From: a virus
Length of the DNA: 64,000 nt
Virus record (IMG/VR): IMGVR_UViG_3300042540_001399
Location: 124,001-188,000 of that record
Direction: 5' to 3' (one strand)
Part shown: positions 1-64,000 of the stretch, one piece after another
Layout of the letters: each line of letters starts with the position of its first letter
Position numbering within the stretch: position 1 is the stretch's first letter
The notes under the pieces: model-generated
The model's database searches: none
What the model was told of the DNA's origin: nothing
Seen by the model: only the letters and a program-made list of their open reading frames with translations
Position numbers and translations under genes: made by a program

Positions 1-56
1 AAACAAGGGTAGAATATTTCAAAACCTTGGAACAAATAAAAGAAATAGAGTTTTAA
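1..56 (+). CDS. 3' end of a truncated gene, unknown product
   Basis: The frame starting at base 3 is open from the window edge to a TAA at 54-56. It reads as the last 17 residues of a charged helix ending EQIKEIEF. It is followed within a few bases by a rho-independent terminator. Composition suits coding sequence, but too little is present to assign a function. Confidence 0.45.
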   Translation, partial: TRVEYFKTLEQIKEIEF

Positions 57-59
57 GTA

Positions 60-86
60 AACCCCCTTAAATGGGGGTTTTTTTAT
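60..86 (+). terminator. Rho-independent terminator, possibly bidirectional
   Basis: A short hairpin with stem CCCCC(TT)/(AT)GGGGG is followed by a run of T. It closes the truncated plus-strand gene, and the convergent minus-strand gene ends inside its T-run. Confidence 0.75.
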
Positions 87-622
87 TGTAATGAAATCCA
101 TTTAGATTTATAATCTAAATTGGTGGCACAATATCTACCATAGTCATTTACAACTGGCCTACCTGTATTGTACCAACCACAAACAATTGACCAATTACCA
201 TACTTTTTGTGCAAGTAATTAAGAAGTTTCATACTTGTCATGACATTTAATTCTAAATCAGACATTATTTTATTTTTACTGTAGTTTGAATTGTTGATCC
301 AATTACAAGTTTTTGGTAAAACTTGCATCGGACCAACAGCTCCAACAGAAGAAACCTGATTCGGATTGTAATTCCAATGAAACGGTCCCATATATCTTGT
401 TTCTTTAAACGCAACATTGTAGGCGATGTATTTTGGAACTGAATATTCATCAGAATATTTTTCTATTAAATCAAAAAGAACCATAGAACTAAATTGTTTA
501 GTTTTGAAATTACTTTTGTTGTCTAATGGTTTGTAATCGTTGGAAAAACTATCGAATGAAAATGAAAAATATATCAAAAATGAACAAAAAAGTCCGTAAT
601 AAAAAACTGTTTTTATCTTCAT
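83..622 (-). CDS. Secreted lytic transglycosylase-like protein (SLT/lysozyme fold)
   Basis: 179 aa. It starts with a signal-peptide-like segment (about residues 1-28) and then has the three hallmarks of the SLT transglycosylase fold: an AFKETRY motif with the putative catalytic Glu, a GAVGPMQVLPKT motif, and a CGWYNTG motif (the AYNxG block). Such enzymes cleave the MurNAc-GlcNAc bond of peptidoglycan. With a signal sequence it would act in the periplasm, so a lysis or entry role is likely. It lies one base downstream of a small membrane-anchored protein gene and is probably co-transcribed with it. No virion leader is seen. Confidence 0.8.
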   Translation of the reverse strand: MKIKTVFYYGLFCSFLIYFSFSFDSFSNDYKPLDNKSNFKTKQFSSMVLFDLIEKYSDEYSVPKYIAYNVAFKETRYMGPFHWNYNPNQVSSVGAVGPMQVLPKTCNWINNSNYSKNKIMSDLELNVMTSMKLLNYLHKKYGNWSIVCGWYNTGRPVVNDYGRYCATNLDYKSKWISLQ

Positions 623-623
623 A

Positions 624-941
624 CTATTTTTCCGATTTGACTATAACATTTCTGGCGTACATATTAAAAATTGCAACACCAATTGAATCTTCATAAACAG
701 TGTAATTACCATTATTCTTATCAATTATGATTAAGTGGTTATTTTCATCAATTGCCAAATTAACCTGTGACTTGTCCAAAGAAATCATTTCTATGGTTGG
801 TGATTTGGGACCATAAATTCTGTGGTAAAGATAACCAACAGAAAACCCACTAACAATGGAAAGTGAAAGTACAGTTATGACTGTGACTTTTTTGATCATT
901 GGTTTTGAATTCTCGATTAAAGCTTTGATTTTTTCTTTCAT
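624..941 (-). CDS. Small single-pass membrane protein, unknown function
   Basis: 105 aa. A lysine-rich N-terminus is followed by one hydrophobic segment (about residues 18-38, VTVITVLSLSIVSGFSVGYL) and a soluble C-terminal part with short beta-strand-like stretches. The topology is that of a type II anchored protein. Its stop is one base from the start of the transglycosylase-like gene, so a role beside that enzyme (lysis accessory, spanin-like or inhibitor) is possible but not shown. I do not recognise a family. Confidence 0.6.
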   Translation of the reverse strand: MKEKIKALIENSKPMIKKVTVITVLSLSIVSGFSVGYLYHRIYGPKSPTIEMISLDKSQVNLAIDENNHLIIIDKNNGNYTVYEDSIGVAIFNMYARNVIVKSEK

Positions 942-967
942 AATATATTTTTTTTATTGGTTTGATA

Positions 968-975
968 CAAATATA
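968..975 (-). promoter_or_regulatory. Bacteroidota-type -7 box (TATATTTG) for the minus-strand lysis-like pair
   Basis: On the minus strand the sequence reads TATATTTG, matching TAnnTTTG, 26 bases before the ATG at 941. Confidence 0.5.
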
Positions 976-1019
976 ATAATTTTATCAACAATTTACAAAA
1001 TTTAATCTTCAACAATCGA

Positions 1020-1026
1020 TATTTAT
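1020..1026 (+). promoter_or_regulatory. TATTTAT box (putative phage late promoter)
   Basis: TATTTAT lies 5 bases before the ATG of the DHH gene. It belongs to a set of about 28 such boxes placed before genes in this window. Confidence 0.5.
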
Positions 1027-1031
1027 GTTAT

Positions 1032-2414
1032 ATGAAAAAAGGAATATTAGTAGAATCAGGAATTAGGGACATTAAAAAGCTTGCTGATAGATACAAAAAG
1101 GCTAAAATTTATTTTCATCAAGATTTGGATGGTGTAACTACTGCAATTGCTATGAAAGAATATTTGGAAGATAATGGTATTGACGTTGTTGACGCCGAAA
1201 TAATACAATATGGTGATAAAGAATTTGCAATAAAAAAACTTGACGCTGAAGGTGATACGATGCCGGTTTTGGTTGATTTTGCCCACGGAAAACCAATGTT
1301 TGTAATTCACACAGATCACCATGATACACAAGCTGGTGTAGAAAAAGGAACATCTACATCATTCAAAAGTTCAAGGTCTAACGTTGAAACAATATCTCAA
1401 AGTTTATCACCTAAAGAAATTTTTACACAAGAAGACATAACGTTAATATCAACTGTTGATTCTGCAAATTTTGCTCAATACAATATATCAGTTGACGATG
1501 TAATGAAGTATATTTTCAAATTAGATAAGAATTCTGATGTTAAAAGAAATAAAATGTTGTTAGGATTAGTTGCTAATAAATTACTTTTAGCGTTCAAAAA
1601 TAAACCCGGATTTCTTGAAGAATTAGTATTAGACTGTAAACCATCGTTACTGAATATTTTATTAAAGATCAAATCAATTATGAAACGAGAAGGTTTTGAT
1701 GATGAAGAAAAACTCACACAAAATCAACAGGCCTACATCCAAAATATGAATGTTAGCCCCAACGTTAATGTTAGCGGTAACATATTAGTTCAATACGGAG
1801 GTGGATACATGACACCACAAGGTTCATATGATAGATATACACCATTTAAAAACAATCCAGACGCTGATTTTTTAGTAATTGCATGGCCGTTGGGATTAGT
1901 TCAAGCATCATGTAACCCATACAAAAAAGAACGAGCACTTAAGGGTGTTGATTTGGGTGAAATCAAAAATGAAGTATTGGATGAAATGAATCCAGAATTA
2001 CAAAGTATTATTGTACCATTATCAGTTTTGAAAAGAATATCTGAAACAAAAGCAACCTTCAAGTCTGTTGGTTTTACATTTAAGGATTTTATGGCAATTT
2101 ATGGTAACAGTCCATCTTTGAAAGTTTTGGGTAGAAAAGAAAGTTTATTCCCAATATTGGATAACATAATGAATAGACCTTACAGAAAACTAAGTGAAAA
2201 ACAAATTGCTTTATTAGATAAAGTTGTACTAAATGGTAGAGATATCATAAATGCAAATTCTGGGGGACATAAATGTATTACCAATATTTCAGGTATTAGT
2301 TTTCTTTACAGAAAAAAAGATGGTGGAGAACAAAAAAGTTATGTAGATTTAACAAAGCAGATACAAAGTAAGTTTTACGAAATTTTACAGGCAAAAATCA
2401 GTTCTGAAAAATAA
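1032..2414 (+). CDS. DHH/DHHA1-family phosphoesterase
   Basis: 460 aa. The DHH motifs appear in order: HQDLDG (Asp31, Asp33), a VDFAHG block, the name-giving HTDHHD (residues 93-98) and TVDSA. A C-terminal NSGGHK block near residue 410 fits the substrate-binding DHHA1 part. Family members are Mn-dependent hydrolases of phosphodiester bonds, such as RecJ-type exonucleases and nanoRNA or cyclic-dinucleotide phosphodiesterases. Which of these applies here is not clear. The first residues (MKKGILVESGIRDIKKL) loosely resemble the virion leaders found later in the window. It converges on the DUF192 gene, with the two 3' ends overlapping by 17 bases. Confidence 0.75.
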   Translation: MKKGILVESGIRDIKKLADRYKKAKIYFHQDLDGVTTAIAMKEYLEDNGIDVVDAEIIQYGDKEFAIKKLDAEGDTMPVLVDFAHGKPMFVIHTDHHDTQAGVEKGTSTSFKSSRSNVETISQSLSPKEIFTQEDITLISTVDSANFAQYNISVDDVMKYIFKLDKNSDVKRNKMLLGLVANKLLLAFKNKPGFLEELVLDCKPSLLNILLKIKSIMKREGFDDEEKLTQNQQAYIQNMNVSPNVNVSGNILVQYGGGYMTPQGSYDRYTPFKNNPDADFLVIAWPLGLVQASCNPYKKERALKGVDLGEIKNEVLDEMNPELQSIIVPLSVLKRISETKATFKSVGFTFKDFMAIYGNSPSLKVLGRKESLFPILDNIMNRPYRKLSEKQIALLDKVVLNGRDIINANSGGHKCITNISGISFLYRKKDGGEQKSYVDLTKQIQSKFYEILQAKISSEK

Positions 2415-2745
2415 TTTCGTCACCTTCATTTATGTTATATTTTTTACATTCACCACCTGGTAATTCTAAAACAATATCGCCATTTCCATTATATGTCTGA
2501 CACTTACCTTGATTACATGGTTTACAATTGTGATGAATTTTAGTTATAACATCTTCATTTATAAAAATAATATCAAGTGGTATAATACAATTTTTCATCC
2601 AAAAGGAGTGATCCCTACCGTCTAACATGAATAACATACCATCAAAGTCTTCATCAAATTTTTTATTCATCATACCATTTGAAATATCTTTATTTGTCAA
2701 TGCCGACTTGACCCTATAACTATTATTATTTATTACTATGTTCAT
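2398..2745 (-). CDS. DUF192-family protein
   Basis: 115 aa. The conserved DUF192 core is clear: DGMLFMLDG, FWMKNCIIPLDIIFI, four Cys-type residues around HHNCKPCNQGKC, then VLELPGGECKKYNINEGD. The biochemical role of DUF192 is not established, and small DUF192 proteins occur in bacteria and phages. The CxxCxxxxC spacing suggests a possible metal site (inference). It starts at a palindromic element shared with the divergent Nudix gene. Confidence 0.75.
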   Translation of the reverse strand: MNIVINNNSYRVKSALTNKDISNGMMNKKFDEDFDGMLFMLDGRDHSFWMKNCIIPLDIIFINEDVITKIHHNCKPCNQGKCQTYNGNGDIVLELPGGECKKYNINEGDEIIFQN

Positions 2746-2756
2746 ATTTATAAATA
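2745..2756. promoter_or_regulatory. Palindromic bidirectional TATTTAT element
   Basis: The sequence ATATTTATAAATAT gives TATTTAT on the plus strand (2745-2751) and on the minus strand (2756-2750), overlapping by two bases. It sits directly between the divergent DUF192 and Nudix genes. Confidence 0.5.
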
Positions 2757-2763
2757 TTGTATT

Positions 2764-3186
2764 ATGAAAGAATTCAAAAGGTATTCGGGTATTGTTATAA
2801 AAAAAGGTAATGAAGTTTTACTATGTAAAAGAAGCCCAAAAAATTCCTTACCTAATGAATGGTCCATTCCATCAGGAGGTATGGAAGGAAAAGAAACGCC
2901 AAAAGAAACCGCAATCAGGGAATTCAAGGAAGAAACAAATATTCAAATAAAAGGGGAATTAAAGTTAGTCGACATACTTAACCTGTATGAGGATGAAGAT
3001 ACAAAAAAAGGTTTAATGTATATTTTTCTTCATGAAACAAATAGATATGTGTTTCCTGAACTTGAATCAGCAAAAGATGGTCATGAACACACAGAATGTG
3101 GGTACTTCAACTTAAAAAACAATCCTATAAGTAAAAAAAATCAAGAATTTGGTAAAATAATTACAAATATTTTGAAAAAATATTGA
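2764..3186 (+). CDS. Nudix hydrolase
   Basis: 140 aa, the usual length of a single Nudix domain. The Nudix box follows GxxxxxExxxxxxxREUxEE, seen as G-GMEGK-E-TPKETAI-REFKEE, with the later Gly replaced by Asn. The acidic metal-binding residues are all kept. These enzymes hydrolyse nucleoside diphosphates linked to another moiety (oxidised dNTPs, sugar nucleotides, capped RNA). The substrate cannot be read from the sequence. It is divergent from DUF192 and precedes a non-coding stretch. Confidence 0.85.
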   Translation: MKEFKRYSGIVIKKGNEVLLCKRSPKNSLPNEWSIPSGGMEGKETPKETAIREFKEETNIQIKGELKLVDILNLYEDEDTKKGLMYIFLHETNRYVFPELESAKDGHEHTECGYFNLKNNPISKKNQEFGKIITNILKKY

Positions 3187-3205
3187 TTTTTACCAATTTA
3201 TCACA

Positions 3206-3307
3206 TATTTATTTAACACAAAAAAACATTACACCCCTTTCACTTACTGTAATGGTTTATCAAAACCCAACCCACAAATTAAGTAAAATTTCTTTGTGGG
3301 TTTTTTT
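3206..3307 (+). ncRNA. Candidate short non-coding transcript (TATTTAT box to terminator)
   Basis: A TATTTAT box (3206-3212) is followed not by a gene but by about 60 bases with a hairpin (CATTAC about 3228 pairing with GTAATG about 3250), and then by a strong terminator. No ORF of useful length is present. It may be a small late RNA of roughly 90 bases. It could also be only the 3' untranslated region of the Nudix gene. Confidence 0.3.
3271..3307 (+). terminator. Rho-independent terminator
   Basis: Stem CCCACAAA (3271-3278) pairs with TTTGTGGG (3293-3300) and is followed by seven T. Confidence 0.8.
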
Positions 3308-3324
3308 ATATACAAAATTTCCCT

Positions 3325-3332
3325 TATATTTG
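3325..3332 (+). promoter_or_regulatory. Bacteroidota-type -7 box TATATTTG
   Basis: A perfect TAnnTTTG box right after a terminator, 14 bases before the ATG at 3347. It starts the 3.3-4.2 kb gene group. Confidence 0.6.
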
Positions 3333-3346
3333 TATAAATAAAAAAA

Positions 3347-3538
3347 ATGAAATCAATTCCGTTGTATATTGTAATAAACAGTCACTTGAGTGACTCACTT
3401 ATTGAAATTTCCTTCAACCCTGAACTAGCAAGAAATAGGATTCAATTTGTAAAAGTTTTAACAAACATGTTTACCGATCTGACAGAAAGAATAAGTGAAG
3501 AAGAATTGAATAAAATTTGGGATGAAAAAATAAATTAA
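3347..3538 (+). CDS. Hypothetical protein, 63 aa
   Basis: Not recognised. A beta-like N-terminus (PLYIVINS) is followed by an acidic helical C-terminus (LTERISEEELNKIWDEK). It is the first gene behind a host-type promoter and is followed after one base by the next gene, so it is likely an early or middle operon member. Confidence 0.6.
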   Translation: MKSIPLYIVINSHLSDSLIEISFNPELARNRIQFVKVLTNMFTDLTERISEEELNKIWDEKIN

Positions 3539-3539
3539 A

Positions 3540-3869
3540 ATGGGAACTTACATTTACACTTACAAGAAAAAATTAGATAAAAAGGCAATTCTTAACGGAC
3601 AAGAAGTTAAGGTTGGTGAAGCTACTTTTTTATGTAAACAAGATTGGTCAGGAAATTACACACCACAAGAAAAACGTGAAATGACAAGAGCCACATGTTT
3701 ACTTGAAAACGATCAACCAGAATACATTACATTTGGTGAAGAAGTTTATAAAAATAATAAACGTGGTATTTGGACTGATGGTAGTGGTTTTTGGTCAGGT
3801 ATTGATCATAAAAAAGATTTTGTTGGAACATTAAAAAAATCGGGTAAAAAATTTGTTATTGAAAAATAA
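3540..3869 (+). CDS. Hypothetical protein, 109 aa
   Basis: Not recognised. It is a compact, probably all-beta protein with a YIYTYKKKL start and a Trp/Gly-rich region (GIWTDGSGFWSG, about residues 80-91). No membrane segment or known motif is seen. It starts one base after the preceding stop. Confidence 0.65.
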   Translation: MGTYIYTYKKKLDKKAILNGQEVKVGEATFLCKQDWSGNYTPQEKREMTRATCLLENDQPEYITFGEEVYKNNKRGIWTDGSGFWSGIDHKKDFVGTLKKSGKKFVIEK

Positions 3870-3875
3870 TTCATG

Positions 3876-3883
3876 TATATTTG
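3876..3883 (+). promoter_or_regulatory. Bacteroidota-type -7 box abutting a start codon
   Basis: TATATTTG ends 4 bases before the ATG at 3888, predicting a leaderless or nearly leaderless mRNA. It favours 3888 over the upstream ATG at 3873, which would lie inside the promoter. Confidence 0.55.
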
Positions 3884-3887
3884 TATT

Positions 3888-4163
3888 ATGAATAAAGTAG
3901 GTTTCAATATTAAAGTTATGAATGAAAAGTTTGGTGATTTAATCAACGAAACTTTTATGGACCAAGTACAGTTTAAACTTTTTTTAAAAATGGTACACGG
4001 TTGTGTAGAATTAGGCGAAGACCTAACATTCTTCAACGGAGATACTTTCTTTGTAAACATACCAAACAAAATCCTCAAAGAATCTGTTATTGTAACTAAC
4101 GTTAAAGAAATTACAATGACTGAACAAGTTAAAAGTAAAATAGAGGCTCTTGTAACAAAATAG
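3888..4163 (+). CDS. Hypothetical protein, 91 aa
   Basis: Not recognised. The start was chosen at MNKVGFNIKV because the in-frame ATG at 3873 precedes the TATATTTG promoter box. It has a mixed alpha/beta pattern with no membrane segment. It is followed by a terminator. Confidence 0.6.
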   Translation: MNKVGFNIKVMNEKFGDLINETFMDQVQFKLFLKMVHGCVELGEDLTFFNGDTFFVNIPNKILKESVIVTNVKEITMTEQVKSKIEALVTK

Positions 4164-4218
4164 TTTCTTTGTTTCCTATAAAACAAAGTGGTGGAGTCAG
4201 TCCAATTTGGACGGCCTG

Positions 4219-4250
4219 AAAAAAAGGGATCTTTTACGATCTCTTTTTTT
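4219..4250 (+). terminator. Rho-independent terminator
   Basis: An A-run plus GGGATC pairs with GATCTC plus a T-run (stem of about 13 with one G-T pair), ending the 3.3-4.2 kb operon. Confidence 0.8.
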
Positions 4251-4271
4251 GTTTTATATTAAAATTTTTAT

Positions 4272-4279
4272 TATCTTTG
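4272..4279 (+). promoter_or_regulatory. Bacteroidota-type -7 box (TATCTTTG) abutting a start codon
   Basis: TATCTTTG ends 4 bases before the ATG at 4284. Confidence 0.6.
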
Positions 4280-4283
4280 TTTT

Positions 4284-4496
4284 ATGAAATTAACTAAAAA
4301 AGAACAATTATTTTTAGACCAATTAGAAAAAAATGGTGTAGTTTGGAATTTTGACCCTATATACTTAGAAACCAAAGACAAAAAAGGTTTTGACAAGGTA
4401 ATTGGTTATAAATCTTCTTTTATTGCCTACGACTTAATTGAAAAAGGTTTGATTAAAAAAAATCCCGAAAATCCATCAAGTTGGATCAAAGCTTAA
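4284..4496 (+). CDS. Hypothetical protein, 70 aa
   Basis: Not recognised. A lysine-rich start with a helix (KEQLFLDQLEKNG) is followed by a region resembling a small winged-helix-like unit (FIAYDLIEKGLIKKNPENPSSW). DNA binding is therefore possible but unproven. It is the first gene of the operon with the P-loop protein. Confidence 0.6.
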   Translation: MKLTKKEQLFLDQLEKNGVVWNFDPIYLETKDKKGFDKVIGYKSSFIAYDLIEKGLIKKNPENPSSWIKA

Positions 4497-4500
4497 TACT

Positions 4501-4890
4501 ATGGAAAAAATATTATATATTGTAAGAGGGGTGCCGGGTTCAGGTAAAACAACTTTAGCAAAAGAATTAACTGCAAACGTGTTTGAGGCGGATCATTATT
4601 TTTATGATAATGATGGTAATTATAATTTCATTCCTTCAGAAATAAAAGAAGCACATAAAGAATGTCAACAGTTTGTTGGATATGCGATGGAATCAGGAAT
4701 TAAAAAAATTGCAGTATCTAACACATTCACTCAAGAGTGGGAAATGGAACCCTACTTTGAGTTAGCAAAAAAACATGGGTTCAAAGTTTTTACTATCATA
4801 GTTGAAAATAGACATGGTGGTGTTAATCAACATGGAGTTCCCGAAGATAAAATAGAACAAATGAAAAAACGTTTTGAAATAAAATTATGA
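4501..4890 (+). CDS. P-loop kinase-like ATPase (AAA_33/polynucleotide-kinase-like)
   Basis: 129 aa. The Walker A motif GVPGSGKTT is at residues 10-18, followed by EADHYF and a SNTFTQEWEMEPY segment. This is the pattern of small P-loop kinases of the AAA_33 type seen in N4BP2-like and phage polynucleotide-kinase-like proteins. A role in 5'-end phosphorylation or repair of nucleic acids fits the neighbouring RNA ligase and phosphoesterase genes, but is inference. The stop overlaps the next start by 4 bases (ATGA). Confidence 0.7.
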   Translation: MEKILYIVRGVPGSGKTTLAKELTANVFEADHYFYDNDGNYNFIPSEIKEAHKECQQFVGYAMESGIKKIAVSNTFTQEWEMEPYFELAKKHGFKVFTIIVENRHGGVNQHGVPEDKIEQMKKRFEIKL

Positions 4891-5789
4891 ATAGATTAGA
4901 AAGACTTAAGCAACAACATCAAGATCTTGATGTTTCTTTGATTGATATTATTTCTTTTTTAGACCCAACGGATTCATATAAATATTTAGAATTTTTAATC
5001 AAAAATTTCAAAAATGAAAATGATTACTACAGCCCAAACAAAGAAGAATTTATGGGGTATATGGGTGTATTTTTATTTGGGTCTGGTGAAATTGAAACTT
5101 TGAATGAATTTGAAAGACATTCCAAGGCCAACCGAATTAAAAACAAAGATATTAGTTCATATAATGATTTCTTAGAATTACATGAAGTTGTCAAGAAAGC
5201 TGAAGAAATTGAAAAAAGAAAACGTATTGAAAAAGAAATTATAAAAATACATGAAGATGACATTTGGTTAGTTTTGACACCATTAAGTTTTGAATCTGCT
5301 AAAATTTATGGGTCTAATACGAAATGGTGTGTCACTCAAGAAAAGTATTGGGTAGATTATTTATCAACACACAGACTGATATATCTTATAAATAAAGAAA
5401 ATGGGTGGAAGATGGCTTTTTCAAGAAATTTCAGATTAAATAATGGAAGAAGAAGTTTTGGGAATGAAGTACAAGCTTGGGATCAACAAGATAAAGAACA
5501 AGATCCCATGTCCATAGAAAATATACCTGATGAAATCTTTTTGAAAATAAAAAAAGAGTTGCAAATCTATAAAACTACTGGTGAGTTATGTGGAATAAAA
5601 AATGAAACGCTTTTGACTACTTCAGATTCTTTTCATGGTACAATTCATCATAATTCTCATATAACAACAACAAGGTCTTTTGGTGAAATAATGGGTTTAT
5701 ACACACCAAATTCTCCAATAGATGGTTTAACATATAATAGTCCATGGTCACAATCGTCCGATATCATCGAATTGGATGATTTACCTTAA
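4887..5789 (+). CDS. 'TKWC' paralog family protein, copy 1
   Basis: 300 aa. The central signature SNTKWCVTQEKYW near residues 142-154 is followed by RLIYLINKENGWKMAF. The N-terminal half has a DxxLIDIIxFLDP...KYLEFLIK pattern. Two other proteins here (11673-12638 and 39452-40666) share both parts, so they are paralogs. I recall the TKWC signature only from uncharacterised phage proteins. The conserved Lys, Trp and Cys suggest an enzymatic or metal site (inference). This copy has no virion leader and is translationally coupled to the P-loop gene. Confidence 0.6.
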   Translation: MNRLERLKQQHQDLDVSLIDIISFLDPTDSYKYLEFLIKNFKNENDYYSPNKEEFMGYMGVFLFGSGEIETLNEFERHSKANRIKNKDISSYNDFLELHEVVKKAEEIEKRKRIEKEIIKIHEDDIWLVLTPLSFESAKIYGSNTKWCVTQEKYWVDYLSTHRLIYLINKENGWKMAFSRNFRLNNGRRSFGNEVQAWDQQDKEQDPMSIENIPDEIFLKIKKELQIYKTTGELCGIKNETLLTTSDSFHGTIHHNSHITTTRSFGEIMGLYTPNSPIDGLTYNSPWSQSSDIIELDDLP

Positions 5790-5800
5790 AAATAAATTTT

Positions 5801-6454
5801 ATGGGATTCAAAAAAATTTTAACAACAGGAAAAGTATATATAACTTCAGATATACATTTTGGTCATAAAAATATCTGTCGAGGTGTTACTAATTGGAGAA
5901 CACAAAATGGTGAAATACCTGTAGAATCAACTAGGGATTTCCAAACAATAGAACAAATGAATCAAAGATTAGTTGATGGGATTAACCACTTTGTTGGTCA
6001 AGACGATACGTTAATTATTTTGGGGGATGTTTCATTTGGTGGATTTGATAATGTAGGGATTTTTTTAAGTCGGTTAGTTTGTAAAAATATTCATTTAATA
6101 CTTGGGAACCACGACCATCATATTGAAAATGATAGAATGGGAATACAAAGTAATTTTTTAAGTGTACAACATTATTTGGAAGTTAATATTAATGGGGAAA
6201 ATTTTGTATTATGTCATTACCCATTACAAAGTTGGCACGGAATGAATAAAGGGGTTATTCACCTTCACGGTCACGTTCATTTACCAGAAAGCCGTAAATT
6301 TGGGAATGGTAAAAAAATGGATGTTGGCGTTGATGGTAATGGTATGGATCCATATGACATCGATGAAATTATTAAAATTATGAACAGAAGAAATATTTTT
6401 TCTGACATGGATGGCGACCATCATATGGATAATTTGGTTGGAATTGTTGGTTAA
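5801..6454 (+). CDS. Calcineurin-like metallophosphoesterase
   Basis: 217 aa. The family motifs appear in order: SDIHFGH (DxH), ILGDVSFGG (GD), ILGNHDHH (GNHD), FVLCHYPL and HLHGHVHLP (GHxH). These residues bind two metals and hydrolyse phosphomonoesters or phosphodiesters. Short proteins of this type are common in phages and Bacteroidota, and the substrate is unknown. It is separate from the second metallophosphoesterase at 27088, which belongs to a different subgroup. Confidence 0.85.
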   Translation: MGFKKILTTGKVYITSDIHFGHKNICRGVTNWRTQNGEIPVESTRDFQTIEQMNQRLVDGINHFVGQDDTLIILGDVSFGGFDNVGIFLSRLVCKNIHLILGNHDHHIENDRMGIQSNFLSVQHYLEVNINGENFVLCHYPLQSWHGMNKGVIHLHGHVHLPESRKFGNGKKMDVGVDGNGMDPYDIDEIIKIMNRRNIFSDMDGDHHMDNLVGIVG

Positions 6455-6468
6455 ACTTTTTTTTTAGA

Positions 6469-6475
6469 TATTTAT
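6469..6475 (+). promoter_or_regulatory. TATTTAT box (putative late promoter)
   Basis: Lies 6 bases before the ATG of the leader-bearing HExxH protein. Confidence 0.55.
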
Positions 6476-6481
6476 CTGAAT

Positions 6482-7738
6482 ATGAAAACTTTTATTTTAA
6501 CAGAAAAACAATTTGATAAATTAAGTAAAAAACTTATTAGCGAAGCGGTTGGTGTACCTCAAGGTATTTTAGAAGCTTCAGAAAAACTATACAAGTTGAT
6601 ATCTGAAGAGTTAAAAAAAATAAATACTAAAGAGACAGAATATACTTTTTACATCAGGAATCAAAAATTAAAAATATCTGACATAGTTATAAAAACTATA
6701 CATGTAACGATCAACGTTGAAGAGTTGGAAAGTTATGACGGTAAACCCGTAATTGCGTCCATGGGTGTTGCTAATGAATTTAATTTTGATGAAGGTATTA
6801 TGATGCAGGTAAACAAAGTAAGTAAAGAAGTGCAATTAACCTTAAATTATATTGTTTCGGAAAATTGGGAACCAAATGAATTATACGATAATTTTGTTTC
6901 AGATGAAATACAAACTATTTCGGTTATGTCTCATGAATTGAAACACAAATATGATAGGACTAAAAAAACAAAAGGTTTTGTTGGTGATATTTCAGACTAC
7001 CAAGCTTATTCATCAGGTAGGCTTAGGTTTGGCATTCCTATAATTGATCAATTTATGAGATATAGTTATTACATTCAAAATGTGGAAAATCTAGTTAGAC
7101 CAACTGAAGTCTCAACAAGAATGATCAAGAAAGGTATAAATAAAGAAACTTTTTATGATTTCATCACAAATGATGAAACCTTTTTAGAATTAAAGGAAAT
7201 TCAAAATTTTTCATATGATTATTTTATTAAGAGTTTATATGAACAAATGGAAGATATTGACAGTTTAATTGAACATGCTGGTGGGGATCCATCAACTATG
7301 TCTGAAGAAGAAAAGGTGGAAGGTGTTTTACAATTGGTTTATGTTAATTTGGCTAATCTTAAAACTGATTTATTTGATCATTATTTTTATACTTCAAAAG
7401 AAAAAATTGATAAAATGTTTGGGGGTATGTTGAGGTCTCTTTTTGGTCAATCAGATAATTCCAATGAAGGTAAAGAAAAAATTAGAAATAAGTATTGGAA
7501 TTACGTTATGAAATATAAAAATAACGAAATAAAATTTTTCGAAGATGAATGTGAAAGATTTAATTATGTTTCAACAAAACTTCTTAAAAAAATTAGTAAA
7601 ATATATTCTTTAATTCCTGATGATAAAGAAGTTACCAATGAATCAATTATAAATTGGGAACTTCATCACAAACTAATGGAAAAAAAATATGGTAAAAGAA
7701 AAATTCAAACAACATACAATTACAAAAATTTTAAATAA
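6482..7738 (+). CDS. Leader-bearing zinc-metallopeptidase-like protein (HELKH)
   Basis: 418 aa. It opens with a class I leader (MKTFILTEKQFDKL) ending KLISEA, a good [I/L]xE processing site. A single HExxH motif, SHELKHKYD, at residues 150-158 (His151, Glu152, His155) is preceded by a hydrophobic-acidic helix, as in gluzincin-like peptidases. The third ligand is not obvious. The rest is helical. The TATTTAT box and leader suggest it is packaged in the virion (inference), where it might cut phage scaffold or host proteins. It overlaps the RlpA-like gene by 50 bases. Confidence 0.6.
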   Translation: MKTFILTEKQFDKLSKKLISEAVGVPQGILEASEKLYKLISEELKKINTKETEYTFYIRNQKLKISDIVIKTIHVTINVEELESYDGKPVIASMGVANEFNFDEGIMMQVNKVSKEVQLTLNYIVSENWEPNELYDNFVSDEIQTISVMSHELKHKYDRTKKTKGFVGDISDYQAYSSGRLRFGIPIIDQFMRYSYYIQNVENLVRPTEVSTRMIKKGINKETFYDFITNDETFLELKEIQNFSYDYFIKSLYEQMEDIDSLIEHAGGDPSTMSEEEKVEGVLQLVYVNLANLKTDLFDHYFYTSKEKIDKMFGGMLRSLFGQSDNSNEGKEKIRNKYWNYVMKYKNNEIKFFEDECERFNYVSTKLLKKISKIYSLIPDDKEVTNESIINWELHHKLMEKKYGKRKIQTTYNYKNFK

Positions 7739-8102
7739 AGTATTTCTAATCTTAATTTCTTTATTTCTTTTGTCTTTTATTTTTTCTGAATTTAAAGAAT
7801 ACAAAGGAACCGCAACTTACTACGGACAACATTGGACAGGAAGACTAACTTCATCAGGGGAAAGATTCCATGCAGATAGTTTGACTGCAGCCCACAAATA
7901 CTTTAAGTTTGGAACAATTCTTAAAGTAACTAATACAATCAATGACTCAGTTCGTTATGTTAAGGTGAATGACAGACTACCAAAAAGTTCAAAATTTATA
8001 ATTGATCTTAGTTATGGAACGGCAAAAGAACTTAACTTTTTGAAAAGAGGTGTAATTCCAGTCATCTTAGTTCCTGTTGACACCGTAAAAATTGTAAAAT
8101 AA
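7689..8102 (+). CDS. RlpA-like double-psi beta-barrel protein
   Basis: 137 aa. After a hydrophobic export signal (about residues 14-33, LNKVFLILISLFLLSFIF) comes an RlpA domain: GTATYYGQHWTGRLTSSGERF, LTAAHKYFKFGTILKVTN, VKVNDRLP and IIDLSYGTAKEL. RlpA proteins bind denuded peptidoglycan and some are lytic transglycosylases. The catalytic His and Asp of that fold (AAHK, NDR) are retained. The start overlaps the previous gene by 50 bases in another frame. Starting later would remove part of the signal peptide, so 7689 is kept. Confidence 0.75.
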   Translation: MVKEKFKQHTITKILNKVFLILISLFLLSFIFSEFKEYKGTATYYGQHWTGRLTSSGERFHADSLTAAHKYFKFGTILKVTNTINDSVRYVKVNDRLPKSSKFIIDLSYGTAKELNFLKRGVIPVILVPVDTVKIVK

Positions 8103-8126
8103 TTTTTCTAATCCAATTTAATTTCC

Positions 8127-8134
8127 TATCTTTG
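8127..8134 (+). promoter_or_regulatory. Bacteroidota-type -7 box (TATCTTTG) abutting a start codon
   Basis: TATCTTTG ends 5 bases before the ATG at 8140. Confidence 0.6.
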
Positions 8135-8139
8135 TTTCT

Positions 8140-8373
8140 ATGTGGACAACTAAAGAAACTAAAAGAGAGTATCGTGGGGTAACAATATGGAAGTTTGAAG
8201 GATCAAAAGTTAAAGACTCCTTCAGAAAAAGAGACCCACGCACATTTCAAAAAGACGACAGTAGATTTACCAAATGGCATTCCTATCAGGTTGAACTATT
8301 TGGTGTTAAATACGAATCAGAATTGTTAAGAGATGTAAAAGAGTACATTGATTCAATCTTTGATAAAATATGA
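8140..8373 (+). CDS. Hypothetical protein, 77 aa
   Basis: Not recognised. It is a small basic/aromatic protein (REYRGVTIWKFEG, RFTKWHSYQVELFG) with a helical tail, likely an alpha/beta fold. It is the first gene of an operon of small proteins (8.1-10.4 kb), overlapping the next start by 4 bases. Confidence 0.6.
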   Translation: MWTTKETKREYRGVTIWKFEGSKVKDSFRKRDPRTFQKDDSRFTKWHSYQVELFGVKYESELLRDVKEYIDSIFDKI

Positions 8374-8561
8374 AAAACCCCTGTAAAGAGTGTCCCCACT
8401 TTATTCGTAATCGTCATAATGATATGATTGTGGAGTTTGGAAAAAGAACTGGAAAAAAACACAATTGTCATATGACTGAAGGAGTAAAAGATTTATGGAA
8501 TGTTAAGAATGAAAAATTAGAATGTTATGGTTCAAAGAAAGATAATTTACGGAGTGTGTGA
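8370..8561 (+). CDS. Cys-rich small protein, probable metal-binding
   Basis: 63 aa. CKECPHF near the start plus further His and Cys residues (HNCHMTEG, ECYG) suggest a zinc or iron-sulfur site, loosely like the CxxCPW/H proteins of the DUF6283 type. The function is unknown. Translationally coupled to the previous gene. Confidence 0.6.
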   Translation: MKNPCKECPHFIRNRHNDMIVEFGKRTGKKHNCHMTEGVKDLWNVKNEKLECYGSKKDNLRSV

Positions 8562-8748
8562 TAAGACAGGATCTTGTGATTCATATTTTGGTTTTTTTAA
8601 AACCAAGTCAGACGCAGAACACGAAGTTGAGATACAAGCAAAACGACTCAAAGAAGACTTGGGTATGATGGATATTGAAATCAAATCAGACCGAGCATTG
8701 TTCGGAGGTAAAGTAGTAATTGTTATTCACCAGTATATGTTAAGGTGA
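8527..8748 (+). CDS. Hypothetical protein, 73 aa
   Basis: Not recognised. It has a beta start (IIYGVCDKTG), a FFKTKSDAEHEVE helix and a beta end (GGKVVIVIHQY). The ATG at 8527 overlaps the preceding gene by 35 bases. A GTG at 8554 would overlap by only 8, but would cut the first strand. The longer form is kept with doubt. Confidence 0.5.
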   Translation: MVQRKIIYGVCDKTGSCDSYFGFFKTKSDAEHEVEIQAKRLKEDLGMMDIEIKSDRALFGGKVVIVIHQYMLR

Positions 8749-9113
8749 TGAAAAAAGTACAAACTAAATTTGGAACCTATATAGATATGGAAACAAAAAG
8801 TAATACAGAATTAACCGGTGATAAAATCAAGGTATTTGTAGAGAGATTAAAAAAGATTGGTATTGAAGTTAAACTTGTGGGTAACTATCCTTGGGTTTAT
8901 ATTGATGAAATCTGTGGTATCAAAGTAAAAGAAAAGTTTGAAGGAAATCATGGGTTTACTCTAATATTCTTACCTGCAAAAACTGACTCACCACCATCCG
9001 ACTTCACAGATATAACGGAGATATTCAAACTAATACGAAAGTATATTAGACAAGCGAATCTTATTGAATTAATGAAAATAGACGAAAAAGACGGAATGTA
9101 TGACACTGAATGA
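8748..9113 (+). CDS. Hypothetical protein, 121 aa
   Basis: Not recognised. An alpha/beta pattern of the form KIKVFVERLKKIGI ... GNYPWVYIDEICG recalls small phage proteins of unknown role. The ATG at 8748 overlaps the preceding TGA by one base (TGATG) and is preferred to the GTG at 8745. Confidence 0.6.
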   Translation: MKKVQTKFGTYIDMETKSNTELTGDKIKVFVERLKKIGIEVKLVGNYPWVYIDEICGIKVKEKFEGNHGFTLIFLPAKTDSPPSDFTDITEIFKLIRKYIRQANLIELMKIDEKDGMYDTE

Positions 9114-9489
9114 ATTAAGAGTTGGTAGTATTGTAACCCACCCAATTTTTGGAACACCTGTTGCTGTAAGGGCGATTGCTTTTAACGGATTATATATCGG
9201 AACTGAAAACGGTCTTCCACTTCATATCGATGACTTCAAACCTGTCGAAATAACTGAACAGATATTAGAGTTGTTACATTTTGTTAGAATGGAAGCCGAA
9301 GCACCTGGTATTGGTGAATACGAGTGGTGGGAAACAGATACCTTTTCCCTAACGCACCTTTATAAAGGTTTATATGGTGTTGAAGGATTAAGTGGTATCA
9401 ACCCAATTAGATATGTTCATCAACTTCAAAATGCGGCATTTGTTATTGATGGAAAAGAATTAGATACGAAAGAATTATTATATTTGTAA
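9100..9489 (+). CDS. Bacteroidota phage/mobile-element small protein with 'YVHQLQN' motif
   Basis: 129 aa. An N-terminal ELRVGSIVTH SH3-like strand region is followed by VEITEQILELLHF and a C-terminal RYVHQLQNAAFVIDGKEL. I recognise this layout (LRIGN...; ITEEWLLKLGF; KYVHQLQNLYFALTGEEL) from a widespread but uncharacterised family in Bacteroidota phages and islands. It therefore supports the host assignment. The function is unknown. Confidence 0.65.
   Translation: MTLNELRVGSIVTHPIFGTPVAVRAIAFNGLYIGTENGLPLHIDDFKPVEITEQILELLHFVRMEAEAPGIGEYEWWETDTFSLTHLYKGLYGVEGLSGINPIRYVHQLQNAAFVIDGKELDTKELLYL
9479..9486 (+). promoter_or_regulatory. Bacteroidota-type -7 box TATATTTG inside the 3' end of a gene
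   Basis: TATATTTG lies in the last codons of the preceding gene, 8 bases before the ATG at 9495. Confidence 0.5.
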
Positions 9490-9494
9490 AAGTT

Positions 9495-9908
9495 ATGGAA
9501 AAGAAAAGAATTTATTTAGATGATGTTCGTACACCAGTCGATAAAGACAATTGGATTGTGGTTCGTTCTTATGATGAGTTCGTTCAAAAGATTAATGAGG
9601 TTGGTATGGAGAATATTGAACTCATATCTTTGGATCACGACTTGGGTGATAGTGCGATGAAAGAGTGGTTACATGGTGTTGTAAGAAACTATGAAATCAA
9701 CTACGATAATATCACCGAAAAGACTGGTATGGATTGTACTAAGTGGTTAGTGAATCAGTGGATGGATGGTAAACCTATTGTTGATGTTGTAGTTCACTCC
9801 GCAAACGCTATTGGATCTGCAAACATGATGGGTTACATCAACAACTACCGACACATCAATCGACTACCACAGAATTGTAATAGAATATTTTGGGAACACA
9901 CAGTATAA
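9495..9908 (+). CDS. Cyclic-phosphate-processing receiver-like (cREC) domain protein
   Basis: 137 aa. RIYLDDVRTP at the start, then WIVVRSYDEFV, ISLDHDLGD and VVHSANAIGSANMMGYI match the cREC family (receiver-like domain predicted to process cyclic phosphates in RNA repair). The conserved acidic residues of LDD and DHD and the His of HSAN are all present. Such proteins occur with RNA ligases and end-processing enzymes. An RNA ligase gene follows within 0.6 kb, so a shared role in repairing cleaved RNA is plausible. Confidence 0.7.
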   Translation: MEKKRIYLDDVRTPVDKDNWIVVRSYDEFVQKINEVGMENIELISLDHDLGDSAMKEWLHGVVRNYEINYDNITEKTGMDCTKWLVNQWMDGKPIVDVVVHSANAIGSANMMGYINNYRHINRLPQNCNRIFWEHTV

Positions 9909-9918
9909 AAAATTAGTA

Positions 9919-10443
9919 ATGGAATTAGAAAAATTAACAATGGACGAACTTATTTCTTTAAGAAATAAAATTGAAGGACTTATTCATTCATATGAGGACG
10001 GTTATATCTACATATGTTCTGTTCGTCAGTTCGGTAGTGTTTGGGAAGAAAGACCTTCTAGTTTATATTCTTTAAGGGAACTGTGTGATTCTTATTACGG
10101 AGATAATGGAATTGTGGATGTTTATACCAACAACCCGAATTTAGAATTTCCTGAAATGGAGTTTGAAAATTATGGTGATGTTATGTATATTGAATCTGAG
10201 TATGATTACAGAGAGTGGATTAAACACACTAAAGCTAAAAATCTTATTAAAGATGTGACACAACGACTTGATGAGTGGGATGAAAGTAAAAATTTACCAT
10301 TTAAGTACCGTCCTTCTTTTGCGCCACATTGGACAAGAGAAGATGTTAATGGATGGATTGAAGAATTTGAAAATACTAAGTGGGATTTTGTTGAACCAAG
10401 ATCAATAAAAATAAATTATCTTGAAGAAGATACTGACGAATAA
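9919..10443 (+). CDS. Hypothetical protein, 174 aa
   Basis: Not recognised. An N-terminal helix (LTMDELISLRNKIEGLIHSYE) is followed by an acidic, Tyr-rich alpha/beta region. No signal or membrane segment is seen. It lies between the cREC and RNA ligase genes. Confidence 0.6.
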   Translation: MELEKLTMDELISLRNKIEGLIHSYEDGYIYICSVRQFGSVWEERPSSLYSLRELCDSYYGDNGIVDVYTNNPNLEFPEMEFENYGDVMYIESEYDYREWIKHTKAKNLIKDVTQRLDEWDESKNLPFKYRPSFAPHWTREDVNGWIEEFENTKWDFVEPRSIKINYLEEDTDE

Positions 10444-10454
10444 AAAAATATTAT

Positions 10455-10462
10455 TATTTTTG
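10455..10462 (+). promoter_or_regulatory. Bacteroidota-type -7 box (TATTTTTG) abutting a start codon
   Basis: TATTTTTG ends 4 bases before the ATG of the RNA ligase. Confidence 0.55.
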
Positions 10463-10466
10463 TAAA

Positions 10467-11600
10467 ATGGAAAATTTAAATAGTGTATGTTATGTTGGTT
10501 TTATAGGTGAAGTTCTATCAATAGAAGGCGCAGATAACATAGAATTGGTCTTAGTTAGTGGATGGCAAGCAATTACAAAAAAAGGTGAATACCAGGTTGG
10601 GGATAAGGTTGTAATTGCAACCACTGATGCTGTGATCCCAAAGGATTTATCTGATCTTATGCAGGTGACTAGCTACCTTCGTAAAGGTCAGCGAGTTAGA
10701 ACCGTTAAACTTCGTGGGGTATATTCTGAATGTTTGTTAATACCGTTTAAGTACTTGGCACCAGAGTCTTTAGAGACAAATGTTGAAGAAGGTCACGACA
10801 TGATGGGTATCTTAGGTATCACTAAATACGAACCTCCTGTTAAGATGGTTGAGATGAGTGTTGGTGGTAGAAAAATAAAATATCACCAAAACCCAAACTT
10901 CCATGTTTACTACAAGTTTCCTAACTTGAAGAATGTTCCTGAGTTATTTACTGAAGAAGATAAGGTATCTATAACTAGAAAAATTCATGGTACAAACGCA
11001 AGATACGGTATTGTTAAAAAGAAAAAAATTACAATTATTGATCGTATAAAAAAGTTTTTTGGTAATGAATGGGCATTTTACGAATATGTTTACGGATCTC
11101 ACAACGTTGAAAAAGGTTCTGATTCGCAAGGTTTCTATTCTACCGATGTTTGGAGAACAATTGCTGAAAAATACGAAATTAAACAAAAACTTTGGAAATA
11201 TGTGAAATCTTATTATAGTCATAGAACATTTAAAAGTGGAATTATTATTTACGGTGAAATTTACGGACACGGAATTCAAAAAAATTACGATTATGGATTA
11301 CAAGAAATAAAATTTGTTGGATTTGATGTCGAAGTAGATGGTGAATACAAAAGTTTTTTTACTGAAAGAGGTATATTTGAAAGTTTGTCTTTACCTACGG
11401 TGGAACTTTTGTACACAGGATATTGGTCTAAAGAAAAACAAGACAAGTATGTGTTTGGAAATTTTATCGAAGGAACTAAAATTCCGCACGAAGGTATTGT
11501 TGTTAAGTGTTTAAGTGGTGATCGTCACAAAGTGGCAAAAGTTATAAATCCTGATTACTTAATCTACGGAGAAAAAAATAATGTTGGTGACTCCCATTGA
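10467..11600 (+). CDS. RNA ligase, DRB0094/Rnl-type
   Basis: 377 aa. An N-terminal OB-like region (GWQAITKKGEYQVGDKVVI) precedes a nucleotidyltransferase core: motif I RKIHGTNAR with the AMP-accepting Lys at about residue 172, motif III YGEIYGHGI, motif IV EGIVVK and motif V KVINPDY. This arrangement is that of the DraRnl (DRB0094) family, which seals 5'-phosphate ends to 3'-OH RNA ends, often in RNA-DNA nicked duplexes. It is monocistronic-like, with its own host-type promoter and a terminator hairpin that begins within its last codons. It likely repairs tRNA or other RNA cut by host defence nucleases. Confidence 0.85.
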   Translation: MENLNSVCYVGFIGEVLSIEGADNIELVLVSGWQAITKKGEYQVGDKVVIATTDAVIPKDLSDLMQVTSYLRKGQRVRTVKLRGVYSECLLIPFKYLAPESLETNVEEGHDMMGILGITKYEPPVKMVEMSVGGRKIKYHQNPNFHVYYKFPNLKNVPELFTEEDKVSITRKIHGTNARYGIVKKKKITIIDRIKKFFGNEWAFYEYVYGSHNVEKGSDSQGFYSTDVWRTIAEKYEIKQKLWKYVKSYYSHRTFKSGIIIYGEIYGHGIQKNYDYGLQEIKFVGFDVEVDGEYKSFFTERGIFESLSLPTVELLYTGYWSKEKQDKYVFGNFIEGTKIPHEGIVVKCLSGDRHKVAKVINPDYLIYGEKNNVGDSH

Positions 11601-11616
11601 TGGGGTCACCTTTTTT
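11586..11616 (+). terminator. Rho-independent terminator overlapping the RNA ligase stop
   Basis: Stem GGTGACTCC (11586-11594) pairs with GGGGTCACC (11602-11610) and is followed by six T. The ligase stop codon lies in the loop. Confidence 0.85.
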
Positions 11617-11672
11617 ACTTATAATTAAAAACAAACTATAATGGGAGAAGAAAACGACCAAAATAAAATAAA

Positions 11673-12638
11673 ATGGGAATTAAAAAAATTAAAAAAGAAA
11701 ATGATCAATTAAATTTAAATTTAATTGAAATGTTGGGGGCTTTTGATACAAGTAAAACAAAAAAATACACTCAATTCTTAATCAAAGTTTTGAACAAAAG
11801 AATAAAAGAGTATGAAAATTACCCTCAACTTGTAGAAAATGAAAATGTTATTGATAAAATTTTACCTTTGAATTCTTGGAAAAATTTACAGATTAGGAAT
11901 TATGTTTGTGATTTTTTATTTTCTTGGAATCAAATGAAAACTTTCATTGAATTTTGTGAATTAATGGAAAAAGGGTTAATTGAAGAAAATGACATCAGTA
12001 AATACGATTCATGGGAAATGTTAGAACATAATCTTTTTTATGCTAAAAATAAAGAAATGTTTAAAAAATCAAAAAAAGACATTAAGGTTATATTCGAAGA
12101 TGAAAAGTATCTGATTTTCAAACCAACAAGTTATTTGGCATCATGTTCCTATGGTTATCAAACTAAATGGTGTACCGCAATGGTGAATGATCCAGATTAT
12201 TTTTATCGTCACAGTCACAATGGTATTTTAATTTATTTGATTGATAAAAAAGAAAATAAAAAGTTTGCGTTTTATAAAAGAGTTTCTGATAATGATGTGG
12301 ATGATCATGAACAGTATATTTTTAAAACTTTCAATCAGCAAGATAAACAAATAGATACTATTCAAACAGGATTACCTGTTGAAATATTGAAAGTAATAAT
12401 GTTAGAAATGGACATTACGAACCCGACTAACTTACCAAATTATAAATTATTTTCTGAAGATGAAATTTCAAAAATGAAATATTACATCAACTTGAATGAA
12501 GAAGTTACTGAAAATGTAACACGACCACGTTTTAGAAATATATACCGAAGGTTAGAAGTTCTAAGAAACAATGAAGAGATTAATGAAGCTGAAATTGTTT
12601 CAGAATCTGAAGAAAATGTTGAAAACACATCAATTTAA
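11673..12638 (+). CDS. 'TKWC' paralog family protein, copy 2
   Basis: 321 aa. It carries SYGYQTKWCTAMVNDPDYF (TKWC near residue 164) followed by GILIYLIDKKENKKFAF. The N-terminal NLIEMLGAFD...KKYTQFLIK pattern matches copy 1 at 4887. The C-terminus is acidic (EAEIVSESEENVE). No leader peptide and no membrane segment. It sits alone after the RNA ligase terminator. Unknown function. Confidence 0.6.
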   Translation: MGIKKIKKENDQLNLNLIEMLGAFDTSKTKKYTQFLIKVLNKRIKEYENYPQLVENENVIDKILPLNSWKNLQIRNYVCDFLFSWNQMKTFIEFCELMEKGLIEENDISKYDSWEMLEHNLFYAKNKEMFKKSKKDIKVIFEDEKYLIFKPTSYLASCSYGYQTKWCTAMVNDPDYFYRHSHNGILIYLIDKKENKKFAFYKRVSDNDVDDHEQYIFKTFNQQDKQIDTIQTGLPVEILKVIMLEMDITNPTNLPNYKLFSEDEISKMKYYINLNEEVTENVTRPRFRNIYRRLEVLRNNEEINEAEIVSESEENVENTSI

Positions 12639-12650
12639 TTATAATATTAT

Positions 12651-12836
12651 ATGAAAAAAGTAGAAATAAAAGTTAGGTTTGCTAATGAAAGTAATTACTA
12701 CAATAAAATAACTATTGACCCCCAAAAAATAGAAACCCCAACAATCCTGAATAAAGAAGTTTTTTTTACAATTGACGGTATAAGAGTTGCGACTAAATCA
12801 GAAGATTGGGAACAAATAAAAAAATTAATTAATTAA
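12651..12836 (+). CDS. Hypothetical protein, 61 aa
   Basis: Not recognised. It is a small beta-rich basic protein (KKVEIKVRFANESNYY) with a helical end. It lies 12 bases after copy 2 of the TKWC family and one base before the next small gene, so probably in the same operon. Confidence 0.55.
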   Translation: MKKVEIKVRFANESNYYNKITIDPQKIETPTILNKEVFFTIDGIRVATKSEDWEQIKKLIN

Positions 12837-12837
12837 T

Positions 12838-12975
12838 ATGAAAAAATTGGATACATTTTTAACATTTGTTTTTTTAATAAATGTAATAGGATCATTTTTT
12901 ATGAGTGATTTGTTTGGTACTTTAGGATGGAGCTGTGCTTTACTAACACAATTAAGAATTAAAGAACTATTTTAA
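12838..12975 (+). CDS. Small membrane protein, 45 aa
   Basis: The open frame from ATG 12838 encodes a hydrophobic segment (TFLTFVFLINVIGSFF) followed by a second weakly hydrophobic stretch. It starts one base after the previous stop, and its TAA shares a base with the next ATG (TAATG). This coupling on both sides supports a real gene. Function unknown. Confidence 0.55.
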   Translation: MKKLDTFLTFVFLINVIGSFFMSDLFGTLGWSCALLTQLRIKELF

Positions 12976-13406
12976 TGAGATATCATGCTAATTTTTATGT
13001 AAACAGATTAGTTTCTGAATGGTTAGAAAATGATAAGATAATCATTGCTTGTGATTTAGATGATACTATCATACCCAAAAACAATGAAATAAAGACAAAC
13101 TGTGATAAGATGGTAAAACTTATCCTTGATTGTCAAAAAGAAGGTATTATATTTCTAATTAACACTGCTAGAAGTAAAGAACAGTTAAAAACTGTAAAAG
13201 AAGAAGTTGAAAATCTTGGAATAAAAGTACATGGTGTGAATGAGATGCATCCCGAATGGAATAAAGACTATGGTGTAAATGGAAAGTTGTATGCTAACAT
13301 TTTTTTAGATGATCGTGGAGGTTTTTGGGATTCATATTGGACACTATTTACAACTTTAACACATGTAAAAATTAACAGAAAAAAAATATCAACAAGTAAT
13401 GATTGA
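12975..13406 (+). CDS. HAD-superfamily phosphatase-like protein
   Basis: 143 aa. Motif I is CDLDDTIIP with both Asp residues, motif II is NTARSKEQL, and motif IV is ANIFLDDRGGF. No cap domain is evident, so it is a minimal HAD phosphatase possibly acting on a macromolecular or exposed substrate, such as a nucleic-acid end or polynucleotide phosphate. It overlaps both neighbours by 1-8 bases and heads the methyltransferase/glycosyltransferase cassette. Confidence 0.75.
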   Translation: MRYHANFYVNRLVSEWLENDKIIIACDLDDTIIPKNNEIKTNCDKMVKLILDCQKEGIIFLINTARSKEQLKTVKEEVENLGIKVHGVNEMHPEWNKDYGVNGKLYANIFLDDRGGFWDSYWTLFTTLTHVKINRKKISTSND

Positions 13407-14028
13407 TAATTATGAAATATTAGAAAACGGTCTTATTAGACAAATTAAAATATTGGATAAAATACAAAGTTATGATTTCCAATACGTTGACGAAAGATAT
13501 AATAAATATGGCGAAAAGGGCCCGCAAATGGCCGGTTTACGACTTGGTTATTTAATAGGTAATCTTGGTTATATTCCTAAATCTATTTTAGATATTGGAT
13601 ATGGTAATGGTGATTTTTTAAAAGTAACAGAACAGGGAATTGAATCATATGGAAATGACATTTCAGGATATCCAATCCCAACGGGATCCAAGTTTGTTAA
13701 TAATATTTTTGATAAACACTATGATGTTATCTGTATGTTCGATGTACTTGAACATTTTGAAGATATTTCATTCGTTAAGGACTTAAGTTGTGATTATATA
13801 TATATAAGTTTACCTTGGTGTCATAATTTTTCTGATGATTGGTTTGAAAATTGGAAACATAGAAGACCAGACGAACATTTGTGGCATTTCAATGAAACAT
13901 CCATAACTAATTTTTTTAAAGAAATGGGATTTGAATTAGTAATACATTCAAACGTTGAAGATATAATAAGAAAGTCAACAGATAATAACCCAAATATATT
14001 AACTTGTTTATTCAAAAAGACAAAATGA
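13399..14028 (+). CDS. Class I SAM-dependent methyltransferase (Methyltransf_23-like)
   Basis: 209 aa. The SAM-binding motif I LDIGYGNGDF is at about residue 64, motif II is ESYGNDISGY, and VICMFDVLEHFED is typical of Methyltransf_23 enzymes. The next part (CHNFSDDWFENWKHRRPDEHLWHF) is seen in methyltransferases of surface-polysaccharide clusters. With the adjacent glycosyltransferases it probably modifies a glycan, although a DNA or protein target is not excluded. Confidence 0.75.
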   Translation: MIDNYEILENGLIRQIKILDKIQSYDFQYVDERYNKYGEKGPQMAGLRLGYLIGNLGYIPKSILDIGYGNGDFLKVTEQGIESYGNDISGYPIPTGSKFVNNIFDKHYDVICMFDVLEHFEDISFVKDLSCDYIYISLPWCHNFSDDWFENWKHRRPDEHLWHFNETSITNFFKEMGFELVIHSNVEDIIRKSTDNNPNILTCLFKKTK

Positions 14029-14957
14029 GATTTGGATTCAAAATATCTGGATGTTTTGGAGATGTCTTATATTCAACACCAGTATTAAAATATCTCAGTC
14101 AGTGTCACCAAGATAAATTGGATGTTGAAACAAATTATCCTGAAATATTTGAAAATAATCCTTATGTTGGTTTGATTTATAATCCTGAAAAAGGTGAAAT
14201 TATGCCTCATGATCAAATTTTTTATGATTGTAATGGTCACAATTTTGGTGACATACAAAAACAAATAAGAAAAATGCATTTAACTGATTATTGGTCAACT
14301 CATTTAGGATTTATTTTATCTCCCAAAGAAAAAACAATTGAATATTATCCATCCGAAATTGATTTTGAATTACCTGAAAGTAATTATGTGGTTATAAATC
14401 CATCAAAAACATGGGAATGTAGAACTTGGTCAAAAGAAAATTGGGAAAGACTTACAGAAAAAATATTGAATTTGGGAATCAAGGTTGTAGTTACTGGTAA
14501 AAACATTGTTTACGGAGATAATGATCAAAAAACATTTTTAAAAGTTGATAATTCAAATGTCATCAATTTGGTCGATAAACTTAACCTATCACAACTTTGG
14601 CACCTACTACAAAATAGTTTAATGGTCATAACAATGAACGCTGGTTTGCTACCTTTTGCAGGTTCTACAGACTGTAATATCTTACAACTTGGCGGAGCTA
14701 TCGACCCAAGTTATAGAACTCCATTCAGACATGGTACACAAGATTATAAACATAAATTTATTGGTGGGTCTTGTAAGTTACTTTGTCAATCAGATATGAA
14801 ATATAATGTTTTAGAGGACAAAAAAATAACAAGATGGAATGGATATCGATCACCTGGTTGTTATGAAAATAAACCAACTTTCGAATGTCATCCATCCGTA
14901 AACGGGGTTTTTAATGAAGTTTTAGAAATTTTAAAAAATGAAAAAAAAATATATTGA
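14025..14957 (+). CDS. Glycosyltransferase family 9-like (heptosyltransferase-like)
   Basis: 310 aa from MRFGFKISG. The ATGA overlap with the previous stop favours this start over the ATG at 14004. Hallmarks are GCFGDVLYSTPVLKYL at the N-terminus, INPSKTWECRTWSKENWERL, VVVTGK, and a C-terminal half with MNAGLLPFAGSTD and LQLGGAIDPS. GT9 enzymes transfer heptose or related sugars in LPS core synthesis. In a phage it could glycosylate a virion protein or alter the host surface. Confidence 0.7.
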   Translation: MRFGFKISGCFGDVLYSTPVLKYLSQCHQDKLDVETNYPEIFENNPYVGLIYNPEKGEIMPHDQIFYDCNGHNFGDIQKQIRKMHLTDYWSTHLGFILSPKEKTIEYYPSEIDFELPESNYVVINPSKTWECRTWSKENWERLTEKILNLGIKVVVTGKNIVYGDNDQKTFLKVDNSNVINLVDKLNLSQLWHLLQNSLMVITMNAGLLPFAGSTDCNILQLGGAIDPSYRTPFRHGTQDYKHKFIGGSCKLLCQSDMKYNVLEDKKITRWNGYRSPGCYENKPTFECHPSVNGVFNEVLEILKNEKKIY

Positions 14958-15561
14958 TAGAATAGAACTTGTTAAGGATTTAGATACTTTTTATCCAAAA
15001 GGGAAAGGTGTTGAACTAGGTTCTTTTAAAGGGGAATTTGCTAAAATTATTTCAGAAAATTGGAGTGGTAAACTTTATCTTATAGATGTTTGGAGACCAT
15101 TAGATTTTGACGAATATGACGACACATCTAACCATTTTAATCATTCAGACGCTTATAGAACCTGTATTGATAATTTAAAAGGTTATGAAAATAAAACATT
15201 TATGTTACGGATGGATGGAAACGAAGGGTCTAAACTATTTTCAGATGAATCATTAGATTTTGTTTATATTGATGCCAATCACACTTATGAATCGGTGAAA
15301 AATGATTTAGAAATTTGGTATCGTAAAGTTAAATCAGGTGGAATGATTATGGGTCATGATTATTTACCTGATTATTTTTATGAAGGTAAAGAAGGGAAGG
15401 ATCAAGCTCTTTACACTTTTCCGAATGGAAAACCTGAAGAAGCTAAATACGCGGGCATGTTCGGTGTAAATCCGGCGGTTAATGAATTTTGTGAAAAAAA
15501 TGATTATGAACTTAACAAAACTGAAGAATTTTTGGCTACATGGTGGTTCGTTAAAAAGTAA
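14938..15561 (+). CDS. Class I SAM-dependent methyltransferase (Methyltransf_24-like)
   Basis: 207 aa. GVELGSFKGEFAK is motif I, LYLIDVWRP is motif II, and FVYIDANHTYESVKNDLEIW plus GGMIMGHDY match Methyltransf_24, a family found in sugar or cephalosporin-hydroxylase-like O-methyltransferases. The Asp/His residues of IDANH and GHDY may bind metal. It overlaps the glycosyltransferase by 20 bases. Confidence 0.75.
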   Translation: MKKKYIDRIELVKDLDTFYPKGKGVELGSFKGEFAKIISENWSGKLYLIDVWRPLDFDEYDDTSNHFNHSDAYRTCIDNLKGYENKTFMLRMDGNEGSKLFSDESLDFVYIDANHTYESVKNDLEIWYRKVKSGGMIMGHDYLPDYFYEGKEGKDQALYTFPNGKPEEAKYAGMFGVNPAVNEFCEKNDYELNKTEEFLATWWFVKK

Positions 15562-15566
15562 TTGAA

Positions 15567-16703
15567 ATGAAAAAAATACCCATAGTTTTACATTGTACTG
15601 AAAATTATCTGAAAAATTCTTTGAATCTGATTAAATCGCTCCAATCATTCCACGACGACCTTATTTACTATCTTTATACTGTAAATTTTTTATACGAAAG
15701 TAATGATGAAGATATTGTAAGTATATACTACAATAAAACAGGTATAGAAAATAGTATGTCATTTGTTGGAAATAAAAATGATACTGCTAACTTAAACATG
15801 TTTAAATCTGTTTTCTTGAAAAGTGAAATAATTTTGGACTCATTAATCAATCAAAAGTTAGATCAGGCAATTTACATTGATTCAGACATGATACCAACTG
15901 GGAATATTTCGTATTTGTTTCAATTTTTTACTGAATTAGAAGATTACCCCTTAATCCAAAAAGGTTTGTTTGAATATCAAATAAACTATGGTAGGGGAAA
16001 TCCGTTTCATAACGGGGGATTTGATAAAACAAATATTTTAGAATTTCCTCTTATGGATTTATCTTACGTTCCTATTGAAAATAGAAGTCATTATTCGGTA
16101 TCATCAATTATGATCTATAATCAAAAATGTTTACAATTTATTAGAGAATATGATTTTATAAATAAATTATCCAACAAATTAGATATAGAAAAAATCAAAT
16201 ATTATTTTCCATTTAGTGATGAAACAACAATCAATGTATTGTTATGGAAATACAAATTTGACAAAAGGTTACCCACCCTTCAAATGAACATTGACACATT
16301 AGAAAACGTAATTGAATTTTATGAATCAAATAATGACAGTGAAAAAGAAATTAGTCCATTTATCAGAGTACCTGACAAAAAAAATCGTAAGAACATACTT
16401 TTTTTTCACGGAGTCAAAGGAGAACTTTCAAATAAATTATCTAATTACCAAAGTGAAATATTTGATTTTAAAATAGATTTTATTCAGAATAAAATTTTCA
16501 TTTTAAGTAATTGCGATTTCCAAAGGGTGTTAAAATTTGTCGTGTTTGATCAAAATAAAGAAGTATATACCTTTGAAAGTTACATTAGTAAAAATGAAGA
16601 ATATTGGGTTTCCACTAATAAACTTCTGATTGACTATCAAAAAATAAAAATAAAAATTTTTGATGAAGACAAACTAATTTATAATTATGAAAATATTGGG
16701 TAA
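15567..16703 (+). CDS. Glycosyltransferase-like protein with DxD motif
   Basis: 378 aa. An N-terminal GT-A-like region includes IPIVLHCTENYLKNSLNLIKS and a clear AIYIDSDMIP motif (DxD) near residue 110. It also has an NGGF segment and a later HG motif (LFFHGVKG), as in GT8-like enzymes. The last ~90 residues form a beta-rich tail, perhaps a carbohydrate-binding part. It is the last gene of the 13.0-16.7 kb surface-glycan cassette. Confidence 0.65.
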   Translation: MKKIPIVLHCTENYLKNSLNLIKSLQSFHDDLIYYLYTVNFLYESNDEDIVSIYYNKTGIENSMSFVGNKNDTANLNMFKSVFLKSEIILDSLINQKLDQAIYIDSDMIPTGNISYLFQFFTELEDYPLIQKGLFEYQINYGRGNPFHNGGFDKTNILEFPLMDLSYVPIENRSHYSVSSIMIYNQKCLQFIREYDFINKLSNKLDIEKIKYYFPFSDETTINVLLWKYKFDKRLPTLQMNIDTLENVIEFYESNNDSEKEISPFIRVPDKKNRKNILFFHGVKGELSNKLSNYQSEIFDFKIDFIQNKIFILSNCDFQRVLKFVVFDQNKEVYTFESYISKNEEYWVSTNKLLIDYQKIKIKIFDEDKLIYNYENIG

Positions 16704-16721
16704 TATAAAATGTTAATTCAA

Positions 16722-16728
16722 TATTTAT
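16722..16728 (+). promoter_or_regulatory. TATTTAT box (putative late promoter)
   Basis: 4 bases before the ATG at 16733, marking the leader-bearing gene that follows. Confidence 0.55.
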
Positions 16729-16732
16729 ATTT

Positions 16733-17362
16733 ATGAAATTTTTATTGAAAGAATCACAAATTGACAGTTTATCAAAAGAAATATTAAAATCTGTAAATAA
16801 CATAGGTTATTTTGATACTTTATTAAGATACAAATTTCCATTTAAAGCCGCAAGTATATTTTTAAAACCAAAAAATAAAGAATATTTCACCCCGAAGGAA
16901 TTAACTGAAATAATGTATTATTATGTTTTTTATGCAAAACAAATACCTAGCAGAATAGAATATAAAAATTTTATTATTGAAAACAGGGAAACCGATTCTG
17001 AAGGTTTTTATTGGGACACGGACATAATAAAAAATCCAAAAAAAAAGTCATTAACTGAAACTTGTTTTGGATATGCCCAACCATTTTGGGAAGACAAAAA
17101 AATTAGTTATTTTGGTAATTTAACCCAAATGCTTTTAGTCGCTCGATTTGATTTCTATACTAAAGGTGATTGGGCTGATCCTGATGAAGAATACATCGAA
17201 GAAGATAAATTTTCCAAAAGTTACCAATTTGATATGTCAGGTCTAAAGTTTAGAACCTTGGATGAAGCAAAAAATTGGTATTTGAATGATTACCCAAAAT
17301 TAGTAGTTGAATTTGCAAATGATTTTTTTGAAAGTGCAAGAACTTTTGAGGAAAATAACTGA
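16733..17362 (+). CDS. Leader-bearing virion-type protein, paralog of the gene at 63560
   Basis: 209 aa. A class I leader (MKFLLKESQIDSLSKEI) is followed by VNNIGYFDTLLRYKFPF. This matches the beginning of the partial gene at 63560 (IETVGVYETLRRYNIT), and later parts (AQPFWED versus ATPYWDG) also align, so the two are paralogs 47 kb apart. No enzymatic motif is recognised. The TATTTAT box and leader set it apart from the flanking metabolic genes. Confidence 0.6.
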   Translation: MKFLLKESQIDSLSKEILKSVNNIGYFDTLLRYKFPFKAASIFLKPKNKEYFTPKELTEIMYYYVFYAKQIPSRIEYKNFIIENRETDSEGFYWDTDIIKNPKKKSLTETCFGYAQPFWEDKKISYFGNLTQMLLVARFDFYTKGDWADPDEEYIEEDKFSKSYQFDMSGLKFRTLDEAKNWYLNDYPKLVVEFANDFFESARTFEENN

Positions 17363-17407
17363 TTATTTTATTTGTAAAATTACTTTTTGTTTATTATATT
17401 TACATCC

Positions 17408-17992
17408 ATGAAGATAATCTTTTTAGATAACGACGGTGTAATTTGTCTTTCTACTAATTGGGGGGGACGAACAAAAAAATGGGCGAAATACCGTTCAGCA
17501 AATCCCGACAGTAGTAGGGAAAAGAAAGACGCCCCTGTATTTGTTCGATTTGACGACTTTGATAAAAAGGCGATTAAGATTCTTAATGAGATAATTGAAG
17601 AAACAGGTTGTGAGATTGTTGTAAGTTCTGATTGGAAGTTACATGCGACATTAGAAGAACTTGGGGATTACTACGAAAGTCAGGGAATAATCAAACGTCC
17701 AGTTGCCGTAACACCAAACATTCAAAATTGTACCGTTCATGGTAATTTATTCATATGGTCACCACGATGGGATTTAGAACAAACAAGAACTATTGAGATC
17801 AGACAATACCTACACGATCATCCTGAAGTAACACACTGGGTTTCAGTTGATGATTTGAACATGGGTAAGATTGGTGAACCATGGAAAGACGAATGGGCGA
17901 TTGATAACTTTGTTCTTACATCAAGATCAAGTGAAGGAATTAAACAATCTGGTGTTAAAGAAAAAATAATTAAATATTTGAAAAATGACTAA
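17408..17992 (+). CDS. HAD_SAK-type HAD domain protein (RNA-repair-associated family)
   Basis: 194 aa from MKIIFLDNDGV. Motif I is FLDNDGVICL and motif II is CEIVVSSDWK. The latter, together with the ISDD-like SVDDLNMG motif, fits the HAD domain of Swiss-army-knife RNA repair proteins (HAD_SAK_2). The start at 17408 removes a seven-residue extension overlapping the promoter-like TATATTTA. It may dephosphorylate RNA ends and complement the RNA ligase and cREC protein. It overlaps the next gene by 8 bases. Confidence 0.7.
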   Translation: MKIIFLDNDGVICLSTNWGGRTKKWAKYRSANPDSSREKKDAPVFVRFDDFDKKAIKILNEIIEETGCEIVVSSDWKLHATLEELGDYYESQGIIKRPVAVTPNIQNCTVHGNLFIWSPRWDLEQTRTIEIRQYLHDHPEVTHWVSVDDLNMGKIGEPWKDEWAIDNFVLTSRSSEGIKQSGVKEKIIKYLKND

Positions 17993-18368
17993 GGAAGAAA
18001 TGAATGATTATCTTGAGTCCATAGGTGGACTTGAGAATGGTTTTTATTTGGATAGACCTCCGATAAAAGATTGTGGTTTTTTTAGTGTTAACAGTGGATG
18101 GTATCCATTAATTAAAGATCTAATAAATGATCTGATAAAGTTAGGTTGGAACAAACAAGTTTGTCAAGTGAAAGAAAAGTTTGGTGGTTTAAGATTCTAT
18201 ATAAATGAAGGTTCGGAAGAAATACACAACAGAATCTCAAACGCCGAAAAACTTAGTTACGAAATATGTGAATTATGTGGTCAAAAGGGTGAATTAAGAA
18301 CCAAAATAAGATGGTTCACAACTTTATGTGATGAACACTTTGAAAAAAAACATCAACCATTTATATGA
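17985..18368 (+). CDS. Conserved phage protein with C-terminal zinc ribbon
   Basis: 127 aa. GWYPLIKDLINDLIKLGW and VKEKFGGLRFYI are followed by CELCGQKGELR and TLCDEH, giving a CxxC...CxxxH zinc site. I recognise the QVKEKFGGLRFY...TLCxxH layout from many phage and bacterial hypothetical proteins. The function is unknown. Confidence 0.7.
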   Translation: MTKEEMNDYLESIGGLENGFYLDRPPIKDCGFFSVNSGWYPLIKDLINDLIKLGWNKQVCQVKEKFGGLRFYINEGSEEIHNRISNAEKLSYEICELCGQKGELRTKIRWFTTLCDEHFEKKHQPFI

Positions 18369-18369
18369 A

Positions 18370-18684
18370 ATGAAAAGTATTTGGCAAATATTCAAGGGAA
18401 ATGAGCATTTGATGGATTTAGCTCCTGTAGAAGAACTTATAGACTATACTCAAGAACTTGAAGGACAAGTAATGGAAAAAAAAATTGAAAATAACTATGA
18501 TAAACAACATATGTTAAAATCGATGTTATCTGATATATTAACAAGTTGTAAGGAATATGAAGAAAATAAATTACTACAAGACAGATATCCTGAAATTTAT
18601 CAAAAAATGGAAGCGGATACTTTAGTTAAAAACTTAATGGATTATATTATAACTATGAATGCTAAAAATGATTTGAGGTTGTGA
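18370..18684 (+). CDS. Hypothetical helical protein, 104 aa
   Basis: Not recognised. Predominantly helical with charged heptad-like stretches. The ATG at 18370, one base after the previous stop, is preferred to the ATG at 18328, which would overlap by 41 bases. Its stop overlaps the next GTG start. Confidence 0.6.
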   Translation: MKSIWQIFKGNEHLMDLAPVEELIDYTQELEGQVMEKKIENNYDKQHMLKSMLSDILTSCKEYEENKLLQDRYPEIYQKMEADTLVKNLMDYIITMNAKNDLRL

Positions 18685-18986
18685 AAGAAATTATTATAAG
18701 TGAAAATTGTTTTGGTCCTGATGTTTTAATTGATCAAGAAAGTTTATTTGTTCATAAATATGAAAACAGGGATCTGAAAAAAATTGATAATATAAAAAAA
18801 ATTTTAATAAAAGAGTTAAATGAGTTGAGAAATGATTTGACTATAAATGATTGGACTAAAATATTAGAAATAATAATTGATAAGCCCAATAAATATGAAT
18901 ATGATGTAGATAACTCGACTGAAATAAAAAACTGTGAACAATGTGGAAATTGGAATCATAAATATGTTTTTAAAAAAATAAAATGA
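18681..18986 (+). CDS. Hypothetical protein with C-terminal CxxC, 101 aa
   Basis: Starts with GTG (GTGA overlap with the previous stop). It begins KEIIISENCFG, has a long charged helix, and ends with NCEQCGNWNH, a possible half zinc site. Overlaps the next gene by 4 bases. Function not recognised. Confidence 0.55.
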   Translation: MKEIIISENCFGPDVLIDQESLFVHKYENRDLKKIDNIKKILIKELNELRNDLTINDWTKILEIIIDKPNKYEYDVDNSTEIKNCEQCGNWNHKYVFKKIK

Positions 18987-19339
18987 GAAAAACTGTAAAA
19001 TTATTTAATATAAACAATGAAAATTATTTAGTTTCAGCCGACCCAATCAAAGTTGGTGATTTGGCGGTTGTGACAGTTGGTGGTGAATATCCAAATATAG
19101 TTAAGTGTGAAAATGAAATGGTTTTGAATTTGATTACAGATTCTAAACTTTCCCTAACTAAAGCATTCAAAGTTGTTGCAGAACCGAATCAGTTAGATCT
19201 TTCGATTGATGAACTATCAAAAATAGAAGAAAATCAATGGTTTTGTTTGATTGAAGAAGACGAAAGTGAACTTGATGAAAGAAAAGATTGGGGGTTTTCT
19301 TTACCAACAACTAAAAAAGTTAAAGTCATAGTAGAATAA
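18983..19339 (+). CDS. Hypothetical protein, 118 aa
   Basis: A beta-strand-rich N-terminal half (VKLFNINNENYLVSADPIKVGDLAVVTVG) resembles a small SH3/OB-like module, followed by an acidic C-terminal half. ATGA coupling to the preceding gene. I recognise the style from Bacteroidota phage proteins but not the function. Confidence 0.6.
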   Translation: MRKTVKLFNINNENYLVSADPIKVGDLAVVTVGGEYPNIVKCENEMVLNLITDSKLSLTKAFKVVAEPNQLDLSIDELSKIEENQWFCLIEEDESELDERKDWGFSLPTTKKVKVIVE

Positions 19340-19340
19340 A

Positions 19341-19535
19341 ATGTCAGAATTATCTATTTTAACACCGAAAGGTTACGGAAAAGTTGATCGAATTTTTTTA
19401 TCAGAATTAGGTTTTTTTATGTTGAAAATTAGTTTTGAAAATGGTACATTTACAACATATAACCTCGGAAAACATAATATAGATGATAATATTTTTACAA
19501 ATGAATTAATGATTTATGAAGAAAAAGAAAATTAA
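19341..19535 (+). CDS. Hypothetical protein, 64 aa
   Basis: Small beta-rich protein (GYGKVDRIFLSELGFFMLKISFENGTFTTY), compatible with an SH3-like barrel. It starts one base after the previous stop. Function unknown. Confidence 0.55.
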   Translation: MSELSILTPKGYGKVDRIFLSELGFFMLKISFENGTFTTYNLGKHNIDDNIFTNELMIYEEKEN

Positions 19536-19689
19536 AATTTTAGTGGATGGTAAAATAGTTTCGGCAAAAATCGAAAATGACTTCCATTATTTAGGTGGAA
19601 AAAAAGTAGTTTATGTATTACCAAATAATGTTACTGGTAACACTTCTTTAGAATTAACAAAAATAGTCGAAGATGAAAAAGTTAATTAG
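19516..19689 (+). CDS. Small basic hypothetical protein, 57 aa
   Basis: ATG at 19516, TAG at 19687-19689. It starts with four Lys and an IKILVDGKIVSAKIEN beta pattern. It overlaps the previous gene by 20 and the next by 17 bases, the usual packing here. No family recognised. Confidence 0.5.
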   Translation: MKKKKIKILVDGKIVSAKIENDFHYLGGKKVVYVLPNNVTGNTSLELTKIVEDEKVN

Positions 19690-19930
19690 TTTTTTATTTT
19701 TAACTATTGTTTTTTATTCTTGTGAATTCAAACAATATAGATATGAAATTAAAGGTAAAGTTTACATACCAACAGGTGGTGTAAGTGGATTACATGATGC
19801 GGTTTGGTTTACTGACACAATAAGTTTTGATGGTGATACCGCTTATTATTTCAATAGTGACGGAAGCGAAGTCAGAATCCAACCACCATTCACAATTATC
19901 GATCATTCATCCAAAACCCAAAAAAAATGA
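19673..19930 (+). CDS. Putative lipoprotein, 85 aa
   Basis: A signal sequence with lipobox (FLFLTIVFYSC, Cys at residue 17) predicts lipid modification and an outer- or inner-membrane location. The mature part is beta-rich with no recognised domain. It overlaps the next lipoprotein by 4 bases. The pair might alter the host envelope, for example in superinfection exclusion, but this is inference. Confidence 0.6.
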   Translation: MKKLISFLFLTIVFYSCEFKQYRYEIKGKVYIPTGGVSGLHDAVWFTDTISFDGDTAYYFNSDGSEVRIQPPFTIIDHSSKTQKK

Positions 19931-20145
19931 AATACTTTTATCTACTGTTACTTTTAGTTTTATTTTCTTGTGTGCCAAAGTACAAATACAAAATAATTAA
20001 TTCCAAAGGGGATAAATTTTATTGTAACTTCTATAACGAAACGAGTCAAGGATGTATACTTTTTAATAAAAACCCTGGTTTGAATAATACACCAGGAGAA
20101 CCATTCATTATTTGTGGTAATTACAAAATTGAAAAATTGAAATGA
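19927..20145 (+). CDS. Putative lipoprotein, 72 aa
   Basis: The start YFYLLLLLVLFSC is a typical lipoprotein signal with Cys at residue 15. The mature part has two more Cys residues (FYCNFY and QGCILF). ATGA coupling with the preceding lipoprotein and with the following small membrane protein suggests a membrane-associated set. Confidence 0.6.
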   Translation: MKYFYLLLLLVLFSCVPKYKYKIINSKGDKFYCNFYNETSQGCILFNKNPGLNNTPGEPFIICGNYKIEKLK

Positions 20146-20276
20146 AGAAAATAAAAATAGACCCAAAAAAAGTTATTAAAACTGAACCAAAAATGGTTAA
20201 ACAAGGGGCAGATGCCGGGATTTTATTGGTAATGATATTAGGATTTTTGTTAGGAATGACATTGATATCTTTATAA
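20142..20276 (+). CDS. Small single-pass membrane protein, 44 aa
   Basis: ATG 20142 overlaps the previous stop (ATGA). A basic N-terminal half is followed by one hydrophobic helix (AGILLVMILGFLLGMTLISL) at the very C-terminus, as in tail-anchored peptides. Function unknown. Confidence 0.55.
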   Translation: MKKIKIDPKKVIKTEPKMVKQGADAGILLVMILGFLLGMTLISL

Positions 20277-20279
20277 AAA

Positions 20280-20585
20280 ATGAGTTTTGACAAAAAAATA
20301 TTAAACCTTAGTAGAACAATTTATCAAACTTCGATTATGTCACATGGTACAAAAGAAGATCCATCAAAACAAATTGAACAGATAAAAAATTTGATCAGAG
20401 AATTTATAAGGGTTGAAGTGGTTCCATATGAACTTACTGATTCTGAAAAAATGTCTTTTATCCTTAAAAATGAAATGAATATTTGTGAAGCGATATCCAA
20501 GGGACATAAAGCAACAGATCAGGATGAATTTGCTGAAGTTAGAAAAAAAATAAATAAGTACAGAAAAGATTTAAAATTAATATGA
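20280..20585 (+). CDS. Hypothetical helical protein, 101 aa
   Basis: Not recognised. All-helical charge pattern with repeated EQIKNLIREFIR and RKKINKYRKDLK stretches. Overlaps the next start by 4 bases. Confidence 0.55.
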   Translation: MSFDKKILNLSRTIYQTSIMSHGTKEDPSKQIEQIKNLIREFIRVEVVPYELTDSEKMSFILKNEMNICEAISKGHKATDQDEFAEVRKKINKYRKDLKLI

Positions 20586-20872
20586 GTGCAAACAAAATAC
20601 CACATCTTTCAGACGATTTACAAAATGGACCAGATGGTGTATTCGAAGACCAAAATGGAAAAAACCCTTTAATTGGTTTAGATAGATATCACTACAATGA
20701 TGAAGATATGTCAATTTGGGATAATACTTTAAGAGATGGATTAGAAGATTTTGAAGTTTACGAAACAATTCAAAAAATAAGAAACTATTATAATGGTCAT
20801 CACAATATTGATGGAAGGCCACCATCTAAAAAAGATTTCAATGATTATCTTGATTCATTACAAAAAGTTTAA
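20582..20872 (+). CDS. Hypothetical protein, 96 aa
   Basis: Not recognised. Acidic and Asp/Tyr-rich with no clear motif; ends with a KDFNDYLDSLQKV helix. Operon member between two other small unknown genes. Confidence 0.5.
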   Translation: MSANKIPHLSDDLQNGPDGVFEDQNGKNPLIGLDRYHYNDEDMSIWDNTLRDGLEDFEVYETIQKIRNYYNGHHNIDGRPPSKKDFNDYLDSLQKV

Positions 20873-20895
20873 GATATTTAAAATAAAAAAAAACA

Positions 20896-21144
20896 ATGAC
20901 AGAAAAAGAACTAACCCTTTTGGGATTCAAAATGGAAGAAATCAAAGAATATGATGAAGATAAGTCTTACTATTACGTATTAGACATTGTTGATGGATTA
21001 ACATTGATTACACCAACTAACGAAGAAATAAAAAATAATGATTGGCATGTAGATTTTTTCGATACCGAACCTTTAGTACGATTCAAAAACTTTGGCGAAT
21101 TACAGGCATTGATAAATCAATTAACTAACGCAATTGTAAAATAA
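20896..21144 (+). CDS. Hypothetical protein, 82 aa
   Basis: MTEKELTLLGF ... YYVLDIVDGLTLITP ... WHVDFFDTEPLVRFKNFGELQALI. The layout is that of a widespread small Bacteroidota phage protein (strand-strand-WxVxF-strand-helix). The biochemical role is unknown. Confidence 0.6.
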   Translation: MTEKELTLLGFKMEEIKEYDEDKSYYYVLDIVDGLTLITPTNEEIKNNDWHVDFFDTEPLVRFKNFGELQALINQLTNAIVK

Positions 21145-21149
21145 AACTC

Positions 21150-21332
21150 ATGAACGATAAAAGAGAACTCCAAGGTAAACTTATGGATAATCATAGAAGA
21201 ATTCTTAATGAAATATCCGATATAAAATCCAAAAATTATGAATTATCACAAGAAGATAAGTTAAAAATTCAGGAATTGGAAAAACAACTCAAGTTGGTTG
21301 CAGGTAGTCTTTACAATCTTTATAAACAATAA
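21150..21332 (+). CDS. Small coiled-coil protein, paralog of the gene at 61219
   Basis: 60 aa, entirely helical. ISDIKSKNYELSQEDKLKIQELEKQLKLV aligns with ISSIKGESLELNQKQIHEVRLLEDKLRFL in the protein at 61219, so the two are probable paralogs. The other copy lies in the TATTTAT-box region. Confidence 0.55.
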   Translation: MNDKRELQGKLMDNHRRILNEISDIKSKNYELSQEDKLKIQELEKQLKLVAGSLYNLYKQ

Positions 21333-21333
21333 A

Positions 21334-21564
21334 ATGTCTGATTTTGGTAAAGTAAAAATATGGATTGAAAAAGTTATTTTATCTTGTAAAACTTGGGACC
21401 AAATAATCACTTCAGAAAAACTTGTAAATAATTTCCAAAAACAAATGGAAATTGACAACTTCGATAAAATGTTATTAGAACCTTACTTAATCCATTTACA
21501 AAATCTTATTCACCTACAAAAAAAAGAAATATTTCAAAAAACTATAGTAAGTAACTTTAATTAA
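21334..21564 (+). CDS. Hypothetical protein, 76 aa
   Basis: Not recognised. The ATG at 21334, one base after the previous stop, is preferred to the ATG at 21298. VKIWIEKVILSCKTWDQIITSEKLVNNF resembles a small helical protein seen in phages near early genes. Last gene before the uvrC promoter. Confidence 0.55.
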   Translation: MSDFGKVKIWIEKVILSCKTWDQIITSEKLVNNFQKQMEIDNFDKMLLEPYLIHLQNLIHLQKKEIFQKTIVSNFN

Positions 21565-21575
21565 TTTTTTTCTTT

Positions 21576-21583
21576 TATATTTG
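21576..21583 (+). promoter_or_regulatory. Bacteroidota-type -7 box (TATATTTG) abutting a GTG start
   Basis: TATATTTG ends 4 bases before the GTG of the UvrC-like gene and supports that start. Confidence 0.6.
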
Positions 21584-21587
21584 TGTT

Positions 21588-22862
21588 GTGATAATAGAAA
21601 AACTTTCAAATATTCCACAATCTAGTGGTTGTTACCTTTTCAAAAATGAAAAGGGTCAGATCATCTATGTGGGTAAGTCAAAGTTTTTACCCAAACGAGT
21701 TAAGTCTTATTTTCAAAAAAATCACAAAGATCAAAAGACAACTTTGTTGGTAAACGAAATTCGTGATGTCGAGTTCATGACTACTAACGACGAATCACAG
21801 GCTCTTTTGTTGGAGGATGAACTTATCAAGTCTTTGAAACCCAAATACAACATCAAGGCAAAAGATGACAGATCTCGTCGTTGGTTTATTACTTTGACTG
21901 ATGAGGAGTTCCCAAGACTTTTGGTTTGTAATCCTTCTAACTTTTTAGGTGAAGTTCTTTTGGAATCTACAAGTTCCAACTCTTGTTATGAGATCTATGA
22001 AATGGTTCACGACATCTTTAATCTTCGTTCTTGTTCTTACAACTTGACTGAAGAAAACATTTCAAACGAAAAGTTCAAGACTTGTTTGGAGTTTCATCTT
22101 GGTCGTTGTAATGCTCCTTGTATTTCAAACATTCTAAAATTCTCCTACAAAAAGATTGTAAGTGAAATGAAAGAAGTATTTTCTTTTGAGTTTGACAAGG
22201 TTCGTAACCGTTTGAAAAGATCTATGAAATACTTTTCTGAATCTATGGAGTTTGAAAAAGCTCAAGAGTTCAAAACTAAAATTTCTGTTATTGATTTACT
22301 TCAGAAGAAACTTGAGCCTTTTCGCGTTCGAAAGTATAATGATTTTGCTCGCCAGTTCAAAGAGTCTTTGGGTCTAATCAATGTTCCTACTTTGATCGAA
22401 GCGTTCGATAATTCACACAATGCTGGTGACTGTCAGGTGTCCGCTCTTGTTCGTTACAAGAATGGTAAAACTGATAAGTCAAACTATCGTAAGTTTAACA
22501 TCAAAACTGTTGAGGGTCCTGATGATTACGCATCTTTTTCTGAAGTTCTTTCTCGTCGTTTTACAAGACTTTTGAATGAAAAACAAGAGTTACCTTCACT
22601 TGTTGTTATTGATGGTGGTAAAGGTCAGTTGGGTGTTGCAAAACAAGTATTTGAATCTCTTGGTTTGTTGTCTCGTATTGATTTGATTTCTATTTCTAAA
22701 AACGACAAACACCAGTCTCAAACAATTCATTTGATTAATGGGTCATCATATGACATTCCAAGAAATGAGTTTGGGTTTTTATTAGCTGAAGTTCAGAATG
22801 AAGTTCACAGATTTGTGATTTCATTTCATAGAAATAAAAAAAGTAAAAAATTATTTTTGTAA
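21588..22862 (+). CDS. UvrC-like GIY-YIG excision endonuclease, short form
   Basis: 424 aa with GTG start. The N-terminal GIY-YIG domain (GCYLF ... IIYVGKSKFLPKRVKSYF) includes NEIRDVEFM and the conserved ALLLEDELIKSLKPKYNI. Then come a Cys-containing central region, a UVR-like helix pair (MEFEKAQEFKTKI) and the RNase H-like UvrC core (EAFDNSHNAGDCQVSALV; VVIDGGKGQLG). Bacterial UvrC is about 600 aa. The C-terminal helix-hairpin-helix part is missing, so it may act without normal UvrB coupling. Arginine is often CGT and Ser TCT in the first ~1.1 kb, unlike the AGA-dominated neighbours, which hints at a different origin. Confidence 0.8.
   Translation: MIIEKLSNIPQSSGCYLFKNEKGQIIYVGKSKFLPKRVKSYFQKNHKDQKTTLLVNEIRDVEFMTTNDESQALLLEDELIKSLKPKYNIKAKDDRSRRWFITLTDEEFPRLLVCNPSNFLGEVLLESTSSNSCYEIYEMVHDIFNLRSCSYNLTEENISNEKFKTCLEFHLGRCNAPCISNILKFSYKKIVSEMKEVFSFEFDKVRNRLKRSMKYFSESMEFEKAQEFKTKISVIDLLQKKLEPFRVRKYNDFARQFKESLGLINVPTLIEAFDNSHNAGDCQVSALVRYKNGKTDKSNYRKFNIKTVEGPDDYASFSEVLSRRFTRLLNEKQELPSLVVIDGGKGQLGVAKQVFESLGLLSRIDLISISKNDKHQSQTIHLINGSSYDIPRNEFGFLLAEVQNEVHRFVISFHRNKKSKKLFL
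22852..22859 (+). promoter_or_regulatory. Bacteroidota-type -7 box (TATTTTTG) abutting a start codon
   Basis: TATTTTTG in the last codons of the UvrC-like gene ends 4 bases before the ATG at 22864. Confidence 0.5.
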
Positions 22863-22863
22863 A

Positions 22864-23064
22864 ATGGGTTTTAATAAAAGATTTTTAAGTCAAAAAGGTA
22901 TTCTAAATAACTTGGATAACATAATGAAGTATTTAGACGCCGATGCGGTATATCTTACAGATGAGTTTTCAAGGAACGTTTATAAAATTTACAATTCAGC
23001 TGGATCAGAAACCGAAGTCAGAAAAAAAATAGAGCAATTATTGTCTGAAGAAAAAAAATATTAA
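22864..23064 (+). CDS. Hypothetical protein, 66 aa
   Basis: Not recognised. A GFNKRFLSQKGILNNLDNIMKYL start with an alpha/beta pattern and a charged helical end. It recalls small phage proteins of unknown role found beside nucleotide-metabolism genes. Confidence 0.5.
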   Translation: MGFNKRFLSQKGILNNLDNIMKYLDADAVYLTDEFSRNVYKIYNSAGSETEVRKKIEQLLSEEKKY

Positions 23065-23086
23065 AAAAATGTAAAACTTTGTTTTT

Positions 23087-23094
23087 TATATTTG
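23087..23094 (+). promoter_or_regulatory. Bacteroidota-type -7 box TATATTTG
   Basis: TATATTTG lies 48 bases before the ATG of glutamine synthetase, giving this gene an unusually long leader for this window. Confidence 0.55.
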
Positions 23095-23142
23095 AATTTT
23101 TTTGAAAAATTTGTTATTATTTTATTGAATAAAAAAAATTAT

Positions 23143-24267
23143 ATGAAGTTAAAATTAGAATATGTTTGGTTAGATGGTTATAAACCTGAACCAAATCTTA
23201 GAAGTAAAGTTAAAGTCGTTGAATACGAAAAAGTTAGAAATGCTCTTTTAGATGGAAATTTTCCTGTTTGGAATTTTGATGGGTCATCAACATTACAAGC
23301 AGAAACAGGAAATTCAGATCGTTTATTAAAACCTGTTAGACATTACATGAAAGACATGCAATCTACAGTTTATGTATTGTGTGAAGTTCTAAATCCTGAT
23401 GGTACACCACACGAATCAAATAAAAGATCTCAAATTGGTGAAAATTATGAAGATTTATGGTTTGGATTTGAACAAGAATATTTTATTCGTGAAGAAATTA
23501 ACGGAAATATTTTAGGTCATAAAAGAAATATTCTTAAGGGTCAAGGTGAATATTATTGTGGTGTTGGGCACAATGTTGTTGGACGTGAATTTGTTGATGA
23601 ACATTTGAACATGTGTTTAAATTATGGAATTGATGTTACGGGAATTAATGCCGAAGTTGCATTAGGTCAGTGGGAATATCAAGTTTTTTCCCAAGGTAAA
23701 TTGAAAGGTGGTGATGATCTTTGGATGACTCGATATTTTCTTTATAAAGTTGCTGAAAAATATAATTATCATATTGAACTCCACCCTAAACCATTGACCC
23801 ACGGTGAATGGAATGGATCAGGACTTCATACAAATTTTTCAACAGACAAGATGAGAAATGAAGGAAATGAAGACTATTTTAAGGCACTATTCAATGCATT
23901 TGAATCAAGACATGATGATCATATCAAAGCTTATGGTTCACAAAATCATTTAAGACTTACTGGTGAATATGAAACCCAATCAATTGATAAATTTAGTTGG
24001 GGTGTATCCGATCGTGGGGCGTCAATTAGAGTTCCTCAGGACACGGCAAAAGAATGGAAAGGTTACATCGAAGATCGCAGACCAGGATCAAATGCCGATC
24101 CATACAAGATAATTCGTGAAATAGTTAAGTCCTTGGATGCAACAAAAGAAATCTACGAAATGAAAGGTATGATGACTTCGTTTGTTGATATGGATGGTCT
24201 GAGTGGTAAATATGGCACAATGACTAATGAAGAGTTATTAAAAGAATACAGATCTGATGAAAACTAA
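23143..24267 (+). CDS. Glutamine synthetase, type II-like (GSII)
   Basis: 374 aa from MKLKLEYVWLDG, preferred over an upstream in-frame start that would lie in the promoter. Short GSII-type layout: beta-grasp region with PVWNFDGSSTLQAET, then WFGFEQEYF, YYCGVGHNVVGREF, INAEVALGQWEYQV, HTNFST, and the DRGASIRVP/RRPGSNADPY block that binds ATP and glutamate. It condenses ammonia and glutamate using ATP. All main motifs appear intact, so it is probably active. A phage GS would raise glutamine for nucleotide synthesis, and the next sizeable gene is thyA. This is an unusual auxiliary metabolic gene. Confidence 0.85.
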   Translation: MKLKLEYVWLDGYKPEPNLRSKVKVVEYEKVRNALLDGNFPVWNFDGSSTLQAETGNSDRLLKPVRHYMKDMQSTVYVLCEVLNPDGTPHESNKRSQIGENYEDLWFGFEQEYFIREEINGNILGHKRNILKGQGEYYCGVGHNVVGREFVDEHLNMCLNYGIDVTGINAEVALGQWEYQVFSQGKLKGGDDLWMTRYFLYKVAEKYNYHIELHPKPLTHGEWNGSGLHTNFSTDKMRNEGNEDYFKALFNAFESRHDDHIKAYGSQNHLRLTGEYETQSIDKFSWGVSDRGASIRVPQDTAKEWKGYIEDRRPGSNADPYKIIREIVKSLDATKEIYEMKGMMTSFVDMDGLSGKYGTMTNEELLKEYRSDEN

Positions 24268-24385
24268 ATTTTATAATATTACCAAATGGTTTGAAATCAA
24301 TTTTGGATGGTTTTTTATAAACTGTAGAAAACAAGCCGCTTGGGCGGAATACTTAAGAAAAAAATATAAAAATGAAAGTAATTGA
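24257..24385 (+). CDS. Small hypothetical protein, 42 aa
   Basis: ATG 24257 overlaps the 3' end of the GS gene by 11 bases. It encodes a Trp/Phe-rich peptide (KWFEINFGWFFINCRKQAAWAEYLRKK), perhaps membrane-interfacial. Overlap with the next small frame suggests real coupling, but evidence is limited. Confidence 0.4.
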   Translation: MKTKFYNITKWFEINFGWFFINCRKQAAWAEYLRKKYKNESN

Positions 24386-24530
24386 AGTTAATTTAGGGAT
24401 TGGGATAAATATGTTTTTTGTTGAACCTGTTAAAATTATAATTGAAGATGAAACTGATTCTGAAAAACCAAAAAAAAGAAAAAAAACCGTCAAACCCATC
24501 AAAAAGGAAATAGAAATAGAAAAAGAATAG
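24372..24530 (+). CDS. Small hypothetical protein with basic tail, 52 aa
   Basis: ATG 24372 to TAG 24530. A hydrophobic beta N-terminus (IEVNLGIGINMFFVEPVKIII) is followed by a Lys/Glu-rich tail (KPKKRKKTVKPIKKEIEIE). It fills the gap between GS and thyA. Function unknown. Confidence 0.45.
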   Translation: MKVIEVNLGIGINMFFVEPVKIIIEDETDSEKPKKRKKTVKPIKKEIEIEKE

Positions 24531-24546
24531 ATTCAATACAAATAAA

Positions 24547-25665
24547 ATGAACACATTAGATAAAAATTACCAAGAACTTCTTTTTGAATTAATTGAAAAA
24601 GGAATAAAAAAAAACGATAGAACTGGAACAGGAACTCGTTCACTTTTTGGTCGTCAGATTCGACACAATATGAATGAAGGATTCCCTTTGTTAACAACCA
24701 AAAAAATGTATTGGAAAGGAATTGTAACAGAACTATTATGGTTTTTAAGAGGTGATACAAATATTAAATATCTTGTTGATAATGATTGCCATATTTGGGA
24801 TGGTGATGCATATAAGAACTATTCTAAAATTGCTGGTTCTGTTGAAGAACCTGATTATGACATTCACGTAGATGACCCTAATCAGAATTGTACTCGTTTG
24901 ATGACACAAGAAGAATTTATCAACAAAATCAAAACAGATGATGAGTTTGCTGAGAAGTGGGGTGATTTAGGTCCTGTGTATGGTAAACAATGGAGAAGTT
25001 GGGGTGGATTTGAAAAAAAAACTATTGGTTGGCATCACGGGTCACCGTCTGAATTTGATTTTATCGCGGTAAATGATCAAATCACAAACCTAATAAACGA
25101 CCTTAAAACAAATCCAGACTCAAGACGATTAATGGTTTCTGCTTGGAATGTAGGTGAATTAGACCAAATGGTTCTTCCTCCTTGTCATTATGGATTCCAA
25201 GTTTATACAAGAGAGTTGACATGGGAGGAACGATATGAGTATATGTACAATACTAATGTTAGGGCCGAAGATGGGTTTAGACCACCACTAACTCCCGAAA
25301 TGTTGCAACAATACAACATCCCGACCAGAGCAATCTCTCTAATGTGGAACCAAAGGTCGGTAGATACATTTTTAGGTTTACCATTCAATATTGCTTCCTA
25401 CGGACTTCTTCTAACTATTTTGGCTAAAGAAGTGAATATGATCCCTGACCAACTTATTGGTAATTTGGGTGATGTACATTTATATGAAAACCATGTGTCT
25501 CAAGCATCACAACAGATTACAAGAGAACCATTTAAGTTACCAACATTAAATTCTTTTCCAATTTATCAAGGAACTAAACTGGGTATCGAATGTTATGTGG
25601 TTAGTGATTTTACACTAAAAGATTATCAATCACATGAATCAATAAAGGCACCATTATCAAATTAA
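24547..25665 (+). CDS. thyA: Thymidylate synthase
   Basis: 372 aa. Motifs: NDRTGTGTRSLFGRQIRHN, LLTTKKMYWKGIVTELLWFLRGDTN, LGPVYGKQWRSW, the active-site LPPCHYGFQVY (catalytic Cys at about residue 213), DTFLGLPFNIASYG and LGDVHLYENH. It makes dTMP from dUMP with methylene-THF. It is about 100 residues longer than E. coli ThyA. The extra sequence lies before LGPVYG (about residues 98-140) and after GFQVY (about 220-265). Such insertions are known in other bacterial and phage ThyA proteins. Confidence 0.92.
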   Translation: MNTLDKNYQELLFELIEKGIKKNDRTGTGTRSLFGRQIRHNMNEGFPLLTTKKMYWKGIVTELLWFLRGDTNIKYLVDNDCHIWDGDAYKNYSKIAGSVEEPDYDIHVDDPNQNCTRLMTQEEFINKIKTDDEFAEKWGDLGPVYGKQWRSWGGFEKKTIGWHHGSPSEFDFIAVNDQITNLINDLKTNPDSRRLMVSAWNVGELDQMVLPPCHYGFQVYTRELTWEERYEYMYNTNVRAEDGFRPPLTPEMLQQYNIPTRAISLMWNQRSVDTFLGLPFNIASYGLLLTILAKEVNMIPDQLIGNLGDVHLYENHVSQASQQITREPFKLPTLNSFPIYQGTKLGIECYVVSDFTLKDYQSHESIKAPLSN

Positions 25666-25669
25666 AATT

Positions 25670-25906
25670 ATGAAAGAACAAAACAATTGGAATGACCCAC
25701 AATTATCAGATGGAGATTTCCCACAAACAAACAAAACAAAATTCCAAGTAGGAGACAAAGCGATAAAACTAAAAGGATATAAATTCCCATGTACTATTGT
25801 ATCAGTATTTAAAACCGTAGAAGGAAATGTTCGGGTCGTTGGTGAGATGGATGACTATGGGTTACTTCATATTTTTAACGAAGAACAATTAGAAAAGGTA
25901 AATTAA
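25670..25906 (+). CDS. Small SH3-like phage protein, 78 aa
   Basis: After a polar N-terminus comes FQVGDKAIKLKGYKFPCTIVSVFKTVEGNVRVVGEMDDYGLLHIFNEEQLE. This layout is common in small phage proteins of unknown function (GYxFPGxVxxVFxTxxGxxRxVVE...LHIFxxxQL). Probably a five-strand barrel. Its TAA overlaps the next ATG by one base. Confidence 0.65.
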   Translation: MKEQNNWNDPQLSDGDFPQTNKTKFQVGDKAIKLKGYKFPCTIVSVFKTVEGNVRVVGEMDDYGLLHIFNEEQLEKVN

Positions 25907-26157
25907 TGAAAAAATTTTTTGTGATATTCCTTGCATCTTTTATATTGGAAACGGCGTCTACTATGTACATTTCTACAGTATCACAAAAAAGTATTTCTAT
26001 GATTTTTTGGGCGTTTATAGGACCTTTTTTGGCGTTACCTTTTGTCGGGTATATGGTAGAATCTAAAACTTGGACAGAAAGATCAAAAATGGCACTCGCA
26101 TCGGGAATTGGTTATATGATTGGCGCTTATTTAGTTTATTTATATTCAAATATTTAA
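25906..26157 (+). CDS. Three-helix membrane protein, 83 aa
   Basis: Three hydrophobic segments (about residues 4-22, 30-50 and 63-81), the last ending GYMIGAYLVYLY. No family recognised. Such small membrane proteins could be holin-like or act in superinfection exclusion, but its position between thyA and small unknown genes does not decide this. Confidence 0.6.
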   Translation: MKKFFVIFLASFILETASTMYISTVSQKSISMIFWAFIGPFLALPFVGYMVESKTWTERSKMALASGIGYMIGAYLVYLYSNI

Positions 26158-26168
26158 AAGTAAAAATT

Positions 26169-26252
26169 ATGATAAAACTTATAAAGTTTTTTATTTGGTT
26201 GGAAAAAGAAAAAATAAATGCTATGATTCATAGCGGTAAAGGGATTTATTAG
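26169..26252 (+). CDS. Possible 27-aa peptide
   Basis: ATG 26169 with an A-rich upstream region encodes IKLIKFFIWLEKEKINAMIHSG. It fits the 99-base gap between two genes, but could be chance. Confidence 0.25.
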   Translation: MIKLIKFFIWLEKEKINAMIHSGKGIY

Positions 26253-26256
26253 TGTT

Positions 26257-26628
26257 ATGGAAAAACCTGATAATGTTGCAGAAAAACCAAATTTGTTACC
26301 ATACGGATCAAACGTAGGAGCTCCTTCGATTAGAATAGAAAACATACAGTTTTGGAAAGAAACAAAAGTGAATAAAGTAAATCATCTGTTTGATGAAAAG
26401 TTCAATTCAATCAAAAAAGATTACGAAAAACTTTTAGAAGAATACGAATGGAATAATTTGGTTTATAAATCAAATTTTAACTTCGAGCCAACTATAGGAC
26501 AAACATATTATTTATATAGTTCTGATGATGATAAAACGTTTCTATCCTTAATTGAACCGAACCAATGGAATAAAAAATATATAGGTTCATTTTTTTTGAA
26601 CCATGAATGTAAATGGGTCAAAGTCTGA
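26257..26628 (+). CDS. Hypothetical protein, 123 aa
   Basis: Not recognised. A central YEKLLEEYEWNNLVYKS helix is followed by a beta-rich part with IGQTYYLYSSDDDKTFLSLIEPNQW. The latter resembles a small phage family with a GxxYxLY...FLSLIxPxEW pattern. Function unknown; TGATG overlap with the next gene. Confidence 0.6.
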   Translation: MEKPDNVAEKPNLLPYGSNVGAPSIRIENIQFWKETKVNKVNHLFDEKFNSIKKDYEKLLEEYEWNNLVYKSNFNFEPTIGQTYYLYSSDDDKTFLSLIEPNQWNKKYIGSFFLNHECKWVKV

Positions 26629-26864
26629 TGTCAAAAAAAAGAATTCATGTAAACCAACATCATATTAGATCAAACAAATCTAAAAATACTGATCTACCTG
26701 TTATTACAATAAAAGAAGGTAGAAAAAACACATATTGTAACGAAGTTGAAATTTTGGGACCAAGTAGAATAGTTTATTGTGGTAGTGGACAACAAAAACC
26801 CATTCTTAGTTGTGGAGCCAGGGTTGTTATTGAAACTGAAAGTGAAATTATTATAATAAGTTAA
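26628..26864 (+). CDS. Small beta-rich phage protein, 78 aa
   Basis: MSKKRIHVNQHHIRSNKS, then ITIKEGRKNTYCNEVEILGPSRIVYCG and LSCGARVVIETE. I recognise this N-basic/C-GARVxIET pattern from a widespread uncharacterised phage family. The start at 26628 overlaps the previous TGA. Confidence 0.6.
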   Translation: MSKKRIHVNQHHIRSNKSKNTDLPVITIKEGRKNTYCNEVEILGPSRIVYCGSGQQKPILSCGARVVIETESEIIIIS

Positions 26865-26874
26865 AAAAAACCAT

Positions 26875-26882
26875 TATATTTG
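26875..26882 (+). promoter_or_regulatory. Bacteroidota-type -7 box TATATTTG
   Basis: 14 bases before the ATG at 26897; heads the pair ending in the metallophosphoesterase. Confidence 0.55.
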
Positions 26883-26896
26883 TAGAAAATTATTTC

Positions 26897-27091
26897 ATGA
26901 ATGCCGATAAAGATTTTAAATTTGTATTAAGGGTGTTAAACTCAAGTGAAAACAATGAACACATTAAAACTTCAGATAAACTTTTCGAAAATTTCAAAGA
27001 CAAGTGGAAAAGAAAGATGGAATGTTTTGAATTAGTTGATTATATGTTCAAATATAAAGTAGAAAGAAAAAAAAATAAAAAAAGTATATGA
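26897..27091 (+). CDS. Hypothetical protein, 64 aa
   Basis: Not recognised. Helical and highly charged, with a Lys-rich C-terminus (YKVERKKNKKSI). Overlaps the phosphoesterase start by 4 bases. Confidence 0.5.
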   Translation: MNADKDFKFVLRVLNSSENNEHIKTSDKLFENFKDKWKRKMECFELVDYMFKYKVERKKNKKSI

Positions 27092-27780
27092 AACTTACAA
27101 TAATATCAGACACTCATAATCATCACAAAAGAATTACCGATGATCTTCCTGGTGGTGACCTTTTAATTCATGCGGGTGACCTTAGTTCTATGGGTTATGA
27201 GCATGAAATAACTAATTTTGCGAAATGGTTTGATAGTTTAGACAACTACACTAGTAAAGTTTTTATTGCGGGTAACCACGATTGGGGATTTCAAAATAAC
27301 ACCGAAAAAATCAAAGGTCTTCTTACAGGTTATAAAAATATAGACTATCTTCAAGATGACTTTATGGGAATAATAGAAGGAGGGGAACCTGAAGTTAAAA
27401 TTTGGGGTAGTCCTTGGCAACCTGAGTTTTATAATTGGGCATTCAATTTACCAAGAAATGGTGATGAGTTGAAAGAAAAGTGGGATATGATTCCCGATGA
27501 TATTGACATTCTAATCACACATGGTCCTGCTTGGGGATTCTTGGATGATGTAGAAGGTCGAAGAGGAGAACATCTTGGGTGTGAATTACTTGCAGAAAGA
27601 ATCAAACAAATCAAACCAAAGATTCACATTTGTGGACACATTCATACAGGATATGGTCATTATTATAATGGACATACTCATTTCTTCAATGCATCTGTTC
27701 TAAATGAAAGATATGCTTATGCTCATTTACCTTGGAATATTGAATGGGACCCAATTACAAATGAAATTTTGTTTCTCTAA
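27088..27780 (+). CDS. Metallophosphoesterase, MPPED-like
   Basis: 230 aa. ISDTHNHH, LIHAGDLSSMG, VFIAGNHDWGF, GSPWQPEFYNWAFNLPR, LITHGPAWGFLDD and HICGHIHTGYGH reproduce the metal-binding motifs of calcineurin-like phosphoesterases. The PWxPxFxxWAF signature is typical of the MPPED1/2-like subgroup. The substrate is unknown (possibly cyclic nucleotides or nucleic-acid phosphates). It is the last gene before the TATTTAT-box region. Confidence 0.85.
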   Translation: MKLTIISDTHNHHKRITDDLPGGDLLIHAGDLSSMGYEHEITNFAKWFDSLDNYTSKVFIAGNHDWGFQNNTEKIKGLLTGYKNIDYLQDDFMGIIEGGEPEVKIWGSPWQPEFYNWAFNLPRNGDELKEKWDMIPDDIDILITHGPAWGFLDDVEGRRGEHLGCELLAERIKQIKPKIHICGHIHTGYGHYYNGHTHFFNASVLNERYAYAHLPWNIEWDPITNEILFL

Positions 27781-27795
27781 ATTAAATGAGCCTAA

Positions 27796-27802
27796 TATTT
27801 AT
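27796..27802 (+). promoter_or_regulatory. TATTTAT box (putative late promoter)
   Basis: 5 bases before the ATG at 27808; first of the dense run of such boxes. Confidence 0.55.
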
Positions 27803-27807
27803 CATAT

Positions 27808-28506
27808 ATGAAAAATAGGCTCATTTTACTTTTTGAACTATTCAAACAAATAGGGGGTACTTCGGCAGATTTAGAAATTATTATGGACCGAAGTTTTATC
27901 GAAGACTGGAATCAAACCGTTTATATAAACTATAATAATTCATCACGAAGAAATGTAAAAATACCATTTTTAATGGTCAAAACTTTGAAAGACTTAGTCA
28001 AAAAGTATGATGATGTTTTTTGGGACTATAATAATTATGATAATGATGAAATTTGGTATTTATTGATTACAATAAATTATATAGAAAAAAAAATAATTTT
28101 TAGAAGTCAGTGTAAAGAAGAAACTTATAATAAATTTAGTCACGACTTTAAAAAAGATGATTTTAGTGAAATAGTACAAAATTATATTTCTGAACTCACA
28201 AATAATGCAAGTGATATTGTTGACTTTGAGTTCTTTGGTAGATGGGATGATGGTGAAATATATAATGTTAATTTGAACGGAAAAAAAAATACGGAATTTT
28301 TCTTGGGAAACGATCATGCTTATTGGGAAATTTGTAATGCCGTTATGGAAAAAATAATTAGCAAATATTGGAATTCAGAACAAGGGGCTACAGGTGAAAT
28401 AAGATTATGGGGTGATGATATTTTTGTTCGAGGTAAAGAATTATTAGAAGAATATCAATGGACTGATTTGAATCTTGTTGTAACACCTGATAACGTTGAA
28501 GATTAA
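27808..28506 (+). CDS. Hypothetical protein, possible distant DUF6878-like, 232 aa
   Basis: Not firmly assigned. The C-terminal half (FFGRWDDGEIYNV ... ATGEIRLWGDDIFV) resembles in layout the better-preserved pattern in the protein at 30779 (YNGGGDSGELESV ... DDGSSGTIYMF), and both recall DUF6878-like proteins. No classical leader, although the start MKNRLILLFELFKQIGG is amphipathic. Function unknown. Confidence 0.5.
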   Translation: MKNRLILLFELFKQIGGTSADLEIIMDRSFIEDWNQTVYINYNNSSRRNVKIPFLMVKTLKDLVKKYDDVFWDYNNYDNDEIWYLLITINYIEKKIIFRSQCKEETYNKFSHDFKKDDFSEIVQNYISELTNNASDIVDFEFFGRWDDGEIYNVNLNGKKNTEFFLGNDHAYWEICNAVMEKIISKYWNSEQGATGEIRLWGDDIFVRGKELLEEYQWTDLNLVVTPDNVED

Positions 28507-28535
28507 ATAATCTTTGAATTTACAAATAAACAATA

Positions 28536-28542
28536 TATTTAT
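28536..28542 (+). promoter_or_regulatory. TATTTAT box (putative late promoter)
   Basis: 13 bases before the ATG at 28556. Confidence 0.5.
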
Positions 28543-28555
28543 TAGAAAAAAATAT

Positions 28556-29098
28556 ATGAAAACTGAAAAATTAGATTTAACAGAAAAATTAATTGAAGAA
28601 TTGAAAAAAAGAAGAATGTTCGAAGCTAAAGAATTCGAAGAAGATGATGATGATGAGGATGATGACGATGAGAATAATGATGAGGATGATGACGAAGACG
28701 AAAATGATGATGAAGATGAAAATAATGATAACAACGAAGACTTTTGTGAAATGGTTTGTAAAATTCTTCACTCAAGAAATCAAGCTCACATATATCACCT
28801 TCAGACACAATCTTTTGCTGAACACAAAGCTCTAAATGATTACTATGATGGTATATTAGGACTATTTGATGCTATTATAGAGTCTTACCAAGGTAAATAC
28901 GGTATAATCAGAACTTATAAGACATTTAAAATTGAACAGTATAAAAATAATAAAAAAACAATTTCTTATTTTGAAAGATTACTGGACGATATAGATAATC
29001 TTAGAGGATCTGTTGAAGATAGTTATCTACAAAATCAAATTGATACTGTTGAAGAATTAATTAACTCAACAATTTATAAACTTAAATTTCTTAAGTGA
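28556..29098 (+). CDS. DUF5856-family protein with an acidic tract
   Basis: 180 aa from MKTEKLDLTEKL, downstream of the TATTTAT box. Residues about 26-61 are almost pure Asp/Glu/Asn. The rest (CKILHSRNQAHIYHLQTQSFAEHKALNDYYDGILGLFDAIIESYQGKYG) matches DUF5856, a phage family with a ferritin/Dps-like four-helix look. The His and Glu residues could bind metal. The acidic tract may mimic DNA or serve as a flexible linker (inference). GTGA coupling to the next gene. Confidence 0.75.
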   Translation: MKTEKLDLTEKLIEELKKRRMFEAKEFEEDDDDEDDDDENNDEDDDEDENDDEDENNDNNEDFCEMVCKILHSRNQAHIYHLQTQSFAEHKALNDYYDGILGLFDAIIESYQGKYGIIRTYKTFKIEQYKNNKKTISYFERLLDDIDNLRGSVEDSYLQNQIDTVEELINSTIYKLKFLK

Positions 29099-29457
29099 AA
29101 CTAGAAATTACAGAAAATGAAAAAAATGATATTTCTTCACATCACGAAGAAATAGACAACATCCTGTTCAATTTTTTAATAAGAAGAGTAAGAATTGAAG
29201 AAAAAAATTTAGGTACAGATTGGTTTGATCAAAAACCGCTTAAAGTTACTGAATATAGATTTGAAGGATTTCCTGGTTATGGGTTTAATAGTTTTTCTTC
29301 TAAAAAAGACATGGAATATAAAATTGTTGAAATGTTGGTTGAAGGAACTGATATGGTTGGTGACTGGTTTTTTGGACCAAACAATGTTAATAATCCGGAA
29401 AGACAAAAATTTATGAAAACAGTAAGAAATTTTTTAAATTTCATTTTGACAAAATGA
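29095..29457 (+). CDS. Leader-bearing virion-type protein, 120 aa
   Basis: GTG start overlapping the previous TGA. The class I-like leader LEITENEKNDISSHH is followed by ILFNFLIRRVRIEEKNLG, then a beta region. The LIRR segment recalls the LRR-motif domain expanded at 49-60 kb, but the rest differs. Not otherwise recognised. Confidence 0.6.
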   Translation: MKLEITENEKNDISSHHEEIDNILFNFLIRRVRIEEKNLGTDWFDQKPLKVTEYRFEGFPGYGFNSFSSKKDMEYKIVEMLVEGTDMVGDWFFGPNNVNNPERQKFMKTVRNFLNFILTK

Positions 29458-29468
29458 AAAAAAAATTC

Positions 29469-29476
29469 TAAATTTG
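29469..29476 (+). promoter_or_regulatory. Possible Bacteroidota-type -7 box TAAATTTG
   Basis: TAAATTTG lies 33 bases before the ATG at 29510. Confidence 0.35.
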
Positions 29477-29509
29477 TTTATTGTTTAACTTAAAATTATA
29501 AAAAAAGAA

Positions 29510-29758
29510 ATGGGTACAAAATCAGGGAAGAACGGGAGGTATATTTGTAAAGTTGGTTATTTTGACATTTATGCAAAAGATAGTCACAAACCAAAAAAAG
29601 ATTCAAAATATAAATTTTTAAAGGCAGAAGTTAAATCAACAGTTTACAATGTACTACACGCCAAAAAATTAATCCAAGGGAACTTTAAAACCAAAGATGA
29701 TGCTGTTAAAAATGCTATTGAGCTTTTGGGGGATAAAAGATTAAACTATTCATTATAA
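29510..29758 (+). CDS. Small basic hypothetical protein, 82 aa
   Basis: Lys-rich, beginning GTKSGKNGRYICKVGYFDIYAKDSHKPKKDSKYKF; possibly a nucleic-acid-binding AP2-like or small three-strand fold (inference). Followed by a terminator shared with the convergent gene. Confidence 0.55.
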   Translation: MGTKSGKNGRYICKVGYFDIYAKDSHKPKKDSKYKFLKAEVKSTVYNVLHAKKLIQGNFKTKDDAVKNAIELLGDKRLNYSL

Positions 29759-29761
29759 AAC

Positions 29762-29788
29762 AAAGTCGGATCAAAAATCCGACTTTTT
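29762..29788. terminator. Bidirectional rho-independent terminator
   Basis: Stem AAGTCGGAT pairs with ATCCGACTT, with A- and T-runs on both sides. It lies between convergent genes. Confidence 0.85.
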
Positions 29789-29793
29789 AATTT

Positions 29794-30351
29794 CTAATCG
29801 TCCCATTGAGAAGTTACATCTAAATAATTTAAACCAAAATCAAGTTGTATTGTGTGAACGTAACCTTCAATCTCACCACGTAACCAATTTACAACATCCA
29901 AATAAATATCATCATAGTGATCATCCATAAGTTCTTCATAGGTTAATTGTCCATCACTTGTATCAAAAGTACCATTTATAATATAAAAACCAAAATTAAG
30001 TTCACCATCTTCCATGTAGAATTTTTCAAAACTACGGGTAATCATAACCTCGAAGTGGTCATTTGAATAAATATTTTGATCTGAGTTTCTTAGGTCTTTA
30101 TCTGTTACCTTTAAATTTGTAATGTATTGGTCAAAAAGTTCGAAAGCCTTATCCTTACCACCAACAAATTCATAATACCATTTATCAATTTGATCTATAT
30201 ATTTAGATAATTTTTTTCTATATAGATCAACGTAACCTATCCTTGGTATTTCACCTGAATTTACTTGGCGTTCCCATAGATTGAAAAAATACTTTTTTAA
30301 TGTATCCATTTTAGAATCTTCTCTTAATATGGTTTTGATAAGATCTTTCAT
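29794..30351 (-). CDS. Leader-bearing virion-type protein, paralog of the gene at 37266
   Basis: 185 aa. A class II leader (MKDLIKTILREDS, LRE site) precedes LKKYFFNLWERQVNSGEIPRIG, YYEFVGGKDKAFELFDQYIT and FYIINGTFDTSDG. Each part aligns with LKRFFYNKWDKEKNEGKTPSIG, YVEYMGYDSEISKITAIKKYLT and FIVLNGSFYNSEE in the plus-strand gene at 37266. This is one of few minus-strand genes in this zone, driven by its own TATTTAT box. Function unknown. Confidence 0.65.
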   Translation of the reverse strand: MKDLIKTILREDSKMDTLKKYFFNLWERQVNSGEIPRIGYVDLYRKKLSKYIDQIDKWYYEFVGGKDKAFELFDQYITNLKVTDKDLRNSDQNIYSNDHFEVMITRSFEKFYMEDGELNFGFYIINGTFDTSDGQLTYEELMDDHYDDIYLDVVNWLRGEIEGYVHTIQLDFGLNYLDVTSQWDD

Positions 30352-30357
30352 ATTTAA

Positions 30358-30364
30358 ATAAATA
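30358..30364 (-). promoter_or_regulatory. TATTTAT box on the minus strand
   Basis: 6 bases upstream of the ATG at 30351; it shows that the box is strand-oriented with the gene. Confidence 0.55.
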
Positions 30365-30390
30365 CTACAAAAAACTGAAGTAAAAAACTA

Positions 30391-30397
30391 TATTTAT
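30391..30397 (+). promoter_or_regulatory. TATTTAT box (putative late promoter)
   Basis: 15 bases before the ATG at 30413, divergent from the minus-strand box. Confidence 0.5.
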
Positions 30398-30412
30398 TAA
30401 AAATATAAAGTT

Positions 30413-30766
30413 ATGGCACATCCACAAGTACACGCAAAAAGCTCTGTAAAAAAATATGGTGGTAAAGTTGAAGATTACATAAAAATTCATGAGTGGTTTG
30501 ATGAAACTAAAGCATGGATCGGACATTCATATCACAGAATGTTTAGACATCACAGCGAAGGAATTTTTGAATGTGAAAAAATCTTCGGACCATCTTTTGA
30601 AAATAGTGATGGAAAAACAGTTTACACTAGATATATTGGCGAAGATCATGTTAAAGAAGATTGTTTTAATTACGTCCCTTCTGCTAAAGAATGGATTAAA
30701 AATATACAAGAAAAAGAAAAACCAATATGGATGATGAGAACCTTGGATCTTAAATTTGATGATTAG
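30413..30766 (+). CDS. DUF6915-family protein
   Basis: 117 aa. AHPQVHAKSSVKKYGGKVEDYIKIHEWFDETKAWIGHSYHRMFRHHSEGIFECEKIFG with IGEDHVKEDCF and AKEWIKNI matches DUF6915, known from bacteria and phages. The many conserved His residues suggest metal binding, but no activity is established. It has a TATTTAT box but no leader. Confidence 0.75.
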   Translation: MAHPQVHAKSSVKKYGGKVEDYIKIHEWFDETKAWIGHSYHRMFRHHSEGIFECEKIFGPSFENSDGKTVYTRYIGEDHVKEDCFNYVPSAKEWIKNIQEKEKPIWMMRTLDLKFDD

Positions 30767-30767
30767 A

Positions 30768-30774
30768 TATTTAT
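30768..30774 (+). promoter_or_regulatory. TATTTAT box (putative late promoter)
   Basis: 4 bases before the ATG at 30779. Confidence 0.55.
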
Positions 30775-30778
30775 TATT

Positions 30779-31462
30779 ATGGAAAAAAGAATTTTTGAAA
30801 ATGTAATGAAGTTTTTACAGTCCTATGATAAAAAAATAATAAATTTTGAATGGAGTTCATATGGTGGTGACGGATTCAATGATATTGAATGGGAATACGG
30901 ATGGTCCAACTTAGGAAATAGAAACTTACCAACATCAATTAATAATTTAGTTATTGAAATTGTTTCCGAATACGCAGAAACAATGTTTGAAAATGTTTAT
31001 AGTGATCTCGAATCATATAAATTAAGGGCAACTTTTTTCCCTTTCGAAAAAAAAGTAGAACTTTATGTTGACGCCGAAGAAAATCAAACTGAATACCGTG
31101 AAGAACAAGGGAACTTAGGCGAAAATTCTGAAGTGGTTGCTATCATGAAACAAAATGAATATGAAGAAATTGAATTTAGATACAATGGTGGTGGCGATAG
31201 TGGTGAATTAGAATCCGTTAAAGTTAATAGTATAGACGATCAAATATATAACTGGGAAAGGGATAATGACAAAACTGTTATTTACCAAAAAGCATATGAT
31301 TTATTAGAAAGCGCGTTTGCCGGTTGGGAAATTGATGATGGATCTTCAGGTACAATATATATGTTTGCTAACGGTTCATATGTTATCGAACATGAATGGT
31401 ATACGCGAGAATTTGTTGATTCAGGTGAACAAAAAATAATTACAGTAAAAGACTTTGAATAA
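30779..31462 (+). CDS. DUF6878-like protein, 227 aa
   Basis: The C-terminal half has IEFRYNGGGDSGELESV, then AYDLLESAFAGWEIDDGSSGTIYMF and VIEHEWYTREF. This resembles the FxGSGDSGxI...GWExNDGAxGxF pattern of DUF6878-like proteins, as I recall that family. The N-terminal part is alpha/beta. No leader of the main classes, although the gene has a TATTTAT box. Function unknown. Confidence 0.55.
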   Translation: MEKRIFENVMKFLQSYDKKIINFEWSSYGGDGFNDIEWEYGWSNLGNRNLPTSINNLVIEIVSEYAETMFENVYSDLESYKLRATFFPFEKKVELYVDAEENQTEYREEQGNLGENSEVVAIMKQNEYEEIEFRYNGGGDSGELESVKVNSIDDQIYNWERDNDKTVIYQKAYDLLESAFAGWEIDDGSSGTIYMFANGSYVIEHEWYTREFVDSGEQKIITVKDFE

Positions 31463-31465
31463 AAA

Positions 31466-31966
31466 ATGAATATTTTAATAACAAAAAGTCAATATGTTAA
31501 CTTGAAAGAAAATCTTGATCAGGTATTAGATTTATATTCAAAAATGAATAGTGGTAAAGAACTTAAACCTTCCGAAAAAGACGTTTTGAGGGCTTTCAAA
31601 AGGTTTACCGACAGGGGAGGTAATCCAGAAGATTTTATATTTGATTTAGAATACATATATGATAATGATGAAAGACAAGGAATGAAGTTTAAATACGATA
31701 TCAAAGGTAAACTTTTTATTTATGAATTCTCAGAAGAAATTGATAAGGGTGATGAAATAGAATACTATGGAGAAGTAAAGTATAACGATGACGAATTCCT
31801 TGGTGTAATTGTAACAGATAAAAGAGGTTATTTGATAACCTACGATTTTTATAGTGTTATAAGTGACCAAGATATAAGATTACAAAACATTTTGAAAAAT
31901 GAAGGTACTGATTCCGAAATACAACATTTTTTCCAAGAAGAAGTTATAAATAGTTTGAAAAAATGA
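31466..31966 (+). CDS. Leader-bearing virion-type protein, 166 aa
   Basis: A class I leader (MNILITKSQYVNLKEN, LKE site) is followed by a short helical unit (QVLDLYSKMNSGKELKPSEKDVLRAF). A similar unit occurs after the leader of the protein at 51091 (DVLDKMSRGEELSQEDKNKM) and resembles the LDKIS...SLTxxEK helix pair of Bacteroidota proteins. The C-terminal part is a beta-rich acidic domain. ATGA overlap with the next gene. Confidence 0.6.
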   Translation: MNILITKSQYVNLKENLDQVLDLYSKMNSGKELKPSEKDVLRAFKRFTDRGGNPEDFIFDLEYIYDNDERQGMKFKYDIKGKLFIYEFSEEIDKGDEIEYYGEVKYNDDEFLGVIVTDKRGYLITYDFYSVISDQDIRLQNILKNEGTDSEIQHFFQEEVINSLKK

Positions 31967-32157
31967 AAATTATTATTACAGAAAAACAAGCAGATAAGTT
32001 GTTTGGAAATAATGTTGAATGTAAAAAATGTTCACACAGTTGGGAAATAGAAAAAAATGATAAAAACCCTTTTCTGTGTCATAATTGTGGGTGGGATCAA
32101 AAAATTAAAAAATATAAAGATAAAGAGTTGTTAAACTTTTGGAAAAAATATGAGTAG
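31963..32157 (+). CDS. Leader-bearing zinc-ribbon protein, 64 aa
   Basis: A class I leader (MKIIITEKQADKLFG) is joined directly to a zinc ribbon, CKKCSHSWEIEKNDKNPFLCHNCGWD, with two CxxC knuckles. This ribbon recurs in marine phage proteins. It may bind nucleic acid or serve as a docking module. It overlaps the large gene that follows by 8 bases. Confidence 0.65.
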   Translation: MKIIITEKQADKLFGNNVECKKCSHSWEIEKNDKNPFLCHNCGWDQKIKKYKDKELLNFWKKYE

Positions 32158-34648
32158 TTTAATTTCGGAAATAAACAGAATGCGAGATTTGATGGGTATT
32201 AAAACTCAAATCAATGAAAACTACTTCAAAAAAAATATTTTGCTTTTGGAAGAAACTGGATATGGTCAAGCCATGGATATTTACAAGGGCATGTTGAAAA
32301 AAGTTGGAATAGAACTTTCAGAGGAAGAACAGAAATATCTTAAAGCTTTTGTCGATGAATTTAACAGAAAATTCCCGTCAGAAAAAATTGATTTTTCTGG
32401 TGGACTAGATAATTTAACAAGAAAAACTTTAAATAATTTTCTGACTAAAGAAACAGAAGAAGTTGTTGGTGAAGTTTTTGAAAGAGCTATAAAAAATATT
32501 GAAGCCGATATTGCTATAAAACAAATTCAAACACCAACAGAAGTTTTAAGAACAAAACTAACAAATAATAATATTTTGAGTTCAGGTGGGGAAGCAAAAT
32601 CCTTGACGGATTACATTTCATTTATTTATCAAAAAGGGGGCGTAAAAAATTCAAACATTCCGCCCGATACATTAACTTTTTTGAAAATGGATTTAGAAGA
32701 AGCGGCAAAAAAATTAGTATCTACAGGAGAAGAAACTGTAAAAAAATATGTTAATGACTTAATAGGACAGATTGATGAATTAGAAGGAACTTCAGTAAAA
32801 ACTATAGATCCCGAAATAAAAAAATCAGTCACTGATTTAAAAACATCTTTAAAACCAGCGGTTGAAACCCAACTTTCGAAAGTAGATATTTCTAATAAAT
32901 TAAAAAGTTTGGCGGATGCAGACCAATCTATGAGATTAGGTAATGAAATGGATGTTGAAGTTGATTTGTCAAATCAAACAGATCTTAAAAACTTAATGGG
33001 TAACGATCCTGAAAGTTTTATTAAAAGTTTAGATTCTATGGAAGACCTTCAAAATGTTTGGATCATTGTTCAACATTCTGATAACGACATAAACTTTCAA
33101 AAACAAATTCTTAGTATACTACAAAAAAATCAACAATTTCTTGAAACTAAATTTACAACAGAAGCATCTCAGATAAAATCGGGAATTGCAATGTTAGAAG
33201 ATAGGGTTATGGTTAATTCGAACACAAGTGTGACAGGATATAGGGAAACTGGAATGGATGATTTTGGGGATTTAACCAAAGGTAAACAAACATATGGTTC
33301 ACAAGGTGGAATGACACCTGACGGTAGTTTTTGGGTCCCAAGACCAATAGAATTAGATGGAAAAATATATTTTTTCGAAACACCTCAAAAACTTTTAGAT
33401 GACACTGAATTTCTGAATAAACTAAACGCAAAAAGAACTTCTATGGGATTATCCAAAATGGAAGATTATTTGAAACTTATGAACGATGAACTTGGTGTGG
33501 TTGATGAATTAGTTGACGATTTGGTTCCTGCACAATATCTACCTAAAAATCTATCGGATAAAACAGTATTTTCGATTTTTTCAAAAAAGGGAATTTTTTA
33601 CTCAGAAGGTATCAATCTTACTAGAGAACTTATTGATAAATTTTTATCTGAATCACAAAAACTTTATGTGGATGCCATTACAAAAAAAGAATTACAGGAT
33701 TACATAACCGCATTAAATTATCTAAAAAATAAATTTGGTAACGGAAAAATATATGTTACTTCACTTTTAGATGGAAAAACAATAGAAAAAAAGACCATAG
33801 GTGAGTTTATTACCGATGTTGAAAATAATTTCAAAAGAATTTATGATGAACAGGGAAATTGGTCTCCTTTGAATAAGTTGGATACAAATTATAACGACAT
33901 GCCCAAAGAGATGACAACCTTTATCAAAACAGTTTTGAATCCTGAAGAATACGAAAATTTTGTAAAAAAAATACAAGATTTTGAAAATGCCCCTGCTAAT
34001 TCAATTGAAAAAGAACAGGCAAAAAAATTATTGGAAGACGAATTTAAAAATATTAAATCAAAACTTTTGACAAATGAAAACTATGTAAAAAATTGGACAA
34101 AAAGAGTTGACGAATTAACCCAATCAATTAAAAATAACAGCGCTTTAGGTAATTTATCAGAAACAAAGGTTAATGAAACTTTAAAAAATAATAATTTCAA
34201 AATTTTATTCACCGCTAGTGATGGATCACCAATTGACGTTTTACTCAATATAGATCAAATTGTAGAAGACACATCAGGAGTTTTTGGTGGTGGTATTAAA
34301 ACGGTTCAGACAAAAACAGCTAACTCAATCCAAGAAGGAAAATTTGTTGGTGTTGGTAAAGACAGAAAATTTGTACCTGAAGAAGGAACGGGCATATTTA
34401 AAGTTGAAATAACGGCAAATAAACGGATTGCGAAACAAAGTCAAATTGACCTTGCTGGGTTCTATGACCCTCAAACAGGTAAAACTTTAATTGTTGGTAA
34501 ACAACCAAAACTAAGTGGAACTTACAATCCGGACGGTACACCTCAGTATCTTTCACAGTTAGAACTACCTGGATCTACAATACCAGTTACAAAATCACCA
34601 ATTAAACCAATTATAATTGACAAAGATACGCCGAAGATCTTCCAATAA
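32150..34648 (+). CDS. Large leader-bearing protein with possible C-terminal nuclease-like fold
   Basis: 832 aa, the longest protein here. A class III-like leader (MSSLISEINRMRDLMGIKTQINEN) ends in an INE site. A mostly helical body follows. At about residues 660-730 LGNLSETKVNETL, GSPIDVLLNID and GGIKTVQTKTA give an E...(I)D...QxK arrangement compatible with a PD-(D/E)XK-like core; this is a weak call. It ends in a Pro-rich tail. It is probably a virion or ejected protein, and structural, scaffold or nuclease roles are all possible. Confidence 0.5.
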   Translation: MSSLISEINRMRDLMGIKTQINENYFKKNILLLEETGYGQAMDIYKGMLKKVGIELSEEEQKYLKAFVDEFNRKFPSEKIDFSGGLDNLTRKTLNNFLTKETEEVVGEVFERAIKNIEADIAIKQIQTPTEVLRTKLTNNNILSSGGEAKSLTDYISFIYQKGGVKNSNIPPDTLTFLKMDLEEAAKKLVSTGEETVKKYVNDLIGQIDELEGTSVKTIDPEIKKSVTDLKTSLKPAVETQLSKVDISNKLKSLADADQSMRLGNEMDVEVDLSNQTDLKNLMGNDPESFIKSLDSMEDLQNVWIIVQHSDNDINFQKQILSILQKNQQFLETKFTTEASQIKSGIAMLEDRVMVNSNTSVTGYRETGMDDFGDLTKGKQTYGSQGGMTPDGSFWVPRPIELDGKIYFFETPQKLLDDTEFLNKLNAKRTSMGLSKMEDYLKLMNDELGVVDELVDDLVPAQYLPKNLSDKTVFSIFSKKGIFYSEGINLTRELIDKFLSESQKLYVDAITKKELQDYITALNYLKNKFGNGKIYVTSLLDGKTIEKKTIGEFITDVENNFKRIYDEQGNWSPLNKLDTNYNDMPKEMTTFIKTVLNPEEYENFVKKIQDFENAPANSIEKEQAKKLLEDEFKNIKSKLLTNENYVKNWTKRVDELTQSIKNNSALGNLSETKVNETLKNNNFKILFTASDGSPIDVLLNIDQIVEDTSGVFGGGIKTVQTKTANSIQEGKFVGVGKDRKFVPEEGTGIFKVEITANKRIAKQSQIDLAGFYDPQTGKTLIVGKQPKLSGTYNPDGTPQYLSQLELPGSTIPVTKSPIKPIIIDKDTPKIFQ

Positions 34649-34650
34649 CA

Positions 34651-34743
34651 TCAACTATAAATCAAACCAACAGTATAATAAACTACCACACAATATAAAA
34701 TATACATGTTAATGTAAAACCATTTTTTTTCTGAACTACTCAT
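34651..34743 (-). CDS. Possible 30-aa membrane peptide on the minus strand
   Basis: ATG at 34743 encodes a polar start (MSSSEKKWF) and one hydrophobic helix (INMYILYCVVVYYTVGLIYS). A TATTTTTG box occurs about 20 bases upstream on the same strand. It fills most of an otherwise empty 163-base gap. Small, so uncertain. Confidence 0.35.
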   Translation of the reverse strand: MSSSEKKWFYINMYILYCVVVYYTVGLIYS

Positions 34744-34790
34744 AATTTGTTTTTTGAACAAAAATATGGGTTCTAATTAACAATACAAAA

Positions 34791-34797
34791 TATTTAT
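34791..34797 (+). promoter_or_regulatory. TATTTAT box (putative late promoter)
   Basis: 14 bases before the ATG at 34812. Confidence 0.5.
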
Positions 34798-34811
34798 TAA
34801 AAAAATAAAAG

Positions 34812-35537
34812 ATGAAAATTAAAATTACGGAAGATCAATTCCAAAGACTTTTGGAAAACAAATTAAATGGTAACCAAATTAATGAAGGCGTTTTCGGTAT
34901 ATTAGGAAAAATTGCTAAGTACGCTTTAGGTGGTGCGGCAATTTCATATATATTAAAAAAACTAATAGATAAGTTCAAGGATAAAGAACCTACAAAAGCG
35001 GAAGTAGAAAAAGAAATTGAAAGACTTGGAAATGATGTAAAAAAATCTGAAGAATCAGAATCCAAAATAGATAATAAAAACATAATAATAGGAGATTCAC
35101 AAGTACCTTACATTGATATGAATACAAAAAAGGCCAGTAAAATATCAACCAAAGGTGGTGAAGAATCTTTGTGGTTAGGTGGTGTTGGGTTAAACTGGTT
35201 AAAAAACGCAGTTAGAAATTATAAAACGGATAATACAGTCAAAAATGTAATAATCAGTATTGGGACTAATGGTGGTTTTAACACTAATGAAGATATTAGT
35301 GGATTATTTGATAATTTGAAAAAAACATTTCCTAAGGCAAATTTTTATGTTGTACAAGGATCATGGGGATGGGGTGGAAACAAAGACATAGAACAATCTG
35401 AAGTTGATAGGTATTACAGAGTCTTCAAAAACCAAGGGGCAACAATTATAGAACCACCTATAGGTAAAGTTTCGGACCCACACGGTGATTTATCTGTTTA
35501 TGGTGAAATAGGTAAAAACATCGATTCCAAACTATGA
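34812..35537 (+). CDS. Leader-bearing SGNH/GDSL-type hydrolase
   Basis: 241 aa. The class I leader MKIKITEDQFQRLLENKLNGNQINEG ends in a strong INE-G site. A hydrophobic Gly-rich helix (GILGKIAKYALGGAAISYIL) and a charged linker follow. The hydrolase part has block I NIIIGDSQ (nucleophile Ser at about residue 96), GGVGLNWL, block III VIISIGTNGG, and a C-terminal SDPHGDLS with Asp222 and His224. SGNH enzymes hydrolyse esters such as acyl or acetyl groups on glycans. A virion-borne deacetylase acting on host polysaccharide during entry is a reasonable inference. ATGA overlap with the next gene. Confidence 0.7.
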   Translation: MKIKITEDQFQRLLENKLNGNQINEGVFGILGKIAKYALGGAAISYILKKLIDKFKDKEPTKAEVEKEIERLGNDVKKSEESESKIDNKNIIIGDSQVPYIDMNTKKASKISTKGGEESLWLGGVGLNWLKNAVRNYKTDNTVKNVIISIGTNGGFNTNEDISGLFDNLKKTFPKANFYVVQGSWGWGGNKDIEQSEVDRYYRVFKNQGATIIEPPIGKVSDPHGDLSVYGEIGKNIDSKL

Positions 35538-36004
35538 AAAAACCTAATGTAAAAATGTTGATAGAAAATCGGAATATTTACGACTATCAGTTCGGATTTT
35601 GTCATTACTTCGCCACAAATATTAAAGATAAGTTACAGGAAATTCTTTCACATAAAAAAGTTACTTATTATTTGATTGTTTCCGAAGAACTGGTAATTGA
35701 CACCAATGAAATTATTGAATATCATCTAATTCACGTTTATTTAAAAGTAGATGAATATTTTTTAGATTCAAAAGGAATACACGGATATGATGATGTTATT
35801 TCCAAAATAGAAAAATATGAAATGGAAGCGATTAAATATCTTCCTGACTTCATGGAACTTACAATAAAAGAAGGTGAATCAGATATCATACCCAATTTAT
35901 TTTTTGATGACAACGAATGTGATCAAGTACAGGTAAAAAAAGACGTTGAAGAATTTATGTCTAATCCTGAAATAAAAAAATTCATAAAACAAATGAAATC
36001 ATAA
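35534..36004 (+). CDS. Possible cysteine-peptidase-like protein, 156 aa
   Basis: Starts MKKPNVKMLIENRNIY. A FGFCHYFATNIKDKL segment is followed by EYHLIHVYLKVDEYFLDSKGI. The Cys ... His ... Asp order with small spacing resembles papain/NlpC-type cysteine hydrolases, as does the HVYL/FLD strand pair. This is inference from motif order only. Coupled to the SGNH gene; ends convergently with the next gene, overlapping by 6 bases. Confidence 0.5.
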   Translation: MKKPNVKMLIENRNIYDYQFGFCHYFATNIKDKLQEILSHKKVTYYLIVSEELVIDTNEIIEYHLIHVYLKVDEYFLDSKGIHGYDDVISKIEKYEMEAIKYLPDFMELTIKEGESDIIPNLFFDDNECDQVQVKKDVEEFMSNPEIKKFIKQMKS

Positions 36005-36382
36005 GTCGTACTGATCACTAATTTCAACTAAACATTTATCTAAGTCTAAAAAATTGAATTGTCTTCTAAACATCCTAACAAATTGGGATGATATTTTTGA
36101 TTTTTCGAATTTCCAATAACTTGACCGACAACAAACTTTTATAGTTAGTTTAGTATCAATTTCTCTGCCTGAATGAGTAACATCTCCATAACCAAAAAAA
36201 TCATCAATTTCGTAAAAAAAAGTTTTTTGTTGAAATCTTTCAATATTAATCGATTCGATGCCTACAATATCACCAAAAGTAATTTCTTTTAAAAAAATAT
36301 TGAAAATTGGAAAACAGTTCAAAATTTTATCTACGTTATCGCCAATATACTTATCATGACTTGAGGATATAAGATTACACAT
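35999..36382 (-). CDS. Hypothetical protein, 127 aa
   Basis: Not recognised. Mixed alpha/beta, three Cys in the second half (VCCRSSYW), no leader. Minus-strand gene downstream of another minus-strand gene and 9 bases from it. Confidence 0.5.
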   Translation of the reverse strand: MCNLISSSHDKYIGDNVDKILNCFPIFNIFLKEITFGDIVGIESINIERFQQKTFFYEIDDFFGYGDVTHSGREIDTKLTIKVCCRSSYWKFEKSKISSQFVRMFRRQFNFLDLDKCLVEISDQYDL

Positions 36383-36391
36383 TTGTTAATT

Positions 36392-36646
36392 TTACATATT
36401 TTTTATCACAGCCTCAAGTATTCCTATAGATTCTAAATCTTTTTTAGTCTTCAATTTTTTACTTTTCAAAAATAAAAGAGACTCCATAAGTTCATCTTTT
36501 TTTGTTCGTTTACCTGAGCTACAAGTGTAATCGGCATCGTTTGATTTTTTTGTATCATCTGAATAAACTATTTTCAAAACCTTGTTGGTTTTTTTTTCAC
36601 ATTTAGTCAAATGTAAAACGATCATTCTAAATAGTTCCTTATCCAT
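36392..36646 (-). CDS. Hypothetical basic protein, 84 aa
   Basis: Not recognised. Lys-rich (FLKSKKLKTKKDLESIGIL), two Cys, no leader. Its host-type promoter abuts the start codon on the minus strand. Confidence 0.5.
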   Translation of the reverse strand: MDKELFRMIVLHLTKCEKKTNKVLKIVYSDDTKKSNDADYTCSSGKRTKKDELMESLLFLKSKKLKTKKDLESIGILEAVIKNM

Positions 36647-36650
36647 ACTA

Positions 36651-36658
36651 CAAAGATA
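36651..36658 (-). promoter_or_regulatory. Bacteroidota-type -7 box (TATCTTTG) abutting a start codon, minus strand
   Basis: TATCTTTG on the minus strand ends 4 bases before the ATG at 36646. Confidence 0.6.
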
Positions 36659-36691
36659 ACGAAAATACTCTGTAATACAAAAAAATCCACC

Positions 36692-36820
36692 TTACGATGG
36701 ATTTTTAATTTGATCGTAGAAGAACTTTAACAACCTATCATTATCTTTTATTAACTTCAAAGTTTTGTTAATGCTTTTTCTACTTTTCTTTTTTTTACCT
36801 TCCTTTTTTGCTTTTGCCAT
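36692..36820 (-). CDS. Small very basic protein, 42 aa
   Basis: ATG at 36820 encodes AKAKKEGKKKKSRKSINKTLKLIKDNDRLLKFFYDQIKN. The Lys-rich head plus a helix suggests nucleic-acid binding. Its stop lies in a short hairpin (ATCCACC...GATGGAT) upstream of the next minus-strand gene. Isolated small gene; moderate support. Confidence 0.45.
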   Translation of the reverse strand: MAKAKKEGKKKKSRKSINKTLKLIKDNDRLLKFFYDQIKNPS

Positions 36821-36878
36821 TTTGATTGTTTAAAAGGATTTATGAGTAAAAACACAGTGATAAATATATTCCTTATGG

Positions 36879-36885
36879 TATTTAT
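36879..36885 (+). promoter_or_regulatory. TATTTAT box (putative late promoter)
   Basis: 6 bases before the ATG at 36892; starts a run of leader-bearing genes. Confidence 0.55.
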
Positions 36886-36891
36886 ATTATT

Positions 36892-37266
36892 ATGAAAGTT
36901 CTGATAATGGAAAATCAACTAATATCTACAGTTCAAGGAATGGTAGATAATACAATTGACGAGTTCACAAAAGATTGTGAAAATATAGACGCTGAAAATG
37001 GGCCACCATATTTATCATTTGATGACTGTGATTTATTGGATAGTCTCGAAGAACTTGAAATTGTAGAAGTAACAAAAAGTGATCAAAATAAAGGTAAGTA
37101 CTTACTTTTCGACGCAAAGGTTAATGTTTATTATAGGAATGTTTTTGAATATCAGGACTATAGTAATTTTTTACATAGTTTAAGATTAAGAATAAAAGAA
37201 AAATATAAAATAACTGTGATGTTTACTGTTGCTGATGAAGTAAATAATCAACCAAGAGAATGGTAA
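36892..37266 (+). CDS. Leader-bearing virion-type protein, 124 aa
   Basis: A class I-like leader (MKVLIMENQLISTVQ) is followed by an acidic segment, then YLLFDAKVNVYYRNVFEYQDYSNFLHSL (strands and a helix). Not recognised. Its stop shares a base with the next start (TAATG), showing tight coupling with the two following leader genes. Confidence 0.55.
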   Translation: MKVLIMENQLISTVQGMVDNTIDEFTKDCENIDAENGPPYLSFDDCDLLDSLEELEIVEVTKSDQNKGKYLLFDAKVNVYYRNVFEYQDYSNFLHSLRLRIKEKYKITVMFTVADEVNNQPREW

Positions 37267-37883
37267 TGAAAGGTATTATTAGACAAATATTGAATAACGA
37301 AATTAAGAATAATTTATATGAAGGAAAACCTTCAAATTATAAAAATATAGAACAACTTAAAAGATTTTTTTATAACAAATGGGATAAAGAAAAAAATGAA
37401 GGAAAAACACCATCAATTGGGGATATATCCAAATTAGGGTTGAATAGGGCTAAAGATCAAATAATTTCCTTATATGTTGAATATATGGGTTATGATTCTG
37501 AAATTAGTAAAATCACCGCTATTAAAAAATATTTGACATCGAATATTTTCACTGAAAAAGACATTACAGAAATGGATAATTTTAGTGAAGGTAAAATAAC
37601 TGTAAAATTTGATAAAGTTGATTTTTCCGAATATGAAAGTGATCGTGACAATGTTATGGATTTAGATGTTAGTTTTATAGTTCTTAATGGATCCTTCTAT
37701 AATAGTGAAGAAGACGAAATATATAACTTTTCAACTGGAAATAACCCATTTGATGACTTTGTTACATATTTTGAGTTTAAAGAAGAAATTGAACAGATTG
37801 TGGAAAGTTTTGTTCACAGAACAATAGAAAATTTTGGATTAGATATAAACCGTAATTTTGATTATATAAGTGTTAAGTGGTAA
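37266..37883 (+). CDS. Leader-bearing virion-type protein, paralog of the gene at 29794
   Basis: 205 aa from MKGIIRQILNNE (class II leader). The TAATG junction sets the start at 37266 rather than two codons earlier. It shares three aligned blocks with the minus-strand protein at 29794 (FFYNKWDKEKNEGKTPSIG; EYMGYDSEISKI; FIVLNGSFYNS). Function unknown. Confidence 0.6.
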   Translation: MKGIIRQILNNEIKNNLYEGKPSNYKNIEQLKRFFYNKWDKEKNEGKTPSIGDISKLGLNRAKDQIISLYVEYMGYDSEISKITAIKKYLTSNIFTEKDITEMDNFSEGKITVKFDKVDFSEYESDRDNVMDLDVSFIVLNGSFYNSEEDEIYNFSTGNNPFDDFVTYFEFKEEIEQIVESFVHRTIENFGLDINRNFDYISVKW

Positions 37884-38383
37884 TGAAAAAAATCATAAGA
37901 AATATACTACATGAAGAAAATAAAAATAGTCGTTTATTATCTGATATGATAGAAAATGAAGGTCTTCTTATGACATGTAAAAAAGTTGGTGGTATAGAAA
38001 GGTTATCAAAAATTTTAGGTGTAAGAGATTATAAAATAGTTGAAAATTATTTTGTTGGAAGACAAATATCAACAAATAATTTTGAATTTCCATTAGAAGT
38101 TGGGGGATATGATTTTGTTTTTGAAGTAACCCATGTTAATTATGACTTAACTGACGATTTTATGGAAATAAGATTCAAAATAGTAGAAGGGGAAGTCACA
38201 CTTATAATGACAACGGATGAAACTTATGATCTTTTAGGTGATGATCTAAAAGAAAATGAATATTTGGTTTGGGAAATAAGATATGAAGTTAGGGAGGTTG
38301 TACGTGAATATTTCAAACTATATTTTGAATATATTAGATATAGATTATTTAGCGGTTTAGATGTTGAAGTAACAAATATGTAA
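37883..38383 (+). CDS. Leader-bearing protein with 'KxVGG' module
   Basis: 166 aa from MKKIIRNILHEE (class II leader, LHE site); TAATG coupling fixes the start. LLSDMIENEGLLMTCKKVGGIERLSKILGV aligns with modules in the proteins at 41705 (GIVTAAKAVGGINNVTKILDI) and 49195 (GLKKASKAVGGMVRLLKILDL). The module looks like a helix-turn-helix unit of about 30 residues. The rest is beta-rich and acidic. Confidence 0.6.
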   Translation: MKKIIRNILHEENKNSRLLSDMIENEGLLMTCKKVGGIERLSKILGVRDYKIVENYFVGRQISTNNFEFPLEVGGYDFVFEVTHVNYDLTDDFMEIRFKIVEGEVTLIMTTDETYDLLGDDLKENEYLVWEIRYEVREVVREYFKLYFEYIRYRLFSGLDVEVTNM

Positions 38384-38388
38384 AATAA

Positions 38389-38415
38389 GTTTACAGTAAA
38401 CTGTTTACTGTAAAC
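38389..38415. repeat. 27-base perfect palindrome
   Basis: GTTTACAGTAAAC, one T, then GTTTACTGTAAAC, its exact reverse complement. It lies in the 47-base gap between two leader genes and is followed by an A-run. It could be an operator, or a hairpin ending the upstream operon. Confidence 0.7.
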
Positions 38416-38430
38416 AAAAAAAATAGAAAT

Positions 38431-39426
38431 ATGAAAAATATTATAAGAGATATATTAAAAGAAGAAACTTTTTTAATAAGCGAGATAGATATAAAACCAT
38501 CTCAAGTCGCTTTGGACAATGTATGTAAATCAAAAAAGTTTTGTAATGCTCAAGGTAAAATTACATTTGGGCAATTAAGGGAACTTGTAGAAAAAGGTAG
38601 ACTCAAAAGAATAGGAACACACATTGGAGAAGGTGGTTATAAAGCGACACTTAGGTTGATACCTTGGTTTATACCACAATTAGCACTTTTAGGTTTTGGA
38701 GCAACATGGGTTAGGGTTGCAAACAAAATATTCAGACCAGCTTTAGAAGAAACTACAGGATATAAAACATGGTGGGGAAAAACCATAATGAAAATATTTG
38801 ACATGGTAGAAGGTGAATTAAAGGCCGAAGACCCTTTGTCAAAAATATTTTTCATTTCTGATGGTTTGATGACAATGTTGGATGAAAAATATAAAGTTAA
38901 ATTTGCAAATTACATTTCTCAAGTGGCTGATGAAAAACCCAACGATGAAATAGTACCTGATTATTTTGTGGAAAATGAATTAAGAAATTGGTTAAATCAA
39001 AAGTTTCTTTTGGATCCGCCATTACAACCTAAACAAATTACAACATACGTGGATAATGATACAAAATCAGAAGTTGAATTAAAAGAAAACAAAGATTCGA
39101 ATTATGATAAAAAAAATATGGCATCGAAAGTTCTTGATGAATTGAATTTATCACCATGGAAAAATGATACCTATGGTATGGAATATTTATCAACACCAGG
39201 AAAAACAATTATTTTTTTGAATATCAAACCCGATAAGGAAGTTGTAATATTGGATACAATTTATAAAGTCCTGAACAGGATCTTCAAAGAAGAACAGGCA
39301 CTTGAAAACTTTATTTTCGAGTATATCGAATATTTTGGATTGAATGTAAGAATAGGAAGTTTTTTAACTATTTCACAAGACGTTGGTACGTTAGAAGAAG
39401 ATGATGAACCATTAGACTTTGATTAA
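38431..39426 (+). CDS. Leader-bearing virion-type protein, 331 aa
   Basis: A class II leader (MKNIIRDILKEE) is followed by a Cys pair region (NVCKSKKFCNAQGKITFGQLRELVEKGRL), a hydrophobic amphipathic stretch at about 75-105 (LRLIPWFIPQLALLGFGATWVRVA) and a helical region (SKIFFISDGLMTMLDEKYKVKFANYISQVADEKP). The second half is acidic. I know similar sequences only as uncharacterised phage proteins. No TATTTAT box; a 27-base palindrome precedes it instead. Confidence 0.6.
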   Translation: MKNIIRDILKEETFLISEIDIKPSQVALDNVCKSKKFCNAQGKITFGQLRELVEKGRLKRIGTHIGEGGYKATLRLIPWFIPQLALLGFGATWVRVANKIFRPALEETTGYKTWWGKTIMKIFDMVEGELKAEDPLSKIFFISDGLMTMLDEKYKVKFANYISQVADEKPNDEIVPDYFVENELRNWLNQKFLLDPPLQPKQITTYVDNDTKSEVELKENKDSNYDKKNMASKVLDELNLSPWKNDTYGMEYLSTPGKTIIFLNIKPDKEVVILDTIYKVLNRIFKEEQALENFIFEYIEYFGLNVRIGSFLTISQDVGTLEEDDEPLDFD

Positions 39427-39440
39427 TTAAAAAATAATAA

Positions 39441-39447
39441 TATTTAT
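39441..39447 (+). promoter_or_regulatory. TATTTAT box (putative late promoter)
   Basis: 4 bases before the ATG at 39452. Confidence 0.55.
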
Positions 39448-39451
39448 ATAT

Positions 39452-40666
39452 ATGAACCTGAAAAATGAACTATTGAGAATTGCTCAACTTTCCAAAAAAA
39501 TAATTGGTGAAGGTTCATTCAAAATGACTATTATATCAGAAGATAAAAAAGATGATCTTTTAAAACAGTATGGTGAAGATTATGAATGGTTAATTGATTA
39601 TTTGTATGATGAAGATCCATCCCCTTCTAAAAAATATGTTAATTGGATGGTCAAAACTTATTTAAATAACGAGTCAATTGACCAAACCAATATGGCTGGC
39701 ATGATTCAATATTTTGATAAAAATCAACACAAGTTTCAAAAAAAAGATATCTATCAATACACTTATGACGAGCTAGTTAGAGCTTATGAACAAGCGTTAA
39801 CAAAAATTTCGAAAAGAGAAATTTCTTCAGCTGGTGTAGAAAAACTTTATGAAGACGAAAGATATGTTCTGGTAAGACCCAAAAACGAAGAAGCTTCCTG
39901 TAAGTACGGTGCAAACACCAAATGGTGTATTGCATCAAGAATGAATAACTATTTTTATTCCTACAGCGATGAAAATCTTTTCTTTTTCATAATTGACAAA
40001 TTGAGACAACCAATAGAAGGAAAAAAAAAGTCTTCTAACTATTTCAAAATTGCGGTTCAATATTCGCCTAATAAAGAACTATCTTGGGACCATGGTGGAG
40101 TGTCAGATTTTAGTAAACAAATGTTTTTGAAACAAAGTCAAAAAGGTGTTATACAATATTGGAATTCGGTTGACGAAAATATTACAAAAAAAACTGTTGA
40201 AAAATATTTACCCGATCAACTGTTAAGAACATTTATAGATTTGATTAAAAAACATACATATCAAGTTTATTTAAATTATTACGAAAAACAATTAGCAGAA
40301 AAACAAAAATTTGATTATGATTACTTTAAAAAGTTAAAAAAATCACTTAATACCAAAAAGAAAAATTTTAAAATCTTTTCTGATAAATATTTCAGTAATC
40401 CATCTGTAATTTTTGTGTATCAAACTAATGATTTATACGAAACGTTTGTACATTTTATGAAAAGTATACAAATGGAACCAAAAACATTCGATGAACTTTT
40501 GGAGTTTAAAAAAATTAAAGAAAGATATTACAAAGAAAAAAAAATACAAACTGATTTACAAACTCAGCTTAATGATTTATCTGAAGATGTCAAAAGGACC
40601 CAAAAAGAATATGATGAACTTCTAAAAATAGCAAAATCGTTGGAATTAAATATAGAATTCAGATAA
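39452..40666 (+). CDS. 'TKWC' paralog family protein, copy 3, leader-bearing
   Basis: 404 aa. The leader MNLKNELLRIAQLSKKIIGEG has an IGE-G site. The family core follows: LIDYLYDEDPSPSKKYVNWMVKTYL, RYVLVRPKNEEASCKYGANTKWCIASRMNNYF (TKWC near residue 155) and NLFFFIIDKL. The C-terminal ~100 residues form a coiled coil. This is the only one of three family copies with a leader and a TATTTAT box, so the same domain appears both as a probable intracellular and a probable virion form. Confidence 0.65.
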   Translation: MNLKNELLRIAQLSKKIIGEGSFKMTIISEDKKDDLLKQYGEDYEWLIDYLYDEDPSPSKKYVNWMVKTYLNNESIDQTNMAGMIQYFDKNQHKFQKKDIYQYTYDELVRAYEQALTKISKREISSAGVEKLYEDERYVLVRPKNEEASCKYGANTKWCIASRMNNYFYSYSDENLFFFIIDKLRQPIEGKKKSSNYFKIAVQYSPNKELSWDHGGVSDFSKQMFLKQSQKGVIQYWNSVDENITKKTVEKYLPDQLLRTFIDLIKKHTYQVYLNYYEKQLAEKQKFDYDYFKKLKKSLNTKKKNFKIFSDKYFSNPSVIFVYQTNDLYETFVHFMKSIQMEPKTFDELLEFKKIKERYYKEKKIQTDLQTQLNDLSEDVKRTQKEYDELLKIAKSLELNIEFR

Positions 40667-40684
40667 CTTTTTCAGTGAAGAATA

Positions 40685-40691
40685 TATTTAT
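40685..40691 (+). promoter_or_regulatory. TATTTAT box (putative late promoter)
   Basis: 26 bases before the ATG at 40718. Confidence 0.5.
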
Positions 40692-40717
40692 TATTATAAA
40701 ATAAAAAAAAACAAATT

Positions 40718-41143
40718 ATGAAAAGAATAGTTAGATTAACAGAATCAGATTTGGCTCGTATCGTTAGACGAGTTATCAGGGAAGAAGCTGAAGGTCAAGG
40801 AACAGAAAACAGAGAACAATATTACGAAATGATGAGAAATGGTAAATGTCCTAACGTTGTTTTGTCATACAAAAAAGATGGTGATTGGTTTGATAATCAT
40901 ACAAGTACATCTTTGTTTGACATGGCTTCTCGTGTAAATGGTTTGGACTTAAGTCAAAAACAAGGAAATGGTACCCTTGGTGAGTATCTTCTTATGATGG
41001 TAAGAAAAGGGAAACATGGTTTGAAATGTGGTAGTAACGGATATTACTTTTTGAAACCTGAAGAACAAGAAGTGGCTTCTGATGAGTATGGTATCACTAA
41101 GAAACTAGAAAGAAAATTCCAAGGACAAGGTGGACCAAGATAA
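40718..41143 (+). CDS. Leader-bearing virion-type protein, 141 aa
   Basis: The leader MKRIVRLTESDLARIVRRVIREE is a form I know from many uncharacterised proteins of Bacteroidota phages. The rest (YYEMMRNGKCPNVVLSYKKDGDWFDNH ... GKHGLKCGSNGYYFL) is Gly/Lys-rich and ends GQGGPR. Function unknown. Convergent with the next, minus-strand gene. Confidence 0.6.
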   Translation: MKRIVRLTESDLARIVRRVIREEAEGQGTENREQYYEMMRNGKCPNVVLSYKKDGDWFDNHTSTSLFDMASRVNGLDLSQKQGNGTLGEYLLMMVRKGKHGLKCGSNGYYFLKPEEQEVASDEYGITKKLERKFQGQGGPR

Positions 41144-41620
41144 TTAGTCCACCTTTATATCATATTTACTAAAAACGTATAGGTTAAATTCTGATTCAAA
41201 ATCCAAATTAATTTCAGTATAAGTTACTTGATCATTATTTTGGTCAATACGAATAGTTGAATATATTTTGGAAACATTTTGGTAAATATCATTATCGTAG
41301 TAAGAAATTTCGTAAATGTTATTTTTTTCTGATACTGTTACAGAATCAAACATTACAACACTACCATCGGAGTGAGTTACTACAACAATTTTAGATTTAA
41401 GATCAATTGTATACTTTGTATCGGTTGATCTTTTTTCGTTTAAATAAGATTTACCATCGATGTTTCTAGAATAATCAACTTCTGTGACATGTATACTTAT
41501 TGTATCAATTATATTTTGAGAAACAGAAGTGTTTATAGTATTGTAAATTTTAGTTGAGTCATTCATAAATGCAAATGAAGACAAAATAAACATAAGACAG
41601 ATTAAAAATAGATTTTTCAT
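41144..41620 (-). CDS. Secreted protein of unknown function, 158 aa
   Basis: A signal peptide (NLFLICLMFILSSFAF) is followed by a beta-rich, Asn/Ser/Thr-rich domain with repeated strand pairs. No lipobox Cys. The host-type promoter and export signal mark it as made and secreted in the infected cell rather than packaged. No family recognised. Confidence 0.6.
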   Translation of the reverse strand: MKNLFLICLMFILSSFAFMNDSTKIYNTINTSVSQNIIDTISIHVTEVDYSRNIDGKSYLNEKRSTDTKYTIDLKSKIVVVTHSDGSVVMFDSVTVSEKNNIYEISYYDNDIYQNVSKIYSTIRIDQNNDQVTYTEINLDFESEFNLYVFSKYDIKVD

Positions 41621-41634
41621 AAGGGTTTTTTTTA

Positions 41635-41642
41635 CAAAGATA
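41635..41642 (-). promoter_or_regulatory. Bacteroidota-type -7 box TATCTTTG, minus strand
   Basis: 14 bases before the ATG at 41620 on the minus strand. Confidence 0.55.
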
Positions 41643-41691
41643 TTATTTTTATTTGGTTAATCAAACTTTTTTTAAATAACTTTCTGATTTA

Positions 41692-41698
41692 TATTTAT
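41692..41698 (+). promoter_or_regulatory. TATTTAT box (putative late promoter)
   Basis: 6 bases before the ATG at 41705. Confidence 0.55.
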
Positions 41699-41704
41699 AA
41701 TAAA

Positions 41705-42145
41705 ATGAATAAAGTAAAAAATATTGTAAAAATTATTGTCGAAAGTGTTTCATTACAAGACTCATTAAAAAAAATGATTCGTGATTCAGGAATTGTAACA
41801 GCGGCAAAAGCTGTCGGTGGCATAAATAATGTTACAAAAATATTAGATATAGATTTTGAAAATAAAGACGATGTTGAAATGTTGATCAAAAATTACATTT
41901 ATTTTTGGAATGATAGCGATGTAGAAATTTCCTTTTTAGAAACACGAACATCAAAAAACGGAAACAGAATAATCAATATCCACTTTAATTCAGATAGTAA
42001 TGCTTCAAATATAGAAAGTTGGTTGGCAAGAACCTTGTCTGACGAAATGAATCAATTTTTTCCTTTCAGAATAGGGGTTACGTGGGAACCCTTTTTTGCA
42101 TCTAGAAATGTTAAAATATTTATTGATGCAACAAAACTCAATTGA
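41705..42145 (+). CDS. Leader-bearing protein with 'KAVGG' module
   Basis: 146 aa. The leader MNKVKNIVKIIVES (IVE site) is joined to SLKKMIRDSGIVTAAKAVGGINNVTKILDI, the module shared with the genes at 37883 and 49195. The C-terminal part is alpha/beta (RIINIHFNSDSNASNIESWLARTL). Function unknown. Confidence 0.6.
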   Translation: MNKVKNIVKIIVESVSLQDSLKKMIRDSGIVTAAKAVGGINNVTKILDIDFENKDDVEMLIKNYIYFWNDSDVEISFLETRTSKNGNRIINIHFNSDSNASNIESWLARTLSDEMNQFFPFRIGVTWEPFFASRNVKIFIDATKLN

Positions 42146-42281
42146 TCTTATAATCAAATCATAAAAACTAAATGTTAAGGGAAAGTTAAGTCGTTACCTT
42201 TTTGTTAAGTATTGTAAATGAATTGAACTTAACAAAATGGTTTACTATCTATTGTTAGATATAAACAATAAAATTAAAAAA

Positions 42282-43847
42282 ATGAAACAAATTTATCTAA
42301 CAATTTTTTCTGTAATGATGACAGTTTTGTCTTATTCACAGAATTCTTTTTGGACACCTACAACATACAGAGGTGCTTTTCCTATAACAGATAACACACC
42401 ACAAACAGATTGGACTCATGGTTGGTCTAATTGGGATCCACAAAATACACAGTACCCAACAACTCAATTGGTAATTAATACTGATGTAACTACTGATGCA
42501 ACTTGGTCAGGTGTTATAAAATTACAAAACAAAGTTTATATTAAAAATGGTGCAACACTTACAATACTTCCAGGAACTATAATTAGAGGTGATTACAATA
42601 GTCAAGGAACTCTAATTGTAACAAGAGGATCAAAAATTATTGCTGATGGAAATGTGAACCAACCAATCGTCTTTACCTCAAACAATCCTGTCGGAAGTAG
42701 AAACGAAGGAGATTGGGGAGGTTTAGTTCTTTTGGGGCATGCCATTAATAATCAACCTGGTGGTGTTGTTAACATAGAAGGATTACCACCATCTACAAAC
42801 ACTCAACATGGAGGAGGTAATGATAATGATAACTCAGGAGTGTTAAGATATGTAAGAATCGAATTTGCAGGAATTCCACTTGAACCAAACAAAGAAATTA
42901 ACGGATTAACATTCGGTTCAGTTGGAAGTTTAACTACAGTGGATTATGTACAAGTAAGTTTCTGTGGAGACGACTCGTTTGAGTGGTTCGGAGGAACGGT
43001 AAACTGTAAACATTTAATTTCATATTCAACAATAGATGACGATTTTGATACTGACTTTGGATACAGAGGTAAGGTTCAATTCGGTTTGGCGATTAGAAAT
43101 GAAAATTTGTCAGACGCAGCGGGCGACTCAAATTGTTTCGAATCGGATAATGACGCACAGGGTAGCGCTTCTCAACCATTGACGGCACCTATTTTTTCTA
43201 ACTTCACGATTATTGGGGCTAAGGGTGATGGGACTGTAATTCTTCCAGTGGGTGAAAAATTTGAAAAAGCTTTCAGATTAAGAAGAAATACTGCAACTTC
43301 TGTTTTCAACTCAATTGCGACAGGATGGGAAAAAGGATTATCTTTAGAGGGTGTTCCTGTTGAAAATAACATAACTTCAGGTGTTATGAACTTTAATAGT
43401 AACATACTTTCAAACTTTAATACTGGGACAGTTTGTTATACAACAACACCAAACTTTCTTTCATCTTATTTTTCTCAAAACTTGAATGACTCAACTTTAA
43501 CGAATCAAGACATCAATTGGGTTAACCCATTTGTTCAAATAGGATCAACACCTGATTTTAGATTGAATGGGTTCTCGTTTGCGGCAATTGGTGCCAACTT
43601 CCCTTTAAACATATTTGGAAATATTGCGTCAGTCGATGAACTTAATAATGGGTACACAATTTATCCTAACCCGGCAACCAATCAAATTACGGTTAATGAA
43701 AAAACTAATATCGAAGTTATGGATCAAAACGGGAAATTATTAGTAAGTTCTTTTGATAATCAAGTTGAATTGATAAATCTACCAAATGGAGTTTATTTTG
43801 TTAGACTAAACAACTCCAAGGTTGAAAAGTTAATAATTAGAAAATGA
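42282..43847 (+). CDS. T9SS-secreted beta-helix surface protein
   Basis: 521 aa from MKQIYLTIFSVMMTVLSYSQ, a typical Flavobacteria signal peptide. The long Gly/Asn-rich body has parallel beta-helix-like turns (GATLTILPGTIIRGDYNS; GDWGGLVLLGHA; IEFAGI). The last ~70 residues are a type IX secretion C-terminal sorting domain: YTIYPNPATNQITV ... IEVMDQNGKLL ... INLPNGVYFVRL ... KLIIRK. Known family behaviour is export through the host T9SS and attachment to the outer surface. It looks captured from a host genome. The 5' gap (42146-42236) has several GTTAAG repeats. Confidence 0.8.
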   Translation: MKQIYLTIFSVMMTVLSYSQNSFWTPTTYRGAFPITDNTPQTDWTHGWSNWDPQNTQYPTTQLVINTDVTTDATWSGVIKLQNKVYIKNGATLTILPGTIIRGDYNSQGTLIVTRGSKIIADGNVNQPIVFTSNNPVGSRNEGDWGGLVLLGHAINNQPGGVVNIEGLPPSTNTQHGGGNDNDNSGVLRYVRIEFAGIPLEPNKEINGLTFGSVGSLTTVDYVQVSFCGDDSFEWFGGTVNCKHLISYSTIDDDFDTDFGYRGKVQFGLAIRNENLSDAAGDSNCFESDNDAQGSASQPLTAPIFSNFTIIGAKGDGTVILPVGEKFEKAFRLRRNTATSVFNSIATGWEKGLSLEGVPVENNITSGVMNFNSNILSNFNTGTVCYTTTPNFLSSYFSQNLNDSTLTNQDINWVNPFVQIGSTPDFRLNGFSFAAIGANFPLNIFGNIASVDELNNGYTIYPNPATNQITVNEKTNIEVMDQNGKLLVSSFDNQVELINLPNGVYFVRLNNSKVEKLIIRK

Positions 43848-43933
43848 TTTTAACTTGGGGGTTATTTTTGGTATTGATTATACCAAGAATAATCAAAGAT
43901 AGAAAAGAATATCTCAAGTGGTCAAAAAAATAA
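43844..43933 (+). CDS. Possible 29-aa membrane peptide
   Basis: ATGA overlap with the stop of the T9SS protein. It encodes a hydrophobic stretch (ILTWGLFLVLIIP) and a basic tail. It precedes a terminator. Small, so uncertain. Confidence 0.35.
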   Translation: MILTWGLFLVLIIPRIIKDRKEYLKWSKK

Positions 43934-43939
43934 TAAAAG

Positions 43940-43965
43940 TCCTCACCAACAAGGTGGGGATTTTT
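43940..43965 (+). terminator. Rho-independent terminator
   Basis: Stem TCCTCACC pairs with GGTGGGGA, followed by five T. Confidence 0.8.
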
Positions 43966-44056
43966 GTTATCATAGATCAATCAATAAATGATTTACATGT
44001 TGATTCAAAAGGCCTATTATTTCCATACGAAAATAAACCAAAAACAAATATAAAAA

Positions 44057-44599
44057 ATGACAAAACTTGTAATTGACCCGTCCCACTCTGATTTGGGTTT
44101 TAAAATCAGACACTTAATGGTATCTAATGTAAAAGGTACATTAACTAATTACTCAGGAGGTATGACATATACCGCTGAAGATATGAGTGACGCTCAAGTA
44201 AGATTTGATGCCGAAGTAAACTCTATTTCTACAGGAAATGCTGACCGTGACGCACACTTAAACGCTGAAGACTTCTTCAACACAGAAAGATTCCCAAGAA
44301 TGTATTTTGAATCTACAATGGTAAATGTTGAAAACGGAAAGATGAAAGGTGAAATGACAATCAAAGATACAACAAAAGAAATCGAGTTGGATATTGAGTA
44401 TAACGGTAAGAGTGTTGATCCATGGGGTAATACGAAACATGGGTTTGAAATTACAGGAGTAATCAATCGTTCTGATTTTAATCTTACATGGAACGCACCT
44501 TTAGAAACAGGTGGTGTATTGTTGAGTGATGAAGTTAGATTAACACTTGATGTTCAGATGATGGAAATGGTTGAACAAACTGAAGAGCAACCCGCATAA
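44057..44599 (+). CDS. YceI-like protein
   Basis: 180 aa. LVIDPSHSDLGFKIRHLMVSNVKGTLTNYSGG, VNSISTGNADRDAHLNAEDFFNTERFPRMYFES and TLTIKD-like MTIKDTTKEIELDIEY are diagnostic of the YceI lipocalin-like fold, which binds polyisoprenoids or other lipids. It has no signal peptide, so it is likely cytoplasmic. It is flanked by terminators on both sides, suggesting an independent moron-like unit of host origin. Confidence 0.85.
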   Translation: MTKLVIDPSHSDLGFKIRHLMVSNVKGTLTNYSGGMTYTAEDMSDAQVRFDAEVNSISTGNADRDAHLNAEDFFNTERFPRMYFESTMVNVENGKMKGEMTIKDTTKEIELDIEYNGKSVDPWGNTKHGFEITGVINRSDFNLTWNAPLETGGVLLSDEVRLTLDVQMMEMVEQTEEQPA

Positions 44600-44628
44600 T
44601 ATAGTTTTAGAATAACACTAAAATATAG

Positions 44629-44662
44629 AAATCCCCACCAAAAAAGTGGGGATTTTTCTTTT
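44629..44662 (+). terminator. Rho-independent terminator
   Basis: Stem AAATCCCCAC pairs with GTGGGGATTT, followed by T-rich sequence. Confidence 0.85.
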
Positions 44663-44693
44663 TTATATCATTTACATTTACTATATTTTGTAT

Positions 44694-45011
44694 ATGTTAA
44701 GACACCAAAACCCAATTCAGATCAATTCTACAACAACAGGATTTGCTTCACCAGCGGAAACATACGTTGACAAACGATTAGATCTAAATGACTTGATTGT
44801 GAAAGATCACTACACAACATTTTATTTTAGATATTCAGGACCATCAGTCTTTGGAATCAATCAAGGTGATACAATAGTAATTGATCGAACTGAGAATCCA
44901 AAAGATGGGGATTTGGTAATCTTAACTGATAAGAATCATTTCAAACTTCGAGAGTTCAAAGGACAAAAAAACTTATGGGGAAAAGTAACATGGGTATTAA
45001 AGAAAATGTAA
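44694..45011 (+). CDS. umuD: UmuD-like S24 peptidase
   Basis: 105 aa from MLRHQNPIQ, placed just after a TATATTTTG box. The S24 peptidase fold is recognised from FRYSGPSVFGINQGDTIVIDR (Ser nucleophile in GPSVFG), NPKDGDLVILTDKNHFKLREF (Lys region) and a short N-terminal arm with GFASPAETYVDKRLDLNDLIVK resembling the UmuD cleavage region. In E. coli, RecA-assisted self-cleavage yields UmuD', the partner of UmuC. The gene pair here overlaps by 22 bases. Confidence 0.75.
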   Translation: MLRHQNPIQINSTTTGFASPAETYVDKRLDLNDLIVKDHYTTFYFRYSGPSVFGINQGDTIVIDRTENPKDGDLVILTDKNHFKLREFKGQKNLWGKVTWVLKKM

Positions 45012-46207
45012 AAAAGATTGGAATAATTGATTGTAACAACTTCTATGTTAGTTGTGAAAGATTATTTAATCCTGAATCTATTGGAAGACCAACCGTTGTA
45101 TTATCAAACAATGACGGATGTGTAATTGCCAGATCACAAGAAGCAAAAGACCTTGGAATTAAAATGGGGGAACCATTCTTTAAGAGTCGAGAGTTCATGG
45201 ACCAACATAGATTTTGTGTATACTCATCAAACTACAACCTGTATGGTGATATGTCAGATAGGGTTATGAAAGTAATCTCGGAGTTTGGAAATGATATTGA
45301 GGTATATTCAATTGATGAAGCGTTTGTTGATTTTTCAAACATACCTTTAGAAGATCTCACAGAAACATTAATAGCAATTAAAGAAGAAGTTAGAAAGAAA
45401 GTTGGAATTCCTGTATCAATTGGTGTTGGCCCAAACAAAACTTTAGCTAAACTAACATCCTTTTTAGCTAAACAACAGCTAAACTATAATGGTGTATGTT
45501 CATATTGGGACTTACCAAACTTTAGAAATATGTCTTATGGGATTAATGTTGATGAGGTTTGGGGTATTGGTAGAAAGTGGGCAAAAAAACTAAAAAACAT
45601 TGGGGTAGAATCAGTAGGTCAGTTTATTAACACAAACGAATATACTGTTAGAAAGTTGATGAATATCAATGGAGTAAAAACTCAATTGGAGTTAAAAGAA
45701 ATGTATTGTTTTTTAATTCAAAAGAAGTCCAAACCAAAAAAAAATATTGCATCTACTCGTTCTTTTGGAAAAGATGTACAGGACTTTGATCAACTGGGTG
45801 AAGCGATGTATACATACATTAAAAACGGTGTGAAGAAATTAAGTCAAAACAAGTTGTTTGCAAATAAAGTAACTATATTTGTTTCAGGAAATTATCATAA
45901 AGGTGATAAGTATTACCATTCTAAAACAATCAAACTTCAAAATCCAACTAGAGATCCTGACCTTATTTGGTCACAGATTCACGAACAATATAAAGTTCTT
46001 TGTGACAAATCTGAAAAGTATAAAAAGTGTGGAATAGTATTTAATGAACTTACTCCTGATACAATTATCCAAACTTCTTTATTTAGTGACGATGTTAAAG
46101 TTGTAAACGCCCCACAGAATGAAAACCATGAGTGGGAAATGAAACAAGACTATATTACTCAAAAGTACACAACATCATGGAATGAGTTACCACTTGTTTT
46201 TGTTTGA
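44990..46207 (+). CDS. umuC: Y-family DNA polymerase V catalytic subunit (UmuC-like)
   Basis: 405 aa from MGIKENVKKIGIIDCNNFYVSCERLF. Y-family motifs include IIDCNNFY (metal-binding Asp), PTVVLSNNDGCVIARSQEAKDLGI, the catalytic YSIDEAFVDF, and SIGVGPNKTLAKL. The HhH region (VWGIGRKWAKKLKNIGVESVGQF) and the C-terminal UmuC part are present, so it looks complete. It carries out translesion synthesis with UmuD'. The start overlaps umuD. Confidence 0.88.
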   Translation: MGIKENVKKIGIIDCNNFYVSCERLFNPESIGRPTVVLSNNDGCVIARSQEAKDLGIKMGEPFFKSREFMDQHRFCVYSSNYNLYGDMSDRVMKVISEFGNDIEVYSIDEAFVDFSNIPLEDLTETLIAIKEEVRKKVGIPVSIGVGPNKTLAKLTSFLAKQQLNYNGVCSYWDLPNFRNMSYGINVDEVWGIGRKWAKKLKNIGVESVGQFINTNEYTVRKLMNINGVKTQLELKEMYCFLIQKKSKPKKNIASTRSFGKDVQDFDQLGEAMYTYIKNGVKKLSQNKLFANKVTIFVSGNYHKGDKYYHSKTIKLQNPTRDPDLIWSQIHEQYKVLCDKSEKYKKCGIVFNELTPDTIIQTSLFSDDVKVVNAPQNENHEWEMKQDYITQKYTTSWNELPLVFV

Positions 46208-46212
46208 CGTAG

Positions 46213-46219
46213 TATTTAT
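46213..46219 (+). promoter_or_regulatory. TATTTAT box (putative late promoter)
   Basis: 5 bases before the ATG at 46225; marks the return to leader-bearing genes after the host-like island. Confidence 0.55.
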
Positions 46220-46224
46220 AGTTA

Positions 46225-47166
46225 ATGAAAAATTTAATTAGATCAATACTAAATGAAGAATTACACCGTGAAGTTATACATGAATGTACTATAGCTGCGG
46301 TAAGACTCGAAGATGGTGTTGTTTTGGCGAAAAATAGAGATCGTGGATATAAAGCAAGAGTTGAAATCATTCATGAAATAGTCAATGATGTTGAAATGGT
46401 TTATTGGAGAGATGTTGACACTGATTGGAGTGAAGGAATGAATGAATTTGGTATCGGGATTGTAAATTCAAGTTTATTAGTCGTTCAAGACGAAAAGGAA
46501 GGTAAAGGGGTTGAAAAAGAAAGAAAATCTGATGGAAAAGATAAGGACAAACCAGCAAAAAAAAGATTCGCGGCTGACGGTGGTAAAATTAGAAAGGCTC
46601 TAACTTATAAAACTTTACCTAAAGTTATCAAATCAATTATTTCTTTCAGAGGTGAAGATAAAAAAGATGTTGGCCTCAAAGGGGAAACAATAGTGTCCAA
46701 TAATGAAAATGTTTACGTAGTTGAAATGACCGCAAAACATTCCCCTGTGATCAAAAAATTGAAAAAAGAATCAAAATTAGTTGTCAGAACTAATCACGGC
46801 ATTTATCAGAAAAGTGCTGGTTATACCAGTGGTAAAAAAAGAAAATCTTCAGTTTCAAGGATGAAATTGGCTCAGGATCATCTCAAAGATGTAAAAAATG
46901 ATATGGATGTTATTGATGCTATGAAAAAGAAATACAAAAAAGATCCATTTTTGAATCCATACAGAACAAAAAATATGTATCACATGCAAACAACGGGACA
47001 AATTATGATGAATCTTGATAAAAAACTTGTTGTTGTAAGAATGGATAATGAAATGGGTGAATTTGTTGGAATAGAAAACAAACTTCCTAAAGATTATGAA
47101 CCCAAAATCAAAATCAAAGTCGAAAGTGAAAAAACACATGATAACGGTAAAAAACTACCAACTTAA
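46225..47166 (+). CDS. Leader-bearing Ntn-hydrolase-like protein (C45/C69-like)
   Basis: 313 aa. The class II leader MKNLIRSILNEE is followed after eight residues by Cys21 in ECTIAAVRLEDGVVLAKNRDRGY, the layout of N-terminal-nucleophile amidohydrolases. GMNEFGIGIVNSS and a later VVRTNHGIY fit the same fold. Activation in such enzymes requires exposing the Cys as the N-terminus, so removal of the leader could activate it (inference). A Lys-rich insert at about 95-115 and a basic C-terminus are unusual. Likely cleaves an amide bond of unknown type. Confidence 0.65.
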   Translation: MKNLIRSILNEELHREVIHECTIAAVRLEDGVVLAKNRDRGYKARVEIIHEIVNDVEMVYWRDVDTDWSEGMNEFGIGIVNSSLLVVQDEKEGKGVEKERKSDGKDKDKPAKKRFAADGGKIRKALTYKTLPKVIKSIISFRGEDKKDVGLKGETIVSNNENVYVVEMTAKHSPVIKKLKKESKLVVRTNHGIYQKSAGYTSGKKRKSSVSRMKLAQDHLKDVKNDMDVIDAMKKKYKKDPFLNPYRTKNMYHMQTTGQIMMNLDKKLVVVRMDNEMGEFVGIENKLPKDYEPKIKIKVESEKTHDNGKKLPT

Positions 47167-47202
47167 TTTTTGAAACATTCTTGTTTTTTAATTTTTTATT
47201 CT

Positions 47203-47210
47203 TATCTTTG
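47203..47210 (+). promoter_or_regulatory. Bacteroidota-type -7 box TATCTTTG
   Basis: 8 bases before the ATG of the 48-aa gene at 47219. Confidence 0.55.
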
Positions 47211-47218
47211 TCAAACTT

Positions 47219-47365
47219 ATGGAAACACAATTTGAAGATTTAGAAAAAAAAATACGTGAAAAATTTGCTGAAAGACAAAAAAATGTCCCTAGAGTTGTTG
47301 ACCGTTATTTAAGAATCAAATTCAAACAAAAACTTAAACAGTTTACAGGAATAAAACTGAAATAA
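47219..47365 (+). CDS. Small basic helical protein, 48 aa
   Basis: METQFEDLEKKIREKF then RVVDRYLRIKFKQKLKQF; amphipathic and basic. Its own host-type promoter and a terminator immediately after the stop make it a self-contained unit, which argues that it is real despite its size. Function unknown, possibly DNA/RNA-binding. Confidence 0.55.
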   Translation: METQFEDLEKKIREKFAERQKNVPRVVDRYLRIKFKQKLKQFTGIKLK

Positions 47366-47366
47366 C

Positions 47367-47396
47367 AAAACCCCACCATCTTGTGGGGTTTTTTAT
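47367..47396 (+). terminator. Rho-independent terminator
   Basis: Stem AAAACCCCAC pairs with GTGGGGTTTT, followed by T-run; directly precedes the next TATTTAT box. Confidence 0.85.
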
Positions 47397-47405
47397 TTAC
47401 TCTAA

Positions 47406-47412
47406 TATTTAT
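47406..47412 (+). promoter_or_regulatory. TATTTAT box (putative late promoter) heading the 47.4-53.5 kb operon
   Basis: 4 bases before the ATG at 47417. Nine genes follow with overlaps or very short gaps, so this box may drive the whole MNLQEN operon. Confidence 0.55.
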
Positions 47413-47416
47413 CATT

Positions 47417-48304
47417 ATGGGATTAAATGAATCAATATATAGAATAATTAGAGAAGAAACTGAAACCGATAAAAATATTGATGGTGGTAAATTAAAAGTT
47501 TGTTCTCGTAACCCAATTACAGGTTTTTATAGAGATGGATACTGTAGAACAGGTGATGATGATAAAGGTAGTCACACGGTATGTTCTAAGGTGACAAAAG
47601 AATTTCTTAAATTTACAAAGTCACAGGGAAATAATCTTGATATGTTACAACCTGGTGACAAGTGGTGTTTGTGTGCAAAAAGATGGGAAGAAGCAAATGA
47701 AAATGGGGTAGCTCCAAAAATTATCAGAAGTTCCACCAATATTAAAACTTTAGATATTATTAATAGTGTAGACGAAGAATTGGATGAATATGCAAGAACC
47801 TTAAAAAATGCTAGAAGACAAGGTGTTGGTATAAGATTTCCACAATCCGCAATCAAAAGTAATCCAAGTAGATTTAGACCTTCAGTTAGAAAATCAATTT
47901 CAGAAATCTACGACAACTTTAGCTTATTAAGAAGATTAAATAGATCAATTGATGACACAACGATAAAAAGGTTAGTAAAACAAAAAATGTATGACCTTGA
48001 ACCCACTGAATATAATTCCAAATATGGTTACGCGGATGATGTTATTTTTTATGTTACTGATGAATTTATCAAACCTTCAGATGATCCACAATACAGTAAA
48101 ATTTACGATATTTTATACGAATATATTAGAATGAATTTTTCTAATATCATTTATAATTATTGGACGGAAAATCAGTTGGAAAATGATGACGAGTTATATG
48201 AAAACAAAGAAATAACAGAAAGATGTTGGAAGGGATACACTCAAAAAGGTATGAAAACTATGTTTGGTAAAAAGTATCCTAATTGTGTAAAAATAAAGAA
48301 ATGA
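47417..48304 (+). CDS. Leader-bearing DUF2237 protein with phage C-terminal motif
   Basis: 295 aa from MGLNESIYRIIREE (class II-like leader, IRE site). The DUF2237 domain covers about residues 20-125: CSRNPITGFYRDGYCRTGDDD, HTVCSKVTKEFLKFTKSQGN, LQPGDKWCLCAKRWEEA and GVAPKII, with conserved Cys residues suggesting metal binding. A helical region follows. The extreme C-terminus, CWKGYTQKGMKTMFGKKYPNCVK, is a short motif I know from the ends of many phage hypothetical proteins. DUF2237 has no established activity. Confidence 0.75.
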   Translation: MGLNESIYRIIREETETDKNIDGGKLKVCSRNPITGFYRDGYCRTGDDDKGSHTVCSKVTKEFLKFTKSQGNNLDMLQPGDKWCLCAKRWEEANENGVAPKIIRSSTNIKTLDIINSVDEELDEYARTLKNARRQGVGIRFPQSAIKSNPSRFRPSVRKSISEIYDNFSLLRRLNRSIDDTTIKRLVKQKMYDLEPTEYNSKYGYADDVIFYVTDEFIKPSDDPQYSKIYDILYEYIRMNFSNIIYNYWTENQLENDDELYENKEITERCWKGYTQKGMKTMFGKKYPNCVKIKK

Positions 48305-48305
48305 A

Positions 48306-48716
48306 ATGAACCTACAAGAAAACATACAAAGAATCAAAGAAATGATGAAAATAAATCATTCATTTTTGAACGAATCGCAAAGTTTAGGAGTTACCAAAAT
48401 TTTGGGTAGACCATTCCAATTAGTTAAAACTGAAGTACCTTACAAATTTGAAATCCAAGATAACAAAAATGACATGATTAAAATGCAAATAACCGCACCT
48501 AATGGTTCTTTTATTAATATAGATGAAGTTGACCATGTTTTGGAAGAAACTGACGGTGGTGGAAAAAAATTGATTGGTTATAATTTCAAGGGTAAGAGCG
48601 GAACTGTAAAGTTGATAGATGTTCCAAATGTTAAAAGAATTATTGAGTTTGTTGATAATTCAGAAAAAAAATCAATAACAATTTCTTTTGTGACATTCGA
48701 AAAAGTACTTGAATAA
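48306..48716 (+). CDS. MNLQEN-leader protein, 136 aa
   Basis: A class III leader (MNLQENIQRIKEMM, then FLNES with an LNE site) is joined to a small beta-rich domain (LGRPFQLVKTEVPYKFEIQ ... PNGSFINIDEVDHVLEETDGGGKKLIGYNF). No enzymatic motif. Its TAATG shares bases with the next leader gene. Confidence 0.65.
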   Translation: MNLQENIQRIKEMMKINHSFLNESQSLGVTKILGRPFQLVKTEVPYKFEIQDNKNDMIKMQITAPNGSFINIDEVDHVLEETDGGGKKLIGYNFKGKSGTVKLIDVPNVKRIIEFVDNSEKKSITISFVTFEKVLE

Positions 48717-49198
48717 TGAACCTACAAGAAAACATACAAAGGATAAAAGAAATGATGGGAATAATAGTTGAAAATTACTATGACCCAAAAAAGTTGTATG
48801 TTGACATGGGTGGAGTTTTATTCAAAAAAATGGGTGCCGATGAAGGTGGATCAGGTAATGAAACTGATTATATAGGGAGCGAATTATGGGAAAGTATTAA
48901 AAAATATTACCCAATAATTCTTACTTCCACAGGATCCAAAAATATAGAAAATTCAGAAAAAATAAAAACCAAACAAGTTCAAGACTATTTAAACCCAATT
49001 CCAAAAATTGAATTTGTTGTCTTTGGGGCTGATAAAAAAACTTTTGCCACCACAACTCAAGACGATTTAGTTTATCCAAATATTTTAATAGATGATTCTG
49101 AAACAAACATAAACGGATGGGTAAACAATGGAGGTATTGGAATACTTCATAAAAATAATCAAACAACTTTGGAACAATTAAAAAGTTATATCAAATGA
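48716..49198 (+). CDS. MNLQEN-leader HAD-like protein, 160 aa
   Basis: A class III leader (MNLQENIQRIKEMMGIIVEN) precedes a HAD-like fold: LYVDMGGVLF (motif I, with the second Asp replaced by Gly), IILTSTGS (motif II) and PNILIDDSETNINGWVNNGGIGILHK (motif IV). It resembles the 5'-nucleotidase-like HAD proteins found in phages. Loss of the second motif I Asp suggests altered or absent phosphatase activity. ATGA overlap with the next gene. Confidence 0.7.
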   Translation: MNLQENIQRIKEMMGIIVENYYDPKKLYVDMGGVLFKKMGADEGGSGNETDYIGSELWESIKKYYPIILTSTGSKNIENSEKIKTKQVQDYLNPIPKIEFVVFGADKKTFATTTQDDLVYPNILIDDSETNINGWVNNGGIGILHKNNQTTLEQLKSYIK

Positions 49199-49950
49199 AC
49201 CTACAAGAAAACATACCGGTACATATAAAAAGAAGAATTCATTTAATTGATAAGGTAATAGATAATTTGTTACCCAATATGTATCCGTGTGATTATAATT
49301 CTTATGACCATTTTGTGGAAGGAGTATTAGATGAAATTAGATGGTTTTTAATTGATGTAGAAGAATTACAACGTATTGAAAGATCGGATATTGAAAACTA
49401 CATTCTTGATTACAAATATGATGAATTAACTGAATACTTCAATGAAAGGTGTATTGTTTTAAAAAATGATAAACTACAAGAAAACATAAGAAGACTTTCA
49501 AGAGAAAATTCACTAAAGAATGATTTGATGAATCTAATTGATAATGTTGGTTTAAAAAAAGCGTCAAAGGCTGTGGGAGGGATGGTTAGATTATTAAAAA
49601 TATTAGATCTTGATCAACAAGAAATTAATAATTTTATTTACCAGTATCTAAAAGAAGAGTTTTATCCTGATTATAATTGGGGACCTGAAATACATGATTT
49701 TTATAAAAAAGAAATTGAACAGTATGGTATATATGATTTTTTGATTAATGATGATCCGGCATATTCATATTTAGGTGAGTGGGATGGATATGAATATCTA
49801 TACACACTATCAATTGGTAAACTTGTCAGGGATGAACTTACAAAACTGTTTGGGGATAAGTGGATTCCAATTTTTAAGAAATGGTTTGAAGAAAACTCAG
49901 GTCTTGAAGTAAGAGAAATAGACTTAAATAATAAATTTTTAGTGTATTGA
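49195..49950 (+). CDS. Fusion of two virion modules with an internal leader
   Basis: 251 aa. The shortened leader MNLQENIPVH is followed by an LRR-motif domain (IKRRIHLIDKVIDNLLPNMYPCDYNSYDHFVEGVLDEIRWF, residues about 10-95). Near residue 97 a second leader-like stretch occurs (KLQENIRRLSREN), followed by the KAVGG module (LIDNVGLKKASKAVGGMVRLLKILDL) and an acidic C-terminal domain. The protein looks like two neighbouring leader genes joined in frame. Confidence 0.6.
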   Translation: MNLQENIPVHIKRRIHLIDKVIDNLLPNMYPCDYNSYDHFVEGVLDEIRWFLIDVEELQRIERSDIENYILDYKYDELTEYFNERCIVLKNDKLQENIRRLSRENSLKNDLMNLIDNVGLKKASKAVGGMVRLLKILDLDQQEINNFIYQYLKEEFYPDYNWGPEIHDFYKKEIEQYGIYDFLINDDPAYSYLGEWDGYEYLYTLSIGKLVRDELTKLFGDKWIPIFKKWFEENSGLEVREIDLNNKFLVY

Positions 49951-49955
49951 TTGAG

Positions 49956-50297
49956 GTGAACAAAAAAGAATTTATAAAAAGACTATTAAGGGAAAATAAT
50001 TCAAATCCAATTAATCCAATTTTAAGAAGATTGGATGTCGTTGATTGGTTGGTTGAGTTTTCAGTAAGAGAAATAGAAAGACAATATAATGGTATATGTA
50101 AAGTAAGAACCCCTGAAAACTTTTTGGAAATTGTAATAGAAAAGACTGGGGATGGAATGTATTGGGATTATTTTTCTGACACACTAGATGATGATTCAGA
50201 AGAGTGGGCGGAAATGTATAGATTCATATCCATATATGTGTATAATAAATTTGGTGATAAGTTAAGAGAACATTTTCACACACAGTGTGGAGATTAA
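49956..50297 (+). CDS. Leader-bearing LRR-motif domain protein, 113 aa
   Basis: The GTG at 49956 gives VNKKEFIKRLLRENN (class II-like leader, LRE site). A TTG at 49947, overlapping the previous stop, is an alternative. The payload starts PILRRLDVVDWLVEFSVREIERQYNGICK and ends FGDKLREHFHTQCGD, a single LRR-motif domain. Function unknown. Confidence 0.55.
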   Translation: MNKKEFIKRLLRENNSNPINPILRRLDVVDWLVEFSVREIERQYNGICKVRTPENFLEIVIEKTGDGMYWDYFSDTLDDDSEEWAEMYRFISIYVYNKFGDKLREHFHTQCGD

Positions 50298-50311
50298 CAT
50301 AATTATATAAT

Positions 50312-51094
50312 ATGAACCTACAGGAAAACATATTAAGAATTAAACAAATGATGGGACTTGTTACAGAAGTTACTAATCCATACAAAGTTGAATGGTTGGA
50401 ACCTACACAAGAATACTTTACACAAGAGTTAAGTGAGTTATTGGGCAATCCTATTAGGTTTACAGACAAAGAGTTTTTCAACCCTGAAAACTATGATACG
50501 GTTTATAACATTATGCCACACACATTCAAAACGATTGCTGAATTTTCTAAAGGTGAATATGTGGAAGGCGAAGATAAAATTAAGGACATACTTCTAAATC
50601 AAAATATAATATCTCTTTTAAAAGAAGAAGAAAGATGGAATGAATTGAAAAACATTTTAATGAATGACCCGCAATCAATCCAAGAAGGTTATGATTTCTT
50701 CAGTCGTGGTCAAATGACGATATGGAAAGGAACTAACCCTGAAACAGGTGAACATATTGATAATGTAAACAACACTGATTACATGGGTGAATTAACAAGT
50801 TTTCTTGAACCATTAAAAAAAACCGTATCTTCCAAAATGTCATCACATTTGAAAAAAGTTGGTGACGGAGAAGGTAATAAAGATTTACACGCTTTTGCAG
50901 GAAACATCGACCAATATAGAGAATTTGCAAAGAAAAGTGAAACAAGAAAATTACCAGCACCATTTGTTGTTAAATACTACACAAAGAAAAATGATAAAGA
51001 TTATGTTTTAATAGGTGGATTCAAAAGAAGTTCAATCGCATTACAAATGGGTATTGAACCAATAAAAGTTTGGTTAATAGATTTAACAATATGA
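50312..51094 (+). CDS. MNLQEN-leader protein with ParB/sulfiredoxin-like end, 260 aa
   Basis: A class III leader (MNLQENILRIKQMMGLVTEV) precedes a helical body. It ends in KDYVLIGGFKRSSIALQMGIEPIKVWLIDLT, which matches the GGHxRxxAxxxxGxxxIxVxxID signature of ParB/Srx-like domains with Phe-Lys in place of His-Arg. Such domains bind or hydrolyse nucleotides or nick DNA in some families. ATGA overlap with the next leader gene. Confidence 0.6.
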   Translation: MNLQENILRIKQMMGLVTEVTNPYKVEWLEPTQEYFTQELSELLGNPIRFTDKEFFNPENYDTVYNIMPHTFKTIAEFSKGEYVEGEDKIKDILLNQNIISLLKEEERWNELKNILMNDPQSIQEGYDFFSRGQMTIWKGTNPETGEHIDNVNNTDYMGELTSFLEPLKKTVSSKMSSHLKKVGDGEGNKDLHAFAGNIDQYREFAKKSETRKLPAPFVVKYYTKKNDKDYVLIGGFKRSSIALQMGIEPIKVWLIDLTI

Positions 51095-51840
51095 ACCTAC
51101 AAGAAAACATACAAAGGATTAAACAAATGATGGGGATCATTAACGAGAATATAGATGATGTTCTTGACAAAATGAGCCGAGGTGAAGAATTGTCACAGGA
51201 AGATAAAAATAAAATGTCAGTATTTCAAAAACATCTTTTTTCAGGAAAAAAAGAAAATGATTTCAAATATCACAGAGTATCTGAGTTAAATATTGCAGAA
51301 CCTAATTCAGAAAATCATGTAAATGAATCACAAATTCTTGTACACTACGATTCTAATACTAATATCAAACCAGAATACATGGTAAAAAAAATTGCACTTA
51401 TTTTAAATAAATCAAACATTGATTGTGTAGTTGGGTATTCTTTTAGATTGTTTACATTTGCCAATGGGTATTTTGTTAAGGTAAATGAGTACCAAGTCGA
51501 AAACGCAATTTATGTTTTGAATAAAAACGGGTTTAGTACGGAAATGAATCCAATGTATGATCTTTCAAATAACTATGACACAAAAAGTAACCGAGAAGAA
51601 AAACTACAAAACTTTTCTGAAAATTCAGATATAATAATTTTGAGTGACTCTGAAATTTATCAAAATTTAAATCTTACTGATACACAATTTAATGATAGAT
51701 TAGAAAAACTGTTAAAAAAATTTGGTATAAATAACTTCTTTATAACAAAAAATAAAATAACCATTTCTGATAAATCAAAAATTGACGATGTGATTAATTA
51801 TTTGAATACCAAAGGATACAACACAAGAAGATCAAGATAA
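51091..51840 (+). CDS. MNLQEN-leader protein, 249 aa
   Basis: The start at 51091 is fixed by the leader and the ATGA overlap. The leader MNLQENIQRIKQMMGIINEN (INE site) is followed by a short helix pair (DVLDKMSRGEELSQEDKNKM) shared with the protein at 31466. The rest contains two related alpha/beta halves (ILVHYDSNTNIKPEYMVKKI... and IIILSDSEIYQNLNLTDTQFNDRL...), each ending with a similar strand-helix (GYFVKVNEYQVENAIYVLNKNGF; KITISDKSKIDDVINYLNTKGY). Possibly an internal duplication. Function unknown. Confidence 0.6.
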   Translation: MNLQENIQRIKQMMGIINENIDDVLDKMSRGEELSQEDKNKMSVFQKHLFSGKKENDFKYHRVSELNIAEPNSENHVNESQILVHYDSNTNIKPEYMVKKIALILNKSNIDCVVGYSFRLFTFANGYFVKVNEYQVENAIYVLNKNGFSTEMNPMYDLSNNYDTKSNREEKLQNFSENSDIIILSDSEIYQNLNLTDTQFNDRLEKLLKKFGINNFFITKNKITISDKSKIDDVINYLNTKGYNTRRSR

Positions 51841-51841
51841 T

Positions 51842-52249
51842 ATGAATTTACAAGAAAACATATCAAGGATTAAACAAATGATGGGACTTCTTACAGAAGG
51901 ACTTCATGACACATATTGGCAAAATGAAGATGGTGACAAAATAACTCTAATTGATTTATTAAATGCAACACAAGACATACCTGTAGAAGAATTTTCCGTA
52001 GAAGAATTAAAACCGCATCTATTAACTTGGGATGGGGATGAAGATGAGGTTAAAAAAATAGAAAGTGCCAATTTACAATACCCAATATTAATATTCGTAA
52101 ATGACGATGGTGAATTTATATCAATTATAGATGGTCATCACCGAGCACAAAAAGCGGTGAGAAAAGGGTTAGAAACAATTAAGGCGAAGGTAATACCAAT
52201 TAATTCTTTACCTAAAAACATAAGAAGAGTATTTTCACATATGAACTAA
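51842..52249 (+). CDS. MNLQEN-leader ParB-like protein, 135 aa
   Basis: The class III leader MNLQENISRIKQMMGLLTEG (LTE-G site) is followed by IPVEEFSVEELKPHL, YPILIFVNDDGEFISIIDGHHRAQKAVRKGLETIKAKVIPINSL. This is a clear ParB-N fold with IDGHHR in the position of the GxHR box. Nuclease or nucleotide-hydrolase activity is known for some relatives. Starts one base after the previous stop. Confidence 0.7.
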   Translation: MNLQENISRIKQMMGLLTEGLHDTYWQNEDGDKITLIDLLNATQDIPVEEFSVEELKPHLLTWDGDEDEVKKIESANLQYPILIFVNDDGEFISIIDGHHRAQKAVRKGLETIKAKVIPINSLPKNIRRVFSHMN

Positions 52250-52250
52250 T

Positions 52251-53531
52251 ATGAACCTACAAGAATCCATAAGAAGAATATTAAGGGAAGATTTGTTAAA
52301 TAAATCAAAATTCTTTCTAAGAAGAATTAATTTAGATGAGGTTAAAAAATTACTTCCAATCAACGCAGAACAAGTACATGGTGAAACAAAAAGTTATGAG
52401 CAATTCAAGTATGAATTAACTTTAAGAGCCGTGGAGGCAATTATGTGGAATGATTATGAACTCGGGTGGGAAGATCTACCAGAACAAGAGGAAATAGAAT
52501 TTGTTAATGAAGTTTCCAACATGTTTAATAAAACAATCAAAAAGTTATATAATTCTTATAGTGGAAGAATATTAAGGGAAGAAGATTATTCTCCGGCGGG
52601 TAAAGAAATAATACCAAATAAAATTGTGATCCACAAGTCCAATCCGATCTTCAGAAATAAGATAATGGAAAATGGTCTTAAAGTAAGGGCAGGAGAATGT
52701 TACAAAATATATGTTGGTTATGGTGTTAAGTGTAAACCTGCAATTTTTGCAACCAACTCAACGAACAAAAGAGCATGGTTTGATTCAACATACGACGATG
52801 ATATATGGGAAATAAATACAGAAATGATTCCTGATGTAAAGTGGTATAAAGATAGACACTTTGAGTCAAGGTCAAAACATATTGTTACGTTTCAAGACAT
52901 ACCAAAAGAAGCAATAACTTTAAAATATGAAGGAAGTGGAAGTGGAGATGTAGAAAAGTGGGATAAAGATTCGCCAAACATAGTTAGAGAATCCCAAATA
53001 GACCCTTATCTTCTAAGAAGATTTCATGAGTTCGACGACACTTTCAAATTGGTATCATCAAATGTTTATCCATGTGATTTCAGACATCCACAACATTATT
53101 GGAATTACACGATAGAAAGAGTACTGGAAGCTATTTATTTTAATTTTTTCTATGAAACTAAATCCGAATTAAATTGGGAGTCCCTTTCTGATGAAATTCT
53201 TTATCTTCTAAATAGAACATATTATGATGAATTAGTTTCAGACTGGGAATCCAAGTGTAATAATAATATTCATGAAGATTTTTCACCTGAGTTTTTAAGA
53301 AGAATAACTATAATTGATACGTTAATTGACGCAACCCTTTCTTCTATGTACCCATGTGAATATAGTTCTGAAAAAGCTTTTCTTCGTGGTTTATACGACG
53401 AATTATATTGGTCATTTATAGGGGAAGACTTAAAAATTATTGACTATTCAGATATTATTGATTTTATAGAAGAAAACAGAAAAGAAGACATATATGATTA
53501 TTGGGACGAATATTGTGTTCGATTATCATAA
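52251..53531 (+). CDS. Leader-bearing multidomain protein: LRR-motif, ART-like, two more LRR-motif domains
   Basis: 426 aa. The leader MNLQESIRRILRED mixes classes III and II. LRR-motif domain 1 (FFLRRINLDEVKKL, about 20-105) is followed by an ADP-ribosyltransferase-like segment (about 115-235: IVIHKSNPIFRNKIMENGLKV, AIFATNSTNKRAWF, IWEINTEM, HIVTFQDIPKEAITL). Domain 2 (PYLLRRFHEFDDTF...VYPCDF) and domain 3 (EFLRRITIIDTLID...MYPCEY) complete it. The ART-like call rests on layout (H...S, strand order), not a proven active site. A fused virion effector is a reasonable hypothesis. Confidence 0.6.
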   Translation: MNLQESIRRILREDLLNKSKFFLRRINLDEVKKLLPINAEQVHGETKSYEQFKYELTLRAVEAIMWNDYELGWEDLPEQEEIEFVNEVSNMFNKTIKKLYNSYSGRILREEDYSPAGKEIIPNKIVIHKSNPIFRNKIMENGLKVRAGECYKIYVGYGVKCKPAIFATNSTNKRAWFDSTYDDDIWEINTEMIPDVKWYKDRHFESRSKHIVTFQDIPKEAITLKYEGSGSGDVEKWDKDSPNIVRESQIDPYLLRRFHEFDDTFKLVSSNVYPCDFRHPQHYWNYTIERVLEAIYFNFFYETKSELNWESLSDEILYLLNRTYYDELVSDWESKCNNNIHEDFSPEFLRRITIIDTLIDATLSSMYPCEYSSEKAFLRGLYDELYWSFIGEDLKIIDYSDIIDFIEENRKEDIYDYWDEYCVRLS

Positions 53532-53532
53532 T

Positions 53533-53610
53533 TAACTATGGTTTTCAATTACTCGGTTCATAGTCCTTCACTTCGTTCGGAATTCACCTCATAATTTAAT
53601 ACCATAGTTA
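53533..53610. other. Inverted repeat enclosing a structured gap
   Basis: TAACTATGGT (53533-53542) and its exact complement ACCATAGTTA (53601-53610) enclose 58 bases with no gene. The repeat ends at the following TATTTAT box. It may be a hairpin that ends the MNLQEN operon. Confidence 0.5.
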
Positions 53611-53617
53611 TATTTAT
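53611..53617 (+). promoter_or_regulatory. TATTTAT box (putative late promoter)
   Basis: 33 bases before the ATG at 53651. Confidence 0.45.
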
Positions 53618-53650
53618 TATACATAAAGGATAACAAATCAAAAGACAACA

Positions 53651-53974
53651 ATGTCACTTAAAAAAATAATTAGAAAAGTATTGATTCAAGAATCGGGAAA
53701 CATAGATCCTTACATACTTCGAAGACTTGATTTAGATAAGTTCAATGATCTCTTAGATAAAGGAAAAGTATATATGTTTTATGAATCCAATTCATTAGAA
53801 GAATTCAAATGGAAGTTAGTTACGGCAACATTAGAAAACTATCATTACTACAAGTATGAAACTGATATAGATACAAGTGATGGATATTTCGATCAAACAA
53901 TACAAAGTCTTATCAACTTATTTGAGCCCAAGTTAGAAACTATTTATAACAGATTAAAAAATGAAAGAGGATGA
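53651..53974 (+). CDS. Leader-bearing LRR-motif domain protein, 107 aa
   Basis: The class II leader MSLKKIIRKVLIQES (IQE site) is joined to one LRR-motif domain (DPYILRRLDLDKFNDLL ... LEEFKWKLVTATLEN ... LFEPKLETIYNRL). ATGA overlap with the next LRR-motif gene. Confidence 0.6.
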   Translation: MSLKKIIRKVLIQESGNIDPYILRRLDLDKFNDLLDKGKVYMFYESNSLEEFKWKLVTATLENYHYYKYETDIDTSDGYFDQTIQSLINLFEPKLETIYNRLKNERG

Positions 53975-54594
53975 ACAAACAATTAAATCCATTTTTGTTA
54001 CGTAGAGTTGATCCTAAAGTGTTAGACGCCGAATTTGAGGATTGTTTAGATACTGCCACAAACATGTACAACAGGGGAAAAGACAAAAGTTCGGTATCAT
54101 TACCTCAGTTTAGAAATAGAGTCATATCCATGTTGATAGACTCAATTCACTATGATATACATAGCTCTGTTCCAGAAGAACTTCAGTGGTATGATGATGT
54201 CTTTTATATGTTAAAAGATTATTATGGGGGTAAGATTAAAAAAAGATTAGATCAATTAAATTCCAAAACTATAAATGAATCCAAGTTACAAATTTATATG
54301 TTAAGAAGAATAGATGTTGTTGAACATTACCTTAACAATTTAAGTTCAAAAGATGTTTGTATACACTGGTCAGACGATGAGGCTTTAGAATATTCTAGTC
54401 AAATACTTTCAGACATGTCAAGAATTATTATTGATGAACTACACTATGTTGATTCAGAATCATATGTAGACAAGTATGATGAAATATATCAATTTTTAAT
54501 TGATCTTGATTATCCGAAAAGAATAGTAGACTTCTTTTATGATTCATTAAAAACTTGTGAAGATAGACATAGATATAAATTTAGAAAACCATAA
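53971..54594 (+). CDS. Double LRR-motif domain protein, 207 aa
   Basis: Begins directly with NPFLLRRVDPKVLDAEFEDC (domain 1). At about residue 105 a short leader-like ESKLQIYMLRRIDVVEHYL begins domain 2, which has DVCIHWSDDEALEYSSQIL in place of the YPC segment. No N-terminal leader of its own. Function unknown; followed by a terminator-like hairpin. Confidence 0.6.
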   Translation: MNKQLNPFLLRRVDPKVLDAEFEDCLDTATNMYNRGKDKSSVSLPQFRNRVISMLIDSIHYDIHSSVPEELQWYDDVFYMLKDYYGGKIKKRLDQLNSKTINESKLQIYMLRRIDVVEHYLNNLSSKDVCIHWSDDEALEYSSQILSDMSRIIIDELHYVDSESYVDKYDEIYQFLIDLDYPKRIVDFFYDSLKTCEDRHRYKFRKP

Positions 54595-54620
54595 AATAAT
54601 ATAACACATTCACTCATTAC

Positions 54621-54645
54621 AAAGGGGACCTCAATCGGTTCCCTT
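54621..54645 (+). terminator. Probable rho-independent terminator
   Basis: GGGGACC pairs imperfectly with GGTTCCC, followed by five T. Confidence 0.6.
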
Positions 54646-55320
54646 TTTCATTCACTCATATGTTATACTATTTTATAAAACTATAATCCCCCCATTTAGT
54701 TAAGTCCTAATATATTGTCCCCCCATTTAAGTTGACCAATGATTACACATTTTGCGTAACACATTTTGTATAATGTTATGGTACAACTATCAAGACAACT
54801 TTGTACCAAAGTTATATTTTAGTGTTGTACTTGTATTATATTTTGGTGTGGTGATTAGTTACTAAATGAATGTGTATATGAAAAGGGTATAAACATACCC
54901 ACTTATTACCACTTATTAGAAGTTATTACCACTTTACTATGTGTTATTAGTTGTGTAGATTTTAGTGGTCAGGATGTTGAAAAACCCACTAAAGTGGTCG
55001 TTGAAGTTATCTATTTAATGATCTATAAGTGATCTACTAACGACATAAATGTCTGTCCACGGCAACAGTACCATTAATATATGTTTTTCGCTGGAGAATA
55101 GACATAGTGAAAAAAGTGGTTCTGTAGGGGTCAAGAAGGGGGATTTTTTAGGTCTGTAGATAGCAACAGGTACAATTTCGGTGGTAGAAAGTGGGAAGTA
55201 TAGAGTGGGGAAAAGTGGTAGAAAACCCGTAAAGAGATTGTGTCGTGTGTAACGCTCGACTGACATTTTGACAAAAACAAGTTTTTTAACATAATTATTT
55301 ATTAACAATTCCCCCTGGTG
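54646..55320. other. Non-coding stretch with repeats and hairpins
   Basis: No convincing gene. Visible features are two CCCCCCATTTA-type tracts (about 54685 and 54721), a hairpin GGTACAA...TTGTACC (about 54780-54808), and short repeats of TTATTACCACTT (about 54904-54936). ACTAAAGTGGTC-like words recur, with GTGG and TGGT common further on. A minus-strand reading frame (55308-55015) exists but has no start context and no recognisable sequence. An origin or packaging region is possible. Confidence 0.4.
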
Positions 55321-55614
55321 ATGGAGATATTAAAAGTTTTCAACAAAGTAATTGACAAAAGTGGTGATACCATAACCCTGACATATTGTCACCAAAACTA
55401 TTCTGGTACATGTGTGTATAAAGAACATAACTTGGTTGGTAAAAATAAACCTATCAGACAAAGGTTCTACACCCTTGAGTCATCAGACATGGGGGATGTA
55501 TTAGAATATCTATTTACACAGGGACATATTAAAGATGGGGACTTCAATACCATTGGTCCCCAACTACAAGACTATTCATTAGGTCTTATATATGATCATC
55601 CATTTGATCAATAA
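55321..55614 (+). CDS. Hypothetical protein, 97 aa
   Basis: MEILKVFNKVIDKSGDTITLTYCHQNYSGTCVYKE, then IRQRFYTLESSDMGDVLEYLFTQGHIKDGDFNTIG. Natural codon texture and an alpha/beta pattern suggest a real gene isolated within the non-coding island. No leader, no family recognised. A GTG at 55318 is an alternative start. Confidence 0.55.
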   Translation: MEILKVFNKVIDKSGDTITLTYCHQNYSGTCVYKEHNLVGKNKPIRQRFYTLESSDMGDVLEYLFTQGHIKDGDFNTIGPQLQDYSLGLIYDHPFDQ

Positions 55615-55636
55615 TATAACGACGAATAAAGTTAGT

Positions 55637-55644
55637 TATATTTG
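55637..55644 (+). promoter_or_regulatory. Bacteroidota-type -7 box TATATTTG before a non-coding segment
   Basis: A perfect box with no gene for 700 bases downstream; it could transcribe an RNA. Confidence 0.35.
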
Positions 55645-55784
55645 ACGTGGGGAAGTAGTCCAAAAAGAAAGCACACACTGTAAGACCAAACAGAAATAAC
55701 AACGTGATTACAACATAGACCATAAGAAACATTTCCATAACAGAATAATAACACACACCATTCACCTTTTCAAGATCATTAGTA

Positions 55785-55918
55785 TATTTATTATTAGAAG
55801 TTCATTTTCCCCACAGTAGGGAATTAGTTGTTCAAGACCCAGGCGGTCTGTAAAGTTCAAGATGAAGTTGACAACATAATTTTCTTAAGGATCCCTATTC
55901 GGTGATGGGGAATTTTTT
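55785..55918 (+). ncRNA. Candidate structured non-coding RNA (TATTTAT box to hairpin-T run)
   Basis: A TATTTAT box (55785-55791) is followed by about 120 bases with nested pairings: AGTTGT...ACAAC ends, GTTCAAG twice, and AGACC/GGTCT around CAGGC. It finishes with a hairpin (ATCCC...GGGGAT-like) and six T near 55910. No ORF. The box-structure-terminator order resembles that at 3206-3307. Confidence 0.35.
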
Positions 55919-56275
55919 ATGCTCCCTTATTTTTTTTATAAGGCATCCTGCCTCTGATTGAGCTCCACGGGTTGTTCCCCCGAGCCCGACTTAACCTTAT
56001 CATCAGTGTCAATACAAAGGTACGGGATTAATTTGACACTACCAAATTTTCCCCCATGTTTATTTGATCAAAAGTTATTAACACCACTATAGTCGTTTAC
56101 TAAGTTATCAACATGACAGTGTGTCACATGGGGGACCAATAGAGTTTGGCATACCCCTACCATAGGGGGATCCACAAGAATTACCCCCTCCCCCCTCCCG
56201 TATGCCCCCTTATATGACATATTGTCAGGGGAAAAAGGGGGGTCAATCCCAAATATAACATATTCGTAAAAAAAA

Positions 56276-56291
56276 TTCTGGAAAAATTTTT
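56276..56291 (+). repeat. 16-base direct repeat, copy 1
   Basis: The same 16 bases (TTCTGG, A5, T5) recur exactly at 56749-56764. Both copies lie 30-50 bases upstream of a TATTTAT box and may be promoter-associated. Confidence 0.5.
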
Positions 56292-56336
56292 GGGAAAATT
56301 TGGAAACTATACTATCCCATATTATACAGTAAAGTA

Positions 56337-56343
56337 TATTTAT
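56337..56343 (+). promoter_or_regulatory. TATTTAT box (putative late promoter)
   Basis: 4 bases before the ATG at 56348. Confidence 0.55.
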
Positions 56344-56347
56344 CAAT

Positions 56348-56653
56348 ATGGAAGAAGGTTTAAGATGGTTTTTAAGAAGAACAAATGATCCTGAAATAAT
56401 AAATCACATCGAGGAACTTGTGGAAGAGGGTTTTGATTATGAAGACGTTTGTGATTACATCGGTAGGAAAAGAGAATATGTTAGGGAAATAGTTCGTGGG
56501 TCAACTATTACTTTTATAAATTCTTATGATGGATTAGATAAACTAAATGAGTCAAGTGTGTTAAGGATTTATAATTTTATTATGTCCAGATTTCTTGAGT
56601 TAATTACGGACCATTATGACTCTAATATCGAAGATTGTGATGGATTCTTATAA
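56348..56653 (+). CDS. LRR-motif domain protein, 101 aa
   Basis: Starts MEEGLRWFLRRTNDPEIINHIEELVEEGFDY, so the LRR-motif is at the N-terminus without a separate leader. The rest matches the domain layout (acidic helices, ending DCDGFL). The middle (CDYIGRKREYVREIVRG) differs from other copies. Confidence 0.55.
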   Translation: MEEGLRWFLRRTNDPEIINHIEELVEEGFDYEDVCDYIGRKREYVREIVRGSTITFINSYDGLDKLNESSVLRIYNFIMSRFLELITDHYDSNIEDCDGFL

Positions 56654-56655
56654 TG

Positions 56656-56718
56656 TGTAAAGTAAAACCCTTACAATCTGTAAAGTGAAACCCTTATAAT
56701 CTGTAAAGTCGACCCCTT
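56656..56718 (+). repeat. 23-base tandem repeat, about 2.7 copies
   Basis: TGTAAAGT starts at 56656, 56679 and 56702, each followed by [G/A]AAACCCTTA[C/T]AATC or a diverged form (CGACCCC). It begins just after the stop of the preceding gene and ends in a T-run. Confidence 0.7.
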
Positions 56719-56748
56719 TTTAATTTACCTTCAAATACTAAAAAAAAT

Positions 56749-56764
56749 TTCTGGAAAAATTTTT
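56749..56764 (+). repeat. 16-base direct repeat, copy 2
   Basis: Exact copy of 56276-56291, here 29 bases before the next TATTTAT box. Confidence 0.5.
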
Positions 56765-56792
56765 CAAAAATATAGGTTTTAGACATTCTACA

Positions 56793-56799
56793 TATTTAT
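56793..56799 (+). promoter_or_regulatory. TATTTAT box (putative late promoter)
   Basis: 13 bases before the ATG at 56813. Confidence 0.5.
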
Positions 56800-56812
56800 T
56801 GGAAAATACATT

Positions 56813-57526
56813 ATGGAACTAAATAGATTTAAACAATTATTGGAATCAAGCTTGGGGGATGTTAGACCACTTATATCTGAACAAGAAGTAAAAGATTTTT
56901 CAGCTCAGATTTTTGAAGAACTAAAAACAAACGGATTTACAATATCAAATGTAAACGCCAATCTTGTTCAAGCGTCAAAGGCGTCACTTACACTTTTATT
57001 TCAAGTACAGGTTGATAAGCAACAACAGAAATATTATAGACTAATTGAAATAGATTATATGTTGGCGGTTGATCCAAATAATGAAGGGATTTCACCTGAG
57101 TTATTAAAAACATTTACAGGTGTGGGTGCCAGTGGGGAGTACATTGGTCCTGTTTATTCTAAACCAACAGAAGAAGATAAAGAGTTTTTAAAAACTTTAT
57201 CCAACAAAGATAGGAACATGATGACCAATAGTGGACCTACAGAAAAAAGAGCAGGTTTTAAAATGTGGAAATCTAATCTTGGGGGTCTTGATCTTACGAC
57301 TTTGGGACAATCAAAAGAAACCACAAGTATATACAAGTACATGAAAGATTTTTATGCTTTGGGTGTTACCGCACAAAAATATCAAAACTTTAATAGTGCT
57401 AATTTTGCAGGTCAAGTTAAGATTGTTGGTCAGGAATTAAAATCGGCAGCCGCTCCTATGGTTGACAAGGCTAAACAAGGAATACAAAATCTGGCATCTA
57501 AGGTCAAAGGAAAACTACAACGTTAA
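56813..57526 (+). CDS. Class IV leader protein, 237 aa
   Basis: The leader MELNRFKQLLESSLGDVRPLISEQ ends in an ISE-Q site and is almost the same as that of the gene at 60624. The payload is alpha/beta (LTLLFQVQVDKQQQKYYRLIEIDYML), then GASGEYIGPVYSKP and a long amphipathic C-terminal helix region (APMVDKAKQGIQNLASKVKGK) that could bind membrane or DNA. No enzyme motif recognised. Confidence 0.65.
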   Translation: MELNRFKQLLESSLGDVRPLISEQEVKDFSAQIFEELKTNGFTISNVNANLVQASKASLTLLFQVQVDKQQQKYYRLIEIDYMLAVDPNNEGISPELLKTFTGVGASGEYIGPVYSKPTEEDKEFLKTLSNKDRNMMTNSGPTEKRAGFKMWKSNLGGLDLTTLGQSKETTSIYKYMKDFYALGVTAQKYQNFNSANFAGQVKIVGQELKSAAAPMVDKAKQGIQNLASKVKGKLQR

Positions 57527-57541
57527 AAATTAATAAAAATA

Positions 57542-57570
57542 GAAACCCTACCTCATCGGTGGGGTTTTTT
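57542..57570 (+). terminator. Rho-independent terminator
   Basis: Stem AAACCCTACC pairs with GGTGGGGTTT, followed by T-run. Confidence 0.85.
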
Positions 57571-57584
57571 GTTATTGACAGTAG

Positions 57585-57596
57585 TATTTATTTTTG
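57585..57596 (+). promoter_or_regulatory. Overlapping TATTTAT and TATTTTTG boxes
   Basis: TATTTAT (57585-57591) overlaps TATTTTTG (57589-57596), 40-45 bases before the lipoprotein ATG. Either or both RNA polymerase forms could use it. Confidence 0.4.
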
Positions 57597-57636
57597 TTAA
57601 TATTATTTAACAAATAAACTTATAATTTAACTTACC

Positions 57637-57807
57637 ATGAAAAGTTTAACTTTGATGGGTCTTTTGTTAAGTTTTTCGTTGATGGTATCATCATGTAATT
57701 CTAAAAAAGAAGAAACAACTACAAACAATGTTTCTACTGAAAATGTTGGAACTGATAGTACTACAACCGAAAACGTATCAAATGATTCCTTGACTGTTAT
57801 TAAGTAA
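57637..57807 (+). CDS. Small lipoprotein, 56 aa (possible outer-membrane spanin-like)
   Basis: ATG 57637 to TAA 57807. The signal MKSLTLMGLLLSFSLMVSSC has a lipobox Cys at residue 20, followed by a short Ser/Thr/Asn/Glu-rich mature part with no structure. Flanked by terminators, so monocistronic. Small lipoproteins of this kind can be o-spanins or exclusion proteins, with no direct evidence for either. Confidence 0.6.
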   Translation: MKSLTLMGLLLSFSLMVSSCNSKKEETTTNNVSTENVGTDSTTTENVSNDSLTVIK

Positions 57808-57837
57808 AAAATAATTTATAATCTGTGAATTATTTAT

Positions 57838-57866
57838 CCCCCACTTTTATCGGTGGGGTTTTTTGT
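57838..57866 (+). terminator. Rho-independent terminator
   Basis: CCCCCAC pairs with GTGGGG across a TTTTATCG loop region, followed by six T. Confidence 0.8.
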
Positions 57867-57875
57867 TTTACATTA

Positions 57876-57882
57876 TATTTAT
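57876..57882 (+). promoter_or_regulatory. TATTTAT box (putative late promoter)
   Basis: 4 bases before the ATG at 57887. Confidence 0.55.
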
Positions 57883-57886
57883 TGAT

Positions 57887-58213
57887 ATGAAAATTATTAT
57901 AACGGAAAGACAATATAATAAAGTAATTGTTCTAAGAAGAATTAATGAAATAATGCATGAAGCCTTGTTAATGATTAGGGATGATGGGGCTTTTTATGGT
58001 GACGTAAACTTTTGTTATCATTACCCCACATTTGAAGGTTTTATGGAAGATATGGTTGAGGAAATTATTCGCAATTATGAATATTTTAATAATTTCGACA
58101 TATCGGATTTTATCTATGATGAAGTTGGTTTTGAAAACTTTATTAACATATTGATTGATGTTCACGGTGATGAGATTAGAGAGTTCTATAACTCAAAAAC
58201 AGAAGATTGTTAA
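57887..58213 (+). CDS. Leader-bearing LRR-motif domain protein, 108 aa
   Basis: The start MKIIITERQYNKVIVLRRINEIMHEAL follows the TATTTAT box (the ATG at 57863 lies before it). A class I leader is fused directly to an LRR-motif domain with CYHYPTFEGFMEDMVEEIIRNYEYF, ending FYNSKTEDC. One base from the next related gene. Confidence 0.6.
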   Translation: MKIIITERQYNKVIVLRRINEIMHEALLMIRDDGAFYGDVNFCYHYPTFEGFMEDMVEEIIRNYEYFNNFDISDFIYDEVGFENFINILIDVHGDEIREFYNSKTEDC

Positions 58214-58214
58214 C

Positions 58215-58544
58215 ATGAAAATCATTATCACAGAAAATCAACTATTTCTTATTAGACGGCTACAACAATTTGTTGATCTTGTTGAAGATCAGATTGATGG
58301 GTACGAAAGAAATGAAGATGGTGCTTGGTGGTGTAAATATAATACCCCCGATTCTTTTTTAGAAAATTTTAGAGATAGATGTATCGAGGAGTTTGTTAAT
58401 AACAATTGGGAATTCTTTCATGATAACAGTGAAAATGGGGGATCTAATATGGATATAAGTTTATTATATAATATTGTTGATCAAGATTACGGGAACTATA
58501 TTAAAAATCTTTTTGTTCGTAAGTGTAATTATTATCGTTATTAG
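58215..58544 (+). CDS. Leader-bearing LRR-motif domain protein, 109 aa
   Basis: MKIIITENQLFLIRRLQQFVDLVEDQIDGYERN. A class I leader runs straight into the LIRR motif, followed by WCKYNTPDSFLENFRDRCIEEF. It is a tandem duplicate in design of the preceding gene. The start one base after the previous stop is preferred to the ATG at 58155. Confidence 0.6.
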   Translation: MKIIITENQLFLIRRLQQFVDLVEDQIDGYERNEDGAWWCKYNTPDSFLENFRDRCIEEFVNNNWEFFHDNSENGGSNMDISLLYNIVDQDYGNYIKNLFVRKCNYYRY

Positions 58545-58737
58545 TAAAATTCTTCCTTTTTATTGGGGGCCGGATACCGCGGGTCCCGACTTCGTCGGAA
58601 AAATCGACCGACCGAACCCTTCGGGTTTTTAATAGTTCATATTATATCTTACTTAAGTGAATCTTTCAGAAAAAGGTGGTTTCCCTACTTGACTTAATGG
58701 TATTTACTGTTTATAATTTTATACACAAAAAAAAGTT
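58545..58737. other. Non-coding gap with GC-rich hairpins and terminator
   Basis: Contains GGGGGCCGGATACCGCGGGTCCCG, a hairpin CCGAC-TTC-GTCGG (58586-58598), and a hairpin AACCC-TTC-GGGTT with T-run (58615-58630) that is a likely terminator. Remarkably GC-rich for this genome. No gene. Confidence 0.55.
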
Positions 58738-59172
58738 ATGACAATTAAACAAGCACTGAAACAAAAAAATAAACTGATCAAACAGATCGGTGAAAATACA
58801 AAGTTGATGCAAGAGTACAACTCAATTGAAGTTGGAAATGAAAGACCATATAGCTCAAACGAACTATTGGTTGAAATAACTAAAGACACAAAGGAGTTGG
58901 CAAAGTTAAAAACAAAAATTCACATTGCAAACACACCAGTGTTAGAAGACATCTTTTTTATGTCGGAGTTAAAATCAATGACTCAATCACTTAAAAAAAT
59001 GGATTGTACCGAAGGGAAGTCAAATAGAGATAGGTACCGATTGGAAAGTGAAAGTATTAAAACCTCAGAAATATCTTTGGTTAAACGAAATGAAACAATC
59101 AAAGAGTTGGAAGCTCGAATTGAAGAAATCCAAGATCGATTGGATATATTCAACGCAACCACTCAAATTTAA
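58738..59172 (+). CDS. Coiled-coil phage protein, DUF6847-like, 144 aa
   Basis: MTIKQALKQKNKLIKQIGENTKLM...NERPYSSNELLVE...LAKLKTKIHIANTP...IFFMSELKSM...ELEARIEEIQDRLDIFNATTQI. The order PYxxxELLxE, LKTKIHxANxPI, SELKSM, LDxFNATTxI is that of a family of ~140-residue helical proteins in phages and bacteria (as I recall, DUF6847). It has no leader or TATTTAT box. The role is unknown; the extended coiled coil suggests a structural or regulatory protein. Confidence 0.65.
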   Translation: MTIKQALKQKNKLIKQIGENTKLMQEYNSIEVGNERPYSSNELLVEITKDTKELAKLKTKIHIANTPVLEDIFFMSELKSMTQSLKKMDCTEGKSNRDRYRLESESIKTSEISLVKRNETIKELEARIEEIQDRLDIFNATTQI

Positions 59173-59388
59173 TATGGTTTGTGGGTAGGGTCAAAATGAT
59201 ATGTGTTCTACAATTAGAGACTGAATAGTCAGATAATTGATCGTGATAAAGTAATGGTCCCAAACTCATTATTCAAAGACTCAAAAGTCATTTGATTAAA
59301 ATTTAAAACTCTTGATGACATAATTTTAATCCTCGAAACAAACTATATGGAACCCTCACAGAAATGTGGGGGTTTTTTAGTTGTAAGA
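59173..59388. other. Non-coding stretch ending in a terminator; possible RNA
   Basis: Contains hairpin GACTGAATAGTC (about 59219) and GACT...AGTC pairs near 59278-59291, then a terminator at 59351-59378. No protein-like frame and no clear promoter box. Confidence 0.35.
59351..59378 (+). terminator. Rho-independent terminator
   Basis: AACCCTCACA pairs with TGTGGGGGTT around GAAA, followed by T-run; just upstream of the next TATTTAT box. Confidence 0.85.
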
Positions 59389-59395
59389 TATTTAT
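59389..59395 (+). promoter_or_regulatory. TATTTAT box (putative late promoter)
   Basis: 5 bases before the ATG at 59401. Confidence 0.55.
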
Positions 59396-59400
59396 TTCAT

Positions 59401-60021
59401 ATGAAAATCATTGTTACCGAATCACAGTTAAGACGATACCTTGTTAAAGAATCTACAGAAGAATCTGTTGATTTGGAAATGAATCAATCAATAGACACAA
59501 CAATAAATGAACTACACCCCAACGTTATTCCAAAATTCCAAAAATTAGTAAACGCGTGGAAAGCTAAGGGATACAAATTTAAAATTACCGACGGATTTAG
59601 AACATTTGATGAACAAGAAAACGAATTCCAAAAAGGAACTAGTAAAGCTCGTGGTGGTCTTGGGATTCACAATTATGGTCATGCGATTGATGTTTATATG
59701 TGGAATGGAAAAAATTGGGATAAACCATCTGACGCAATGTTAAAAGTTGCCGTGAACAATGGTTTTGAATCATACGGTCTTTCTTGGGGTTGGGATTTTT
59801 ATCACGTACAATATACAAAAGAATTCACAGGTCAAAAAGGTGGTGATGCTAATTTCATAAAAAAATACGGAAAACAATTAATCGATTCTTATTCCAAAAT
59901 TTCATCTGAAGACAAAAAGAAAATGAAAAAAAATATTGACGCTAAATTTAAACAGGGGAATGGCGGTTACAAAGATTTAATTAATAAATGGTTGGACTTA
60001 TATAGCCCCTTCAAAGATTAA
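59401..60021 (+). CDS. Leader-bearing M15-family peptidoglycan peptidase (endolysin-like)
   Basis: 206 aa from MKIIVTESQLRRYLVKES (class I leader); a start at 59347 would lie before the promoter and in the terminator. The M15 peptidase core has ITDGFRTFDEQENEFQKGTSKARGG, HNYGHAIDVYMW (His90, Asp97) and WDFYHVQY (His135), the zinc ligands of D-Ala-D-Ala carboxypeptidase/L-Ala-D-Glu endopeptidases. A C-terminal helical region of about 50 residues follows. With a virion leader it may open peptidoglycan at entry rather than act as the lysis endolysin. Confidence 0.8.
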   Translation: MKIIVTESQLRRYLVKESTEESVDLEMNQSIDTTINELHPNVIPKFQKLVNAWKAKGYKFKITDGFRTFDEQENEFQKGTSKARGGLGIHNYGHAIDVYMWNGKNWDKPSDAMLKVAVNNGFESYGLSWGWDFYHVQYTKEFTGQKGGDANFIKKYGKQLIDSYSKISSEDKKKMKKNIDAKFKQGNGGYKDLINKWLDLYSPFKD

Positions 60022-60068
60022 AATTTTTTTGACAAATATTTTTTTTATCATTAATTTTAAATTTGAAG

Positions 60069-60218
60069 ATGAAAAATTTAGGATTGTTTATTGCAGGAAT
60101 TGTTACCGCAATTTTGGCTTTGTTATATTTACCACCATTTATAATTTATCTTATTGGTTGTTTTCAGATTGGGTCATGGATTGGATCTTATATTCAAAAC
60201 AAAAGATTTGAAGATTAA
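60069..60218 (+). CDS. Two-helix membrane protein, 49 aa (possible holin)
   Basis: ATG 60069: MKNLGLFIAGIVTAILALLYLPPFIIYLIGCFQIGSWIGSY, two hydrophobic helices with a short turn (LPP). It lies 47 bases after the M15 peptidase. Size, two membrane segments and position are compatible with a class II holin, but homology cannot be seen. Confidence 0.45.
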   Translation: MKNLGLFIAGIVTAILALLYLPPFIIYLIGCFQIGSWIGSYIQNKRFED

Positions 60219-60256
60219 TTAATAATTGGTAACTTATACTGTTTTTATTTCACAAA

Positions 60257-60263
60257 TATTTAT
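60257..60263 (+). promoter_or_regulatory. TATTTAT box (putative late promoter)
   Basis: 5 bases before the ATG at 60269. Confidence 0.55.
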
Positions 60264-60268
60264 TTTAT

Positions 60269-60568
60269 ATGGTGAATATACCCACATTTTTACTCAGAAG
60301 ATTTGACGGTCACAAGATAGAAAAGACGATGAAAAAAATTGCCGGTCAAGTTTATTTTGGTACTGACAACAAACAAGAATTCAAAGATGAACTTGTTTAT
60401 AGAACTCTTTCTAATTATTTTTGGACAAAATATAATTTCGATATTACACAACTCAGTGACGATGAATTGATATCTATGAATGAATTAATTTTTAAAATCT
60501 TTGAACCACTTATGAATGTATATTATTCAGGTCTTAAAAAAAATTACCCGAGTCCAAAAACAAATTAA
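60269..60568 (+). CDS. LRR-motif domain protein, 99 aa
   Basis: MVNIPTFLLRRFDGHKIEKTMKKIAGQVYFGTDNKQEFKDELVYRTLSNYF ... FKIFEPLMNVYYSGLKK. A single LRR-motif domain without leader. Its C-terminal half resembles the protein at 53651 (LFEPKLETIYNRLK). Confidence 0.6.
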   Translation: MVNIPTFLLRRFDGHKIEKTMKKIAGQVYFGTDNKQEFKDELVYRTLSNYFWTKYNFDITQLSDDELISMNELIFKIFEPLMNVYYSGLKKNYPSPKTN

Positions 60569-60603
60569 TTTTATTTTATTAAAAAATTTTTGAAATTCAT
60601 AAA

Positions 60604-60610
60604 TATTTAT
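60604..60610 (+). promoter_or_regulatory. TATTTAT box, with a second copy overlapping the start codon
   Basis: Box at 60604-60610 and another at 60619-60625 running into the ATG at 60624. Confidence 0.5.
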
Positions 60611-60623
60611 AATAAAAATATTT

Positions 60624-61130
60624 ATGGAAACAAATAGATTTAAACAACTTTTAGAATCAACTCTTGGAAATGTTAAACCATTAATTTCTGAACAAAGAGT
60701 AAACCAATCATCAATTCAAACAGTTGAACAATATGTTGTAAAATGTCTTACAGACATTAACAATTTCATTTTAAAAACAAACAAGGAACAAAAGAAAAAT
60801 GTACCAATAATTAAATATACCGTTAAAAGAATGAATGTTGCCGCTGATCCATCATACGGGACAAGACAAACTGTAGAAGTTCCTCAATATACCTTGATGA
60901 TAAACGGAGTACAGGCACCCGCACAATTAGATTTTGGTGTTTATTTAAATAACCCAAATACTTTTTTTAGAATTTGGAAAGATACTTTAGGTAATACAGA
61001 TTGGTTATTGAAAAACATCAAAGATACGCAAATTCTTCCTATAATACAAAATATAGATAAAAAATACTACGATTTATCTTTTAGAGCAACGCAGCAAGGT
61101 AACAAACAATCCCCTGTAAAAAAACCATAA
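60624..61130 (+). CDS. Class IV leader protein, 168 aa
   Basis: The leader METNRFKQLLESTLGNVKPLISEQ nearly matches that at 56813, but the payload is different: IIKYTVKRMNVAADPSYGTRQTVEVPQYTLMINGVQAPAQLDFGVYLNN, then FFRIWKDTLGNTDWLL. The payload is beta-rich, ending in a basic tail. No family recognised; the pair shows leader conservation with payload divergence. Confidence 0.65.
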   Translation: METNRFKQLLESTLGNVKPLISEQRVNQSSIQTVEQYVVKCLTDINNFILKTNKEQKKNVPIIKYTVKRMNVAADPSYGTRQTVEVPQYTLMINGVQAPAQLDFGVYLNNPNTFFRIWKDTLGNTDWLLKNIKDTQILPIIQNIDKKYYDLSFRATQQGNKQSPVKKP

Positions 61131-61151
61131 GACACATAAAGTTACTTACAG

Positions 61152-61185
61152 AAAAACCTCATCTTCAAAAGATGAGGTTTTTTAT
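61152..61185 (+). terminator. Rho-independent terminator
   Basis: AAAACCTCATCT pairs with AGATGAGGTTTT, followed by T-run. Confidence 0.85.
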
Positions 61186-61195
61186 TTTCTTTATG

Positions 61196-61202
61196 TATTT
61201 AT
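61196..61202 (+). promoter_or_regulatory. TATTTAT box (putative late promoter)
   Basis: 16 bases before the ATG at 61219. Confidence 0.5.
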
Positions 61203-61218
61203 AACGTATATATTAATT

Positions 61219-61401
61219 ATGACAAACGAACAAAAAGCACAAAAGTATAACGAACTAATGTACGAATATACTAGAACACAGAACAAAATTTCATCAATCA
61301 AAGGTGAATCATTGGAATTAAATCAAAAACAAATCCATGAAGTAAGATTATTGGAAGACAAGTTAAGGTTTTTGATGCAAATGGCAGCGAAACTTCATTA
61401 A
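61219..61401 (+). CDS. Small coiled-coil protein, 60 aa
   Basis: All helical, paralog of the protein at 21150 (shared SSIKGExLELNQK ... LLEDKLRFL pattern). No leader. Monocistronic between a terminator and the next TATTTAT box. Confidence 0.55.
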   Translation: MTNEQKAQKYNELMYEYTRTQNKISSIKGESLELNQKQIHEVRLLEDKLRFLMQMAAKLH

Positions 61402-61419
61402 TTTTTATTTTTTTTATTG

Positions 61420-61426
61420 TATTTAT
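61420..61426 (+). promoter_or_regulatory. TATTTAT box (putative late promoter)
   Basis: 28 bases before the ATG at 61455. Confidence 0.45.
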
Positions 61427-61454
61427 AATAAAAATAAATTACCAAATAAAAAAA

Positions 61455-62093
61455 ATGAAAAACTTTATAATAACTGAATCAGAAAAACAAAGAATTTTAG
61501 AAATGCACCAAAGTGCAACGTCAAGACAATATTTAAAAGAAAATGAAGATGAATGGATAGACATGTCAAATGATATGGAAACAGAATCAGATTTTTCAAT
61601 GATAGATTTAAAAAATGACAGAAATTTCAAAAGATTGGTTTCATTTCTTAAAAGAAATCCTGATGCCGCTATGGATATCAAAAATTCTTTAGAAATGAAT
61701 ATCAATGAGGCTCAAAAATACTATGATTATAGTGATGATCGTGGAAAAAAAGAAATTACTAGAAATCAGTATCTTAAAAGAAAACTAATTAATTATGGTA
61801 TATTTGGATTATTAGGGGCTGCAATTGGTGCAACAATGGGAGCCATGGCTGGTGACCAAGTTTTAGAAGCCGCTCTTCTTATGGCTGGAATGGGTGGTAC
61901 CGTGGGAGCGGAACTTGCTGGTCAGATTGGTAGAGAAAGAGTCAAAGACGAACCACCAACAGACGAAACTTCGATAGAAGATGACGAAACATTAAGTGAA
62001 CGTTGGTCACAAAAATACAAAAGATCAATAGATTGTAATAACCCAAAGGGTTTTTCACAAAAAGCCCATTGTCAAGGTAGAAAAAAAAGATAA
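61455..62093 (+). CDS. Leader-bearing glycine-zipper protein with 'SIDCNNPKGFSQKAHC' tail
   Basis: 212 aa. The leader MKNFIITESEKQRILEMHQSA is followed by YLKEN (LKE site) and an acidic region. About residues 113-155 form a Gly/Ala-rich zipper (YGIFGLLGAAIGATMGAMAG and AALLMAGMGGTVGAELAGQIG) able to insert in membrane. The C-terminal SIDCNNPKGFSQKAHCQGRKKR is a motif I know from the C-termini of many phage hypothetical proteins. A membrane-pore or ejection role is a plausible guess. Confidence 0.65.
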   Translation: MKNFIITESEKQRILEMHQSATSRQYLKENEDEWIDMSNDMETESDFSMIDLKNDRNFKRLVSFLKRNPDAAMDIKNSLEMNINEAQKYYDYSDDRGKKEITRNQYLKRKLINYGIFGLLGAAIGATMGAMAGDQVLEAALLMAGMGGTVGAELAGQIGRERVKDEPPTDETSIEDDETLSERWSQKYKRSIDCNNPKGFSQKAHCQGRKKR

Positions 62094-62096
62094 ACC

Positions 62097-62126
62097 AAAC
62101 CCCGCGTTAATGTGGGGTTTTATTTT
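62097..62126 (+). terminator. Rho-independent terminator
   Basis: AAACCCCGC pairs with GTGGGGTTT (one G-T pair), followed by T-run. Confidence 0.8.
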
Positions 62127-62133
62127 TATGTAA

Positions 62134-62140
62134 TATTTAT
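62134..62140 (+). promoter_or_regulatory. TATTTAT box (putative late promoter)
   Basis: 13 bases before the ATG at 62154. Confidence 0.5.
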
Positions 62141-62153
62141 AAAATAAAAAATT

Positions 62154-63056
62154 ATGAAAAAAGTATTTAAAAAAATTAGTAAGTTGTTTTCCAAAAACAA
62201 AACGGTATCGGTAGATCCAAATACAATCGAAGGTGTGATTGTAAGCACACTTAACACAATTATTCAATCACCACAAGTACAGGACATGACATTCAAAGTG
62301 TCTTCGTCTTGTGATAAAACATCTGTTTTAAACGACATTGAATTTTGTAACGAAGTTTATGTTCACGATAAATATACTTGGAGTGTTGTTGATGATGCTT
62401 GTATTGATGCTTGTAATGTGGCATATGACATTTGTCATGGCGGATGCTCTGCGATAGATTGGACATGTAATAACTGTTGTACTAAAGAATGTAAACAAGG
62501 AAGAGATGCTTGTAAAAGTCTTTGTGGTTATTTAGATATGACAGGAGGTTACGAGTTCAGACTTATGAACATAAAAGGTGTTGGTGGTATTCAAGTAACA
62601 AATGTATATGATATGATACCAAAGTCTGATGTAGATAACGTATTTAGTATTACTATGGATTTAAATGTTCCAAAAGTTACCGCTCAGGCATATTATAAGA
62701 TTTGGCAAGACCCTATTCCTGCTATGACTGGAACAATTCCTGTGGTTGCATCTAATGTTACAGGAAAAGCAACCGGAACTTTAATTATTTCTTGTGATGA
62801 AAATAATCCTTCTGAATCAGGTTACTATTTACATATTGACACAATAGAAATTAACATACCTAAAAATGTATTTGATTCAAATATTTTATTAACTGCGGTG
62901 TCTATCTTTGGAATGGACATTCAATACTTAACAGGTGGTATTGTTGATCTTGATCAAATGTTGTTAGATTTAGCGGACGGTGAGTTGGCAGATGTTGTTG
63001 TTGATGTCTTAAACGATATTTTGGATGATTATAAATTAATGGATGCAAATTGTTGA
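62154..63056 (+). CDS. Cys-rich protein with possible lipid-binding-like C-terminal domain
   Basis: 300 aa. A basic start (KKVFKKISKLFSKNKT) is followed at about residues 53-125 by about 15 Cys, clustered as DDACIDACNVAYDICHGGC, CNNCCTKECKQGRDACKSLC. The C-terminal ~170 residues are alternating strands (YEFRLMNIKGVGGIQV; FSITMDLNVPKVTAQAYYKI; GTLIIS; YYLHIDTIEINI) plus a final amphipathic helix, reminiscent of TULIP (BPI/takeout-like) lipid-binding folds. This is inference from pattern only. No leader and no signal peptide, which is odd for so many Cys. Confidence 0.5.
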   Translation: MKKVFKKISKLFSKNKTVSVDPNTIEGVIVSTLNTIIQSPQVQDMTFKVSSSCDKTSVLNDIEFCNEVYVHDKYTWSVVDDACIDACNVAYDICHGGCSAIDWTCNNCCTKECKQGRDACKSLCGYLDMTGGYEFRLMNIKGVGGIQVTNVYDMIPKSDVDNVFSITMDLNVPKVTAQAYYKIWQDPIPAMTGTIPVVASNVTGKATGTLIISCDENNPSESGYYLHIDTIEINIPKNVFDSNILLTAVSIFGMDIQYLTGGIVDLDQMLLDLADGELADVVVDVLNDILDDYKLMDANC

Positions 63057-63059
63057 TAA

Positions 63060-63548
63060 ATGAAATCCAAATTAGAAAGTCTAAATGATACTAGTTTATC
63101 AAGATATCTTAATTATGTAAAAAACGCATTATCTAATGTTGTTGATATTGAAACGATAGAATTCACTGAATTTTATGAAAAATTAACTTATGATCTTGAT
63201 TTAGAAAGAAAAATTTTTTCCCCAATAAGAGGTGGTGATAGGTATGATGTAGAATACATCTTTGCATGTTTTTCATTAAATAATTACGGAAATAATAATT
63301 TCGACCCGAATGATTTAATGAGACCTGATCAGAAAGGGTTTACAGTTAACTATATGCTAGATGAAAGAGAATTAACTAGACGAACCTACAGGATAAAGAT
63401 GGAAACTTATCTTACGCGAAGAGATTTTGACACATCATATCTTTGGCAACTTAAAAATGAAGACGAAATCGATCCATGGTCATGGGAACATGTTGACACA
63501 GATTATTTGGATAGTGATTTTGTGGATGATGATTTTGATATACATTAA
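63060..63548 (+). CDS. Hypothetical protein, 162 aa
   Basis: Not recognised. Helical N-terminus (SLSRYLNYVKNALSNVVDIE), a middle with RGGDRYDVEYIFACFSLNNYG, and a very acidic C-terminus (DTDYLDSDFVDDDFDIH). Three bases after the Cys-rich gene, so probably co-transcribed. Confidence 0.55.
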   Translation: MKSKLESLNDTSLSRYLNYVKNALSNVVDIETIEFTEFYEKLTYDLDLERKIFSPIRGGDRYDVEYIFACFSLNNYGNNNFDPNDLMRPDQKGFTVNYMLDERELTRRTYRIKMETYLTRRDFDTSYLWQLKNEDEIDPWSWEHVDTDYLDSDFVDDDFDIH

Positions 63549-63559
63549 AATTTTATATT

Positions 63560-64000
63560 ATGAAGTTTATTATAAATGAAAACCAATTTGCCGGATTAAG
63601 ACAGAAACTTAGAAATTCAATTGAAACGGTAGGTGTATACGAAACTTTGAGAAGGTATAATATTACATTAAATATTTTATCGGTAATCTTCGATGGGAAC
63701 ATGCCTGACACATCTTGTTATGATTTGTATGAATTAATTAGAGTATATCTAAGACAAAAAAAGTTCAAAGAAAAAACTTATAAAAATTTGACATTTAAGT
63801 TTAGCTTCGATTCTATGGGTGGGGTTTTAGAATTTGAATGTGAAGATAAAATAAAAAATGATTTTGTAACAGCGTTTGCTACACCATATTGGGATGGAGA
63901 GTGTCACCTTCCAATAGATTTTCAATATTTTGGTTTTATTGGTGGAGGACCAGAATCCGAATTTGAAATAAGTGGTGATTATTTCTACATTGAAGATTTA
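63560..64000 (+). CDS. Leader-bearing virion-type protein (3' end outside window), paralog of the gene at 16733
   Basis: 147 codons open to the window edge. The leader MKFIINENQFAGLRQKL is followed by IETVGVYETLRRYNITLNILSVIF, matching the protein at 16733. FATPYWDGECH aligns with YAQPFWEDKKI there. Truncated by the window, not by a stop. Confidence 0.6.
   Translation, partial: MKFIINENQFAGLRQKLRNSIETVGVYETLRRYNITLNILSVIFDGNMPDTSCYDLYELIRVYLRQKKFKEKTYKNLTFKFSFDSMGGVLEFECEDKIKNDFVTAFATPYWDGECHLPIDFQYFGFIGGGPESEFEISGDYFYIEDL

Follow-up and report, generated by a model that had tools for sequence, protein, structure and literature searches.

In phage T4 the internal proteins IPI-III and Alt carry a short capsid-targeting leader that is cut by the prohead protease gp21, and Alt is processed at an LTE close to its C-terminus as well (PMC5694885, PMC9026906). 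The leader is the only part that Ip1-3 have in common (PMC12373910). Propeptides on virion cargo, namely inner-head and ejection proteins, are also known from giant phages of the phiKZ/SPN3US type; in SPN3US most of them exceed 100 residues, with cleavage at A-x-E (PMC5694885). A further relevant group, described by Chen et al. (2022, PMC9723584), is the bS21-encoding jumbo phages of freshwater Bacteroidetes; their bS21 gene, on the reverse strand, lies among those for terminase, portal, protease and capsid. A term search of that paper turned up nothing on leaders or on cargo packaged in the virion.

The window analysed here is a 64,000-nucleotide stretch (positions 124,001 to 188,000 of IMG/VR record IMGVR_UViG_3300042540_001399) of a 291-kb phage genome. 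It encodes 34-35 mostly unrelated proteins that begin with one of a few interchangeable short leaders. The T4 system and this phage share an N-terminal propeptide of 10-20 residues, the [L/I]xE site, unrelated mature parts, a gp21-family protease and a gp23 capsid. In T4, however, such proteins are few and share a single type of leader, whereas the 34-35 in the window have leaders of five classes and some bear C-terminal modules as well. The leaders are not homologous in sequence to the T4 capsid-targeting sequences and are alike in pattern only; gp24 (MAKINELLRE) and gp22 (MLKEQLIAE) served for the pattern comparison. The leader proteins are treated as a variant that works in the T4 manner, not as members of the T4 internal-protein family. 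With SPN3US-type phages the likeness is an N-terminal propeptide cleaved by a prohead protease, but the leaders, 8-25 residues in length and ending in [ILV]xE, are not long propeptides (over 100 residues) with an A/S/G-x-E cut. It is highly probable that they are capsid-targeting propeptides of a greatly expanded T4 capsid-targeting/internal-protein system whose cargo, by analogy, would be ejected with the DNA. A preliminary description of the window had proposed such an enlarged analogue, and the protease, capsid site, leader swaps, TATTTAT element and cyanophage homology all support it. The scale is unprecedented; the kind is already known from T4.

Leader classes and the genes that carry them

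The similarity of the N-termini is well above background. Residues 2-21 of all window ORFs that are 100 amino acids or longer (80 in number) were compared all-versus-all: 65 pairs scored at least 30 and 13 at least 40. Internal or C-terminal control windows gave 3-10 and 0-1 such pairs, and N-termini that had been shuffled gave 5-7 and 0. In a non-redundant set of 595 proteins from the window and its relatives, class patterns occurred within the first 30 residues 55, 50, 18 and 14 times, where 3.0, 0.4, 0.4 and 0.4 were expected; this set was partly chosen by class III, the other classes not being selected for. A tblastn search of isolated phages with a 20-residue class III leader found no match.

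Coordinates below are on the plus strand unless noted, and a slash marks the expected cut. Class I leaders are found at 6482..7738 (MKTFILTEKQFDKLSKKLISE/A), 16733..17362 (MKFLLKESQIDSL), 31466..31966, 31963..32157 (MKIIITE/KQ, on a zinc-ribbon protein with a weak DUF5817 match), 34812..35537 (MKIKITEDQFQRLLENKLNGNQINE/G), 36892..37266 (MKVLIMENQ), 57887..58213 (MKIIITERQYNKVIVLRRINE/I), 58215..58544 (MKIIITE/NQ), 59401..60021 (MKIIVTESQLRRYLVKE/S), 61455..62093 (MKNFIITESEKQRILE/M) and 63560..64000 (MKFIINE/NQ, in a gene that continues past the window edge); an LRR-type protein at 29095..29457 has a class I-like leader. Class II is represented at 29794..30351 on the minus strand (MKDLIKTILRE/D), 37266..37883 (MKGIIRQILNNE, with a payload paralogous to that of 29794), 37883..38383 (MKKIIRNILHE/E), 38431..39426 (MKNIIRDILKEETFLISE/I), 46225..47166 (MKNLIRSILNE/E) and 53651..53974 (MSLKKIIRKVLIQE/S, LRRxD-type). 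Class IV occurs at 56813..57526 (MELNRFKQLLESSLGDVRPLISE/Q) and 60624..61130 (METNRFKQLLESTLGNVKPLISE/Q).

Class III is concentrated in one run of genes: 48306..48716 (MNLQENIQRIKEMMKINHSFLNE/S), 48716..49198 (ending MMGIIVE/N), 50312..51094 (MMGLVTE/V), 51091..51840 (MMGIINE/N) and 51842..52249 (MMGLLTE/G). The preliminary description had assigned the whole of 48306-52251 to this class, but the LRRxD-type protein at 49195..49950 has a degenerate class III leader without a usable site, and its family member at 49947..50297 (MIEVNKKEFIKRLLRE/N) is not class III. An LRRxD-type multi-domain protein follows at 52251..53531 (MNLQESIRRILRE/D). That description had also listed only four kinds of leader. 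All four are present, at the positions given or within a few codons of them, but a fifth, class V ('LTESDLxRIVxRV'; MKRIVRLTESDLARIVRRVIREE at 40718), was missed; its gene lies at 40718..41143 (MKRIVRLTESDLARIVRRVIRE/E). Besides 49947, further cargo not listed earlier comprises a DHH-phosphoesterase-like protein at 1032..2414 with the short leader MKKGILVE/SGIRD, an 832-residue protein at 32150..34648 (MSSLISEINRMRDLMGIKTQINE/N), and the products of 35534..36004 (MKKPNVKMLIE/N), 39452..40666 (MNLKNELLRIAQLSKKIIGE/G), 41705..42145 (MNKVKNIVKIIVE/S) and 47417..48304 (MGLNESIYRIIRE/E). The earlier figure of at least 30 leader proteins is thus exceeded. Further leader genes lie beyond the window, as far as G000:199 kb, and in the head region. 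The genome total of about 45 is an estimate from the stretches of the 291 kb that were read.

Cleavage site and exchange of leaders

The leaders end at a gp21-type site, [L/I]xE, as described earlier for most of them, with 49195 as an exception. Of 42 class III leaders that contain MMG, 41 have [ILVMT]xE at 3-5 residues past the G, after which conservation ends; these positions lie outside the pattern used to select the sequences. The motif alone must be treated with care. Because the N-termini are rich in E and I, [ILV]xE is already likely by chance, with a frequency of 0.60 in a shuffled-composition control against 0.99 observed. Some class cores include [ILV]xE by definition. Where a leader has two or three sites, as several do, it is ambiguous which of them is cut, and this affects class I most.

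An [I/L/V]xE usually stands directly before the conserved payload even when orthologues carry different leaders. Swaps between classes on homologous payloads are observed for I and III, I and II, and II and III. For example, the ortholog of the 29095 protein (L015_7214) has a class II leader, the homolog of the 31466 payload (L015_10449) a class V leader, and that of the 832-residue protein (L051) a class III leader. The DHH cargo has an ortholog in L098, 58% identical, under a class I leader, MKIIITESQYKMLINE/SGIRD. For the 51842 cargo and its orthologs E19/G20 is invariant across the swap, and one of them, L021_8151, has a class I leader and an extra module A. The YMFF protein, g18699 and cap6815 likewise keep both payload and junction. 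The HAD cargo has a homolog under a different leader in Flavobacterium phage immuto; no virion mass spectrometry of that phage was found in the literature searched.

Head genes

The preliminary description suggested looking for a gp21-like protease and for capsid proteins that share the cleavage consensus; the genome encodes both. The protease belongs to family S77 (T4 gp21 family; E 1.4e-23) and retains both catalytic residues, His85 and Ser140. The pro-region of the gp23-type capsid protein ends LINE/A, which aligns with FLTE/A of T4 gp23 and is conserved in relatives. The leaders end exactly at the expected cut site of the phage's own capsid-maturation protease, which makes it probable that the cargo enters the head, is trimmed there and reaches the host along with the DNA.

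The cassette is of the T4 type, in the order TerL, portal, protease, acidic scaffold-like protein and gp23. The acidic protein, of 585 residues, has no PHROG match, and its assignment as scaffold rests on gene order and acidity without a family match. A bS21-like ORF of 61 residues was recognized by reading on the minus strand between portal and protease (L002:12810-12995). Genome size, gene order and a reverse-strand bS21 in the head-gene block are the same as in the bS21-encoding jumbo phages, and this is very likely a giant phage of Bacteroidetes.

Among relatives, S77 is present in 22 of 22 leader-bearing contigs with gp23, a weak test since S77 accompanies gp23 in T4-like phages anyway. 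Twenty contigs without S77 were tested as counter-examples and rejected; with an HK97-type Pfam capsid in 0 of 20 and a single T4 portal, at a contig end, they look like fragments.

Upstream element

TATTTAT precedes 15 of 16 window leader genes and 1 of 17 first-half controls; the single positive control is the DHH cargo gene, with the element at -12. It lies at -11 for 16733 and 39452, at -13 for 6482, 29794, 36892 and 41705, and as promoter-like sequence matches at 34791..34797, 47406..47412 and 59389..59395. The sole exception of the 16 is 38431. In relatives it is found before 65 of 74 leader genes versus 40 of 180 controls, and before only 6 of 76 operon-internal genes. It also precedes the scaffold gene in 7 of 7 cases and the protease gene in 6 of 7, and g12091. 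A role as promoter of all head genes was rejected, since in relatives the capsid gene is not preceded by the element. Without transcript data, late co-expression of leader and head genes is a suggestion drawn from the common element.

Proposed mechanism and alternatives

Late in infection, leader proteins would be made from promoters common to the scaffold and prohead-protease genes, and each would dock in the core of the prohead through its amphipathic leader helix. Cleavage by the S77 protease after [I/L/V]xE, as in the capsid protein, would follow, the leaders would leave the head, and DNA would be packaged while the released enzymes, regulators and small binding proteins remain inside. On ejection with the DNA these may act in host takeover or against host defences at the immediate-early stage. 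The C-terminal modules that stand behind [L/I]TE or LSE could be another cleavable tag, comparable to the C-terminus of T4 Alt. The sequence data establish the leaders, their exchange between payloads, the junction motif, the protease, the matching capsid site and the common upstream element. Scaffold binding, cleavage and presence in the virion are inferences, packaging and cleavage being strongly inferred, while ejection into the host is inferred by analogy; there is no proteomics for this uncultured phage.

A first alternative, which is unlikely, accepts that the leaders target the prohead core but has the cargo act in head assembly, as core proteins or DNA-neutralising peptides, or be lost rather than delivered. 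T4 IPIII affects head assembly (PMC9026906), and the basic C-terminal modules resemble DNA-binding peptides. The cargo points elsewhere: in relatives it is host-facing (sigma factor, ART-PolyVal, GNAT, kinases, chitinase, PCD, HD), in the window it includes M15, Ntn, DUF2237 and DHH proteins, and repertoires differ among close relatives. It is less likely again that the leaders address another place, such as the replication compartment, membrane or tail, and that [IL]xE arises at their ends merely because amphipathic helices rich in E tend to contain it. Structure prediction does give short helices for the leaders, and composition alone accounts for many sites, but not for a junction E that survives leader swaps, the matching capsid site, C-terminal modules likewise placed directly behind [LI]TE or LSE, or a co-expression element common to scaffold and protease.

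The conserved 5' ends might instead matter as DNA or RNA, in translation initiation by the phage bS21 ribosome or in recombination, the encoded peptide being a side effect. The phage encodes bS21, and class III codons 2-7 have a strong synonymous bias (ATA in 46 of 47 for I7, CTA for L3, AAC for N2), a bias that also fits recent copying of leader DNA. Codon entropy does not favour a nucleic acid element: synonymous sites in class III codons 8-20 vary like background while the residues are conserved. Other classes and swapped leaders retain protein features, not DNA, and operon-internal copies are also kept, which leaves this explanation very improbable. Ordinary paralogy with a common N-terminal domain has hardly anything in its favour. 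The payloads had been called unrelated, and among 34 leader proteins one family of seven (LRRxD) and one pair qualify that statement. The 34 nevertheless fall into 27 payload families, similarity ends at [ILV]xE, folds as different as DUF2237, Ntn hydrolase, M15 and HAD are represented, and class I and class III leaders are found on 83 and 61 non-redundant payloads.

With capsid targeting as the preferred reading, a wider proposal, for which the case falls somewhat short of even, is plug-in delivery: jumbo T4-like Bacteroidetes phages may load dozens of effectors per virion through interchangeable N-terminal leaders and cleavable C-terminal tags, copying leader DNA between genes to recruit cargo, and so inject a whole takeover proteome before phage gene expression. 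In relatives such effectors would include sigma factors and ADP-ribosyltransferases. The signature of leader class, [I/L/V]xE junction and TATTTAT predicts which unknown proteins of uncultured jumbo phages ride in the virion and act first. Where T4 offers only a few candidate cargo genes, this one genome offers about 45, and well over 100 distinct payloads are found across relatives. Among them may be proteins that counter host defences or serve host takeover, and the leaders could be used as natural packaging tags for protein delivery.

Cargo and C-terminal modules

The identities suggested earlier for the payloads hold in part. Sequence models support DUF2237 (47417), a C45/AAT-type Ntn hydrolase (46225) and an M15/VanY peptidase (59401); SGNH and ART proteins were not confirmed in the window. 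The HAD/NT5C-like protein (48716) is homologous to an annotated phage nucleotidase but has no sequence-model support. For the ParB-like protein (51842) there is only a predicted fold, borderline ParB/sulfiredoxin, again without sequence-model support; in its AlphaFold model residues 1-21 are the only segment with pLDDT below 50. The predicted structure of 50312 (mean pLDDT 44) is too low in confidence to use. A PHROGs search of cargo and tail-side genes gave no match, and PDB sequence searches with four cargo proteins gave nothing convincing.

Some cargo proteins also have C-terminal modules behind [L/I]TE or LSE. A zinc ribbon as the common module was rejected, the shared stretches being modules A and B, which are basic. 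Module A (CWKGYTQKGMKTMFGKKYPNCVKIKK) occupies 48224..48301 in the DUF2237 protein, directly after ITE-R, and module B (WSQKYKRSIDCNNPKGFSQKAHCQGRKKR) 62004..62090 in the 61455 protein, directly after LSE-R. In their best matches both are 60-87% identical to cyanophage modules. S-SCSM1_29, S-SM2 SSM2_109 and P-SSM2 gp114 have similar basic Cys modules in tandem behind E-rich linkers, but there many are strung in one long protein, whereas here single modules are attached to separate enzymes with N-terminal leaders. The virion proteome of the isolated T4-like cyanophage S-SCSM1, determined by mass spectrometry, contains an NMNAT with a T4-style leader, MKSFLQFLKE/A, and a protein with module A. 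S-SCSM1_29 is itself annotated 'virion protein' from a mass spectrometry study.

Leader Census

A position-specific scan of the window returned about 31 proteins with leaders of five classes, and additions by eye or by orthology bring the total to 34-35. The preliminary description had claimed four kinds of leader on at least 30 unrelated proteins. All the leaders that it listed were found and its number holds, but the classes are five (class V, MKRIVRLTESDLARIVRRVIREE in the gene at 40718, had been overlooked), and unrelatedness holds only in part: 34 leader proteins sort into 27 payload families. When the N-terminal 20 residues of 80 window ORFs were compared, 65 pairs scored ≥30, versus 3-10 for internal or C-terminal windows and 5-7 for shuffled sequences. 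The whole record has 290,887 bases, with the window (29.7% G+C) at bases 124001-188000. Leader genes go on past the right window edge to about 199 kb, and three or four more occur in the head-gene region, for a genome total of about 45. When the complete record was searched with profiles, class I and II leaders proved to be concentrated at 130-188 kb and almost absent elsewhere.

Class I leaders are found in at least 120 stretches of relatives, on 83 non-redundant payloads among the loci examined. The exact class III pattern was detected at 54 IMG/VR loci, and this leader is carried by 61 non-redundant payloads, close variants included. Class III is conserved from M1 to E at position 18/19 and ends abruptly thereafter; positions 16-19 were not covered by the DNA pattern used for selecting the sequences.

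Prohead Protease and Capsid Site

The gp21-like prohead protease and the capsid protein with a leader-type site that the T4 reading calls for are both encoded by the phage itself. The protease is a Peptidase_S77 (T4 gp21 family) retaining catalytic His85 and Ser140 (T4 gp21 numbering), in a head cassette ordered TerL, portal, bS21 (reverse), protease, acidic scaffold-like protein and gp23-type capsid protein. The N-terminal pro-region of the capsid protein terminates in ENQASFLINE/ATSE (the slash marks the predicted cut), a position that aligns with SFLTE/A of T4 gp23. Close relatives have [FHY]LINE/A, a second capsid type has QLVTE/T, Flavobacterium phage immuto has QIVSE/A and the huge phage LR756508 has QLLKE/A. 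The leader ends show the identical motif. S77 was present in 22 of 22 leader-bearing contigs with a gp23 capsid gene (43 leader-bearing contigs tested). Those without S77 had no other Pfam HK97 capsid, and a T4 portal in one only, at the contig end. This co-occurrence shows merely the absence of any counter-example, a limited test because S77 and gp23 travel together anyway.

The leader system works like the T4 capsid-targeting sequence (CTS)/internal-protein system and has its defining machinery in common (S77, the gp23 site and leaders ending in [ILV]xE), with packaging, cleavage and ejection inferred. The leader sequences, however, are not homologous to those of T4, so the proposed enlarged T4 analogue is better classed as a variant of the CTS kind than as a member. 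For T4, the internal proteins and their leader have been described before (PMC12373910, PMC9026906). No account of such an expansion in Bacteroidetes jumbo phages was found in the literature searched, which excluded subscription papers and preprints, and an earlier description is not excluded; searching the closest-clade paper (PMC9723584) by terms gave no mention of it either.

The bS21 gene (12810-12995, minus strand, of the head-gene stretch L002; about 256.8 kb in the record), lying in reverse between portal and protease, groups it with the bS21-encoding phages of Bacteroidetes described in PMC9723584. The 268-kb contig of the relative's stretch L012 has two S77 and two gp23 genes, the latter of differing types (L075, L076); either the contig carries a second head cassette or the assembly is chimeric.

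Leader Exchange

Leaders differ between orthologous payloads, and the predicted cut site usually directly precedes the conserved payload. For example, the YMFFSNLEQM protein, adjoining the capsid gene, occurs with class V (RKVVNE/S), with class II (KQVLRE/D), with KKVLKE/T and with RKVLQE/Q. The junction is IILE/A, ILKE/A, VIRE/A or NLNE/T in family g18699 and IVKE/A, IIKE/A, RLNE/A or IVRE/A in cap6815. A ParB/sulfiredoxin-like cargo has a class III or class I leader with E19/G20 invariant, the class I copy (LQKE/G) falling short of the strict site. Classes II and III are exchanged on the YKSYH protein, and I and III on pterin dehydratase. The HAD protein of the window has a class III leader; its match in immuto, annotated as 5'(3')-deoxyribonucleotidase, has the N-terminus MKKVMGNLADLLLE/ESD. 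Immuto, a cultured relative grown on strain LMO8, carries a few leaders of this sort, among them those of the NT5C-like gp087 (the one with this N-terminus) and of gp083. In the AlphaFold model of 51842, whose payload has a borderline sulfiredoxin/ParB resemblance, the leader (residues 1-21) is the sole segment with pLDDT <50.

Class III codons 2-7 are synonymously biased (ATA at I7 in 46/47). Codons 8-20 are near background. This pattern suggests, without settling the matter, that leader DNA was recently copied from one gene to another, and speaks less for a role as RNA. The codons AAC CTA CAA GAA AAC ATA are strongly conserved at these positions, e.g., in 48306, 48716 and 50312, as though the leader DNA were itself being copied or were under constraint. 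LR756508 (L008), a 484-kb uncultured phage, has a leader class of its own, MKLTERRLRKIVKEEIxxVLxE; about 20 proteins bear it in a 50-kb region where the head genes of that phage also lie.

C-Terminal Modules

Some cargo proteins end with one of two basic Cys-containing modules, A or B; these are the C-termini of 47417-48304 and 61455-62093, and occur also in relatives (L021, L019, L012, L035, L014, L037, L049). Module A was seen in 11 distinct copies, every one preceded by [LI]TE-[KR]; before module B stands LSE, LTE or IIE. One protein carries A and B in tandem with LTE or ITE ahead of each. An N-terminal leader together with a C-terminal module behind such a site recalls T4 Alt, which is cleaved at ITE-6 near one end and at LTE-619 near the other (PMC5694885).

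Both modules are also found in T4-like cyanophages (best matches 60-87% identity), where many are strung together in a single protein next to the terminase gene, whereas in the window phage each ends a separate cargo protein. The S-SCSM1 module protein is annotated "virion protein". This annotation comes from a study in which mass spectrometry identified 45 virion proteins in that phage (PMC9602691), and the list includes an NMN adenylyltransferase with a T4-style leader, MKSFLQFLKE/AAESG. Since its authors noted that such proteins might be carry-over (PMC9602691), these data are support, not proof.

Cargo

Several of the payload identities proposed earlier stand: DUF2237 (E 2.7e-38), a C45/AAT Ntn hydrolase (NCBIfam, 1.5e-10, short of that model's cut-off), M15/VanY (7.9e-7), HAD (by the immuto match) and a zinc ribbon; ParB-like is only borderline. 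A DHH-like phosphoesterase was assigned by reading, and many cargo proteins are unknowns. Relatives add sigma-70-type factors, ART-PolyVal, GNAT, GH19 chitinase, pterin dehydratase, HD and P-loop kinases. Among these, the sigma factors and the ADP-ribosyltransferases bring to mind Alt of T4, an injected protein that acts on RNA polymerase by modifying it (PMC9026906).

The Sigma-70 protein (regions 2 and 4) at 4140-4685 of the relative's stretch L034, with class I leader MKIIITESQRKILTE/G, is a candidate virion-packaged sigma factor. A paralogous family (49195, 49947, 52251, 53651, 53971, 56348, 57887, 58215, 60269, 29095) has an [FIL]LRR[x]D motif, N-terminal or post-leader, some members having no leader; the scaffold-like protein has a similar motif, INILRRFD, near its C-terminus.

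Upstream Element

Of the 16 window leader genes with upstream space of their own, 15 have TATTTAT in the preceding 60 nt, in most cases beginning 11-13 nt ahead of the ATG; among first-half control genes the figure is 1 of 17 (Fisher P = 2.5e-7). That one control, 1032-2414, proved to be a cargo gene, since the orthologous protein of another phage bears a class I leader. In relatives, the proportions having the element are 65/74 for leader genes, 40/180 for genes without a leader and 6/76 for leader genes inside operons (P = 7e-23). In head cassettes it occurs before the scaffold gene (7/7) and protease gene (6/7) but, in relatives, not upstream of the capsid gene. In the absence of transcript data, it is probably a late promoter. 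In the window and in L079-L084 (relatives' stretches), it lies at -11 to -13 or -20 to -24 and is common to leader, scaffold and protease genes; where it stands at -12, the 5' UTRs would have to be very short or leaderless.
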